Assembly: GCA_021442155.1 (NCBI GenBank)
Contig: CM038215.1
Span: 276,632,413-276,696,412, forward strand
Direction: 5' to 3'
Length of the DNA: 64,000 bases
DNA from: Cymbidium sinense
Lineage: Eukaryota; Streptophyta; Magnoliopsida; Asparagales; Orchidaceae
Shown here one piece after another: positions 1 to 64,000 of the stretch (positions are counted from its first letter, which is position 1; every line of letters starts with the position of its first letter). The notes beneath the pieces were generated by a model, which was given only the letters and a program-made list of their open reading frames with translations, ran no database searches and was not told the DNA's origin. The translations under genes and the position numbers were made by a program.

Positions 1-622
1 ACAGCATCCTAACTTAGAGCTTGAAGTGGTGACTTAATTCTATTATTTGTATTAAGGCTTGTGTGATAAGTCTTGTTTGGCATTAGTGTTGTATTTTTTA
101 AGTGTAGAAGGATTCAATTTAACCTGAAAGGTTGATTTCACTTGAAGTAGAATAATTGATTTGAGAATTTTAATTTGTGTTTTTTTTTCATTTGATTACA
201 CTTAGCAACTAAGCGTTATAAAGAGAGAAAAAAAGGATTTCCCTCTTTCAACCCTACCTTTAGTGTCTTTCTGAAGTATATTAATTTGATTTAGTTCTCT
301 TTAGTGAATGGATTATTAAATAATTTAATTAATCCAAAGTTTAGGTTCTCTTTAAATAATACTATTCAAAATGAAAGGCTTCTTAAGATTAATATAATTC
401 AATTACTACCACATGATATATATTAAATCATTCCTTTCCATGTGACATGCATATGATTTAATCCTAAGTGTATCTATATTTTAGCACACTTAAATGATGT
501 ATGTATGTGTATGTTTAGAATTTATATTTTATTTGATTGAATTATTTAAACATATTAATTTAAAACTTTACCCAAATTCTTATACAAAAAGGACATAAGA
601 ATGAAATTAAATAGACATGTGC

Positions 623-1165
623 TATTGTTAAACTGGTGAGGTGGGGTAATCAAATGACCTCCTTAGAGATAGCTAAAGCCTCGTATTCTCGGTATGTCAA
701 GTCTATATACCCATTTGCATTCAAACATATGTAAATTCATACACATGAACATACGAAGTAATCTCCAAATCATATGGATAATTAATTCATCCACTTAGTC
801 AATTATGAATGCATGCAATTTTAATGTAAAAGGGGATTTTCATTAACTAATCACATATGCATATACATGTACAAAGATATAGGCAAGTACATTTCATTGT
901 TAAACCAGGGAAGTAAGGTAATGAAATGACCTCCTTGGGGCAAACTAAAGCCTCGTATTCCCGGGATGTCCAAACTATAAACTTTGTATTTTTTATTGAA
1001 TCATTTATATATATGAATTAAAGCTCTATCCAAATTCTAATGTTGAAATACATATGAATGAAATCAAATGGGTACGTGCCATTGTTAAACTAGGGAAGTG
1101 AGCTAATCAAATGACCTCCTTAGTGCTAGCTAAAATCTTGTGTTCCCAGGATGTTCAGACTATAT
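623..1165 (+). repeat. Three ~85-bp direct repeat units, copy 1
   Basis: Units start near 623, 895 and 1078. Each runs: attgttaaac, then a purine-rich stretch, caaatgacctcctt, agctaaagcctcgt, and a short end with ccgggatgtc-like and ctatata words. Longer similarity extends upstream of the units (compare 534-600 with 989-1060). The same three units occur in copy 2. Confidence 0.7.
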
Positions 1166-3699
1166 ACCGATTACCATTTAATCTTATATAAATTAACACA
1201 TGAATCGAGGAAATAGAACTCAATATTCATACACTTAAGCTTTAAGAACATGCATTTCTTATGTATTTATAGCTAGCATTATAACACATATTATTATTGA
1301 CTTATAAGCTTTTGAAAAATACATTTGGGTTTAATACTGATAATAGTCACACATATATTAAATTAAATCAACACATGCAAACTTACATAAAGGAAATCCA
1401 TTTTATTTTATTTTATTTTGAAAAGATTGATGCATGAATTTAAATTATATACCAAATTTAACATGATTGGAAAGAGGATAATCAAATATAAGCATGTGAT
1501 TCATTCAAGCAAACTAGTTCTTAAAGACAATCAAATCAAATAAGATTATTTCAAGTAAACCATAGCTTCTTTGTTAATTAAGTTTTTGATTTGATTTGAT
1601 TTAAAGAGGAGTAGAGAAATCATCACTTGTGGTTTTAAACCCATTCCCACATTAGTGATTTGATTTAATATAAGGAAATGTAATTAAGTTTATTTTATGG
1701 GTTAATTAAGTTGAACCCTTAATTAGATGAATTAATTACCCTTACTTATGTCACCTTAATATAATTAACTAAATAATTATGAGCTGACATGATATGCATA
1801 GAAAATAAACTTGTAATGATCCTAGGAAATAAAAGGGGCCTAATGTAATTGGCACATGATTAATAGATACTTAGATTAAGGGACTTAATTAATTACTTGT
1901 ATGGCTTTCGCACACATGTCGACTAACCATAATTTCATTAAGCTCCTCTAGGTTATTAAACACTTAAAGATCTACCCAATGATTTAATTAATTAAAGTCT
2001 AATGTGATTATGATTTCAATTTGATTAAGTGATTTAATTAATTAGTTAAATTTTAATTAATTTCATTTTAAAAAAGGGTGAAATGAACTTAGGGAAAGGG
2101 GTCTCAACCCTATTCCTTAGTTGACTTACTATTCAACAATGATTAATAAACTTAATTAACCAAATTATTATTCATGGGACTAATCATTAATTAACTTAAA
2201 AGAGGAGTTAAGGTCAATTTTCCTAATTAAGTGAGTAATAAATCCCAAGAAATTCATGGGAGGTAGAGGTCATCCTATTAAATTAACTAACAAAATTTAG
2301 AATTAATTGCTCAAGTAATTAAGATAATTAATTTTATAATTAAACTTTAATTAAACCATAATTATTATTAAAAATTAGTTAAGATCATTTTTAATTAATT
2401 CTCCTCCCAAATACCTTTAAAATGAGTATTTATTAGCATTTTGTTTATTTTTCTATGATTTTATGATTTTAGAAGTTTTAGGCATTAAAAATGATTAATT
2501 AAGCCTATAATTTAATCGCGGCCATGTGACATGCACACGCACTTCACTTTAAAACTTATATGACCTAAAGCCTACATGGCAGTGACAGATGCATTTTCTC
2601 TTTTGCCATCCTATCTAAGATCAGATGGCTATGATTAATCCCACAGCTTAATAGGATTTAATGAGATTGATCTAGCGGATCTAATCATGACCATTCATTT
2701 TGATCATGCAGAACGGATGGTGTGTGATCTAACGTCATGCGAATGAGGGAGAATGGAGTCTGTTTACCATTGCTCACTTGATTAGAGCTTACCCGAGCTT
2801 GGATAAACTCCAAATGGATCTCACACCTTCAAAACATCGATCATCGGGGATCCAACTGTCAAGATCACATGAGATGCAAGTTCTCTTCAAAAAGCTCCAA
2901 CCCATTTTTGCCTAAGGATCGATTTTGGAACCATACCTCACTGGAGTTCAAGATTAGCGGCTTGAATGATCGAGGAAGCTTCATGTAATAGAGACAAAGC
3001 CCTGTTGAGTGGGAATTGGATCAATTCTTTGACATTCGCTCGGAAGGTGATGAATTGATGATTTGAAGCTCGGCTTTGATCAAAGTCCCACCTTCAGTGC
3101 TCAGGAACCTTGGGAGATGATTCGTTCTTTCTTGACAAGGCCTAGGGAAGGTGCGTGCAATGTTAATTTGAGTTTGATGGAGAAATGTGGAAGCTAGGTT
3201 GAAAATGACAGTGTCTTATTTTGAGATGGACGGGAATGGCATTTTTTGATTGAGGAATGAGCTTTGGAGCTTAGGGAATGGCTTTAGTGACTCATCTTGG
3301 GTAGCTAGAGCACTAAGGAATGATTTTTGTGTGTGCTTGAATGGAAATGAGGGGTTGTATACCCCTTTTCATCTTGATTAGATAGTTTAGTTTTTGCTGG
3401 CATCTCGTGGAGTGATGGGTGGAAGAGGTCAGTTGGCTCTGCTTGGTTGGTTGAAGGTGTGGAGGTGGCTGCCAAGGAGGAATCATGAGTGTCCTATGTG
3501 TTTCAAATGCTCCAATGGGGAGAGTGAGGTGATTTCACCTCCCATGGGTCATGGCTGACCCAACCACCCAATTGTTCAGGTTCGGTAGTGTCCTAGGCGC
3601 CTAGGTGGACCATTTGGAGAGTACAAAGTTGCCAAGGAATGGAAATGACCACTTAAATGGGTGCTTTGTCTCATATGATGCCCTTGACCCAAGGGTAGA

Positions 3700-4760
3700 A
3701 TTATTATTTGACATTGGATTTGATTTATGCATATTTTAAATGAGCCAAAAGTGGTTTAGACAAAATTTCAAGTCAATTGGAGTCGATTTGATTAGGTTTG
3801 GCTCAATTTGACTCATTTAGGTCAAATTGGGTTAGGTTGCATAAAGTTGACCAATTTGTCAAATTGGGTCAAACCAAAGTTTGGGTCAAGTTCATATAAT
3901 CATTTGGGATGTTTTGGTTTAATTGATTTGGTTTAGTTTGGCTTAGATTTGATTTTGGCTCATTTGAATTCATTTGGGTCAAATGAGTTAAGTTGACCAA
4001 TTTGACCAAATTGACCAAATTGGCTTGCGTGTTAGTTTGGGTTTAGTTGACCAATTGAATATGATTGTAGCTTTGGTTTCAATTAATTTGTATTTGGTTT
4101 TGATTTAGGCTAACTTGAACCTTTTGGTCAATTTTGGGTAAGATGGTCAATTGGATTCAATTGGGTCCAATCATGGCTTTGGTCATGTTCAATAATCAAT
4201 TTGGAATGAGCTTGATCCATTAGTTGCAATCAATTTGGTTTATATTTTAATTTGACCCAATTTGGTCTTTTAGGTCAATTTGGGTCAACTTAGGCCAAGA
4301 GGCCTAATTGGGTTTGGTTTGACTCAACTGAAGGTCAAGTCATATACAAATATTGATTTTGATTTCGTTTGAATCATTGGTTTCAAGGGATTTGGCTTAA
4401 GTTGAAATTTGGCTAGTTTGAGTTCATATGGGTTAAAGGATTGATTTGGTCAAATGACCAAGTTGACTTGGTTTGACCTAATTTGGGATACTTGATCAAC
4501 CTAGGATGATCAACAATCATGATGGGAGAGTTGGTTCAATCTAATTTGGGTAGGGATTAGAACTTGGCTCAAATAAGTCAAATTAGCCACTTTGGGTTCA
4601 ACAATTGGGTTTTGTTAGCTTAATTTTGGATTGAGTTTGATTTAGATACATTTTGGATTGATATATAAATTCAATTGCAATTGAGGTTCAAATGGGTTTT
4701 GGTTCATTTGGACATTTCAAGTAAGTTGGGTTTGACTTTTGATCTTTGTTTGCTTGATGA
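3700..4760 (+). repeat. TTGGTCAA/TTTGACC-rich low-complexity region, copy 1
   Basis: About 1 kb built from short words such as ttggtcaa, tttgacc, gggtca and caatttg, recurring irregularly with no fixed period. The same region is at 20850-21850 and 45850-46890. TTGAC is the core of the plant W-box, but the density here looks like cryptic simple repetition. No regulatory role is claimed. Confidence 0.6.
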
Positions 4761-5500
4761 TTCTAGATTTCATTTATATTTGTGAATATGAATGAAGGTA
4801 TGATTGATTCATGAAAAAATCAATTAAATTTTCGTTTTGGAATGAAGGAATTTGGCTATGTCCATGGAGTTGGGTCATGTGGCTTATGTTTGGATTTGTA
4901 TTTGGTTTGATTTAGTTTTGATTATTTAAATGTATATTTCATTTAAATTTGAGAAGATGATTGAACATAAGATTGATTTATGAGAAAATCAATTGAGCTT
5001 GATTTGATTTGGATTAAGATTTAGCTAAGTCCATGGGATAGGTCATATGGCATAAGAAGGGTTTTGATTTAATTTGATTTAGTTTGATTTAGTTTTGATC
5101 ATTTGAATGTAGATTTGATTATTTAAAAAATCGATTGAAGATATAAATTGATTATGAGAAAATCAATTAATTTATTTATTTGGATTAAGATTTGGCTAAG
5201 TCCATGGGATAGGTCTTATGGCTTAAAGGGTTTCAAGATTGATTATGATCATGGGATTCAATCATTTGGTTTTGGGTTTTTGGAGTTTTGGATTTGAATT
5301 TGATGTTTGAATTGAACTTGAGGTTTGGGTTTTAAGATGGATGGATTGGAGGAAGTTTGATTATCCTAATCCTTAAGGCATAACCTAATCATATGGTTAA
5401 CCTTTCTAAGTCTTTAGGCTTAGTTATGTTTACTTAATAAGTGTCATGACTAAGGAAGTCTCAGTGTTTAGAAGACTCCTAAGTCTAAGATGGGAAGATT

Positions 5501-5812
5501 GAATCCACAATCCAAAAGTGAGGTCAACAGGCCTTAGGCTCCATTGTGTTGCCTTTGGAGATAGATTATTGGAAGAGTGAAGCCAAGTTTCATATTATAT
5601 ACTCGAATATATCTTTCAATGCTTTGCTTAGGAGACCTTGGATACATGAGAATTCCATCCTCTCTCTCTATAAAGTTTGTGAGAGGTGAGATCATCTACT
5701 GTGTTAATGGAGATCTCAAGCCATTTATAGTTCAGGAGGTCAGTATATATGAGGATGTCGCGTACTACCTCTCTCAAAATCAAAAATTCTACTCTCCCAA
5801 ACTTGGCCAAAG
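5501..5812 (+). pseudogene. Ty3 protease, C-terminal half only, copy 1
   Basis: Encodes the second half of a retropepsin: a GQQALGSIVLPLEI-like start, then FHIIYSNISFNALLG-type sequence with frame breaks, then a conserved tail with KFVRGEIIYCVNGDLKPF. In related Tat elements this part lies C-terminal to the DTG or DGG active site. The catalytic half is absent here, and the sequence directly upstream is the non-coding interruption region. A TGA stop precedes the GQQ residues. It is part of a dead polyprotein on the plus strand. The equivalent N-terminal half for copy 2 lies at 15725-15918. Confidence 0.6.
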
Positions 5813-6780
5813 TTTAAAAGTAAAAGAAAAAAAAAAGAAAAATAAACAAAAAAAGAAAAGAAAAGGGAGTGAAAATAGACTTAGAGGAGGAAGTGGAGCC
5901 TAACATTAGACTCAGAGTTCATTACTCCATTTGAACGTATGGGTAGGACGATTGACCTCCACCAAGTAATGGAATAGGTAGTTCAAAAGCGGTCCCATTG
6001 GTGGAAATCCTCCTTATTGGCCAAGAAGATATCTCACTAAGAAGTACACCGCTTATATATTAACTTGGAATCTAGTTGATGGAGTCTTATATGGTTTGCA
6101 CATCAACCATTTTTCTCAACAGAGATTCCTTGAGGTGACACTTGGATAGTGATGAAGATGAAAAGCAAAGCATAAGTGTATCCAAATATATATGTGAAAC
6201 AGTTAGGCATCAGTTGGGAACCTTAGCTCTAACCCAACTTTCCTCTCAAAAATCTAAGGGTTTGGTAGTTAAGGAAGCCCCTAAGTCATCCATAGGTGTG
6301 AAGACTTAGAGGTTCTTTTTGGGAGCATCATCCTCAAGTTAAGAAGATGATGTAGAACTTGAGGATGATTCATATAAAGATTTAATATAATTACCTTTCG
6401 GTTGGTACTTTCCTTGTTTTCATAATTTAACAAAGAAAGAGTTAATCCCACATACTTGGTCAAAGTACAGGTCAGACTATTTTGAAAGAATATGGAAGAA
6501 CAAATGAAAAATCTCTCAATCAAGATTGAGACTAGGTTTCAGTACAGTGGGTCCAGTTGATAATGACGATTATTTCTTAGTCATCACCAATCATTTGGAA
6601 TCTGATAGGTTCTTTTCAAAACATACTAACTCATACAAAGAGCTGTGCTTAGAAACTTCAAATGATCCATATGATTTTGGGGTCAAAGATGCACCGCCAG
6701 AGTTTGAAATAAGAGATCAAGTCAACCATCAATGAGCTCTAAGAAATCAAGTTAGGAAATGAAGAAGATCCACGCCGACA
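5813..6780 (+). pseudogene. Protease-RT linker, lysine-rich, copy 1
   Basis: Polyprotein segment between protease and RT. It opens with an A-rich tract (5818-5870) encoding lysines and glutamates. It continues with a weakly conserved acidic and serine-rich stretch, then ends with an LETSNDPYDFGVKDAPPEFE-like sequence just before RT. In copy 3 the corresponding part also encodes a GRGRGQFRG-type basic patch. The frame is broken several times. A long linker between PR and RT is known in Tat elements. No separate function is claimed. Confidence 0.5.
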
Positions 6781-7640
6781 TACATCAGTTCTTTGTTGAA
6801 TGAAATTGAAATCAATTACTTAGTAGGCTATTGATTGAGTTTAAGGACTACTTTGCATGGAGTTATGAAGAGATGCCTAGATTAGCTCCTGACGTAGTGG
6901 TCCATAAATTAGTAATAGAGTCTATTGCTAACCCTATCAAGCAAGCTCCTAGATGCATGAGATTAGACATAGAATAATAGGTCATTTATGATGTTAAGAA
7001 ATTGATCGATGTTGGATTCATTTGGGAAGAAAAATACCCTACCAGGTTAGCCAGCATCATCCTAGTTAAGAAAAAGAATGGCCAAATTCACATATGTGTC
7101 AATTTTATGGATTTAAATAAGGCATGTCCAAAAGATGAATTTTGACTAATCTGAGATGATGGTGGGCATTCATCAAATGCGTTTCTTTTCATGGATGGCT
7201 CATCCGGATATAACCAAATAAAGATTTCAAAGATGAAAGAAACACTACTTTTAGAACCCCGATCAGAATCTATTGCTATAAGTTCATTCCTTCCATCCTT
7301 AAAAATGCTGGAGCTACATACCAATGGACTATGCTCGAATCTTCGAAGAACTCATTCATCATCAATTCGAGTTCTATGTCGATGATCTCATGGTCCAAAG
7401 TAGAGAAAAGGAAGACCATCTCTTTGACTTGAGAGTAGTTTTTGAATATTTAAGATAATTTTACCTCAAAATAAACCCCCCGAAATATGCATTCAGAGTA
7501 GCTTTAAGGAAATTCCTTAGGTTTATTGTCCGACACCAGGGAATCAAAATTAATTTGGAGAAGATCAAGGCGATATTAGAAATGCCACCCCATAAAATTT
7601 TAACTCAACTTAGATCATTCTAAGGTTGATTGACATATCT
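6781..7640 (+). pseudogene. Ty3 reverse transcriptase, copy 1
   Basis: RT of the Ty3/gypsy type. Recognisable in order: FAWSYEEMPRLAPD, a KKLIDVGFIWEEKYPTRLAS segment, KKKNGQIHICVNF, LNKACPKDEF, FMDGSSGYNQIKIS and the catalytic YVDD at 7375-7386, followed by HLFDLRVVFE and IKAILEMPP-like sequence. The core is damaged: adjacent stops TAA-TAG at 6975-6980, and frame loss between the GYNQ block and YVDD. The TAG is shared with copies 2 and 3. The YVDD box is intact in this copy but the enzyme could not be made. Confidence 0.85.
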
Positions 7641-8240
7641 AAGATGCTTTATATCCAACTTGTCAAAAAGATGTTAACCATTCTCAGCACTTGTCAAAAA
7701 GGATGCCTAGTTCAAGTTGGATGACAAGTGTGAGCATGCCTTCAAGGACATCAAGCATTACCTGATGACATCGTCAGTTCTAGCAGCCCCTATCCCAAGT
7801 AAGCAGCACATACTTTACACTACTATGTTAGACAACTCCCTTGGTGCTTTGTTGGCCAAAGCCAATGAAAAAGAGAAGGAAAATGCACTCTACTACTTCT
7901 TCGTAATCCACGAGGCTAATTATCCACCATGAAGCATTGCTTAGCTTTAATCTTTGCATACCAAAAGCTATAACACTACATGCTTCCTCATAAGATAAAC
8001 TTAATCTCTACGCTCAATCCACTACAATATCTCATGATACGGCCGATGCTGTCTGCATGATTGGCATGACGATCCATGATCTTCTCATAGTTTAACATTA
8101 CCTTCGTACCCCTCTGTGCGATAAAAATATAAATGCTAGTAAATTGCTTAGCAACACACCAACTTCTTGCTGACTTTTTGCTTAGTGATGATCTAACCAA
8201 TGAACAAATCATGAACTTAGGGGATGCTAGCATTCATCGC
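7641..8240 (+). pseudogene. Ty3 RNase H (first), copy 1
   Basis: The connection and RNase H domain follow RT. Visible: AFKDIKHYLMTSSVLAAPIP, ILYTTMLDNSLGALLAKANE and ENALYYFF. After a frame change come the ...KQLALIFAYQKL-like and ADFLA-like parts up to about 8240. Stops and shifts interrupt it near 7930 and beyond. Spacing and order match the RT-RNase H unit of gypsy elements. Confidence 0.7.
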
Positions 8241-8700
8241 TAGGAGATATACTTTGATGGTGTGATTTCCTCTCATAGAGGAGAAGAACCACTATCTACT
8301 ATTTCAGGAAAGGCAAGGGTAGGAATAGTTTTCTTAACTCGGGACCGTGATGTGATGGGATTCTCATATCATGTATCCAATTCTTGCACCAATAATGAAG
8401 ATGAATATGAGGCCTAATTGCCAATATGGAGTTAGCCGTTACTCTAAGCATCGAGAACATTAACATTTTCGGGGATTCTCACCTAATTATCAACCAAATC
8501 GTTGGGTCCTATAAGGTTATAAAGCCCAAGCTCCATCACTACCACAAGTACACCATTGAGTTGTTGGCCCAAATCCTAGAGGTTTCCTTTTATAAGATTC
8601 CTCAGGGAGAGAACACCATAGCATATGCTTTAGCCAAGCTTGTCATGGAGTTGGCATGTTCAGAGGATGAGTCCATATCAATAAAGGTCTAAAATTGATA
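8241..8700 (+). pseudogene. Second (archaeal-like) RNase H, copy 1
   Basis: A second RNase H follows the first. EIYFDG (Asp codon at 8256-8258) is the first catalytic block, then SCTNNEDEYEA, then NINIFGDSHLIINQIVGSYK with the GDS block, then LLAQILEVSFYKIPQGENT and YALAKL. This arrangement, a gypsy RNase H followed by a second RNase H before integrase, is established for the Tat lineage. A TAG stop at 8241-8243 directly precedes EIYFDG and is shared with copy 2. The frame is broken again at the EYEA block. Confidence 0.75.
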
Positions 8701-10010
8701 AATCTTATCTCTTATTGATATTGAACTCATCAAAAAGTACTCTACTGAAGGGGAGCTTGCCATTTCCAAGAAGGACAAGGAGTTAGATTGGAGGAAACCA
8801 TTCATGGATTACCTTAATAAAGGTAAACTACATTAAGAGAAGTCTCAAGCCCATTAGATGAAGCTGAGAGCACTTTCCTATGCTCTTGTGGATGTTGTCT
8901 TATACCGGCAATCTTTTGATCATATGTGGTTACATTATTTAGAAAAGCACGAAGCCCATAAGATTGCGATCAAGGTACACTCAGGATTATGTGGAGCCAA
9001 CCAATCCGATCTGAAGATGAAAGACAAAATCAAGAGACTAGGATACTACTGGCCGTCAATGAACAAAGATTTCATGGATACAGCTAGGTGATACCACTAA
9101 TGTCAAATACACGGCGTGGTCCTACACTAACCACCCAATATTCTACATCCTACATCTATTGGCCTCATGGACATTCAAGTGTTAAGTACCGACATAGTGG
9201 GTCTAATTGAGCTTCTTCTTCCAAGGGTCATTGGTTCATCTTATGCTATTGACTACTTTTCCAAAAGGCAAAGCATTTAGAGAGGTCAACAGCATGTGCT
9301 TCAATTTTTTAAGAACCGTGTCATATATAGGTTTGGAGTGCCTCGATGAATTATATCTGATAATGATACTGCATTCAAGAGCATCAAGATCAACAATTTT
9401 TCCTAGAAACACATCATAGATTGGAGTTATTCTACCATCAACTACCTGAATGCAAATAGCTTAGCAAAAGCCTTCAATAAAATGGTCATCAAAATTCTAA
9501 TGAAGACACTCGACAATAATAAGCGATAGTGACATGAGTAGTTAGTTGAAGCATTATGGGCCTATCGCACCATATATAGAACTCCAACTTAATATACTCC
9601 TTTCATTCTACCATTAGAAGTCCAACTCACATCACTAAAGATAGTTGTGGGTAGCAAGATTACAACAAAGCAGAACGATAAGTTGCAGTTAGAAGAGCTT
9701 GAAGGTTTAAAGTAGAGATGCCTATGGGCATGCCAAAACCTTGAGTTGTACAAAGCTAAAAGGTTTCAAGCTTACAATAAGTTGGTTCATCCTAGAGCTT
9801 TTCAAGTAGGAGAGCTTATTTTAGTTCTAAGGAGACTAATTATTTCCCATCGTAATATGGGAGGCAAGTTTGTACCCACTTGGGAAGGCCCTTTTGACAT
9901 AGAGAAGGCCTACCAAAAAGGATCTTATCAGCTTATTAATCATAAGGGGGAGCACCCAATGCTTCCAATCAATGGGCTCTACTTAAAGAAATATTATAAA
10001 TTAGGTTTAA
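8701..10010 (+). pseudogene. Ty3 integrase, copy 1
   Basis: Integrase. It starts with HKIAIKVHSGLCGANQSD and RLGYYWPSMNKDFMD (zinc-finger HHCC module, followed by a CQIHGVVLH-like second part). The catalytic core has TDIVGLI and an ISDND block, and a LVEALWAYRT-like segment. The C-terminal GPY-type module lies at 9746-10000: FQVGELILVLRR, FVPTWEGPFDIEKAYQKGSYQL, and INGLYLKKYY at the end. Frameshifts are frequent, and a TAG at 9539-9541 is shared with copies 2 and 3. The GPY-type tail is the best preserved open stretch, 144 codons. Confidence 0.8.
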
Positions 10011-11380
10011 AAATAATTATCATAAAAAAATTCCATTTTGAATTCAACCTCTTCCATGTTGAATGTATTCTTATTTTTGAATCCACCACGGTGTTTAGGT
10101 TAAGTGTAAAAAACTCGAGAGTCATCCTATCTTTCATCGACACAACACAAACACAAACTACACACAAACATATAAAATAAAAATATCTTTTATCTTGGGC
10201 TACCAGACATTCACTCGTACCCCTAAGTCGTTCAATTTGTTGTGGTAGAACCCCAAATTGTTCCCTACTTTAGAAGATGTGAGTCTGTTACGCCTTCTTC
10301 CTAGCACAACCATTGTACATCTAAATGTAATCCCTTTGGTTGGCTAGCTCTACCCCACATCCAGAAGACTATCTTTTTGGATTTGTAAATCTAAGATAGG
10401 ATAAGTCAGTTATAGCCCGTTCTCAGTGGGTCCATCACACACAGACATGGTCCATAAATTATATCTATCAAATTTGATCGAGCTCACATCCCCAGCTGAT
10501 ATGCCTTTTCTAAATCAAACTAAACCAAATAAACCATATTAAATCACATGAAATTAATATAAGATTAATTCTGACTACTTTTGAGTTGTCAGTAGTCGCA
10601 ATTGGTCAGGTTTGATTTATTGTGCATCCAACAGGTCACCTCAACGATTGGTCCTAAGTTTGAAAGATGTAAGTATTCTACGCCTTCTTCCTACCATAGT
10701 CATTGCACACTGAAAGGAAACCCCTTAGGTTGGCTAGCTCTACCCAATAGCCGGTAGACTATCCCTTTGGATTTGTAAACCTGAGAAAGGTCAAGGCTGA
10801 TATAGCCCCTTCTGGGGTCCATTACAGTGATCCCTACATTAACTCGATTAAATTAAACCCAAATTTTCCCGGAGTTAAATCACACCCTTCTCCCTAGTGG
10901 AGCCCCAAATTATATATAAACAAGTTAAGAAAATAAATTAAATTCAAAACCAACCTCTTTAGTGGAGCCAAATAAAACCAACTGGCCCAGTAGAGTCTAA
11001 ATCAAAGAAATCCAACCAAACTCTTATTCCCAGTGGATATAGTTCGAAATAAATTTTTGAAATCAAACTCAAATTCTGGATAGCCGCTTCTAGTGGACCA
11101 TATACCGATCTCAAGACGAGCCCATATCTCTAACAGATATGCCTCCACATTAATTAAAAATAAATAAATTAAAGTCAATTTGATATTAATCCTCGGTGGA
11201 TTATAGATTCTTATCCCCAGCAAATTTTGTTCTTCTATGCCCTCAACATAGACCCCTCACATGTCATGTCCAATGCAAGTGTGATCCTATAGCTGATCTC
11301 CCTCCAAGTCCTTGACATCGAATTCCCATCAAATCTTATTTCTTCTCTAATGAACACCTTTAATACTTCAACCAAAAGCC
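10011..11380 (+). repeat. 3' non-coding region with ~400-bp degenerate repeats, copy 1
   Basis: No coding capacity recognised. Two related units start near 10272 and 10662, each with agatgtaagt, a cgccttcttcctagca core and a cattgcacac-like word, then ccctttggatttgtaaa and a cccagtgggtcca-like word. Short ccccagtggat and cctagtggagcc phrases recur downstream. Copies 2 and 3 have about five units; copy 1 is about 1.1 kb shorter here. Confidence 0.65.
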
Positions 11381-12050
11381 TAACAATTTATTCATTCGAA
11401 TTACATGTTAACATTGTAATCAACATTTTATGAATTGTGATGGTGCAAGCTCAAACTAATTATACAATATCATGCTAAACATATTATAGTGTGAATTAAC
11501 ACACTATATTATATTATAATATATGAAGTTATATTATAATTTGCTATAATATAATATAATATCTAACATTAAACCTCATTAGAATCACTTAAAAGGATCA
11601 AAAAACAAAATATTCTCAAAATATGAATAATGTTCATTTTGGATGTAAAATTGTTTTTTTTTTCTATTAAAAATGGTAGAAAATAGCATAATTTTGGTGT
11701 TGCTTCTTGGAGTGTGTTGTGAATTAGGCTAGATTCATCCATCTTAACCTTCAAATTAACATTTTTGTGAGCTTTGACCCAATGTATTATAACAAAAGTA
11801 AAACATACTAAAATGTACAATAACATTTAGTAACACACCACCATATTCATATATATGTGACGCCTTCATATAATATACTATCTTACATTACACCTTAAAA
11901 TGAATCACTTTAAGCAAAAAATTATAAAATTTAGTTGAAAAACAAATATTTATTTTGTATGCAAAATTCCATTATTTTGATTAAATGACACACCATAGCA
12001 CACCACAATGATGTTCCTTAAAGCTTACCATAAATTTGGCCAAATCCCAT
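11381..12050 (+). repeat. AT-rich ~320-bp degenerate tandem repeats, copy 1
   Basis: About two units. Anchor phrases (variants of aaatttggccaaatcccatc followed by caacatttttatga) lie near 11400, 11718 and 12028, giving spacings of about 310-320 bp. Tracts of tataatata lie at 11495-11562. The array is cut by the TTTAGG-type array near 12050; in copies 2 and 3 it continues for several more units. Confidence 0.6.
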
Positions 12051-13383
12051 CATCTCAACATATACATTACATTTTTGTTTATTTTATTTTTTATTTTTAT
12101 TTAGTTTAGTTTATTTATTTTAGGTTTATTTATTGTAGTTTAGCATTTTTATTCTAGTTTATTTTTTAGGTTTAGGTTTAAGTTTAAGCTTATTTTTTAG
12201 TTGACTTTTATTTTTAATTTATTTTTAAGGTTTAGGTTTAGGTTTTTATTTTATTTTATTAGGTTTTAATTTTTAGGTTTTAGGTTTTATTTTATTTATA
12301 TATAAAAACCTAAACCTAAATAAAATAAAATTAAATTAAAACCTAAACTAAAACTAAACCTAAACCATAAAATAATATAAAATAAATTAATAAAAAAACT
12401 AAAATAAAATAAATAAAACCTACTAAACAAAAAAAAAAATAAAAAAAGAACTAAAAACTTAAATCTAATAAAATTAAACGTAAAATAAAGATAAAATAAA
12501 CCTAAAATAAAATAAAATAAACTAAATAAAAAATCAAACATAAAAATAAACTTAAAATAAAACTTAAAAGAAATAAAAATAAAACCTAAACCTTAAAACT
12601 AAAAAAAAAAAAAATAAAATAAAAATAAATAAACTAAACTAACTAAACTAAAATAAAACCTAAAACCTAAACCTAACTTAAACTAAATATAATAAAATAA
12701 ACTAAAATAAACCTAAATATATAAAAAACCTAAACCTAAAAATTAAACCTAAAAATAAATTAAAAAAAAACTAAACCCTAAGCTAAAAAAAAATCTAATC
12801 CTAAAGTAAAAATAAAATAAACCTATACCTAAATAAAATAAAAAAACATAAACCTAAGCCTAAAATAAACTATACCTAAACCCAAACCTAATCTAACTAA
12901 AATAAACTAAACATAAAATAAACATAAACCTAAACTATAAAGTAAAACCTAAAATAAAAATCTAAAACTTAGAGGTTTAAGGTTTATGGGTTTGTTTTTA
13001 GTTTTAGGGTTTAGGTTTAGGGGTTTTGGGTTTTAGGTTTGGGTTTAGTGTTTAGCTTTATTATTTAGGGTTTAGGGTTTTTTTTTTAAATTAAGTAAAT
13101 TAGTAGGTTTTGGTATATTTAGTTTATTTTTATTTATTTTAGTTATTTTTATTTTTTTTATGTTTATTTTAAATTTTTATTTAGTTTGGTTTATTTATTT
13201 TAATTTAGGTCTTTTATTTTAGTATATTTTTTAGGGTTTAAGGTTTAAGGTTTACGTTTTAGGGTTTAGGGTTTAGGTTTAGGTTTATTTTTAGGTTTTT
13301 TTTTTTTTTTAGGATTTTAGGGGTTTTTTTAGGTTTTAGAGTTTATGGTTTTAGGTTAAGGATTGGTTTGGTTTTTTTTGGCA
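12051..13383 (+). repeat. Degenerate telomere-like array (TTTAGG/TTTATTTTA), with strand switch
   Basis: Mostly tttaggttta, tttattttta and related words; canonical TTTAGGG appears mainly from 12960 on. From about 12297 to 12965 the strand composition flips to cctaaacctaaaataaa, then flips back. There is no coding capacity; a minus-strand open frame inside is a low-complexity artefact. Confidence 0.85.
12297..12965 (-). repeat. Inverted block of the telomere-like array
   Basis: Within the G-strand array this ~670 bp block shows the C-rich strand (cctaaacctaaa, aaataaaataaa). The left switch is at a tatata centre (12297-12302) with a tttattttattta arm on one side and an aaataaaataaa-containing arm on the other. 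The right switch is near 12965. Confidence 0.75.
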
Positions 13384-13873
13384 TTTTTTTAACAGAGAAC
13401 AAATTCAAACTCCATATTTCTTTTTTTTGATTTTATCAACCAAGTAACACACCAAGTTTTCTAAGACACAAGCAACGACATAGATAAAAAATGATCATGC
13501 ATAGAATAAAACAAAAACCTTAATTAACATAAACCATCTCTACTGCAAAGAAACAGTTCCAAATGCAGCAAATCGGATCAGACATTCTTCAGTTTGTCAA
13601 GTTCCCATCAAAACCACCCTGACCACTCGAGTAGCGGGATCCACCACTATATCCCCGATCTCTCCCTCCGCCACAACCACAGCTGTAACCTTCATCACTC
13701 CTCCCATCTCTATAACCACCACTGCTTTGATGACTACCTCCATATCTATCAGCACCTCACATTCCCCCACCACCATTGTAACAACTATCATGTCCACCTT
13801 CGCCTCGAACGCCAGATTTAGACTGAGCCTCGTTGACGGTGATGTTATTGCCGTCAAGGTTCTGCCCATTCTT
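13384..13873 (-). pseudogene. Glycine-rich RNA-binding protein retro-fragment, type 1, copy A
   Basis: Reads on the minus strand from 13873: KNGQNLDGNNITVNEAQSKS, the end of an RRM (the last strand of GRP7-like proteins is typically ...LDGRxITVNEAQSR). A glycine-, tyrosine- and serine-rich tail follows, with GGGG, RYGGSHQSSGGYRDGR and YSGGSRYSSG. An in-frame TGA lies early in the tail, and the natural end is a TGA at 13589-13591. About 200 bp of 3' UTR-like sequence follows, ending in a short A tract on the minus strand (T run at 13384-13390). The RRM N-terminus is missing because the fragment abuts TTTAGGG repeat at 13873. The form (no introns in the preserved part, 5' truncation, A tail) suggests a processed retrocopy. 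Confidence 0.75.
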
Positions 13874-15724
13874 AGGGTTTAGGTTTAGGTTTAGGTTTAT
13901 TAGGTTTAGGGTTTAAGTTTTTTTTAATTTATTTTGTTGCTTTAGGTTTAGGTTTAGGGTCCGTGGTTTAAGGTTTAGGGTTTAAGATTTAGGGTTTAGG
14001 GTTTAGGGTTTTAGGGTTTATGCTTTTATGGTTTAGGCTTTAGGGTTCAAGGGTTTTTTAGGGTTTATTATTTAGGGTTTAGGGTTTTGGATTGTAGGTT
14101 TAGGGTTTAGAGTTTAGCATTTAGGATTTAGGATTTAGAATTTATGGTTTTTTAAAGAAAAAATAAGTAAACCAGCAGGTTTAGGTTTATTTAGTTTATT
14201 TTTTATTTATTTTAGTTTATTTTATTTCTTATTTTTATTTAGGTTTATTTTTTTAGTTTAATTTATTTATTTTAAGTTTATTTTTTTTTTGTTTATTTTT
14301 TAGGTTCAGGTTTAGGTTTAGGTTTATTTTTTTAGTTTAGATTTATTTTTATTTTATTTTTTAGGTTTATGTTTAGGTTTTTATTTTATTTTTTTAGGTT
14401 TAGGTTTTAGGATTTTATTTTAGGTTTATCTTCAGGTTTTATTTTTTAGTTAGGGTTTAGGTTTATTTTTAGTTTATTTTATTATATTTAGTTTAGGTTT
14501 TGGTTTAGGTTTAGTTTATTTTAGGTTTAGGTTTAGTTTTTATTTATTTTATTTTAGTTTATTTTAGTTTAAGTTTAGGTTTATTTTATATTAATTTTAG
14601 GTTTAGGGTTTTTTTTAGTTTAGAGATTAATTTTTAATTTTTATTATTTTTAGGTTTTATTTTTGGGTTTATTGTTTAGGTTTAGGTATTTATTTAGTTT
14701 TAAATTTATTTTATTTTAGGTTTAGTTTTTAATTTATTTAGGTTTTTAATTTTTTTATTTAGTTTAGGTTTTTATTTAGTTTATTTTAGTTTATTTTTTA
14801 GTTTTTATTTTATTTTCTTTTTAGGTTTAGGTTTAGGTTTTAGTTTATGTTTTTATTTTATTTTATTTTATTTTATTTTGGTTTAGATATTTTATTTATT
14901 ATATTTTTAGATTTATTTAGTTTAGGTTTAGGTTTTTCTTTTCTTTTTTTTTTTTGGCCTAGGGTTTAGGGTTTAGGCTCAGTTTTAGGTTTAGGGTTTT
15001 GGGTGGTTTGATTTTAAGGATAGTTTAGGGTAGGGTTTAGGTTGGTGGTTTAAGGTTTAAGGTTTAAGATTTAGGTTTTAGGGTTTTATATAGGGTTTTG
15101 TGTTTAGGTTAGGTTTAGGTCACGATTTAGGGTTTAGGGTTTAGGGTTAGGGTTTGTTTTAAATATATTTTTACATATCTTTATTTTTTATTTTTAAATT
15201 AATTAAACTAGTAGGTTTAGGTTTATTTTATTTATTTTTTATTTATTTTAATTTATTTTTTATTTAGGTTTATTTTTTTTATTTATTTTATGTTTATTTA
15301 TTTTAGTTTAGGTTTTTTATTTTACTTTATTTTTTAGGTTTAGGTTTTGGTTTAGGTTTATTTTTTAGTTTAGTTTTATTTTTATTTAACTTTTTAGGTT
15401 TAGGTTTTATTTTTAATTTGTAGGTTTAGGTTTAGGTTTTTTTTTAGGTTTAGATTTTTGGTTTTTATTTTATGTTTATTTTTAGGTTTTCTTTTTTTTA
15501 GTTTAGGTTTAGGTTTATTTTTGGTACATTTTTTTTTTTATGGTTTAGGTTTAGTTTATTTTAAGTTTAAGTTTAGGTTTAGGTTTTATTTATTTTAATT
15601 TAGGTTTAGGTTTATTTTATTTTAGGTTTAGGTTATTTTTTAGTTTTGGGTTTTGGTTTTATTTATAATTTATTTTTAGGTTTTATTTTTTTGTTTATTG
15701 TTTAGGTTTAGGTTTTTATTTACT
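13874..15724 (+). repeat. Degenerate telomere-like array
   Basis: TTTAGGG and TTTAGG words, grading into tttattttagttta-type sequence and back again (for example canonical stretches near 13980-14010 and 15125-15160). It ends abruptly near 15724 against protease coding sequence. No second GRP fragment and no LINE are present in this array, unlike the arrays after copies 2 and 3. Confidence 0.85.
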
Positions 15725-15918
15725 TACATTCAGCGATGAAGACTTACTCCTAGGGATGACTGAGCACAACCACCTCTTTACATTACAGTGGATGTTGGTA
15801 GATACAGGATATCTAGAGTTGACCTGTGTATCAACATTATGAGTCTAAGAACCCTTGCCACTTGAGGATCAACATCTCCAAACTCCAAAAAAGAAAGGAT
15901 GATGTTGAGAGGATTTGA
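15725..15918 (+). pseudogene. Ty3 protease, N-terminal catalytic half, copy 2
   Basis: Frame from 15730: FSDEDLLLGMTEHNHLFT, then MLVDTG. The Asp-Thr-Gly codons at 15801-15809 are the aspartic protease active site. A frameshift leads to CINIMSLRTLAT and then MMLRGFE. In related elements this is followed at once by a GGQRALG-type segment. Here that continuation is found only at 22621, after a long interruption. The left neighbour is the telomere-like array, so gag and the start of protease are missing. Confidence 0.7.
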
Positions 15919-16930
15919 ATGAAGAGAGGACCTAAATGCATGATGAAATAGGTTGTGGGGTCAAATCACTAGAAGAAGCTATTCTCCACCACAAGGGATG
16001 CCCTCATAGGTCTACCATTCCTTTATCATGCAAGGATGGAGATCCTTCATGTTCAAGAGAGAAAGAACATGCATGCATGATGTGAAACATACAACCATAC
16101 ATCTAAGGGGTTGCTAAATCTTATAATTATCTTATTTATGTCTTAGGCTTTATGATGAGGTTCTGAGTTGTTTAAAATTTAGTTTTGAGTGATTGGTTGA
16201 GTAGAAACATTATTTTTATCCTAAGAGCCAGTTGTATGCAAGCCACACATTAAAGCATCAATCATTTAAGAAACTATGAAAGCATGTCATCCTAATTCAC
16301 AATGTAAACATAACATCAAACAATTATATAAACTATCATTAAAGAAAAAAAAGGTCGGTTACTACAACACCAAGAGAGAAAAGATTGGTCCGAGGACCCT
16401 TATACAACGGAATGTGAAAGAATAATTATAATTGTATTAAATGCTATGGAGGTCTTCTTTCTTCATATCTCCATTTTTGATTTGGTTCCTTCTTTGATTT
16501 GGATGGTGGTTGCTTCAAAGGCATCACAAGGCACCCTAGGACAAAGCCTTCTGCCCACTACTCATCCTAATCCCCCATAGCACTAATCCTAATTCCTATT
16601 GCAAAAATTACAATTATGTGGAAAAAGAAAATCTAACAACACCTACAAAATAGAGGTTAGCTAAATATACATATAATCCTAAGCATTTGTATTTACAATT
16701 TAGACATAGCACCCTACACATAGGTAACTAAGCCCACCTATCCTAACTTGGATTATGCTTTAGGATTTAAGCAACCTGCAAAAAGAGCATTCACATTTAT
16801 TTTTAAGCATCCCTTAAGCATAATCTCCTACATAAAATATGATTAAGTTAATATTGGCATATCATCCAGTCTACAAAGCATACACCCTAACATCCAATCT
16901 AAAATAATACATCATAAAACAAAACATGCA
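15919..16930 (+). other. Unassigned non-coding stretch at the start of the interruption region
   Basis: No gene recognised. It contains ordinary mixed sequence, including catgcatgcatgatg near 16070 and a run of short phrases (atcctaatccc, cctaattcc) at 16560-16600. It belongs to the left end of the interruption that separates the two protease halves in copy 2. The equivalent part of copy 1 lies before the window, and in copy 3 it is deleted. Confidence 0.4.
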
Positions 16931-19900
16931 TCACATCATACACCATCCTAACTTAGAGCTAGAAGTGTTGACTTAATTCTAATGTGTGTATTAAGGCTTG
17001 TGTGGTAAGTCTTGTTAGGCATTAGTGTTGTATTTTTAAAGTGTAGAAGGATTCAATTTAACATGAAAGGTTGTTTTCACTTGAAGTAGTTTAATTGATT
17101 TGAGAATTTTAATTTGTGTTGTCTTTTGTTTCATTGATTACACTTAGCAATAAAGTGTTAGAGAGGAAAATATGATTGCCCTCTTTCATCCCTACCTTAT
17201 GTCACTTACGAAATTATATTAATTTGATTTAGTTCTCTTTAGTGAATGGCTTATTAAATGATTTAATTAATCCTAAGTTTTGGTTCACTTTAAATAATCC
17301 TATTCAAAATGAAAGGCATCTTAAGATTAATTTAATTACTACCACATGACATATATTAAATCATTTTTCCATCACATGTAACATGCATATGATTTAATCC
17401 TAAGTGTATATACATGAAATATATTTTAGCACACTTAAATGATGAATGTATGTGTATGTTTAGAATTTATATTTTATTTGATTGAATTATTTAAACATAT
17501 TAATTTAAAGCTTTATCCAAATTCTTAAACAAAAGGACATAAAAATGAAATTAAATAGGTATGTGTCATTGTTAAACTAGAGAAGTGAGGTAATCAAATG
17601 ACCTCCTTGGAGCTATCTAAAGCCTCATATTCTCGAGATGTTTAGATTATATATCCATTTGCATTCAAACATATGTAAATTCATATACATGAACATAGGA
17701 AGTAAGCTCCAAATCATATGGCTAATTAATTCAACCACTTAGTCGATTATGAATGCATGCAATTTTAATGTAAAATGGGATTTTCATTCACTAATCACAT
17801 ATACATATACATGTACAAACATATAGGCAAGTACATGTTGTTCTTAAATTAGGGAAGTGAGGTAATCAAATGACCTCCTTGGGGTTAACAAAAGCCTCGT
17901 ATTCCCTGGATGTCCAGACTATATACTTGCTTTTCTTGGACACACATGGATGTATACATAAATGAGGGAAAGAAAACCATGCAAAGATTGTATATTTTTT
18001 ATTGAATCATTTATATATATGAATTAAAGCTCTATCCAAATTCTAAACTTGAAATACATAAGAGTGAAATCAAATGGGTACGTACCATTAATAAACCAGA
18101 GAAGTGAGGTATTCAAATGACCTCCTTGGGGCTAGCTAAAGCCTCGTGTTCCCGGGATGTCTAGACTATATACACATTATCATTCAATATTATATAGATC
18201 AACACATGAATAGAGGAAAGAGGACTCAACATTCATACACTTAAGCTATAAGCACATGCATTTCTTATGTATTTATAACTAGCATCATAACACATATTAT
18301 TATTCATTTATAAGCTTTTGAAAAATACATTTTGGATTTAATAGTTATAATAGCCACACATATACTAGATTAAATCAACACATGCAAGCTTACAAAAAGG
18401 AAATCCATTATCTTTTACTTTATTTTGAAAAGATGAATGCATGAATTCAAATGACATACTAAGTTTAACATGATTGGAAAGAGGATAATTGAATATAAGC
18501 ATGTGATTCATTCAACCGAACTAGTTCTTAAGGATAATCAAATCAAATAAAATTATTTAAAGCAAACCAAAGCTTCTTTATTAATTAAGTTTTGTATTTG
18601 ATTTGATTTAAAGATGAGAACAGAAATCATCACTTATTATTTTAAACCCATTCCCACATTAGTAATTTAATTTAATTTAAGGAAATGTAATTAAGTCAAT
18701 TTTATGAGTTAATTAAGTTGAAACTTTAATTAGATGAATGAATTACCATTACCTATGTCACCTTAAGGTAAGTAACTAAATAATTATGAGACAACATGAC
18801 ATGCATTGAAAATAATCTTGCAATGATCCTAAGAAAAAAAAAGGGGACTAATGCAATTAGCTCATGTTTAATAGTTAACAAGATTAAAGACTTAATTAAT
18901 TACTCTTATGGTTTTCCCTCACATATGGACTAACCATAATTTCATTAAACTCCTTTAGGTTATTAAACACTTAAAGATTTACCCCATGGTTTAAATAATT
19001 AAGCTTTGATGTGATTATGATTTCAATTTGATTAAGTGATTTAATTAATTAGTTAAATCTTAATTAATTTTATTTTAAAAGAAGGTAAAATGAACTTAGG
19101 GAAAGGGGTCCCAACCCTATTCTTTAGTTCACTTACTTTTGAACAATGATTAATAAACTTAATTAACTAATTTATTACTGTTCATGGGATTAATTAATCA
19201 TCAATTAATTTAAAAGAGTAGTTAAGGTTTAATTAATTAACTTTCCTAATTAAGTAAGGAATAAATCCCAAGAAAATCATGGGAGGTAGAGGTCATCCCA
19301 TTAAATTAACCCACAAAATTTGTGATAAATTTCTCAAGTAATTAATAAGTAATTAAGTAAATTAATTTTGTAATCAAACCTTAATTACTATTTAAAATTA
19401 GTTAAGATCATTTTTAATTATTATTTTATTAAATACCTTTAAAATGAGTATTTATTTGCATTTTTTTATTTCTCTATGATTTTTTATGATTTTTAGAAGT
19501 TTTAGCCATATAAAATGATTAATTAAGCTAAATTAAAGTGTAATCCTGTTAGTGCCACATGGCATGCTAACGTGACATGCTTTCCACATGACGTGCTGAC
19601 GTGGCGCACTTTCCACATGGCACCACAGGATTGGCTACTTAAACTTATCCGACATAATACCTACGTAGCGGAGGCAGATGTGCTTTCTCATCCACTGTTT
19701 GATCTAAGATTGGATGACTATGATTAATTCTACATCTTAATAGGATTAAATCAGATCAATCTAGTGGATCTAATCATGAATGTCTGTTCCGATCATGCGG
19801 AAGGGGTGGGGGATCTAACATCACAGGAGTGACAGAGAATGGAGTCCGTATGCCATTGCTCACTTGATCCGAACTTACCCGAGCTCAGATAAACTCTAAA

Positions 19901-22610
19901 AGGATCCCACACCTTCAAGACTTTAATCAAATGGGATCCAATGGTCAAGATCACATGAGATGCAAGTTTTCTTCAAAAAGCTCCAACCCATTTTTGCTTA
20001 AGGATTAGTTTTGGAAGCATACCTCACAGGAGCTCAAGACCAATGGCTCAAATGATTGAGGAAGCTTAATCTAGTGGAGATGAAGCCTTGTTGAGTAGTA
20101 ATTTGATCAATTCCTTGATGTTCACTCAAAAGGCCATGAACCGATGATTTGGAGCTTAAATTTGATCGAAGTCCCACCTCCAGTGCTCGAGAAGCTTGGG
20201 AAATGATTCATTCTTGCTCGATGAGGCCTAGGGAAGGTGGGTGCAAAGTTAATTTGAGTTTGAAAGAGAAATAGGTAAGTTAGGTCAAAAATGGGTGTGT
20301 CCTATTTTGAGATAGACGGGAATGGCATTTTTTGATCGAGGAACAAGCTTGGGAGCTTAGGGCATGGCTCTAGTGGCTTTTCTTGGGTAGCTAGGGATAT
20401 GAGGAATGATTTTTGTGTGTGTTTGAATGGAAACGAGGGGGTGTATATCCCCATTCATCTTGTTCAAACAGTGGGGTTGGGTTTGGCTTCCAGTGGTCAT
20501 CCGACCATCTCAGGGAGTCATGAGAGAAGGAGTTAGCTGCCTTGGTTGGTTCAAGGTGTGGAGCTGGCTGCCAAGGAGGAATCGTGTTTGTCCTATGGAT
20601 TCTAAATGCTCCAATGGGGAGAGTGAGGTGATTTCACCTCCCATGGGTCATGGTCATTTAAAGCACCCCTTGGGTTAGTTTGGGCAGTGTCTTAGGTGCT
20701 TAGGTGGACCATTGGGAGAGTACCAAGTGGCCATGGAATGGAAATGACCACTTACATGTTTGATTTATCTCATGTGATGCCCATGACCCAAGGGTAGAAT
20801 GATCATTTAGCATTGGATTTGATTTTGGTGGAATTGAAAAGAGACGAAAGTGGGTTAGCCCAAATTCCAAGTCAATTTGAGTTGATTTGGTTAAGTTTGG
20901 CTCAATTTGACTCATTTGGGTCAAAAAGGTTAGTTGAGTAAAGTTGATCAAAATTGGGTCAAACCAAGGGTGCAAGTTCATATGATTTTGGGATGTCTTG
21001 GTTCAATTGGTTTGGTTTAGTTTGGCTTATATTTTATTTTGGCTCATTTGAATTCATTTGGGTCAAATGTGTTAAGTTGACTAATTTGACCAAATTGGCC
21101 AAATTGGCTTGGGTTGGGTGTTGGTTTGGGTTTATTGACCCATTGAACATGATTGTAGGCTTTGGTTTCAATTAATTTTGATTTGGTTTTGATTTTGGCC
21201 AACTGAACCTTTAGGTCAATTTGGGCTAAGTAAGTCAATTGAGTTCAATTGGGTCCAATCATGACTTTGGTCAAGTTCAACAATCAATTTTGAATGAATT
21301 TGAGCCATTGGTTGCAATCAATTTGTTTATATTTTGATTTAATTAATTTAGTCTTTTAGGTCAATTTGGGTCAATCAAGAGGGTCAATTGGTTTGGTTTG
21401 ACTCAATTAAGGTCATGTCATATTCAAATATTGATTTTGATTTGGTATGAATCATTGGTTTCAAGGGAATTGGCTTAGGTTGCAATTTGGCTAGTTTGGG
21501 TTCATATCGATTAAGGGGTTGACTTAGTCAAATGACCAAGTTGACTTGGTTTGACCCAATTTGTGACAATTGATCAACCTAGGGTGATCAACAATCATGA
21601 TGGAAGATTTTGTTCGGCTTGGTTCAATCCAATTAGGGTAGGATTAGAACTTGGCTCAAATTGGCCACTTTTGGTCAAGTGGACCAATTGGGTTTAGCTT
21701 GATTTTGGTTTTGTTTGATTTAGTTGAGTTTATATATGGATTTGGGATTGATATATAAATTCAATTATTGGCTTGGGTTCAAATGGGTTTTGGTTCATTT
21801 GAACATTTCAAGTCAAAAGGGTTAAGTTGGTGACTTGGGTTGATTTTGGTTTTGGTGATTGTATTTTGCAATTATATTTGTGAATATGATTGAAGGTATG
21901 ATTGATTCGTGAGAAAATCAATTGAATTTGGGTTTTGGAATGAAACAATTTGGCTAAGTCCATGGAGTTGGGTCATGTGGTTTAGGTTTAGATTTTGATT
22001 TGATTTGATTTAGTTTTGATGAATTAAATGAATATTTCATCTAAATTTGTGAAGATGATTGAAAATATGATGGATTTATGAGAAAATCAATTGAGTTTGA
22101 CTTGATTTGGATTAAGATTTGGCTAAATCCATGGGATAAGCCATATGGCTTAGGAAGGGTTTTGAATAAATTCTATTTAGTTTTGATCATTTTAATGTAG
22201 ATTAGATTTATATTTTGGAAGATGATTGAAGATATAAATTGATTATGAGAAAATCAATTGATTTTGGATTTATTTGGATTATGATTTGGCTAAGGGATAT
22301 AGGCTAAGAAAGAATTTCAAGTTTGGATTTGATCATGGGCTTTAATCATTTGGTTTTATAATTTGTGTTTAGATTTGGATTTGAATTTGATGTTTGAATT
22401 GAACTTGTGGTTTCGTTTGAGAAGGTGAACATGGATTAGATTTGGGTTGTAGGGTAGGTGGATTATCCTAATCCATGAGGCATAACCTAATCCTATGGTT
22501 AACCCTTCTAAGACTTTAGGCTAAGGTTAAATATTTACCTAATTGTTAGAAGTGTCTTATGACTAGAGAAATCTTAGTAGAAGACTAAGTCTAAGGTGGG
22601 AAGATTAAAT
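16931..22610 (+). repeat. Non-coding interruption region of Ty3 copy 2
   Basis: Aligns by eye with 1-5500 throughout, starting at catcctaacttagagct. The three ~85-bp units are at 17568-18180, the GC-richer part at 19560-20700 and the TTGGTCAA-rich part at 20850-21850. Open frames of 60-93 codons inside are short, not shared in frame between copies, and unlike known proteins. The segment ends at gggaagattaaatcc just before the C-terminal half of protease. Confidence 0.6.
17568..18180 (+). repeat. Three ~85-bp direct repeat units, copy 2
   Basis: Units start near 17568, 17836 and 18085, with the same words as in copy 1 (caaatgacctccttgg, then agctaaagcctcgt, then ccgggatgtct). The spacing of 250-270 bp suggests an older ~250-bp tandem unit of which this is the conserved core. 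Confidence 0.7.
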
Positions 22611-22890
22611 CCACACTCCAAAAGTGAGGTCAGGCCAGCTCTATAGTGTTGCCCTTGGAGATAGATGATTGGAAGACCGAAGCAAAATTTCACATTATAG
22701 ACTTTGATAAATATTTCAATGCTTTGCTTGGGAGACCATGAATACAAGAGAACAATATAGTTCCATCCTCTCTACATCAGTGTATGAAGTTTGTGAGAGG
22801 TGGGATCACCTGTCAAAGAGATCTAGCTATTTAGTTCATGAGGCATATATGAGGATGCTACTACCTCCCTCAAAATCAACAAGTCTATTC
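22611..22890 (+). pseudogene. Ty3 protease, C-terminal half, copy 2
   Basis: Continuation of the protease begun at 15725-15918: a VLPLEIDDWKTEA-like segment, FHII, a LGRP-like block with a stop in the IHEN part, then MKFVRGGITC and a YEDATTSLKINKSIL-like, frame-damaged tail. The homologue in copy 3 is better preserved. The sequence before it is the non-coding interruption region. Confidence 0.6.
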
Positions 22891-23980
22891 TCATGAACTT
22901 GGCTAAATTTTAAAAATAAAAGAAATATAAAAGGAAAAAGAAAATGAAAGAGAAAAATAAAAAGAAAAGAAAATAGAAAATGAAAAAGAAAATAAAAGGG
23001 AGTGGAAATATACTTGGAGGAGGAAGTGGAGCCTGACATTAGATTCCACCCAATTCATTATTCCATTCGAACATATGGGTAGGATGAATTGACCTCCAAA
23101 AGTCAGAGGAAGAGGCCAGTTCAGAGGCAGTCCAGGGGGTGGAAAACTCTTTATTGGCCACCCAATAGAAGATATGTCCCAACTACCAGTAGTACACCTA
23201 CTATCAATATAGACTTAGAATCTAGTTCATAGGATGAGTCTTATATGGTTAGCACACCAGCTAGCTCTTCTCAATAGTAGATTCCCTTGAGGTGACACTT
23301 GAGGATAGTGATGAAGATCGGCTTCAAAAAAAGCATAAGTGTCCAAGTCTATATGTGAAATAGTTAGGCATCGGTTGGGAACCTTAGCTCTAACCCACTT
23401 TCCTCTCAAAAGTTAAGGTTTGGTAGTTAAGAAAGTCATCCAAGTGTGTGAAGACTCAGATGTTCTTTCTAGGAGCATCATCCTCAAGTCAAGAAGTTGA
23501 TGTAGAACTTGAGGTTGATTCATATAAAGATTTAATATAATTACCTTTTGATTGGTACTTGTCTTGTGTTCATAATTCAGCAAAGAAAAGGTTAATCGTA
23601 CATACTTTGTCAAGGTGCAGGTCACTTTGAGAGAATATGGAAGAACAAATGTAAAAGCTCTCAATCAATACTGGAACTAGGATTCAATACATTGGGTCTA
23701 GTCGATGTTGATGATTACTACTTAGTGATTACCAATCATTTGTAATTTGATAGGTTCCTTTCAAATCACATTAACTCATATGAGAAGTTGTGCTTAGAAA
23801 CATCAGATGATCTAGATGATTTTAAGGTCAAAGATGCACTGCCAGAGTTTGAAGAAGAGATCAAGTCAACCATCGACAAGCTTATGGAAATCAACTTAGG
23901 AATTGAAGAAGATCGATGCCCAACATACATCATTTCTTTGTTGAATGAAATTGAAACCAATGACTTAGTTAGGCTATTGA
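22891..23980 (+). pseudogene. Protease-RT linker, copy 2
   Basis: Starts with an A/AG-rich tract (22911-23005) that would encode a lysine- and glutamate-rich stretch. It continues with a GRGQFRGSPGG-like basic patch near 23110-23150, a poorly conserved serine and acidic region, and ends with LETSDDLDDFKVKDALPEFE and EEIKSTIDKLMEINLG, which lead directly into RT. Frames are broken in the middle; the last 106 codons (23788-24108) are open and run into RT. Confidence 0.55.
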
Positions 23981-24800
23981 CTGAGTTTAAGGACTGCTTT
24001 GCATGGAGTTATAAAGAGATGCCTAGATTGGCTCCTGACAAAGCGGTCCATAAACTAATAATAGAGCTTACTGCTAACCCTATTAAGCAAGCTCTTAGAT
24101 GTATGTGATTAGACATAGAACAATAGGTCATTTATAAAGTCAAAAAACTGATCAATGTTGGCTTCATCTGGGAGGAAAAATACCCCACCTAGTTAGCCAG
24201 TGTCATCCTAGTTAAGAAAAAGAATGACCAAATTCACATATGCATTGATTTTAGGGATTTAAATAAGGTGTGTCTAAAAGATGAATTTCCATTTCCAATC
24301 TTGGAGCTGATGGTGGATATTTCCTCATCTGATGCAGTCTTCTCTTTCATGGATGGCTCATCTAGATATAACCAAATAAAGATGGCCCTTGAAGATGAAA
24401 GAAACATTGCTTTTAAAATGATCAATCTATTGCTATAAGGTCATGCCTTTAGAATTAAAAATGATAGTGTTACATACCAATGGCCTATGACTCGAATCTT
24501 TAATGAACTCATTCATCATCAAGTCGAGTGCTATGTTAATGATCTCATGGTCAAAAGTAGAGAAAAGAAACACCATCTCTTTGACTTGAGAGTAGTTTTC
24601 GAACATGTAAGACAATTAAACCTCAAAATGAACCCTCTGAAGTATACATTGAGTAGCAGGAAATTCCTTGGGTTTATTATTAACAAGGAATTGAAATCGA
24701 TCAAGAGATGATCAAGACGATATTAGAAATGCCACCCTATTAAAGTTTAACTCAACTCAGATCATTCCAAAGGTGATTGGCATATCTAAGATGCTTTATA
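23981..24800 (+). pseudogene. Ty3 reverse transcriptase, copy 2
   Basis: RT blocks in order: DCFAWSYKEMPRLAPD, then a TAG stop at 24124-24126 shared with the other copies, then VKKLINVGFIWEEKYPT-like sequence, KKKNDQIHICIDFRDLNK, DEFPFPILELMVD, FMDGSSRYNQIKMALEDERN and the catalytic box. The box reads YVND at 24532-24543 instead of YVDD: one of the two metal-binding aspartates is replaced by Asn, so even a repaired frame would be catalytically impaired. HLFDLRVVFEHVR and LRCFISIL-like sequence follow. Confidence 0.85.
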
Positions 24801-25370
24801 TCCATCTTATCGAGAAGATGTCAACCATTCTAAACACTTATAAAAAAGGATGGTAAGTTTAGGTGGGATGATAAGTGTGAGCATGTCTTTAAAGACATCA
24901 AGCATTACGATGTTTCGCCACCTATCTTGGGCAAGTCAAACTTTACACTCTTAGATGACTCCCTTGGTGCTTTATTGGCCAAAGCCAATGATGGAGGGAA
25001 GGAAAACACCCTCTACTACCTCAACTGTCAACTAATCCCTATTAAGGCTAATTATCCAACCATTGAAAAGCATTGCCTAGCTTTAATCTTTGCATCCCAA
25101 AAGTTACAACACAACATGCTTTCTTATAAGGTGAACTTAATCTCTGATTAATTAACTGATCTCACACACATGATGCTACCTAGATGGTTGGCATAATGGT
25201 CCATGATCCTCTCGCAGTTTGACATTACCTTCATACCCCTCTATGCAGTGAAAGGACAAGCGCTAGTATATTTCTTAGCAGCACACCCACTTCCTGCAGC
25301 CTCTTTGCTTAGTGATGATCTCCCCGATGAATAAATCATGAACTTAGTGGATACTAGCATTCACCGCTAG
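24801..25370 (+). pseudogene. Ty3 RNase H (first), copy 2
   Basis: Connection and RNase H: KYHLWD/DDKCEHVFKDIKHY-like start, FTLLDDSLGALLAKANDGGK, NTLYYLNCQLIPIKANYPTI and EKHCLALIFASQKL. After a stop comes a region near 25180-25330 with QFDITFIPLYAVKGQ-like and LSDDLPDE-like sequence in shifted frames. The order and spacing equal copy 1. Confidence 0.75.
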
Positions 25371-25830
25371 GAGATATACTTTGATGGTGCGGCTTCCTCT
25401 CAAAGAGGAGAAGAACCATAATCTACTATTCTAAGAAAGGCAGGGGTAGAAATAGTTCTCTTAACTCTGGACTGAGATGTGATGAGATTCTCATATCTTC
25501 TGTCTAATCCTTGCACCAACAATGAAGCCAAATATGAGGCTCGATTGGAGTTAGTGTACTTTAAGCATCTAGAACATCAACATCTTTGGGGATTCTCAGC
25601 TAGTTATTAACCAATTTGTTGGGTCCTATAAGGTTATTAAAGCCCAAGCTCCATCACTACCACAAGTACACTATGGACTTATTGGCCCAAATCCTAAAGG
25701 TTACCATTTATAAGATTCCTCAAGGAGAGAACACCGTAGTGTATGCTTTAGCCAAGCTTGCTAAGGAGTTGGCAAGTCCAGAAGATGAGTCAATATCAAT
25801 AAAGGTCCAAAATAGACATGTCTTATCTCT
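25371..25830 (+). pseudogene. Second (archaeal-like) RNase H, copy 2
   Basis: Starts at the shared TAG (25378-25380), followed by EIYFDGAASSQRGEE, a NPCTNNEAKYEA block, INIFGDSQLVINQFVGSYK, then LLAQILKVTIYKIPQGENTV and YALAKLAKELASPEDESISI. A stop lies after VIN. The catalytic FDG and GDS blocks are recognisable. It lies between the first RNase H and integrase, as expected for Tat elements. Confidence 0.75.
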
Positions 25831-27130
25831 TATTGATATTGAACTCATCAAAAAGTACACTCTTAAAGGGGAGGTTGCCATTGCAAAGAAGGATGAGAGT
25901 TAGATTGGAGGCAATTATTCATGGATTACCTAAATAAAGGTAAACTACCTCAAGATAAGTCTCAAGCCCATCAGATTAAGTAGAAAGCACTTTCTTACGC
26001 TCTTGTGGATGGTGTCTTGTGCTGATGGACTTTCGATCAGATGTGGTTACATTATTTAAACAAGCAGAAAGCTCATAAGATTATTACTGAGGTACACTCA
26101 AGATTATGTAGAGCCAACCAATTTGGTCCGAAGATGAAAGCCAAGATCAAGAAACTAGTATACTACTGATCATCGATGATAAAAGATTGCATGGATACGG
26201 CTGGGCGATGCCACCAATGTCAAATACACGGTGTGGTCCTACACCAACCACCCAACATTCTATATATTAAGTTGGCCTCATGGCCATTCAAGTGTTGGTG
26301 TATCGACATAGTGGGTTTGACTGATCCTCTTTCTTCCAAGGGTCATTAGTTCATCTTAGCTACTGACTACTTTTTCAAATGGGCTAAGGTGATTCCACTT
26401 AGAGAGGTCAGAACTCAACATGTGCTCTAGTTTTTTTAAGAATGATATCGTATATAGGTTTGCAGTGCCTCGATGAATTATATCTGATAAAGGTACTGCA
26501 TTTAAGAGCACCGAGATCAACAACTTTTCCCAGAGATACATAATATATTAGAGATATTCTACCATCAACTACTTGAGGGTAAACGACTTAGCAAAATCCT
26601 TCAATAAAACTCTCATTCAAATACTAAAGAAGACACTCAGCAATAGTAAGGGAGAGTGGTATGAGTAGTTAGTTGAAGCATTATTGGCCTACCGCACCAC
26701 ATACATAACTACAACTCAATCTACTCCTTTCTCCTTAGTGTATGGGTCTAAAGCTATTTTACGATTAGAAGTCCAACTCCCACCACTAAGGATAGTTGTG
26801 GGTAGCAAGATCATAACAGAGTAGAATGCCAAGTTACGGTTAGAAGTGCGTGAAGGTTTGGAGGAGAGGCATTGCAGGTATGCCAAAACCTCAAGTTGTA
26901 CAAAGATAAAATGATTCAAGCTCACAATAAGTTGGTCCATCCTAGAGCTTTTCAAGTTGGAGAGCTTATTTTAGATCTAAGGAGATTGTTGCCCATCATA
27001 AGATGGGAGGTTTGAACCCACTTGGGAAGGCCCTTTTCCATAGAGAAGGCCTACAAGAGGATCTTATCGCTTATTAAGCATAAGGGAGAGCACCCAATGC
27101 TTCAATCAATGGGCTCTACTTAAAGAAATA
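25831..27130 (+). pseudogene. Ty3 integrase, copy 2
   Basis: Zinc-finger module with KAHKIITEVHSRLCRANQ and AGRCHQCQIHGVVLHQPPNI. Catalytic core: CIDIVGLTDPLSSKGH with the first Asp codon at 26305-26307, then ISDKG, where DNG is usual, with the second Asp at 26486-26488. A TAG at 26666-26668 (WYE-stop-LVEALLAYRT) is shared with the other copies. A QLKPFSLVYG-like block and the GPY-type tail follow, ending near 27130 at an INGLYLKKYY-equivalent with frame damage. Confidence 0.8.
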
Positions 27131-29640
27131 TTATAAATCATATTTGAAAATAATTATCATCAATGAAAATTTTATTTCGAATTCAATCTCTTCTATGTTG
27201 AAAGTATTCTTATTTGTGAATCTGCCACAATGTGTTTAGGTAGGTAAGGAACCCGAGTGCCTAACCTTCATCGACAACACAAATATAAACTACACACAAA
27301 ATATAAAATAAACACATATCATTTGTCTGGCTACTCGAGTTAAGATAATGCCCCTAGACACTCACTCAAGAGGTCTAGTCGACTAGTTACCCTAGTGTGT
27401 CACCCTAGTGGTCTTCTTGCTTTGGAGGATGTAAGTCTGCTACACTTTCCTTCTTTACTTGGCCACTACACACTGACAAATGCCTTGTTAGTTTAGTAGG
27501 CCTTACTACATGGCCGGTAAGCTAGCTCATGTGGGCTTCATTTAAGAAGATGTGAGTCTGTTACACTTTCTTCTTGGATTAGCCTTCATGCACTAATTGG
27601 GTCGAGTATATTTAAGGTTTAGGATAGGTCCCCTTGTGGCTCCTTCCCTCCTAACTACTTCAAGTCTGGGTCTAGTCCTTCCTCAGGGCTCCCCGCTTTG
27701 TAGTCTCTCTAGGTCAGGTAGCATCTATCTCACTGATGATAGGCTATCCCGATGTTCATTCCACTAGTATAAGCCCATTCTTCTTTTTTAGGATCATTGC
27801 ACACCGGCACCACCATAGTTTGGTTGGTTCTCACTATTCTGATGGATACACCACTCATGCTGATGGATACTCCTTTGGTTGGTTGGTTCTCACACCTTAG
27901 AATACATCACTCATGGTAGATGTAAGTCTTCTACACTTTCTCCTTGAGTTGGCCATCTTACACCTATAAGCTTTCTTTTCCAGGGCTTAGAATAATGGCC
28001 CCTAGCACCTCCTGTATACTATATTTGGATCATATTTTGTGACCTCAAACTACTGGTTACTATGATTAGAGTTCCCTTTCCAAATAACCACCCCTGTGGT
28101 TAGAGAATTCATCCTGTGGATGCACAGATTCTCCCTTGGTCCAGTAAATCTGAGATAGGTTAAGTTCAACATATCCCCTTTCAATATGGTCCCTCACACA
28201 CTAACAAGGTCCATGCAAAGATAAAAATAAAATATATATTCACTTGTGGATTAGGAAGACACCATTAGCAGTACCTTTTCCCAAGCAGACATCCTATCTT
28301 TAGGGTAGTGTCAACAAAACTCCCTATAGGAATCACCTGACTACTCTTAAGTTGATATAAGTCCCCATCAACATTCACTCAGTAGTCACCCTTAAGTTAG
28401 GTTCTTTTTGTTGTGCTACCAGTAGGTCACCCCGTTTTGTTCCTACTTTAGAAGATGTAAATCTACTAGACCTTCTTCCTAGCACCATTGCACACCAAAA
28501 GCCAACCCCTTTGGCTAGCTTTACCACATGCTAGTAGACTATCCCTTGGATGTGTAAATTTGAGATAGAAGTCGAATCCCTTTCTCTTATTGCACACTAA
28601 CATGGTCCATAAATTAAATCTATTAAATTTGACCTAGCTCACATCCCCAGTGGATATACCCTCAATTTGAAATCAAACTTAACCAAAAAAACCATATGAA
28701 ATCACATGAAATGAAGATAAAATTAACTCTAACTACTTTTGAGTTGACAGAAGTCCCTAGTAGCATTCACTCAGTAGTCACCCTAGGTCAGGTTCAATTT
28801 GTTATGCATCCAAGAAGTCACCACAATAATTTCTCCTTGCTTTGGAAGATGTAAGTATGCTATGCCTCTTCCTAGCATAGCCATTGCACATTGAAAGGCA
28901 ACCCCTTTGGTTAGCTAGCTCTACCCCGCAGCTAGTAGACTATCCCTTTGGATTTGTAAACTTGAGGTAGGTTAAAGTTGATATATCCCCTTCTTAGTGG
29001 GTTCATTGCACATCGACAGGGTTCATACATTAACTCAAATTAAATAAAACCCAATTTGATTTTCCCTAATGGAGTTAAATCACACCCTTCTCCCTAGTGG
29101 AGCCCCAAATCATATGTAAACAAGTCAAGCAAATAAATCAAATTCAAAACCAACCTCCCTAGTGGAACCAAATTAAACCAACTCCCCTAGTAGGGTCTAA
29201 AGTAAAGAAATCCAACTAAACTCTTATTCCTAGCAGATACATCCCTAAACAAATCTATAGAATCAAACACAAATCCCAATTCCAGTGGATAGCCTCAACC
29301 TTCTTCCCTAGTGGAAGGCTCATATACCCAATCTGGAGCAGACTTGAGCCCATATCTTTAGCATATATGCCTTCACATCAATTAAAACTAAACAAATTAA
29401 AGTCAAATTGATCTAAATCCCCAGTGGATTCTAAATTCTTATCCCCAGCGGATCAGCTTTCCACAAATCATATAGTCAAATCAAATTCAAACCTTATCCC
29501 CAATAGATTTTCTTCTTCTATTCCCTTGAGATAGTCCCCTCACATGTCATGTCTAACGTATGTGTGATCCCCTAAAGGATCTGCCTCCATGTCTTTGACA
29601 TGGAATTCTCATGAAATCTTATTTCTTCTCTTAGACACAC
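27131..29640 (+). repeat. 3' non-coding region with ~400-bp degenerate repeats, copy 2
   Basis: About five related units with the gatgtaagtctgctacactt-type core near 27425, 27546, 27916, 28451 and 28854. Phrases such as ccctttggatttgtaaa, cccagtggatatgcc and ccctagtggagcc recur. No coding capacity was recognised, and no match to the left end of the element that would mark it as an LTR was seen. Confidence 0.65.
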
Positions 29641-31120
29641 CTTTAATACTTCAACAAAAAGCCTAATAATGTATTTGTTCAAATTACATCATCTTAATGT
29701 TGTAATCAACATTTTATGATTTATGATGGTGCAAGCTCAAACTAAATATACAATATCATGCTAAACATATAATTGTGTGAATTAACACATTATATTATAT
29801 TATAATATATGATGTTATATTATAATTCACTATAATATAATATATTGTCTAACATACACCTCATTAGAATCACTTAAAAGGAACAAATTACAAAAATTTC
29901 TCAAAATATGAATAATGTTCATTTTGGAAGTAAAATTATTATTTTTCCTATTAGAAATGGTACAAAATAGCATAATTTTGGTGTTGCTTCTTGGTGTGTA
30001 ACATGAATTTGGCAAACTCTTCCATCTCAACCTTCAAATTAAATTTTTTGTGAGTTTTGACCCAACTTATTATAACAAAAGTAAAACATACTAAAATTTA
30101 CAATAACATTTAGTAACACATCACCACATTCATATATATGTGAGGTTTTATACTGTTATATACATTATATTTTAATATGCTTTCATATAATATATTATCT
30201 TACATTACACTTAAAATTGAATCACTTTAAGAAAAAAATTTATAAAATTTGGTTGAAAAATGAACATTTATTTTGGATACAAAATTCCATTCTTTGATTA
30301 AATGACACACATAGCACACCCCAATGTTTCCCTAAACTTACCTTAAATTTGGCCAAATCCCATCATCTCAGCCTATAAATCAATATTTTTATGAATTATA
30401 CCAGTACAAACTCTACTACATCATACTATAATAAATTAAAATATGCTAAACAATAAGTAGTAATACACAATAGTATGCTATAATTCATGATACTACACTA
30501 TTATGACATCCTATATTATAATACACTATAACATATTACATTATATTATATTGCATATCACATCATAGGGGATTGCTTAAGATAAAAAAATCATAAAATT
30601 ATTCTAAATAATAAAAGACTAATTTTTTAGTTGTATCACTTACATATTTTAAATTGAAATAATATATTATGATGCCATGCTCTACCGATTATGAATTTGG
30701 CCAAATTCCACCATTTTAAAGTCTAAATAAACATTTTTATAAATAATGCTATTTTAGGCTCGACTGCATGATTATATAATACTAAAAGAATTTAAAATGA
30801 GAAGAACAATATATTATGATATATGATGATATACTATGCTACAACATATAATATTTATTAGAACATAAAATCTTACTTTTTAGGCTACAAGTGGCATAGC
30901 ACACCTTTGGTACTACAACCTAATTCCCATTTGAAATTAAATAAATTTCATCATCTGATTTATTAAATCAATCTTTTTATGATTTATATTAATATAGACT
31001 ATAGGGAACAATACCATAACATACTAAAACATTTCAAAACATCTTATAACATCCAAAAACACATCACTACATGCTCAAATATATGATGTTTATATACTAT
31101 ATATGGTATTATAATATGAG
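29641..31120 (+). repeat. AT-rich ~330-bp degenerate tandem repeats, copy 2
   Basis: Four to five units. Anchors with a gaatttggccaaattccaccat-like phrase, followed by an acatttttatgaattat-like phrase, lie near 29679, 30004, 30344, 30694 and 30932, giving spacings of about 325, 340, 350 and 240 bp. Each unit also has a cataatactatata-type AT tract. It ends at tatgagttagggttag, where the telomere-like array begins. Confidence 0.65.
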
Positions 31121-31590
31121 TTAGGGTTAGGTATTCAAATCTCTAATAGTCAAGGGAAAGTCTCTTTAAGACATTTTCTTTAGTTACCATAACTATGTTA
31201 GATTAGGTTTCTTTTAGATCTACCCTAATGACATCTTTATTCAAGGTTTTGGGTTGTTGGGGTTTAGGGTTAGTTTAGGATTTAGGGTTAGTTTAGTGTT
31301 TACGATTTAGGGTTAGTTTAGGGTTTAGGGTTTAAGATTAGATGTGGGTTTAGAGTTTAAGGTTAGTTTAGGGTTTAGGGTTTAGGGTGGTAAGTTTTAG
31401 GGTTTAAAGTTGTAGGTTTTAGGGTTTGAGGTTTAAGGTTTAGGGTTCTAGGCTCTTGGGTTTAGGATTTTGGTTTTAGGGTTTAGGGTTTATGGTTTAG
31501 TGTTTAGGGTTTAAGGTTTTTAGGGTTTAGGGTTTTAGTTTTAGGTTTAGGGTTTAAGTTTTAGTTTATGGTTTAGGGTTTAAGGTATTT
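31121..31590 (+). repeat. Telomere-like array with a conserved ~110-bp spacer
   Basis: After ttagggttag comes a non-telomeric spacer (about 31131-31245: tattcaaatctctaatagtc, aagtctctt, ttagttaccataactatgtt). It also occurs at about 56395-56515. Then fairly canonical TTTAGGG words and variants (tagggttagtttagg) run to 31590. Confidence 0.8.
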
Positions 31591-31998
31591 TTAATAGAGA
31601 ATAAATTCAGATTTAACATTTCTTCTTTTGATTTCATCAACCAAGTAGCATCCCAAGTTTTCACAAGACATGATAGATGAAAAAGAGAGCACCCATAGAG
31701 ATCAAAAGTTTAGATAAGTAAAACCATCTCACAGAGTTCCATAAGCAAATCGATATGATCTTGCTCTAGTTCCCATTAACCACCCCGCCTCTCGAGTAGT
31801 AGATCTCATATTAATCTCTCCCTCCACCACTAACTATCACTCCTCCTACCACCATAACCATACCACCACCCTATATCCGGCACCTCCAGATCCTACACCA
31901 ATATGATAATCATGGCCTCTGCCTTCGCCTCCATCGCCAGATCTAGATTTATCCTAGTTGATGGTGATGTTCCTACCATCAAAATTCTATCTATTCTT
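31591..31998 (-). pseudogene. Glycine-rich RNA-binding protein retro-fragment, type 1, copy B1
   Basis: Minus strand from 31998: KNR, stop, NFDGRNITIN, stop, DKSRSGDGGEGRGHD, then a degenerate glycine-rich tail and a 3' UTR-like end with caaatttattctctatt-type sequence next to a short A tract. It begins at the same base context (...attctt|aggg) as copies A and D1, so all three come from one truncated ancestor. The TAG after ITIN is shared with D1 but absent from A, which keeps GAG there. Confidence 0.7.
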
Positions 31999-33479
31999 AG
32001 GGCTTAAGGTTTAGGGTTAGTTTAGGGTTTAGGGTTTAGATTTGGGGGTTTAGGTTTAGGGTTAGTAGGGTAGGTTTAGGGTTTAGGGTTTATGTTTTAG
32101 GGTTGTGGATTTAGGTTTAGGGTTTAGGGTTGTGGTTTGGGTTTGGGGTTGTTTTTAGGTTTAGGGTTTTTTTAGTTGTGGTTTGTTTTAGTGGTTAGTG
32201 GGTTTAGGGTTTAAGTTTTGGTTTAGTTTAATGGTTTGGGATTTAATATTTAGGGTTTAGAATTTAGTTTAGTTTTTTTAATTAAGCAAACTAGTAGTAG
32301 TTTATTTAGTTTATTTAGTTTATTTTTTATTTATTTGAGTTTATTTTATTTTATTTTATTTAGGTTTATTTATTATTTTTAATTAGTTTAGTTTATTTAT
32401 TTCACGGTTATTTATTTTAGTTATGGTTTTTATTTTAATTTATTTTTAAGGTTTAAGTTTAATTTTTAGTTGAATTTTTTTCTTTAGTTTCTATTTTTGG
32501 TTTAGGTTTTATTTTTTATTTTCAAGTTTAGGTTTTTATTTTCTTTTTTTAGGTTCAGGTTTTAGGTTTTTATTTTAGGTTTATTTTTAGGTTTTATTTT
32601 TTTAGTTTAGGTTTAGGTTTATTTTTAATTTATTTTATTTTATTAAATTTTAGTTTTGGTTTAAGTTTAATTTATTTTAGGTTTAGGTTTAGGTTTTATT
32701 TATTTTAGTTTAGTTTATTTTAGTTTAGGCTTAGGTTTATTTTATTTTGTTTATTTTATTTTTATTTTAGGTTTAGGTTTCTTTTTTAGTTTAGGTTTAG
32801 GTTTATTATTTATTCATTTTTATGTTTATTTAGGTTAATTTTGAGGTTTAGGTTTATTTATTTTTTTTTATTTTTTATTTTATTTATATTTTATTTATTT
32901 ACATTAGTTGTTATTTATTGTTTATTTTAGTTTATTTTTTATTTTACTTTAATAGGTTTTCTTTATTTATTATTATTTTATTTTATTTTTATTTTATTTA
33001 GTTTAGGTTTTTTTATATTTTTTTATCTTGAGGTTTAGGTTTTATTTTATTTTTAGGTTTATTTAGTTTAGGGTTTAGGTTAGGTTTAGGTTTAGTGTAG
33101 CCCAGGGTCTTTTTTCAGGGTGGGTTGGTCATTTATGGTATTTAGGGTTTAGGGTTTGGTGTTTAGGGCCTAGGCTTTGGCTTTGAGTTTAAGTAGTTTA
33201 GGTTTAGGGTTTAGGGTTTTAGATTTAGGGTTATGGTTTGTCAGTTAGATTAGGGTTTAGTTTAGTTTAGGTCTGGGTTTATGGTTTAGGTTTAGGTTAG
33301 TTGGTTATAAGTCTAGGGTTTAGGGTTTAGGGTTTAGGGTTTTATGGATTAGGATTTAGGGTTTAGGGTTTAGGGTTTTAGGGTTTAGGGTTGAGGGTTG
33401 AGTTTCTATGGTTTAGTGTTTAGTGATTTGGGTTTCAGTTTTAGGTTTAAGGTTTAAGTTTTTTGTTTAGGGTTTAAGG
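31999..33479 (+). repeat. Degenerate telomere-like array between two GRP fragments
   Basis: Canonical TTTAGGG near both GRP edges, and tttattttatttagttta-type sequence in the centre (32280-33060). A short GC-richer patch lies at 33090-33190 (gcccaggg, ggcctaggc). Nothing coding. Confidence 0.85.
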
Positions 33480-33780
33480 TTTTTTTTAACAGAGAATAAA
33501 TTCAGATTCAACATTTCTTCTTTTTGATTTGATCAACCAAGTAGCACCATAAGTTTTCTAAGACAGAAGTGATGGTAGAGATAAAAAAAGAGAACCCTTA
33601 GAGCAAATAAAATACCATAGATAAGTAGATTCATCTTTATTGTAAAGACATAGTTCCATAAGGAACAGATCGGATCGACCATTCTTCAATTTATCCAATT
33701 CCCATTAGAACCACCCACCTCGGTGATCGCCATCATATCCCGATCTCTCTCGCCACCATTTTTAACCTCCATCGCTCCTT
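33480..33780 (-). pseudogene. Glycine-rich protein retro-fragment, type 2, copy B2
   Basis: Shorter fragment carrying only the glycine-rich end and the 3' UTR-like part. On the minus strand it starts at AAGGAGCGATGG next to the array and ends with TTGTTCTCTGTT-like sequence, a short A tract (T run 33480-33487 on the plus strand) and CCTTAAACC array. The truncation point matches D2 (59079), and it differs from type 1, which still includes the RRM end. Confidence 0.65.
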
Positions 33781-36350
33781 GGTTTAGGTTTAAGTTTTAT
33801 TTTTTTAGGTTTTAGTTTTTATTTTAGGTTGTAAGTCTAGGGTTTAGGTTTAGGTTTTATTTTATTTTATTTAGGTCTAGGTGTAGGTTTATTTATTTTA
33901 GTTTAGTTTATTTTAGTTTAGTTTTTTATTTTATTTTATTTATTTTATTTTTTTTTTAGGTTTTCTTTTAGTTTAAGATTTTGGTTTATGTTTTTATTTT
34001 TTTATTTTTTAGGTTTATTTTTTAGGTATAGGTTTTTATTTAGTTTTTATTTTATTTTATTTTATGTTTATTTTATTTTTATTTTATTAAGGTTTTTTAT
34101 TCATAAGTTTATTTTATTTTTTAGTTTCGTTTAGGTTTTTATTTTAGTTTATTTTTATTTTTTAATTTTTGTTTCAAGTTTTACAATAGGTTTTTATTAT
34201 TTTTATTTATTTATTTTATTTTTACATTTTATTTAGTTTATGCTTAGGTTTTTTTTATTTTTATTTTAGTTTATTTTTTAAGTTTAGTTTAGTTTATTTT
34301 AGGGTTTTGTCTTTAGTTAGTTTAGGGTTTATATTTTAGGTTTTAGGTTTAGGGTTTAAGTTTAGGGTTTTTGTTTAGGGTTTTAGGTTTAGGTTGTGGT
34401 TTAGAGGTCAGTCAGGTATGGTTAGTGTGGTTGGGTAGTGTAGTTTGTGGTTGAGGTTTTAGTTAGGTCACCATTTTAGGGAGGTTTGAGGTTTTAATAG
34501 TCTTGTGGTTTAGGTTTATAAGGTTAATTTTGTGGTGGGTGGTTAGGGTTTAGGTTTAGGTAGAGTTTAGGATGGGGTAAGGTTGGGTTTAGGGTTTAGG
34601 GTTGCATTTAGTTTAGGGTAGATTTAGTAGGTTTTAAAGTTATTTAGGTTAGATTTTTAGTCATGGTATTGGATTTTGGGTTTAGGGTTTAGCTTTAGGG
34701 TTGGATTTGTATTTATTTAAAATTAAGCAAACCAATGTTTTGGTTTATTTAGTTTATTTATTATTTATTTTGTTTTATTTTAATTTTTAATTTTATTTTA
34801 TTTTTATTTATTTTATTTATTTTAGTTGATTTTTATTGTAGTTTATTTTTTAGGTTTTGGTTTAGGTTTATGATTCTTTTTTAGTTTAGTTTTATTTTTA
34901 TTTTATTTTTTAGGTTTAAGTTTTTTTTTATTTTTAGGTTTTTTGTTTATGTTTTTATTTTAATTTTTTAGGTTTAGATTTAGGTTTTTTATTTTAGGTT
35001 TTATTTTTTAGTTTAGGTTTAGGTTTATTTATATTTTATTTTATTTTATTTAGTTTAGGGTATAGGTTTAGTGTATTTTAGGTTTAGGTTTAGGTTTTAT
35101 TTATTTTACTTTAGGTTTGGATTTATTTTATTTTGTTTATTTTATGTTTAGGTTTATTTGTTTTTCGATTTAAGTTTTATATTTTATTTATTTTTAGGTT
35201 TTATTTTTAGGTTTATTTTTTCGATTTAGGTTTTAATTTAGTTTTTATTTAATTTTATTTTAGGTTTATTTTATTTTTAATTTATGTTTTGGTTTTATTT
35301 TGTTTATGTATTTTATTTTTCGGATTATTTTATTTTTTAGTTTAGTTTAAGTTTTTATTAATTTTATTTTAGTTTAGGTTTTATTTTTAGGTTTAGATTT
35401 TTATTTTTATTTTTTAGTTTAGGTTTAGGTTTAGGTTTAATTTATTTTAGTTTATGTTTGGGTTATTTTATTTTGTTTATTTTAGGTTTAGGTTTATTTT
35501 CTTTTTGGGTTTAAGTTTTATATTTTATTTATTTTTAGGTTTTATTTTTGGGTTTATTTTTTAGGTTTAGGTTTTTATTTAGTTTTTATTTTACTTTAGT
35601 TTAGGTTAATTTTATTTTTATTTTATGTTTGGGTTTTATTTTATTTATGCATTTTATTTTTAAGTTTATTTTATTTTTTTAGTTTAGTTTAAGTTTTTAT
35701 TAATTTTATTTTAGTTTAGTTGTTTTTTTTTAGGTTTTGATTTTAGTTTTGGTTTTTAATTTATTTTATAATTTTTAGGTTTAGGTTTAGAGTTTTATTT
35801 TAATTTTTAAGGTTTAGGTTTTTTATATTTATTTTAGCTTTATTTTAGGTATTATTTTTTAGTTTAGGTTTAGGTTTATTTTTTGTTTATTTTATTTTAT
35901 TTAGTTTATGTTTAGTTTATTTTAGGTTTAGGTTTAAGTTTTATTTATTTTAGTTTATTTTATGTTTTTTATATTATTTCTATCTTATGTTAAGGTTTTT
36001 TTTTTAGTTTAGGGATTAGGTTTTATTTTTTATTTTTTTAGGTTTATTTTTTAGGTTAAGGTTTTTATTTGATTTTTTTTTATTTTATTTTAGGTTTATT
36101 TTATTTTTAACTTACATTTAGTTTTTATTTTATTTAGGTTTTTTATTCTTCGGGTTATTTTATGTTTTTATTTATTTTAGTTTAGTTTTTGTTTATTTTT
36201 TTATTTTATTTTATTTTTAGGTTTAGGTTTAGGTTTTAGTTTAGGGTTTTATTTTATTTCATTATTTTATTTTATTTATGTTTAGGGGTTTTATTTATTT
36301 TATTTTTAAGTTTTATTTTATTTAGGTTTAGGTTTTTAGGTTTTTATGGG
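33781..36350 (+). repeat. Degenerate telomere-like array before LINE 1
   Basis: Long array dominated by tttattttatttaggttta words with some TTTAGGG patches (34310-34390, 34560-34620). No coding capacity. The right end, ggtttttatggg, is followed at once by the LINE poly(A) tract (as T on this strand). Confidence 0.85.
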
Positions 36351-36360
36351 TTTTTTTTTG

Positions 36361-39300
36361 AAAACCCTATATAGGAGGAATTTTATTGCCACAAAAGGAG
36401 GGTTACATGATCCTTAAAAGCGACAAACTCCACAACTACTGCTCAAAGAGCTACAATGAGCCTAGAGAGTAAATCCCCTATCTAAGTACAACAAAAAGCA
36501 AAATAAAAGAGTAAAGGAAAGCAAAAGATACAAATTGATTAACATAGATAAGCCAATGGATATATTAGGGCCAAAGCTCTTCAGGATGAGAGAATGCATG
36601 ACACTAGGGAGCAAACCTGCAAGAGAACAAGAGAAGTGCACCTATAAAATTGTAAAAAGATAGAAATTAGAGCAGTTAAAGTTAAATTAATACAGACAAA
36701 ATGAAAATTGAAAGCAGCATAAACTGAGAAAGATTATAAAGTAGTGATAGAGAAGGCTGTGCTCGCCACATCAAATTGGAGATGCAAATATGAGCATCCA
36801 AACTTAAGGGTTACAACACAAGAGCTACTACCAAACCAAAAAAGGAGTGAAATCATCACCATCATAGCCAACAAACTGTGGGAAGATAGAAAACCATTTG
36901 TTGAAAGTCTTTTGAGCCTTAGTATCTGCAAAACCTAAGCAAAATAGAAAAAGGATACAACAAAGAACATAATGGGTAAGGGGATCCCATGCAGAATAAA
37001 TATCATCAATATAGTCACCATGGCATGACAAACCATACACATATGAAAATGAAATTGGGATCCACCTTATTTTAACAGAGCAAGGGTTTAATTAGACGAT
37101 GAAAACCCACCACAGAAAATAGCAAAGGGTTAGGTAGGAAAGAAGCAATACACAACTAGTTGAAAAGCTTGTTGAAATAACAAGGCAAATAAACAAGCAT
37201 GTAAATAACTAACCCAAATATGGACATATATATGAAGTTAATAACCAGCAAGTGTATAGCAAAACAACATAACCCAAACTCAAATTACAACAGGAAATGC
37301 AGAAGTTTAACAGAGATAAGTTGGGAATGCAACAGCAGATTTGGTGGACCAGAAGGCATAGGTAATAAGCTGCTCCCCACCACAAATAGCTCCAAATTAA
37401 GAAAATCAGAGAGACAACCCCTGAAGTAGCTTGTTGGGCATAAAACTTGATAATCCAGTTTAGCTAACAACCAAAATAGCAAAAAATAGCAAGCTGGCCA
37501 AAAAAACCACCCATTTAGAATAAATAGTGCATAAGGTATCATCCAAGTAGGCAATAACATAAGCACAGTGATCTGCACCAGGTGATCAACTGCAGCCCGA
37601 TTGTAAACATCAAAAACAATCATAAAAGCAACAGTCAACAAATAGCCTATAACCACAAAGGTAGCTTGCTGGACAAAGGACCCGAAAATCCAACAACCAA
37701 TAATTAAAACAGCAATACAATGATTGCACCCACCATAAGATAAGCAAGTGAAAAATAGAGATACAAAATAGAAACAAAAGGGGTTCAAAAGAGAGCCATC
37801 ATTGAAATCCTTCAAAATAAAGAAGAGCAGGCTTGCAGCTAAACCAACATCTTCAGTAAAAACAGACTGGAAAGAAATCATTAAGTAAGTCCAATCCTAC
37901 AAAGAGATAATAATAACAACAAGGGTATTGCAGTTTCTCTCCTTACAGGTTGGGAAGGTGAGGATAGCAAAAGCAAAAGAAATAAAAGCACCTCCGACAT
38001 GATAGATAACGATAAACTTGTCGCATAAATAATCCGATCACCAACAACCAAGAGAAAAATAACAAAGAAGCGGCCATAAAACCACCCATTAATAGACAAG
38101 CATAAGTTAATTTCCATAATAATAGCATAATCACAGTGATCTGGACGAGACTAATTGAACCAAAATGAAAAAAATAGCAGTGATTTAGATAGACCACAAA
38201 CATGTGGTGATCAGCTGCAGCCCGGATGGAAATAGCAAAATCAAGCAAAAAAAAAGCCAACAAACAGCCAACAACCTTAGAGGAAGCCTGCTGGACATAA
38301 GATCCAAATTTCCAATAGCCAACAATTAAAACAGCAATACAAATATTGCACCCACCGTAAGATAAGATAATAAAAAATAATGGTACAACATAGACACAAA
38401 AGGGGTTCAAAAGGGAGCCATCATTGAAATCCTTCAAGACAAGGAGAAGTTTTACTAAACTACCATCCTCAAAAAAGTAGAATGGAAAGAAATCATTAAG
38501 TAAGTCCAATTGCAAAGAGACAATAATAATATAATTTCTCTTACATGTTGGTAAGGTGAGGTTAGCAAAAGCAATCAAAACAACCCCAAAACCTTGGACA
38601 TAAGACCCAAAAATCCAACAACCAACAATTAAAACATCAAAACATTTATTGCACCCACCATAAGATAAACCAATAAAAAATAGTGGAACAGCATAGAGTC
38701 AAAAGTGGTTCAAAGGAATGCCATCTTTGAAATCCTTCAAGACACACAAAAGCAGAACAATAGCTAAGCCCACAACATCAGTAAAGGTAGGCTAGAAGGA
38801 AATCAAGAAGTAATTCCAATCCTGCAAAGAAGAAGTTACAGTAGTAAGGGTATTACAGTTTCTCTCCTTACAGGTTGTGGAGGTGAGATTAGGGAGCATA
38901 AGAGGGACCACATCCATAATAAAGGGAGAAAAAATAGATAAATTAAGGCCTATCATGAAGCTATACAAAAATATAACAATTAAACATTGATACAACAAAG
39001 TCATGTGCCCCAGAATAGATTTCCAGAAAAAAGAAAAGAGACAGAACACAACCTTAACCATATAATGGAAAATAGATACATTAGGACCCATTAACAAAAT
39101 ATTGATGGCAAGAAGTCTGTCCCTGTTGATCAGAAAGTAAAGTAGAAAGTAAAGAATAAGGTAATACATATCCCTCCAGCAGACAGGAATCACCTTACCA
39201 TTAACAGTGGAAATCACAGAAGCAGTAAGACCCCAAAAAAGGTTAGGGCAATTAATCCAACAGCAGATGCCACAGAGATCAACAATTAACCAAAAAGGGT

Positions 39301-40110
39301 TATCAAGAAGATGCAAAACAACCTCAGAGGAAGCCTGCTAGACATAAGATCCAAAATTCCAACAACCAACAAATAAAACAACAATACAATTATTGCACCC
39401 ACCATAGGAAAAGACAATAAAAAATAGTGATGCAACATAGACACAAAAGGGGTTCAAAAGGAAGCCATCATTGAAATCCTTCAAGACAAAGGAGAGCAGG
39501 CTTGCAGCTAAACTAACATCTTCAGTAAAAACAAACTGGAAGGAAATCATTAAGTCCAATCCTACAAAGAGACAATAATAATAATAATAATAAGGTTATT
39601 GCAGTTTCTCTCCTTACAGGTTGGGAAGGTGAGGTTAGAGGAAGCAATCAGAAAACCAACCCCAAAAGCAGCCTGTAGGAAATAAGACCCAAAAGCCAGT
39701 AGCCAACAATTAAAACAACAAAACATATATTGCACCCACCATAGAAAAATCCAATAAAAAGTAGTGGAATAACATAGAGTCGAGAATGGTTCAAAGGAAA
39801 GCCATCATTGAAATCCATCAAGACACATAAAAGTAGGCCAACAGCTAATCCCACAGCATCAGTAAAAATAGGTTGGATGGAAATCAAGAAGTAATTCCAA
39901 TCCTGACCATTAATAGTGGAAACAACAGAAGCAGTAAGACCCCAAATAAGGTTAGGGTAATTAAACCAATAGCAGATGCCACAAAGATCAGCAAATAACT
40001 AGAAAGTGGTATCAGGAAGATGCATCAGAAAAATCCAGAGAAATAACAACACAAAATAGAAGTTGATCATGCAATTAAATTGGTAATATAATAGGCCAAT
40101 CCAATAGGAT
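36361..40110 (-). repeat. LINE 1 long 3' region with repeated hydrophobic frames
   Basis: Downstream of RNase H lie about five degenerate units, marked by a gaaatccttcaagacaaag-type phrase near 37794, 38415, 38721, 39461 and 39798. On the minus strand the units carry long open frames: 198 codons at 37285-37881, 211 at 37943-38578 and 174 at 38792-39316. They are rich in Leu, Phe, Val, Cys and Tyr, with recurring motifs LKDFNDGSLLNPFC, LSYGGCN and TCKERNCN. The frames look like hydrophobic or membrane-type sequence. Whether they were ever translated is unknown; a low-constraint T-rich 3' UTR would look similar. Confidence 0.6.
36382..36387 (-). promoter_or_regulatory. LINE 1 polyadenylation signal AATAAA
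   Basis: gcaataaaattcc on the minus strand lies about 25 bases before the A tract, in a 3' end that is also present at LINE 2. Confidence 0.6.
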
Positions 40111-40113
40111 GGA

Positions 40114-40610
40114 TTAATTTCTGAGGTAAGGGAGTCTAGTATTGTCCAAATTAACCAAACCACGCAAATATTTAGGAAGTGTAAGATGATCAAAGAATTT
40201 TATGCCATCTAATCTAGCACCCAAATTGGCAAGGTAATCAGCACATGCATTACCCTCATGCCATACATGAGTTATTTCAAAATAGAGTTGAGAATGGAGA
40301 CCTCTAGCCTGCTTGAGAAGATAGTACAATTATGTATTTGCCCATTTTGGTGGAAGTCAAAAGATCAATCAGCAACAGGGCATCCACCTCAATCTAAATA
40401 TTGAGCCAACTTCTTTGAAGGCAAATCTCAATTGCTTTGTAAACAGCCATTAGCTCAGCAAAAGGAACAGAGCAAGTATTAAGAGGGTAAGTAAAAGCAC
40501 ATAGGAATTTACCATTAAGGTTTCTAAAAATGCCACCCTAGCCAGAAGCATTTTAAGAGATAGAGCTACCAGCGTTAATTTTCATAGTATTAGCATGAGG
40601 TTTTACCCAA
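40114..40610 (-). pseudogene. LINE 1 RNase H
   Basis: Minus strand from about 40600: INAGSSIS (position of the DGSS block, with the Asp missing), GGIFRNLNGKFLCAFTYPLN, FAELMAVYKAIEICL, a VDALLLIDLL-like block where VDS would be expected, then FEITHVWHEGNACADYLANL. It ends with LTLPKYLRGLVNLDNTRLPY, the conserved end of plant LINE polyproteins. Stops (for example in NI-stop-IEV) and one frame change break it. It lies directly downstream of the zf-RVT-like region, as in plant L1 elements with a terminal RNase H. Confidence 0.75.
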
Positions 40611-41520
40611 TAAACAATCTTGTCACTTTACAGTTGGGTGGATCTGGCATGTTAAAACCTAGTTTATTTGCCATAAATTTAAAGTCTTTGAATTAATTGT
40701 AGTTAATTAAATTGGAATTAAAAAAGTCATAGATTTTAATTTTAATTCTAGCAATTATCCACATCTAGTTCATAGGAATCCCACGATGTTTTGCATCATT
40801 TATTCATCCATATGAACCAAATAAGAGTGATAGTAGTTATGACTTTAATGTGGCCTTTAATAGTGTTTTCAAAATAATCTTCAAGAAGTTGGTATAGAGT
40901 TAAGGAGCCATTGAATTTGACAATATTAAAGAGATCATCATACCAAATCCAAAGTTTGGAAGCAATGGCTTCGTTAACAAATACATGATTCACATTCTCA
41001 ATGTGAAAGTAGCAATAGAATTTTGAAGGTAAGTAAAAACTTTTACCCCACATCAAGGAGTCAACAGGGATGATGTTTTTCAAAATACGCCAAGTTAGAA
41101 CAGAATAAGAAATAGCAATAGTGTTATTCCAAAGTTTGAAAAACACATTGGAGAAATCATGAGCTTCTTTAATATGAATCCAAACATTGTTAAGGTTGAA
41201 ATCACTATTTTGAGAAAGCTTAAAAAGTATCTGATCATGATTGCTAGGAGTTATAGGAATAGTAGTAAGCTTATTTAAAAGAGAGAAAGGAATATAGTCA
41301 ATAAGCTTATTATTGTTCCACATATTATTCTACCAGAAAGAGTTCACTTTAATAGCAGCAGTGGAGTGGGTAGAAAGTAAATCATCAACGGACCCACCTC
41401 AAATCAAGTTATCTTGCCAAAAGAAAGAAGTTCCAGAGTTAATCCCCCAAGATATTAATGATTCGGCTTCCCATTTGATGGAACAAAGTCTTTTCCAAAC
41501 AGGAGAGTCTCCCGCTTTAT
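40611..41520 (-). pseudogene. LINE 1 zf-RVT-like region
   Basis: Minus strand region between RT and RNase H. Visible: CPYKAGDSPVWKRLCSIKWE near 41500, FFWQDN, then MWNNNKLIDYIPFSLLNKL, VWIHIKEAHDFSNVFFKLWN, LTWRILKNIIPVDSLMWGK and NHVFVNEAIASKLWIWYDDL (40796-41323). The WR...P.D.L..G spacing and the FxNC...lW-like block are typical of the zinc-binding region in plant LINEs, although Cys residues are lost here. One long frame of 175 codons survives. Confidence 0.7.
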
Positions 41521-42830
41521 AGGGGCAAATGAGAGGGTGTTTACCCTGGGAGTATTTGGCAGTCAAGAAATTAGCCCAAAGACTATTATTGCTCCTAAAA
41601 TTCCACCAAAGTTTATAGGAGAAAGCAATGATAGCTTCTTTGATTGGCTTACATCCATGACCACCTTCAGCAAGAGTGCCACAGCTTTTATACTAAGAGG
41701 TCCAGTGCATTCTTTCAGAAGAGTTGTTAGAACCCCAGAAGAATTTGTTAAGGAGGCGCTCAATTCTGTTAATGGTAGAATTGGTCGGCACAATGGTTTG
41801 AATGAGATATAAAGGCATGGAGTTAAGGGTGCTATTAATCAAAGTGAGCCTACCACCAAATGAGAGTAAAGGGAATTCCCAAACAGAAATTTTATTAGAG
41901 ATTTTTTAGATTAGCTCATCAAAGAGATGTGATCTTTTCTGACCTTTAAAAAGTGGAGCACCAAGATATTTAATAAGAAGTTGTTGTTGCTGAAAATTAG
42001 TAATTTTCAAAATTTGGTTGATCCTATTACTTGGGATTTTAGAGGATGGAATGAAACAACTTTTACCTTCGTTAAGAAAGAGACCACTTTCGTTACCTAA
42101 TTCATTTAAAAGATTCTTAATGTGATGAATGATGAATTATGAAGTCATGCGATTATGAAGTCATAAAAAAATGAGTTCAAGATAATCTTTATTCAAAAAA
42201 GATCATTGTCTCAAATCATGCATCGAGAGGGAAAAACCTAGGGACTCACCATTCATGATAATGGAAAACCAAACATTGGTAATACAAATTTTAATGAGGT
42301 GGATAAAATAGTCAAAAAAACCAAAAAAATGAAGAATTTGGAAGAGGAAATTCCAAGAGAGGTTGTCAAAAGCTTTAGAGATGTCCAATTTGAAAAGGAT
42401 GTTACCACCTTTGGTAGAAGCATCAATGTCATGAATCAGCTCTTGAGCTAGAAGAATGTTGTCAGATATTGCTCTACCTTTAATAAAGCCAGTTTGGTTG
42501 GGGAAAATAATTTTAGGCAGCAGCGGACTAATTCTATTGGCAATTAATTTAGCAATGAGTTTATGAAAGAAGGTGCAAAGGCTGATAGGTCTGAAATCTC
42601 CCCAAGAATCAGGATTATTAATTTTGGGAATGAGAACAATGGAAAAATATCTAGGTAAAGGATTTCCATCAAAAAAATCAATGACAACATCAACAAGGTC
42701 AGACTTAATAATAGGCCAACAATGCTGATAAAATTGAGTCAAGTAGCCTTGAGCCCGAGAATCGATGTTCATCGTTGAGAATACTACTAATCTCGCTTCG
42801 TAGGATAAACTAAGCAAGTGGTTGTCATCA
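41521..42830 (-). pseudogene. LINE 1 reverse transcriptase, catalytic block missing
   Basis: L1-type RT. N-terminal blocks are well kept at 42203-42817: IPKINNPDSWGDFRPISLCT, ANRISPLLPKIIFPNQTGFI, KGRAISDNILLAQELIHD and LFKLDISKAFDNLSWNFL. After MHDLRQ the expected GDPLSP...FADD part is not seen. The sequence passes, near 42100-42200, to HIKNLLNELGNESGLFLNEG and KSCFIPSSKI, which lie after FADD in related elements. So the catalytic Asp pair has been deleted or scrambled. Later blocks (YLGAPLFKGQKRSHLFDEL, WEFPLLSFGGRLTLINSTL) are kept. The enzyme is dead. Confidence 0.8.
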
Positions 42831-43238
42831 TTAGTAATCGATGAGGGAATCGTGTGAGCTGGAGAGAGCTTCTAAGGAAGGGTTGTTGTTTAATAAGTGT
42901 TTAAAATGATGTATGACAGAATCTTTAATATCATTATTATCAATGAGCCAGCTGCCATTATTATTTTTAATTTTTTTAATAGAGTTTAAGGCTTTCTTTT
43001 TCTTGAAAAGAGCATGGAAGTACCTGGTATTTCTATCACCATCAGCAATATGTTTGCTAGCAGCCTTTTGCTGCCAGTAGGTTTCCTCCATATTCTAATT
43101 ATTAACTATGTTATCTTTAGCTTCATTCAACTCCTCAAGTTTAGTAGAATCAGTCAAAATAGCTTCTTCAAGAGAATAAACTAATTGTTCCATATTCTTG
43201 AGATTGGCAAAGAGATTTTTAAAATGATGCTTGTTCCA
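42831..43238 (-). pseudogene. LINE 1 endonuclease-RT linker
   Basis: Minus strand: MEETYWQQKAASKHIADGDR, NTRYFHALFKKKKALNSIKK and DSVIHHFKHLLNN. This corresponds to the conserved EE.YW(Q)Q..R..W...GDRNT.FFH segment between endonuclease and RT in plant LINEs. The upstream part (43091-43238) has a stop and shows the LVYSLEEAILTDSTKLEELN-like linker. Confidence 0.75.
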
Positions 43239-43940
43239 CTAATTTAGGATTTGTTTAAGCCTTTTAAGCTTAAGCCAAAGGAGAATCATGCCCTTAACAG
43301 AATTATCCTGATGAAGAGGAGTCATCCAGTTAATGGATACAATATTGATGAAATTAATGTGTTGGATCCACATATTTTGGAATCTAAAAGAAGTTGGGGA
43401 GGATAATCTACTGGAGGGATTTTGGACAGAAATCAAAAGTGGAGCATGATCAGACAAAATTTTCCTCAAATGTTCAATAGAAGTAAGAGGCCATTGATTG
43501 ATCCAAAGAAAATTAAAAAGTGTCCTATCAAGCCGTTGCCAGAGTCTAGAGTTATGCCACATATTGTCGGAGCCCGAAAAGCCAATATCAATTAGATTGC
43601 AATCAAAAATCATATTAACAAAATCTTCCATGGAATGAATGTTAGGAGAGAAACCTCCCCTTCTTTTCGAGGAAGAGAGAATAGTGTTGAAGTCACCCCC
43701 GACCAACCATGGTTTATTGACCGAGGAGGCAAAGGTTTTTAAGTTATCCCAAAGGATGTTCCTACCAGCTCTATTACAAGAAGCATAAATAAAAAAACCA
43801 AGAGAAAAAAAATCACCCAATGAGATGTGTACATTAACCAATTATTGAAGATCATCAAGGATAGAGATGTTGACTAAATTATTCCAAAAACACCAAATTT
43901 TATTGCTAATATTATAAAAGAAATTTTGAAAGCCAAGCAT
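43239..43940 (-). pseudogene. LINE 1 APE-type endonuclease, N-terminally truncated
   Basis: Minus strand from 43940: KMLGFQNFFYNISNKIWCFW, an in-frame TAA near 43842, then VNVHISLGDFFSLGFFIYAS, PWLVGGDFNTILSSSKRRGG, RLWQRLDRTLFNFLWINQWP and ILSDHAPLLISVQNPSS. The GGDFN, RLDR and SDH motifs of the exonuclease-endonuclease-phosphatase fold are present. The N-terminal motifs (WNVRG and the catalytic Glu region) are missing because the element is truncated at the telomere-like array. A 200-codon frame remains open. Confidence 0.8.
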
Positions 43941-44427
43941 TTTAGGGTTAAGGGTTAAGGGTTAAGGGTTTAGGGTTTAAGGTTTTAGGGTTTAGGGTTT
44001 TAGGGTTTAGGATTTAGGGATAGGGTTTAGGGTTTAAGGTTTACTATTTAAGATTTGGGATTTAGGGTTTAGGGTTTAGGGTTTAGGGTTAGCTTAAGGC
44101 TTAGGGTTTAGTGTTTATGGTTTAGGCTTTAGGTTTTAGGATATTTAGGGTTTAGGGTTTAGGGTTCAGGGTTAATTTAGGGTTTAGGATTTTACAGTTT
44201 AAGGTTTAGGATTTAGGGTGTAGGGTTAGGGTTAAGGTTTAGGGTTTAGGGTTAGCTTAGTGTTTAGGGTTTAGGGTTTAGGGTTTAGTGTTTAGGCTTT
44301 AGGCTTTAGGGTTTAGGGTTTAGGATTTTAAGTTTAGGGTTAGTTTAGGGTTTAGGGTTTAGGGTTAGTTTAATGGTTAGGGTTTAGGGTTTTTTAGGGT
44401 TTAGGGTTTAGGGTTTAGGGTTTAGGG
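43941..44427 (+). repeat. Short, near-canonical TTTAGGG array
   Basis: Begins with gggttaagggttaaggg and continues as TTTAGGG with many canonical runs, with tagggttagcttaggg variants. It is much purer than the arrays after the Ty3 copies. It is bounded sharply by LINE 1 on the left (43940) and by Ty3 copy 3 on the right (44428), which is truncated at that point. Confidence 0.9.
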
Positions 44428-47400
44428 TCAACCCATTAAATAAACCCACAAAATTTGGGATTAATTGCTCAAGTAATTCAGGTATAATTAAGCTAATTAA
44501 TTTTGCAAATAAACTTTAATTACTAGTCAAAATTAGTTAAGATCATTTTTAATTAATTCTCCTTTGAAATACCATTAAAATGAGTATTTATTTTCATTTT
44601 TTTATTTATCTATGATGTTCTATGATTTTTAGAAGTTTCAACCATCAAAAATGATTAATTAAGCCTAATCCTGTTGGTGCCATGTGGCACCTCGGGATTG
44701 ACTATATAAACTTATCTAACTCAGCAATTACATGGCAGCGGCGAACGCACTTTCTAGTTTGTCATCCGATCTAAGATCGGATGGCAATGATTAATCCCAT
44801 AGATTAATAGGATTAAATCAGATCGATCTAGCGGATCTAATCACGACCGTCTATTCTGATCATGTGGAACGGATAATGCATGATCTAATGTCATGTGAGT
44901 GAGGGAGAGAGGAGTCTGTCCACCATTACTCACTTGATCTAAGTTTACACAAGCTCGGATCAACAATAAAAGGATCCCACATTTTCATGACATCGATCGG
45001 AGGGGTTCCAATGGTCAAGATCACACGAGATGAAAGTTTTCTTTAAAAAGCTCCAACCCATTTTTTGCCTAAGGATGGATTTTGGAAGCATAGCTCGAAA
45101 GGCCTGTTGTGTAGCAATTGGATCAATTCCTCAAAGTTTGCTCGAAAGGCCATGAACTGATGATTTGGAGCTCAACTTTGATCAAAGTCCCCCTCCGATG
45201 CTCAAGAACCTTGGGAGATGATTCATTCTTGCACAACGAGGCGTAGGAAGGTGCATTCAAAGTTAATTTGAGTTTGATGGAGAAATGGAGAAGTTAGGTC
45301 AAAAATGGGAGCGTCCTATTTTGAAATGGATGGGAATGAAATTTTTTGATCGAGGAACGAGCATGGGGGCTTAGGGAATGGGTCCCGCAGCTCACCTTGG
45401 GTAGCTAGGATTCTGAGGAATTATTTGTGTGCATGATTGAGTGGAAACGAGGGGTTGTATACCCCCTTCATCTTGATCAGACGGTGGGATTAGGTTTGGC
45501 TTCTAGTGGCCATCCAGCCATCTTAGGGTGTCGTAGGTGGCAGGGAGGAGGTGAGTTGGCTCAGCTTGGTTGGTTGAAGGTGTTGAGGTGGCTGCCAAAG
45601 AGGAATCATGGGTGTCATATGGGTTTGAAATGCTCCAATAGGTAGGGCTAGGTGATTTCACCTCTTATGGGTCATGGCCAACCCAACCACCCTTTGGGTC
45701 AGGTTGGACAATGTCCTATGTGTCTAGGTGGACCATTGGAAGAGTATCAAGTGGCCAAGGAATAAAAATGACCACTTACATGGGTGATTTGTCTCATGTG
45801 ATGCCCTTGACCCAAGAGTAGAAGGATCATTTGGTATTGGATTTGATTTGGGTTGATTTGAAATGAGCCAAAAGTGGGTTAGCCCAAATTTCAAGTCAAT
45901 TGGAGTTGATTTGGTTAGGTTTTCCTCAAATTGACTCATTTAGGTCATATTGGGTTAGGTTGGTCAAGTTGACAAATTAGTCAAATTGGGTCAAACCAAG
46001 GGTTGGGCAAAGTTCATATGATTATTTGTGATGTATTAGTTCAATTGTTTTGGTTTAGCTTGGCTTAGATTTGATTTTAGCTCATCTGAATTCATTTTGG
46101 TCAAATGGGTTAAGTTGACCAATTTGATCAAATTGGCCAAATTAAGCTTTAGTTGATTGATTGAAGATGATTGTAGGCATTGGTTTCAATTAATTTGGAT
46201 TTGGTTTTGATTTTGGCCAACTTGAACCTTTAGGTCAATTTGGACTATGTAGGTCACTTGGGTTCAATTGGGTCCAATCATGGCTTTGGTCAAGTTCAAC
46301 AATCAATTTGGAATGAACTTTAGTCATTGGTTGCAATCAATTTGGTTTATATTTTGATTTGACCCAATTTGGTCTTTTAAGTCAATTTAGGTCAACTTGG
46401 GTCAAGATAGACAAATGGGTTTGGTTTGACTCAATTGAAGGTCAAGTCATATTCAAATATTAATTTTGATTTGGTATGAATCATTGGTTTCAAGGAATTT
46501 GGTTTAAAGTGCAATTTGGCTAGTTTGGGTTCATATGGGTTAAGGGGTTGACTTGGTCAAATGACCAAGTTGACTTGGTTTGACCCAATTTGTGATAATT
46601 AATCAACCTAGGGTGATCAACAATCATGATGGGAAGTTTTGATCGGCTTGGTTCAATCTAATTTGGGTAGGATTAGAACTTGGCTCAGATAGGTCAAATT
46701 GGCCACTTTGGGTCAAGTGGATCAATTGGGTTTAGTTGGGTTAATTTTTGGTTGAGTTTGAATTAGTTGAGTTTATATATGGATTTAGGATTGATATATA
46801 AATTCAATTATAATTAACTTGGGTTCAAATGGGTTTTAGTTCATTTGAACATTTCAAGTCAAAAGGGTTAAGTTAGGTTTGACTTGGGTTGATTTTGGTT
46901 TGGCTTGATGATTGTAGATTTAATTTATATTTGTGAATATGACTGTAGATATGATTGATTCATGAGAATCAATTGAATTTGGGTTTTGGAATGAAGGAAT
47001 TTGGCTAAGTCCATAGAGTTGGGTCATGTGGCTTTGGTTTGGATTTTGATTTGGTTTGATTTAGTTTTGATGATTTAAATATATATTTTTCATTTCAAAT
47101 TGTGAAGATTATTGAAAATATGATTGATTTGTGAGAAAATCAATTGAGTTTGACTTGATTTGGATTAAGATTTGGCTATGTCCATGAGATAGGAAGGATT
47201 TTGATATAATTTGATATAGTTTGATTTACTTTTGATCATTTGAATGTAGATTTGATTTATATTTAGGAAGATGATTAAAGATATAAACTGATTATGAGAA
47301 AATCAATTGGGTTTGGATTGATTTGGATTATGATTTAGCTAAGTCCATGGGATAGGTCATATGGCTTAGAAAGGGTTTCAAGTTTGGATTTGATCATGGG

Positions 47401-47670
47401 CTTGAATCATTTGGTTTTGAAAATTGGGTTTGGATTTGGATTTTAATTTGATGTTTGAATTGAACTTGAGATTTCATTTTAGAAGGTGAACATGGATTGG
47501 ACTTGGGTTGTAGGGTAGGTGAATTATCCTAATCCCTAATGCATAACCTAATCTTATGGTTAACCCTTCTAAGTCCTTAGGCATAGGTTAAGTGTTTACC
47601 TAATTATTAGAAGTGTCTTATGACTAGAGAAGTCTTATGTCTAGAAGACTAAGTCTAAGATGAGAAGATT
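44428..47670 (+). repeat. Non-coding interruption region of Ty3 copy 3 (partial)
   Basis: Equivalent to 19292-22610. The part with the three ~85-bp units is missing. The GC-richer part is at 44660-45720 and the TTGGTCAA-rich part at 45850-46890. The end is gagaagattgaatccacac just before the C-terminal half of protease. Nothing coding recognised. Confidence 0.6.
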
Positions 47671-47975
47671 GAATCCACACTCCATAAGTGAGGTCAACAG
47701 GCCTTAGGCTCTATAGTGTTGCCCTTATAGATAGATGATTGGAAGACTGAAGCCATGTTTCATTTTAAATACTCGAATATATCTTTCAATGCTTTGCTTG
47801 GGAGATCATGGATACATGAGAACAACATAGTTCCATTCCTTCTACATCAATGTATGAAGTTTGTGAGAGGTGGGATCATCTACTGTGTTAAAAGAGATCT
47901 CAAGCTATTTACAGTTCATGACATCAACATATATGAGGATGCGTCTTACTACCTCCCTCAAAATTAGCAAGTCTA
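47671..47975 (+). pseudogene. Ty3 protease, C-terminal half, copy 3
   Basis: Best preserved of the three: after an STGLRLYSVALID-type frame (a shifted ALGSIVLP), the frame at 47755 reads MFHFKYSNISFNALLGRSWI, HENNIVPFLLHQCMKFVRGG, then IIYCVKRDLKLFTVHDINIY and EDASYYLPQN. The LLGRxWIHEN block is the typical C-terminal protease signature of Tat elements. The N-terminal DTG half is not present in this copy. Confidence 0.65.
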
Positions 47976-49085
47976 TTCTCGTGAACTTGGCCAAAGTTCA
48001 AAAATAAAAGAAAAAGAAAATGATAAAAGAAAGAAAAATAAATAGAGAATAAATGAGAAAATGAAAAAGAAAATATAAGGGAGTGGAAATAGACTTGGAG
48101 GAGGAAGTTGAGCTTTACATTATATTCCACCCATAGTTTATTACACCATTTGAGCAAATGGGCAGGATGACCTGTCCTCCACCAGGCAGAGGAAGAGGCC
48201 AGTTTAGAGGCAGTCCTAGGGGTGCAAAACCTCTTTATTGGCCACACAATAAAAGGTATGTCCCAGCTACCAGGAGTACACCTGCTATCCATATAGACTT
48301 AGAATCTAGTTCATAGGATGAGTCTTATATGGTTAGCACACTAGCCACCTCTTCTCAGTAGTAGATTCCCTTAGAGGTAAGACTTTAGCCAGATAGCGAT
48401 GAATACAAGGTTCAAAAGAAAAGTATAAGTGTATCCAAGTATATATGTGAAATAGTTAGTTATCAGTTGAGAACTTTATCTCTGACCCCACTTTCCTCTC
48501 AAAAAGCTAAGGGCTTGGTGGTTAAGGAAGCTCTTAAGTCATCTACAAGTGTGAAGACTCAGAGGTTCTTTCTGGGAGCATCATCCTCAAGCGAAGAAGT
48601 TGATGTATAACTTGAGGATGATTCATATAAAGATTTAATTGAATTACCTTTTGATTAGTACTTGCTTAGTGTTCATAATTTAGGAAAGAAAAGGGTTAAT
48701 CCCACATACTTGGTCAAAGCACAGGTCAGGTTACTTTGAAAGAATATGGATGTATAAATATAAAAGCTCTCAATCAAGACCAGGACAAGAATTTAGTACG
48801 GTGGTCCAGTCGATGATGACGATTATTGCTTAGTCATTACCAGTCATTTATAATCTGAAAGGTTCTTTTCAAATCACATTAACTCATATGAGGAGTTGTG
48901 CTTAGAAACTTCAGATGATCCAGATGATTTTGAATTCAAAGATGCACCACCAGAGTTTGAAGAAGAGATCAAGTCAACCATCGATGAGCTCAAGGAAATC
49001 AACTTAGGAACTGGAGAAGATCCATGCCTGACATACATCAGTTCTTTATTGATTGAAATTGAAACCAATGGCTTAGTTAGGCTAT
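47976..49085 (+). pseudogene. Protease-RT linker, copy 3
   Basis: A purine-rich tract at 48000-48080, coding Lys/Glu, is followed by MGRMTCPPPGRGRGQFRGSP, a basic RG patch. Next come YWPHNKRYVPATRSTPA, DESYMVST and a stretch of serines and acids (FFLGASSSSEEVDV). The end has LETSDDPDDFEFKDAPPEFE and EEIKSTIDELKEINLGTGED. The RG patch could have bound nucleic acid; that is inference from composition only. Stops occur between the blocks. Confidence 0.6.
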
Positions 49086-49900
49086 TGACTGAGTTTAAGG
49101 GCTGCTTTGCATGGAGTTATGAGGAGATGCATGGATTGGCTCTTGACATAGTAGTCCATAAACTAACAATAGAGCCTACTGCTAACCTTATCAAGAAAGC
49201 TCTTAGACACATGCGATTAGACATAGAATAATAGGTCATTTATGAAGTCAAGAAATTGATCGATGATGGCTTCATTCGAGAAGAAAAATACCCTACCTGG
49301 TTAGCTAGTGTCATCTTAGTTAAGAAAAAGAATGTATAAATTCACATTGATTTTAAATAAGGCATGTTGAAAAGATGAATTTCCACTATGAATACTAGAG
49401 CTAATGGTGGACATTGCCTATCTCATGCAATATTCTCTTTCATGGATGTCTCATTTGGATATAACCAAAATAAATATGGCCCTTGAAGATGAAAGAAACA
49501 CTACTTTTAGAACCTCGATCGAAATTTATTACTATAAGGTCATACCTTTTAGCCTTAAAAATGCCAGTGCTACATACCAGCGAGCAATGAATCGAATCTT
49601 TGACGAACTCATTCATCATCAAGTTGAGTGCAATATCGATGATTTTGTGCTCAAAAGTAGAGAAACAAAAGACCATCTCTTTGACTTGAGAGTAGTTTTC
49701 AAACATTTAAGATAATTTAACCTCAAAATGAATCCCCTGTAATTTCCATTTGGAGTAGATTTATCAAAATTTCTTGGGTTTGTTGTCTGACACCATGGAA
49801 TCAAAATTGATCCAGAGAAGATCAAGGCAGTATTAGAAATGCCACCCCCTAAAAGTTTAACTCAACTAAGATCATTCTAAGGGCAGTTGGCATATCTAAG
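49086..49900 (+). pseudogene. Ty3 reverse transcriptase, copy 3
   Basis: Blocks: GCFAWSYEEMHGLALD, MRLDIE followed by TAA-TAG (49229-49234), KKLIDDGFIREEKYPTWLAS, a shortened IHIDF part (deletion near 49340), then after frame changes YNQNKYGP/ALEDERNTTFRTSIEIYYYK, VIPFSLKNASATYQRAMNRI and FDELIHHQVE. The catalytic box reads NIDD at 49632-49643, where YVDD is usual: both aspartates remain but the Tyr is lost. HLFDLRVVFKHLR follows. Confidence 0.85.
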
Positions 49901-50508
49901 ATGCTTTATATCCAACTTATCATGAAAATGTCATCCATTCTTAACACTTGTTAAAAAGGATGCCCAGTTCAAGTGGGATGATAAGTATGGGCCTGCCTTC
50001 AAAGACATCAAGCATTACCTAATGACGTCGCTGATTCTAGTAGCCCCTATCCAGGGTAACCCGCTCATACTTTACACTACTACATTAGAAGACTCTTGGT
50101 GCTTTGTTGGCCCATGCCAATGATGAAGAAAAGGAAAATGCACTATACTACCTCTATCATCGTCTAATCCATGCTGAGGCTAATTATCCACCCATTGAGA
50201 TGCATTGCCTATCTTTAATCTTTGTATCCCAAAAGCTATAGAACTTCATTCTTTCTCATAAGGTGAACTTAATCTCTATGATAAATTCACTACAATATCT
50301 CATGACATGGCCGATGCTATCCAGACGGTTGGCATGATAGTCCATGATCCTCTCATAGTTTGATATTATCTTCTTACCCCTCTATGCAGTGAAAGGACAA
50401 GTGCTAGCAGATTTCTTAGCAGCACACCCACTTCCTACTGACTCTTCTCTTAGTGATGATCTCCCTGATGAAAAAATCATGAACTTAGGGGATACTAGCA
50501 TTCACTGC
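49901..50508 (+). pseudogene. Ty3 RNase H (first), copy 3
   Basis: Connection and RNase H: RCFISNLS-like, then FKWDDKYGPAFKDIKHYLMT, the ILYTTTLEDS region with a frame change, HANDEEKENALYYLYHRLIH and AEANYPPIEMHCLSLIFVSQ, later FDIIFLPLYAVKGQVLADFL and AAHPLPT. Several stops and shifts are present. It corresponds to 7641-8240 in copy 1. Confidence 0.75.
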
Positions 50509-50960
50509 TGAGAGATGTACCTTGATGGTGCGGCTTCCTCTCAAAGAGAAGAACCACAATCTACTATTCGAGGAAAGGTAGTGGTAGGAATAGTTCTCTT
50601 AACTCTGGACCGTGATGTGATGAGATTATCATATCATATATCCAATCCTTGCACCAACAACAAAGCTGAATATGAATCTCTAATTGATGGTTTGGAGTTA
50701 TCTGTTACTCTAAGCATCCAGAACATCAACATCTTTGGGGACTCTCAGCAAGTTATTAACTAAATCACTGGGTCTTATAAGGTTATAAAGACCAAGCTCC
50801 ATTACTACCATAAGTACACCATAGAGTTGTTGGCCCAAATCTAAGAGGTTACCATTTATAAGATTCCTCCAGGAGAGAACACCATAGCATATGCTTTAGC
50901 CAAGCTTGCCAAGGAGTTGGCATGTCCAGAGGATGATTCCATATTAATAAAGGTCCAAAA
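50509..50960 (+). pseudogene. Second (archaeal-like) RNase H, copy 3
   Basis: Starts after a TGA at 50509-50511, where copies 1 and 2 have TAG and related elements have Trp. MYLDGAASSQREEPQSTIRG, then VVVGIVLLTLDRDVMRLSYH, NPCTNNKAEYESLIDGLELS, and INIFGDSQQVIN with the GDS block; a TAA follows. The remainder (LLAQI-stop-EVTIYKIPPGENT, YALAKLAKELACPEDDS) is in the same frame. This is the clearest copy of the Tat-specific second RNase H in the window. Confidence 0.8.
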
Positions 50961-52290
50961 TAGACAAGTCTTATCCATTTTTTATACTGAACTCATCAAA
51001 AAGTACTCTCTTAAAGGGGAGGTTACCATTGCAAAGAAGGATGAGGAGTTAGATTGGAGGCAACTATTCATGGATTACCTAAATAAAGGCTACCTCAAGA
51101 CAAGTCCCAAGCCCATCAGATTAAGTAGAGAGCACTTTCTTATGCTCTTGTGGATGGTGCCTTATGCTAATGGACTTTTATCATATGTGATTACATTGTT
51201 TAAACAAGCACGAAGCTCATAAGATTGTTATTAAGGCACACTCAAGATTATGTAGAGCCAGCCAATTCGGTCCGAAGATGAAATCCAAGATCGAGAAACT
51301 AGGATACTACTATTCATCGATGATAAAAGATTGCATGGATATGGCTGGGCGATGCCACCAATGTAAAATACACGATGTGGTCCTACACCAACCACCCAAC
51401 ATTTTATGTCCTACATTGGCCTCTTGGCCATTCAAGTGTTGGTGGTACCGACATAATAGGTCTGATTGATCCTCTTTCTTCCAAGGGTCATCAGTTCATC
51501 TTAGCTGCTACTGACTACTTTTCAAATAGGCAAAGGCGATTACACTTAGAGAGGTCAGAACTCAGCATGTGCTCTAGTTTTTTAAGAATGATATTGTATA
51601 TAAGTTTCGAGTGCCTCGATAAATTATATCTGATAATGGTACTACATTCAAGAGCACGGAGATCAATAACTTTGCAAGAGACACATAATATATTGGAGAT
51701 ATTATACCATCAACTACTTGAGGGTAAACAGCTTAGCAGAAGCCTTCAATAAAACTCTCATTCAAATACTGAAGAAGACACTCGACAATAATAAGGGACA
51801 GTGGTATGAGTAGTTAGTTGAAGCCTTGTTGGCCTACCGCACCACATATAGAACTACAACTCAATCTACTCCTTTCTCCTTAGTGTATGTGTTTGAAGCT
51901 ATTTTACCAAAAGAAGTCCAACTCCCACCACTAAGGATAGCTATGGGTAGCAAGATCACAATAAACTAGAATGCCAAGTTGCGGTTAGAAGTGCGTGAAG
52001 GTTTGGAGATGAGACACTTGCGAGTATGCCAAAACCTCAAATTATACAAAGATTAAATGATTTAAGCTCACAAAAAGTTGGTCCATCCTAGAGCTTTTTA
52101 AGTAGGAGAGCTTACTTTAGATCTAAGGAGACTGATTGTTGCCCATCATAAGATGGGAGGCAAGTTTGAACCCACTTGGGAAGATCTTTTCCATAGAGAA
52201 GGCCTACCAAAGAGGATCTTATCAGCTTATTCAGCATAAGGGAGCGCACCCAATGCTTCCAATCAATGGGCTCTACTTAAAGAAATATTA
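50961..52290 (+). pseudogene. Ty3 integrase, copy 3
   Basis: Zinc-finger module: a KAHSRLCRASQFG-like part and MAGRCHQCKIHDVVLHQPPN (51278-51430). Core: GTDIIGLIDPLSSKGHQFIL, then SDNGTTFKSTEI with the DNG block intact, WYE-stop-LVEALLAYRTT with TAG at 51811-51813, and TQSTPFSLVY. The GPY-type tail ends at INGLYLKKY near 52290. Frames change several times. It is the best preserved integrase of the three as far as catalytic blocks are concerned, but not translatable. Confidence 0.8.
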
Positions 52291-54885
52291 AAAATCATGT
52301 TTGAAAATAATTATCATCAATGAAAATTTCATTTTAAATTCAATCTCTTCTATGTTGAAAGTATTCTTATTTGTGAATATGCCATGATGTCTTTAAGGTA
52401 GGTGTAAGGAAACCGAGTGGTGTTCTAACCTTCATCAACACAACATAAATATAAACTACACATAAAAATATAAAATAAACACATATCCTTTATCTCGGGC
52501 TACTCTAAGTTAAGATAATTCCCCTAGCGGCACTCATTCAGTAGCTACTCTAGGTTGAGCTGACTAGTTACCCTGCTAGTGTGTCACCCCAGTGGTCTTC
52601 TTGCTTTGGAGGATGTAAGTCTGCTACACTTTCCTTCTTTACTTGGCCACACACATCGACAAATGCCTTGTTAGTTTAGTATGCCTTACTACATGTCCGG
52701 TAAGCTACCTCATGTGGGCTTAGTTTAAGAGGATGTGAGTCTGCTACACTTTCTTCTTGGATCAGCCTTCGTGCACTAATTGGGTCGAGTATATTTAAGG
52801 TCTAGGATAGGTCCCCTAGTGGCTCCTTCCCTTCTAACTACCTCAAGTCTGGGTCTAGTCCTTCATTGAGGCTCCCCGTTTAGTAGTCGCTCTAGATGAG
52901 ATAGCATCTGTTCCATTGACGATAGGCTATCCCGATGTTCAGTTCCACTTAGAAAGTTATAAGCCTACACACTTTCTTTTCAGATTGATTATTGCACACC
53001 GATGGGCACCTTAGGTTGGTTGGTTCTCACTATACTAATGGATACACCACTCATGCTGATGGATACACCTTTGGTTGGTTGGTTCTCACACCTTAGAATT
53101 CACCACTCATGGTAGATGTAAGTCTGCAACACTTTCTCCTTGAGTTGGCCATCTTACACCTATAAGCTTTCTTTTCCAGGGCTTAGATTAATTCCCCTAG
53201 TAGTACCTCCCCTGTGGGCACTATATTTGGATCATGTCTTTTGCGACCTCATTTAGACAGTACCTGGGTTACTATCGGCTTAGATAGTTCCCCTTTCCAA
53301 ATAACCACCCTTGTGGTTAGAGAATTTGTCCTGTGGATGTGCAAATTCTCCCTTGGTCTAGTAAATCTGAGATAGGTCAAGTCTGGCATATCTTCTTCTC
53401 AATATGGTCCCTCACACACTAACAAGGTCCATGCAAAGATATAAATAAAATATATATTCACTTGTGGATTAGGAAGACATCATTAGTAGTACCTTTTCCC
53501 AAGCAAGCATCCTATCTTTAGGGTAGTGTCAATAAAACTCCTTATAGGAATCACTTGACTACTCTTAAGTTGATATAAGTCCCCATCAACATTCACTCAG
53601 TAGTCACCCTTAAGTCAGGTTCTTTTTGTTGTGCTACCAACAGGTCACCCAGTGGTTGTTCCCTGCTTTAGAAGATGTAAATTTACTAGACCTTCTTCCT
53701 AGCATTGCCATTGCACACTGAAAGCCAACCCTTTTGGTTGGCTATCTCTACCCCATGGCTAGTAGACTATCCCTTTGGATTTGTAAATTTGAGATATGAT
53801 AAGTCTGATATTTCCCCTTCTCAGTGGGTCCATTGCACACTGACATGGTCCAAAAATTAAATCTAATAAATTTGACCTAGCTCACATCCCCAATGGATAT
53901 GCCCTCAATTTGAAATCAAACTAAACCACAAAAAACCATATCAAACCACATGAAATGAAGATAAAATTATTTCTAATTACTTTTGAGTTGACAGAATTCC
54001 CTAGTAGCATTCACTCAGTTGTCATCCTAGGTTAGGTTGAATTTATTCTGCATCCAAGAAGTCACCGCAATGATTGTTCCTTGCTTTGGAAGATGTAAGT
54101 ATGCTATGCCTCTTCCTAGCACAACCGTTGCACATCGAAAGGCAACCCCTTCGGTTAGCTAGCTCTACCCCGCAGCTGGTAGATTATCCCTTTGGATTTG
54201 TAAACCTGAGGTAGGTCAAAGCAGATATAACCCCTTATCAGTGGGTTCATTGCACACCGATAAGGTCCATACATTAACTCAGATTAAATAAAACCAATTT
54301 TATTATCCCTAATGGAGTTAAATCACTCCCTTCTACCTAGTGGAGCCCCAAATCATATGTAAATAAGTCAAGCAAATAAATCAAAGTCAAAACCAACCTC
54401 CCTAGTGGAACCAAATTAAACCAACTCCCCTAGTAGAGTCTAAATTAAAGAAATCCAACTAAACTTTTATTCCTAGCAGATACATCCCTAAATAAATCTA
54501 TGGAATCAAACTCAAATCCAAATTCCCAGTGGATAGCTTGAAACTTCTTCCTTAGTGGAAGGTTCATATACTCGATCCTTAGTAGACTTGAGCCCATATC
54601 TCTACCAGATATGCCTCGACATCAATTAAAACTAAACAAATTAAAGTCGATTTGATCTAAATCCTTGTGGATTATAGAATCTTATCTCCAGCAGATCTTC
54701 TTTCCACAAATCATATAGTCAAATCAAATTCAAACCTTATCCCCAATAGATTTTCTTCTTTTATGCCCTCGACATAGACCTCTCACATGTCATGTCCAAT
54801 GTATGTGTGATCCCCTAAAGGATCTCCCTCCATGTCTTTGACAAGGAATTCTCATCAAATCTTATTTCTTCTCTTAGTTACACCT
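52291..54885 (+). repeat. 3' non-coding region with ~400-bp degenerate repeats, copy 3
   Basis: Unit cores (gatgtaagtctgctacactt and variants) near 52610, 52728, 53112, 53669 and 54088, matching copy 2 in order and spacing. The same ccccagtggat and ccctagtggaacc phrases follow. No coding region recognised. Confidence 0.65.
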
Positions 54886-56375
54886 TTAATACTTCAACAA
54901 AAAGCATAATAATGTATTTGTTCAAATTACATCATCTTAACATTATAATCAACATTTTATGATTTATAATGGTGCAAGCTCAAACTAACTACACAATATC
55001 ATGCTAAACATATTATTGTGCGAATTAACACATTATATTATATTATAATATATGATGTTATATTATAATTTGCTATAATATATTATATTGCCTAATAGTA
55101 CACCTCATTAGAATCACTTAAAAGAAACAAATAACAAAAATTTCTAGAAATATGAATAATGTTCATTTTGGATGTAAAATTGTTATTTTTCCTATTAGAA
55201 ATTATACAAAATAGCATAATTTTGGTGTTGCTTCTTGGTGTGTATCGTGAATTTGGAAAAATCTTCCATCTCAACCTTCAAATTAAATTTTTTTTGAGTT
55301 TTGACCCAACTTATTATAACAAAAGTAAAACATACTAAAATTTACAATAACATTTAGTAAAACATCACCACATTCATATATATGTGAGGTTATACTGTTA
55401 TGTACGTTATATTTTAATATGCTTTCATATAATATATTATCTTACATTACACCTAAAATTGAATCACTTTAAGAAAAAAATTTATAAAATTTGGTTGAAA
55501 ATTGAACATTTATTTTGGATACAAAATTCCATTCTTTTGATTAAATGACACACCATAGCAGACTCCCAATGTTGTTAACTAAACTTACCTTAAATTTGGA
55601 TAAATTCCATCATCTCAGCCTATAAATTAATATTTTTATGAATTATACCAGTACAAAACTATACTACATCATACTATAACAAACTAAAATATGCTAAACA
55701 ATAAGTAGTAATACACAATAGTATGCTATATTGCATGATACTACACTGTTATGACATCCTATATTATAATACACTATAATATATTATATTATATTATATT
55801 ATATTGCATTTCACATCATAAGGGATTGCTTAAGATAACAAATCATAAAATTATTCTAAACAATAAAAGACTATTTTTTTAGTCGTATCACTTACATATT
55901 CTAAATTGAAACAATATATTATGATACCATGCTCTATCCATTATGAATTTGGCCAAATTCCACCATTTTAAAGTCTAAATCAACATTTTTATAAACAATG
56001 CTAGTGTAGGCTCGACTGCATGATTGTATAATACTAAAAGAATTTAAAATGCGAAGAATGATATATTATGATATATGATGTTATACTATGCTACAACATA
56101 TAATATTTATTTAGAACATAAAAGCTTACTTTTTAGACTACAAGCGGCATAGCACACCTTTGGTACTACAACCTAATTCCCACTTGAAATTTAACAAATT
56201 TCATCATCTAATTTATTAAATTAATTTTTTTATGATTTATATTAATATAGACTATAGGGCACAATACCATAATATACTAAAACATTTCAAAACATCTTAT
56301 AACATCCAAAAAAAATCACTACATGCTCAAGTATATGATGCTAGATTATACTATGATATATAGTATTATAATATG
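54886..56375 (+). repeat. AT-rich ~330-bp degenerate tandem repeats, copy 3
   Basis: Anchors near 54921, 55250, 55590, 55945 and 56190, as in copy 2. Tracts of tatattatattataatata lie at 55030-55095 and 55740-55805. It ends at tatgagttagggttaggg. Confidence 0.65.
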
Positions 56376-56873
56376 AGTTAGGGTTAGGGTTTAAGGTATT
56401 CAAATCTCTAATAGTCAAGGGAAAGTCTCTTGAAGACATTTTCTTTAGTTACCATAACTATGTTAGGATTAGGTCATTTTTTAGATCTACTCCTAATGAC
56501 ATATTTATTCAAGGTTTAGGGTTTAGTGTTTAGGGTTAGTTTAGGGTTATTTTAGGGTTTAGGGTTAGTTTAGGATTTAGGATTTAAGGTTAGTTTTTGG
56601 TTTAGGGTTTAAGGTTTAGGGTTTGGGGTTTAGAGTTTAGGGTTTTGGGTTGTAAGTTTTAGGGTTTAGGATTGTAGGTTTTAGGGTTTAAAGTTTAAGG
56701 TTTTGGGTTTTATGGTTTTAGGGTTTGGGGTTTAGGGTTTATGGTTTAGTGTTTAGGGTATAGCTTAGGGTTTAAGTTTTAGCTTAGGGTTTATGGTTTT
56801 AGTTTTAGGTTTAGGGTTTAAATTTTAGCTTAAGGTTTAGGGTTTGGGGTTTAAGTTTTTTTTAATAGAGAAC
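56376..56873 (+). repeat. Telomere-like array with the conserved spacer
   Basis: Counterpart of 31121-31590: the spacer tattcaaatctctaatagtc ... ttaccataactatgtt at about 56395-56515, then TTTAGGG words to the GRP fragment. The conserved spacer shows this array is a duplicate of the earlier one and did not arise independently. Confidence 0.85.
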
Positions 56874-57241
56874 AAATTTAGATTCATTATTTCTTCTTTT
56901 CAATTTCATCAACTAAGTAGTAAGACACAAGCGACAACATAGATGAAAAAGGAGCTCCCATAGAGCAGATCAAAAACCTTAGATAAGTAGAACTGTCTAT
57001 ATAATAAGGACACAATTTCATAAGTAGCAGATTAGATCGATCGTTCTTCCATGTCTCCAGTTCCCATCAGAACCACCCCCGCCTCTCGAGTAGCGAGATC
57101 CGCCATCATATACGTGATCTCTACGTCTACCACTAGCACAACTATAACCTCCATCGCTCCTCCTACCTCCATAACCACCACTACTCCGACCACCACCTAG
57201 TTGATGGTGATGTTCCTGCCATCAAGATTCTGCCTATTCTT
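56874..57241 (-). pseudogene. Glycine-rich RNA-binding protein retro-fragment, type 1, copy D1
   Basis: Minus strand from 57241: KNRQNLDGRNITIN, a TAG stop shared with B1, then directly a glycine-rich part (internal deletion compared with B1 and A). Remnants of the 3' UTR-like sequence follow, ending in TTGTTCTCTATT and an A tract (T run near 56866-56873). The left edge (...attctt|aggg) equals A and B1. Only the end of the RRM is present, so no RNA-binding domain could form. Confidence 0.7.
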
Positions 57242-58769
57242 AGGGCTTAAGGTTTAGGGTTAGTTGAGGGTTTAGGGTTGGTTTAGGGATTGGGGTTTAA
57301 GGTTTGGGGTTTAGGGTTTAGGGTTGTAGGTTTTAGGGTTTAGGGTTTAGGGTTTAGGGTTTAGGGTTTATGTTTTAGGTTTTAGGGTTTAGCATTTAGA
57401 GTTTTGGATTCGTGGTTGGGCATTGTGGGTTTAGTAGCAGGTTTAGGTTTAGGGTTTTAGGATTGTGTTAGGGTTTGGGTGGGTTGTAGGTTTAAGGTTT
57501 AGGTTAGTTTTATGATTTGGGGGTTTAGTATTTAGGTTTAGAATTTAAGCCTTTAGTTTTTTTAAATTAAGCAATTGACAAAGTTAGTTTATTTAGTTTA
57601 TTTAGTTTATTTATTTATTTATTTGAGCTTATTTTATTTTATTTTATTTAGGTTTATTTATTATTTTTAATTAGTTTAGTTTATTTATTTTAGGTTTATT
57701 TATTTTAGTTTAGTTTTTATTTTAATTTATTTTTTAGGTTTAAGTTTTATTTTTAGAATTTTATTTTTATTTTTTTTTGGTTTAGGTTTTATTTTTTATT
57801 TTTATGTTTAGGTTTAGGTTTTTATTTTCTTTTTTTAGGTTCAAGCTTTAGGTTTTTATTTTAGGTTAATTTTTAGGTTTTATTTTTTAGTTTAGGTTTA
57901 TTTTTAGTTTATTTTATTTTATTTAGTTTTGGTTTTGGTTTAGGTTTAATTTATTTTAAGTTTAGGTTTAGGTTTATTTTATTTTGTTTATTTTATTTTA
58001 ATTTTAGGTTTTTTTAGTTTAGTGTTTAGGTTTTATTATTTATTCATTTTAGGTTTTATTTTAGGATTATTTTTTAGGTTTAGGTTGTTTTATTTTATTT
58101 TATTTTAGGTTTATTTTATTTTATTTTACATTTAGTTTTTATCTTATTAAGATTTTTATTAGGTTTTTTTATTTTAATTTAATCCAAGTTTTCTTTTCTT
58201 ATATTCCTTATTTTAATCCTTTTAATTTATTTTAGGTTTAGCTTTAGGTTTTAGTTTAGGTTTTTATTTATTTATTTTATTTTCTAGGTTAGTTTTAATC
58301 ATTTTATTTTAAGCCTTTATTAGTAGGCCTGTGGTTAGGTTAGGCTCAGGGTCAGGGTTTAGTGTCAGCTCAGGGCTCTGGCCTTCAATGTTTAGTCAAG
58401 ATCAGGTGCCTAGGGCTCAGTGGTCACTGGTTTAGGGTCTGAGCAGCTTGTGCTTGTGGGGCCTTTAGGGTTTGGCTCAGGGTTGGCCTAGGGTCTGCTT
58501 TAGTTTTAGGTTTAGGTTTAGGGTTATAGGTTTAGAGTTTAGGGTTTAGGGTTGAAAGTCTATGGCTTAGGGTTTAGAGTTTAGGGTTTAAGGCTATAAG
58601 TTTTAAGTTTTAGGGTTTAAGGTTTAATGTTTTAGGGATTAGGGTTTAGGGCTTAGGATTTTAGCATTTAGGGTTTAGGGTTGAGGTTTTATGGTTTAGT
58701 GTTTAGTGATTTGGGTTTTTATTTTAGGTTTAGGGTTTAAGGTTTTTGTTTAGGGTTTAGGGTTTAAGG
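57242..58769 (+). repeat. Degenerate telomere-like array between GRP fragments
   Basis: Canonical TTTAGGG near 57330-57370, a tttattttatttag-type centre (57590-58310), a GC-richer island at 58320-58500 (ctcagggtcaggg, gcctagggctcagtgg), then TTTAGGG words again. Nothing coding. Confidence 0.85.
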
Positions 58770-59079
58770 TTTTTTTTTAACAGAGAACAAATTCAGATTC
58801 AACATTTCTTCTTTTTGATTTCATTAACCAAGTAGCACCCTAGGTTTTCTAAGACACAAGCAATGGCAAAGATAAAAAAGAGCACCCTTAGAGCAAATAA
58901 AAAACCCTAGATAAGTAGAATTATCGAAAAGACACATACAGAAGTGATCGATCGAAAGCATTCTTTAATTTATCAAGTTCCCTTCAGAACCACCCCGACC
59001 TCTTAAGTAGTGGGATCGACCATCATATTCCTGACCTCTCCCCCTACCACCACCACTGCTATAACTTCCATCATTCCTT
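58770..59079 (-). pseudogene. Glycine-rich protein retro-fragment, type 2, copy D2
   Basis: Same short form as B2: on the minus strand it begins at AAGGAATGATGG next to array, holds a piece of glycine-rich coding sequence and the 3' UTR-like part, and ends at an A tract (T run 58770-58778). The truncation point is identical to B2, so the two are duplicates. Confidence 0.65.
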
Positions 59080-61031
59080 GGTTTAGGTTTAGGTTTTTAT
59101 TTTATTTCTTTATGTTTAGGTTTTAGGTTTTTATTTTAGGTTTATTTTTAGGATTTTTTTTAGGTTTAAGATAATTTTTAGTTTATTTTATTTTATTTAG
59201 TTTAGGTTTAGGTGTAGGTTTTATTTATTTTAGTTTAGTTTATTTTAGTTTAGGTTTAGCTTTATTTTATTTTGTTTATTTTATTTTTATTTTCGGTTTA
59301 GGTTTTTTTAAGTTTAAGATTTAGGTTTTATTTTTTTATTTTTAAGATTTATTATTTAGGTTTATTTTTTTGGTTTAGGTCTTTTACTTAGTTTTATTTT
59401 ATTTTATTTTACATTTATTTTATTTAGGTTTTTTATTCTTAAGTTTGTTTTATTTTTAGTTTAGTTTAGGTTTTTCTTTTTTTATTTTAGTTTATATTTT
59501 TTTATCTTTTATTTAGGTTTATGTTTAGGTTTTAGTATAGGTTTTTATTTTATTTATTTATTTACATTATTTAATTTAGCTCACGTTTATTTTAGTGGCC
59601 TTAGTTGGCTCAGTGGTTAGTTCAGTGGCTCAGTTTGGTCTAGGTTTGGGTCAGGGCTAATGTTGTTCAGCCTCAGGTCAGAGCCCAGGGCCCATGGTTG
59701 GGCTAGAGGGCCCAGGGTCTGTGGTCAGTGGCCCAGTTTAGTGTGGGGCCTGGGGAGGCTCAGACAGAGCTCAGTTATAGGCCCAGGAGTTTGTTTAGGG
59801 TTGGCTCAGTGTAGGTAGTGGTGCCTAGGGCCTAGGTCAGGTTTTATAGCCATTTTAGGCTTTATTTTATTTAGTCAGATAATTTAGTTTTATTTATTTA
59901 GTTTGTAGGTTTATTTATTTAGTTTAGTTTATTTTGTTTAGGTTTAGCTATTATTATTTTATTTTTATTTTATATTTAGGATCTTTAGATTTAGGTTTAT
60001 TTTTTTATTTTGCATTTCAGGTTTATATGTTTAGTTTCATTTAGTTTTATTTTATTATTATGTTTATTTTATTTTATTATCTGGTTTTATTCTCGGTTTT
60101 ATCTTTAGTTTAGTCTTCTTATTTTTATCTTATTTATTATTTTATTTATTTAGTTTAGTGAGGTTTTATTTTATTTATCTTTATTTTATTTACATCTTTA
60201 TTTAGTATGTCAGGTTTAAGTTTAGGGTAGGGTAGAGTCTGGGTTGGGCCCAGGGTCTGGATCTTGGCCTTTTAGGGCCCAGGGCCTGGCTGGCCTTGGC
60301 TAGGGCCTTAGATGGGCTCATGGCTCAGTGGCCTTGGCTCAGGTGGCTGGGCTTCAGCCTTGGTTCAGTGCTCAGTGATTGGTAGGCCCAGCCTTGTGGT
60401 AGGCTCAGTGGGTATGGCTAGGGTCTGTGGTTTAGGCTCAGCTCAGGGTTTAGCATTTTAGGATTTAGAACTAGGTGCCTAGGTTAGGTTTTATCTTTAT
60501 TTTTTGGGTTTAGTTTAACAAAATTTTATTATTTTATTTTATTTATTTTAGGTTTAGTGTAGGTTTTATTTATCTTAGTTTAGGTTTTCTTATTTTATTT
60601 TATTTTCGGTTTAGGTTTTTTTATTTAGGATTTAAGTTTTTTTAGTTTATTTTTAGGTTTATTTTATGTTTAGGCATTTTATTTTATCTTTTATTTTATT
60701 ATTATTATTTTAGGTTTTATTCTTAAGTTTGTTTTATTTTTTAGTTTAGTTTAGGTTTTTCTTTTTTTATTTTAGTTTTTTTTATTTTTTTATTTTATTT
60801 TTAGGTTTATGTTTAGATTTTAGTATATGTTTTTATTTTATTTTATTTATTTATTTATTTTATTTTTACATTTTATTTAGTTTATGTTTAGGCTTTTACA
60901 TTTTTAGGGTTTAGGGTGTTTAGAGTTTGGGTTTAGGGTTTTTGGGTTTTAGGTTTTAGGGTTTAGGGTTTAAGGTTTTAGAGTTTAGGCTTTAGGGTTA
61001 TAGTTTTGGGTTAATGGTTTAGGGTTTAAGA
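59080..61031 (+). repeat. Degenerate telomere-like array with GC-rich islands before LINE 2
   Basis: tttattttatttagttta-type sequence interrupted by islands at about 59590-59850 and 60220-60480 made of ggctcagtgg, gcccaggg and ggcctagg words. Then TTTAGGG words (60900-61030) up to the LINE 2 A tract. No coding region recognised. Confidence 0.8.
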
Positions 61032-64000
61032 TTTTTTTTTAAAACCCCATATAGGGGGAATTTTATTGCCACAAAAAGAGGGTTACATGATCCATAAGAG
61101 GAAATAAACTCCAAAATTACTGCTCAAAGAGCTACAATCAGCCTAGAGAGTAAATCCCCTATCTAAGTACAATCAAAAGCAAAATAAAAGAGAAAAGTAA
61201 AGCAAAAGATACAAAGTGATTAACATAGATAAGCCAATGGATAGATCAGGGCTAAAGCTCTTCAGGATGACAGAATGCATGCCAGTAGAGAGCAAACCTG
61301 CAAGAGAAAAGAGAAGTGCATCTGCAAATATGAAGAAAGATAGAAATTAGAACAGTTAAAGTAGTACAACGAAAGTGAAAAATGAGAGCAGCATAAACTG
61401 AAGAAAATCATAGATAAGTGTGTGAAAGAAGGCTCAGGCTCAGTCACACCAAATTGGGGCAGATGCAAATATGAGCATCCAAACTTCAGCGGAAGGGTTA
61501 CATCATAAGAGCTATTACCAAACCAAGAAGGAGTGAAATCATCACAGCCATCATAGCCTACAAACCTATGAGAAGAAAGCAGCCATTTGTTAAAAGACTT
61601 ATGGGCCTTAGTACCTACAAACCTAAACAAATCCATATATAATATATAAAGGAGATAGCAAAGAGCAGAAAGATAAGGGGTCCCATGCAGGAAAATTAGC
61701 ATAAAAACCCACCATAAGAGAACAACAGAAAAAGCAACCTGCTGAAATCCTGCTAAGCAAATCAATGAGCCAAACATATGAGACATATATGAAACTTTTA
61801 GGCCAGGAGTATAGCCCTGAAATATAGTCTAGAAAAGAAACCCAATCATAATAAGCAATGGAGATGTTAACAACCCCCTTATTAATAACCATTGCAGAAG
61901 TTAAGAAAAAGCAAATGTAAAGCAAGGTAGCAGAACCCAAACCCAAATACAACAAGTGATGCAGAAGTATAATAGGACAAAGGTGAGGATGCAGCAATAG
62001 ATTAGTTGTGTCAGTAACCACAAGAAATAGGTTGCATCCCACCGTAAATAGCACCAAATAAAGACATCTCTAGTAACAGCATGCTAGGCATAATACCCGA
62101 TAATCCAGATCAGCAAACAACCAAGATAGCAAAAGATAACAGCTGTCCATAGAACTACCCATTTAGAATAGACAGTACATAAGATTATTACCTAGTAGAT
62201 AGAAGCATAATCACAAGGATCTGCACAAGTCTAACTAAACCAAGATGGAAAAAATAGCGGCAAATTAAGTAGTCTATAGATATCAAGTGACAAGCAGCAT
62301 CCCAGACAAAAACAACAAAGTCAATCAGTATGCCCACCCCATAAGCAGCTTGATGGACATAGGACCCTAAAGTCCCACAGTCAACAAATAAAATAACAAA
62401 ATAATTATTGCACCCACCATAAGATAATCCAATAAAAAATAAAGAAACAACATAGACACTTAGGGGGTTCAAAGGAGAGCCAACATTGGAATCCTGAAAA
62501 ACCAAGACAGCAGATAACCAAGACAACAAACAACCAATATAGCAAATAACAACTAGCTAGCCATAAAGCCACCCATTCAAAATAGACAATGCATTAGTTA
62601 GTAACCAAGTAGGTAGTAGCATAATCACAGGCAACAAATAAAACATCAAAGCCATTATTGCACCCACCATAAGATTAGCCAAAATAAAATAGTGATATAA
62701 CATAGGCATAGAAGGGGTTCAAAGGAGAGCCAACATTGGAATCCTTCAAGTTAAATAAAAGAAGACCAGCAGTTAAGCTAACAACATTAGTAAAAGCAGA
62801 CTGGAAAGAAGATAAAAAGAAAGTCCAATCCTGCAAGGAGAAAATAATAATAATAACAAGGATATAAAAGTGTCTCTCTATACAGGTTGGGGAGATGAGA
62901 TTAGCAAGAATAATCATAAAAACCATGACAGCAAATAACATGTACAACAAATAGCCAAGACAGAAATGTAGTCAATTCTAGAACCGTAATAGATAGTGCA
63001 TAAGATAACATAAGGATCTACACAAGTCTAACAGAACTAGGATCAATTAAACAACAACATATTAAGTAGTCCACAAATATCAGATGATAAAGAGTCTACC
63101 GCAAATAATAAAGACAATCGAGTAACAACCTTTAATTAACCACTAAAGACCAGCACATAATCTAATTAAAACAAAAACAGTAATTGTTTCACCCACCATA
63201 AGATAAATCAGTAAGGAACATGGAGACAACATAGACTCGAAAGTGGTTTGAGAAAAAAACCATCATTGAAATCCTTCAAGACAAAGAAAAGCAGACTAGC
63301 AGGTAAGCCAACATCACCAGTAAAAATAGGCTGAAATGAAATCAAGAATAAAATCCCATCCTACAAAGAAATAATAATAATAACAAGATTATTGTAGTTT
63401 CTCTCCATACAGGTAATGGAGGTGAGGTTAGATAGCATAGGAGGGGACAAAACCCTATTAAAGAGAGAAAAGATAGATAAATTCAAGCTTGCCATGAAGC
63501 TATACAAAATTATAGCAATTACATAAGAAAGTCATGAGGCCATGAACAAATTTCAGATTAAGGAAAAGAGAAAACACAGCCTTAATCATATATTGGAAAA
63601 TTACAATAGGACCCATAAACAGAATAATGATAGCAAGAAGTCTGTCCCTATAAAGCAGAAAGAAAAGCATAAAATAATCCATCTCACTCCCGCAGATTGG
63701 AGAAACCTTACCAAAAGCAGTGGTTTCAATGAAAACAGCAGTAATAGTAAAACCCCAAATAAGGTTAGGGTAAGTAATCCAATAGTAGATTCCATAGAGA
63801 TCAACAACTAACCAGAAAGGTGCAACAAGAATTAGCATCAACAAAATCCAGAGAAACATCAAAACTAAACAGAAGTTGATCATGCAGTTAATCATGTAAT
63901 GTAACAGTCCAAACCAATAGGATGGATTAATTTTTGAGGTAAGGGAGTCCAAGATATCCAAATTAACCAAACCACAAAATGTTTAGAAGTGTAAGTTGAT
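61032..64000 (-). mobile_element. L1-type LINE 2, 3' part, runs out of the window
   Basis: Relative of LINE 1 in the same orientation. The A tract is at 61032-61040 (as T). The 3' terminal sequence matches LINE 1 closely (gggttacatgatcc, gcaataaaattcc on the minus strand). The hydrophobic repeat frames are present (174 codons at 61262-61786, 113 at 62188-62529, 91 at 62675-62950), and near 63900-64000 the end of the RNase H region is reached (compare 40060-40190). Between the A tract and that point it is about 0.87 kb shorter than LINE 1, with fewer repeat units. The RT and endonuclease would lie beyond 64000. Confidence 0.8.
61062..61067 (-). promoter_or_regulatory. LINE 2 polyadenylation signal AATAAA
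   Basis: gcaataaaattcc on the minus strand about 22-27 bases before the A tract, in the same context as in LINE 1. Confidence 0.6.

Follow-up and report, generated by a model that had tools for sequence, protein, structure and literature searches.

A repeat domain of Cymbidium sinense read as old copies of a dispersed Ty3 family that appears to carry telomere-type arrays

How does one and the same order of seemingly unrelated sequences, namely a Ty3 retrotransposon, telomere-like arrays, pseudogenes of a glycine-rich RNA-binding protein (GRP) and a LINE, come to be repeated within a short stretch of an orchid chromosome? The window analyzed here, a stretch of 64,000 nucleotides of Cymbidium sinense DNA, lies at 276.6 of 306 Mb of contig C2, i.e. 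not at a contig end, and the TTTAGGG repeats in it are interstitial telomeric repeats, standing away from the chromosome ends. The first-pass annotation had seen in it a composite macrosatellite, amplified in tandem. The reading that we prefer, with a probability of about 0.68, is that the window holds three old, dead copies of a large dispersed Ty3 family of the Tat clade (Ogre/Retand type), the array being part of the unit and spreading with it.

Self-comparison by BLAST resolves the window into three blocks on the same strand, A, B and C, all of them Ty3 and 80-87% identical to one another. The Ty3 body of block A (1..10203, + strand), delimited by blastn collinearity with B and C and by Pfam, consists of a segment X (1-2504), a T/G-rich non-coding region (about 2552-5500) and PRO/RT/RH/aRH/INT remnants (about 5522-10177), and the block as a whole extends to the left of the window to about -5.16 kb. 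Block B opens with a protease-like remnant and the sequence following it (15724..16939, +), which are joined directly to the array of block A and whose homologue in block A lies near -3229, to the left of the window; the protease-like assignment comes from reading the motif, and Pfam gave no match for the protease-like pieces at 15726-15862. The Ty3 body proper of block B (16940..27334, +) holds X, the T/G-rich region and the PRO/RT/RH/aRH/INT remnants, while that of block C (44426..52503, +) has its left end cut inside X, both having been placed by self-BLAST and Pfam. The alignments join 2552-10203 with 19641-27334 (A/B, 80.3% identity), 2268-10203 with 44426-52503 (A/C, 80.6%) and 19618-34221 with 44685-59572 (B/C, 83.3% over 15.2 kb). 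The B/C match scores 15,373 bits, as against at most 39 bits in 20 shuffled controls, in which the first 12 kb of B and C were compared after those of C had been shuffled in blocks of 10 bases.

What B and C have in common is the order Ty3, 3' non-coding region, spacer, TTTAGGG array, first GRP copy, TTTAGGG array, TTTAT-type array, TTTAGGG array, second GRP copy. On this order the annotation is borne out by self-BLAST, and its landmark offsets of about 25 kb are correct for the pair B/C, where they amount to 25.0-25.3 kb between 19.3 and 33.9 kb. The continuous diagonal that it looked for across the junctions is present in part: it runs unbroken for 15.2 kb over the Ty3/array and GRP junctions, but between 34 and 36 kb it disappears, between 37 and 39 kb it is thin, and it comes back at a different offset, 24.68 kb, at the 3' end of the LINE. 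Block A, described as a third version, is indeed collinear with the other two, but it has a Ty3-to-array joint of its own (at 12076), lacks the 850-bp spacer and stands at an offset of about 17 kb from B. In their 5' half B and C are about as divergent as A and B, and in the 3' half they have only about half of that divergence, a sign that sequence was exchanged or duplicated between B and C at a later time in this 3' part.

To what kind of element do these blocks belong? Pfam finds RT_RNaseH_2 (7711-7929), RVT_3 (8411-8689) and Integrase_H2C2 (8858-9088; weak, E=0.0095, below the Pfam cut-off) in block A, RVT_1 (24439-24708) and RT_RNaseH_2 (24834-25148) in block B, and RVT_1 (49392-49712) and RVT_3 (50512-50760) in block C, the order of domains in the remnants being RVT_1, RT_RNaseH_2, RVT_3 and the weak integrase zinc domain. 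In other words, the RNase H (RH, RT_RNaseH_2) is followed by a second one (aRH, RVT_3), as in the Tat clade, and in block A this second RNase H lies between RH and INT, the latter as recognized by the weak Integrase_H2C2 match. The RH-aRH-INT arrangement is that of Ogre and Retand of angiosperms, according to the available text of PMC6317226. The piece before RT has its closest named protein in Phalaenopsis (62%). A search that was not exhaustive found no LTR pair in the window or in the leftover segments of the surrounding domain, even though six Ty3 blocks are present there, and PBS and target-site duplications were likewise not found; Rfam gave nothing at its gathering thresholds. We did consider X (1-2504 and 16940-19528) as the LTR pair of block A, as its two copies match each other better than the coding parts do, and dropped it: the transversion distances are equal, 5.5% in X and 5.5% in the coding region, and there is one X per local block having X.

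The three copies are dead. Comparison of A, B and C reveals no bias of substitutions towards any codon position (p=0.07, 0.19, 0.95), and among 37 stop positions, counted over in-phase intervals with one out-of-phase interval excluded, 31 occur in one copy, one in two and five in all three. Given the lack of bias and the predominance of single-copy stops, it is most likely that A, B and C were still nearly intact when they separated and that their decay since then was free of selection. The five stops found in all three copies were considered as a sign of common inactivation; four of them lie past a frame change, and the remaining in-frame one (C 49232, homologues Q) may be a recurrent CAG-to-TAG change and proves nothing.

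Downstream of the coding remnants, the 3' non-coding region of block B, together with the spacer (27335..31244, +), runs up to a TTTAGGG array, and so does that of block C (52504..56508, +). This joint, TATTCAAG/TTTAGGG, recurs in five of the six local blocks (B, C and, in the flanks, D1, D1b and D2), the exception being block A, where the 3' non-coding region (10207..12076, +; self-BLAST and joint comparison) ends at a TTTAT-type array. The array domains occupy 12078..15722 in block A (+, TTTAGGG and TTTAT-type stretches, with 12296-12968 inverted), 31245..36351 in block B (+, arrays of the TTTAGGG and TTTAT types, with two GRP copies in them) and 56509..61035 in block C (+), and a further TTTAGGG array (43940..44428, +) lies between the 5' end of the LINE and block C. 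A token-based estimate had suggested that this last array is a freshly added telomere; by an alignment-based estimate the difference is only mild, and the array, while the least altered of 12 TTTAGGG arrays (9.1%), is not clearly fresher than array B1 (11.1%).

In contrast to the recurrent right joint, no two of the six local blocks have the same left end, five of these ends being seen to join array directly and that of D1 being placed to about 200 bases. Microhomology at the left joints was judged for D2, C, B and D1b, not for A and D1: there is short homology to the repeat at D2 (GGGTT) and C (GGT), and little or none at B and D1b. An ordinary LTR insertion predicts neither differing left ends joined directly to array nor the absence of any LTR seen.

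Is such a structure confined to this locus? The RNase H piece of block B gives 7,708 first-look candidates in the 3.53-Gb genome, and of its 40 scored matches B itself stands at 100% and the other 39, on many contigs, at 81-89%; neither A nor C is among these 40, and one copy on contig C18 reaches 89%. We sampled 20 stretches at the expected spacer (the 19 best-ranked on chromosome-sized contigs and one lower-ranked on contig C7, with small contigs skipped). The spacer was found in 14 of them and not in the other six, and the same joint to a TTTAGGG-like array is present in 13 of the 20, i.e. in 13 of the 14 with spacer, the match at L044 having stopped short of the joint. These 13 copies lie on six contigs (C1, C2, C3, C9, C18 and C20), and in 11 the match reaches the last spacer base (it reaches 848 in L047 and 831 in L030). 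Beyond the joint, 11 of the 13 were compared, in 55 pairs. Four copies picked from these 11 (L035, L036, L037 and L040, on contigs C20, C1, C2 and C9) have the array in register, all six pairs being 84.5-94.3% identical over 1.6 kb, as against 62.5-76.2% in 12 out-of-register comparisons; a 300-base shift was not used as a control, as the aligner slid back into register (78.7-90.3%). The median of the 55 pairs is 72.4%, most arrays being out of register. Based on the joint at 13 of 20 dispersed copies and the in-register arrays in 4 of 11, the array appears to belong to the dispersed Tat-clade Ty3 family. We note separately that the six stretches without spacer and the incomplete match at L044, as well as the out-of-register majority of dispersed pairs, count against reading the array as part of a dispersed unit.

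The arrays also carry 5'-truncated retropseudogenes of the GRP gene, with one copy in block A (13390..13876, antisense to the G-strand of the array; identified by translation and PDB), two in block B (B1, 31590..31975; B2, 33486..33780) and two in block C (C1, 56863..57215; C2, 58775..59080), all on the - strand. The GRP reads as an RRM end, a glycine-rich stretch and a terminal A-run, with array on both sides. The assignment to the RRM end of a plant glycine-rich RNA-binding protein comes from an 18-residue match to PDB 4c7q (E=0.0015); the homology search gave no homologue at E<=0.001, and Pfam no match. The start point is identical in A, B1 and C1, and B2 and C2 have a truncation in common. 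Among the GRP matches listed for the window and its flanks, 25 as far as the B region, the strand is that of an adjoining array, including in an inverted stretch at -100 to -85 kb. What is more, the array of L036 (contig C1) continues 3 kb further along and there contains a GRP copy with much the same 5' cut, and GRP is also present at L046 (contig C6) and L047 (contig C1). The array thus has the GRP retropseudogene as a passenger on other contigs too, and from the common 5' cut we infer a single capture.

The other passenger is an L1-type LINE. The 5'-truncated copy of block B (36352..43938, -) comprises EN, RT and zf-RVT remnants and a 3' region of about 3.8 kb with internal repeats, and a second copy, in block C (61032..64000, -), runs past the window to about +67877. 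Pfam recognizes RVT_1 and zf-RVT, with Exo_endo_phos below threshold; together with plant RT homologues, these matches support a plant L1-type endonuclease and RT, the clade being assigned from the domain set, and the closest proteins to the RT, over part of the query, are from Theobroma (50%) and Dendrobium (59%). In all eight LINEs whose 3' end was found, all from the array-rich domain, this end adjoins the array through a T-run, and the LINEs in arrays have a single orientation. A common insertion for the LINEs of B and C, doubted at first on account of low identity, was considered, their 3' ends being 92% alike, but their 5' truncations differ by about 95 bp, and for that reason we judge them to be separate insertions. 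Of the common truncation points claimed by the annotation, that of the second GRP copy in B and C stands, but that of the LINE does not.

Within 100 kb on each side of the window there are further Ty3 blocks among arrays, GRPs and LINEs: D1, a Ty3 block with an internal repeat (about -33.1 to -12.96 kb), D1b, a spacer-only piece, and D2, another Ty3 block (148.4 to 163.4 kb). The whole domain of 264 kb consists of 53% Ty3, GRP and LINE modules, 36% array and 11% other sequence, and the long repeat domain that had been surmised fits this, with 89% in arrays and modules. Much of the 11% resembles other leftover pieces beside LINEs. The spacing of the local blocks is irregular, at about -32, 0, 17, 44 and 149 kb.

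Would a local macrosatellite, i.e. a unit of about 25 kb containing Ty3, array, GRP and LINE and amplified in tandem by unequal crossing-over between arrays, account for the same facts? The unbroken B/C diagonal at 25.0-25.3 kb speaks for it, as does the tree of 3' parts, in which B and C are sisters (93.9% identity, support 1.000), and the truncation common to their second GRP copies. Because of this closeness and this truncation, local duplication or conversion between B and C is likely; the closeness of B and C in the 3' part fits local duplication and counts against the dispersed-unit reading. A wider group of the tree (1.000) adds D1, D2 and L047, a copy with GRP, to B and C; the remaining dispersed copies fall outside it, mostly on short branches, those of L030 and L044 being longer. 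That said, a macrosatellite is expected at one or a few loci, as a regular unit with a constant head-to-tail joint, whereas the joint recurs on other contigs, the blocks are irregularly spaced and differ in their left joints, and the LINE truncations do not coincide. Moreover, A and C are absent among the 40 scored matches of the B RNase H piece, where the contig C18 copy stands at 89%, and in raw identity of the 3' part D2 is slightly closer to L036 on contig C1 (91.9%) than to B (91.2%). The argument that independent insertion cannot easily give the same order is weakened as well: since the junction of Ty3, 3' non-coding end, spacer and array is repeated at 13 of the 20 sampled dispersed copies, copies of one family yield the repeated order without tandem amplification. 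After the genome sample and the flank survey, we set local tandem amplification aside as the main explanation and consider it quite unlikely.

The main rival of a dispersed LTR family is copying driven by the arrays themselves. A broken telomere-like array would be mended from a Ty3-array copy at another place, reached by strand invasion or a template switch and copied rightwards, so that the right joint would stay constant and the left one would vary, as in yeast Y' elements or MoTeR arrays. Identical right joints in five of six blocks, different left joints, arrays on both sides, the short homologies at D2 and C, and analogous structures in the available text of PMC13177704 and PMC7367193 agree with this, but the joints of B and D1b offer little or no microhomology, the mostly star-like tree of dispersed copies also fits a burst of retrotransposition, and in freshness the array next to C does not stand clearly above B1; we regard such copying as unlikely. 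Doubtful, too, is a bolder version, in which a Ty3-derived family seeds telomere-type DNA genome-wide without normal LTR integration, with a constant 3' joint and variable 5' truncation, spreading via the repeat (with telomere-like DNA as the primer of reverse transcription, or through break-induced array-to-array copying) and forming, with the array-dwelling LINEs, a telomere-repeat-based transposon community far from chromosome ends. Finally, the assembly could be falsely tandem or contain collapsed haplotypes. Three array stretches of block C (58310-58500, 59600-59860 and 60230-60460) have 18-21% C, as against 0.4-2.9% in 12 measured TTTAGGG arrays, T-to-C being the commonest change, and they resemble nanopore miscalls of telomere repeats, in which, as the accessible portion of PMC9414165 describes, CCCTAA is read as CCCTGG, with similar errors in Arabidopsis. 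These stretches are possibly miscalls; L029, for its part, is CCCAGGG-like where L036 has TTTAGGG. Miscalls do not explain the start of the TTTAT-type array, as its detail is common to B and C (about 90% identity at 32298-32700, and 68% over the next 400 bases), while copies differing by 13-20%, above expectation for haplotypes, and the same structure on other contigs make an artefact very unlikely.

Returning to the dispersed Tat-clade family, one can picture the following course of events. The 3' non-coding end of the Ty3 element would run into a composite TTTAGGG-like/TTTAT-like array that is mobile with the unit, as shown for four copies, each on a contig of its own. A copy of the GRP mRNA, with its poly(A) end but cut short on the 5' side, would have entered such an array and been carried along since. 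The LINEs sit in the arrays with the A-rich tail facing the T-rich strand, an orientation that target-primed reverse transcription into T-rich DNA would produce, and priming on that strand would account for the fixed orientation of both LINE and GRP copies. Copies landing in or beside each other's arrays, together with duplication or conversion between B and C, would then have built up the domain of at least 264 kb, and neutral decay of the copies would suffice, with no need for a present function.

How does this compare with known systems? The second RNase H between RH and INT, the large size and the big non-coding regions are those of Tat-clade Ogre/Retand elements. PMC6317226 reports tandem-repeat arrays in such non-coding regions, and its reference list includes work on an amplified tandem repeat of Retand and Macas 2009 on satellites of the 3'UTR. 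Tat elements with 3' tandem repeats are thus a known kind, and the variant here is unusual: unlike in Ogre/Retand, the repeat is telomere-type (TTTAGGG/TTTAT), is kilobases long and holds a captured host-gene retrocopy, and LTRs and PBS are not seen. Titles and abstract starts of the open-licence literature yielded no Tat element with telomere-type arrays, which is weak evidence of novelty. As in plant interstitial telomeric-like repeats, TTTAGGG-type sequence lies inside chromosomes with AT-rich partner repeats (the accessible part of PMC8621592, which cites AT-rich telomere-containing repeats of Pinus densiflora), but the arrays here are attached to a retrotransposon family and move with it in the copies compared. 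The usual reading of large interstitial blocks of this type in plants is that they are satellites or scars left by chromosome fusion (see also PMC8621592). Should such arrays be carried in the 3' end of a high-copy retrotransposon, many interstitial blocks could be transposon freight, cytogenetic telomere signals would be read differently, and the origin of interstitial telomeric repeats would become directly testable from flanking sequence. The LINEs resemble the telomere-targeted TRAS/SART, Zepp and MoTeR in being non-LTR elements in telomere-type repeats, 5'-truncated and with repeats on both sides (PMC10088271 and PMC7367193, as far as their accessible text goes); those are target-specific, whereas the copies here were all drawn from an array-rich domain. 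Lastly, same-orientation blocks separated by telomere-type repeats recall yeast Y' elements with interstitial telomere tracts, as portrayed in the available part of PMC13177704, with the difference that the blocks described here stand away from the contig end and belong to a dispersed retrotransposon.

To the right of about 25200 in B and 50340 in C, two of the three decayed Ty3 blocks (A, B and C), the B/C divergence relative to A/B falls by about half, and this step in the sequence comparison suggests a recombination or conversion boundary at that point.

As for the telomere-like arrays into which these blocks run, the switch from TTTAGGG to TTTAT-type repeats (units T(n)A G(0-3); 32298-33095, 34744-36340 and similar) is the site of a short conserved, AATTAAGCAAACTAGTAGG-like linker (14150-14180, 15165-15215, 32270-32297, 34715-34740 and 57560-57585), and similar linkers occur in L036 and L049, dispersed copies of the same Ty3 family. 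The C content of the TTTAT-type arrays is about 1-2.5% (4.9% in one array), and in several TTTAGGG arrays, too, C is scarcer than expected from point mutation. Block A also contains an inverted piece of TTTAT-type array (12296-12968), and the flanks hold larger inverted array stretches (-100 to -85 kb on the left, 78 to 93 kb on the right). In the array domain of C, TTTAGGG-type stretches rich in T-to-C changes (58310-58500, 59600-59860 and 60230-60460; 18-21% C) resemble known nanopore miscalls. Another dispersed copy, L029, carries the same kind of alteration where L036 has plain TTTAGGG.

The LINE within the arrays has a long 3' region (36352-40190, or ~3.8 kb, in the B copy; 61032-64000, within the window, in the second), which contains internal repeats of about 0.3-0.7 kb and whose minus-strand open frames gave no Pfam match above the cut-off.

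Finally, in the Ty3 blocks, protease-like remnants are separated by about 7-9 kb of non-coding sequence, comprising segment X and a T/G-rich region (15724-22640 in B; -3229 to 5522 in A). Ogre elements, as described in PMC6317226, have an intron near the corresponding position, but with a mean of 274 bp it is far shorter than the stretch in A and B.
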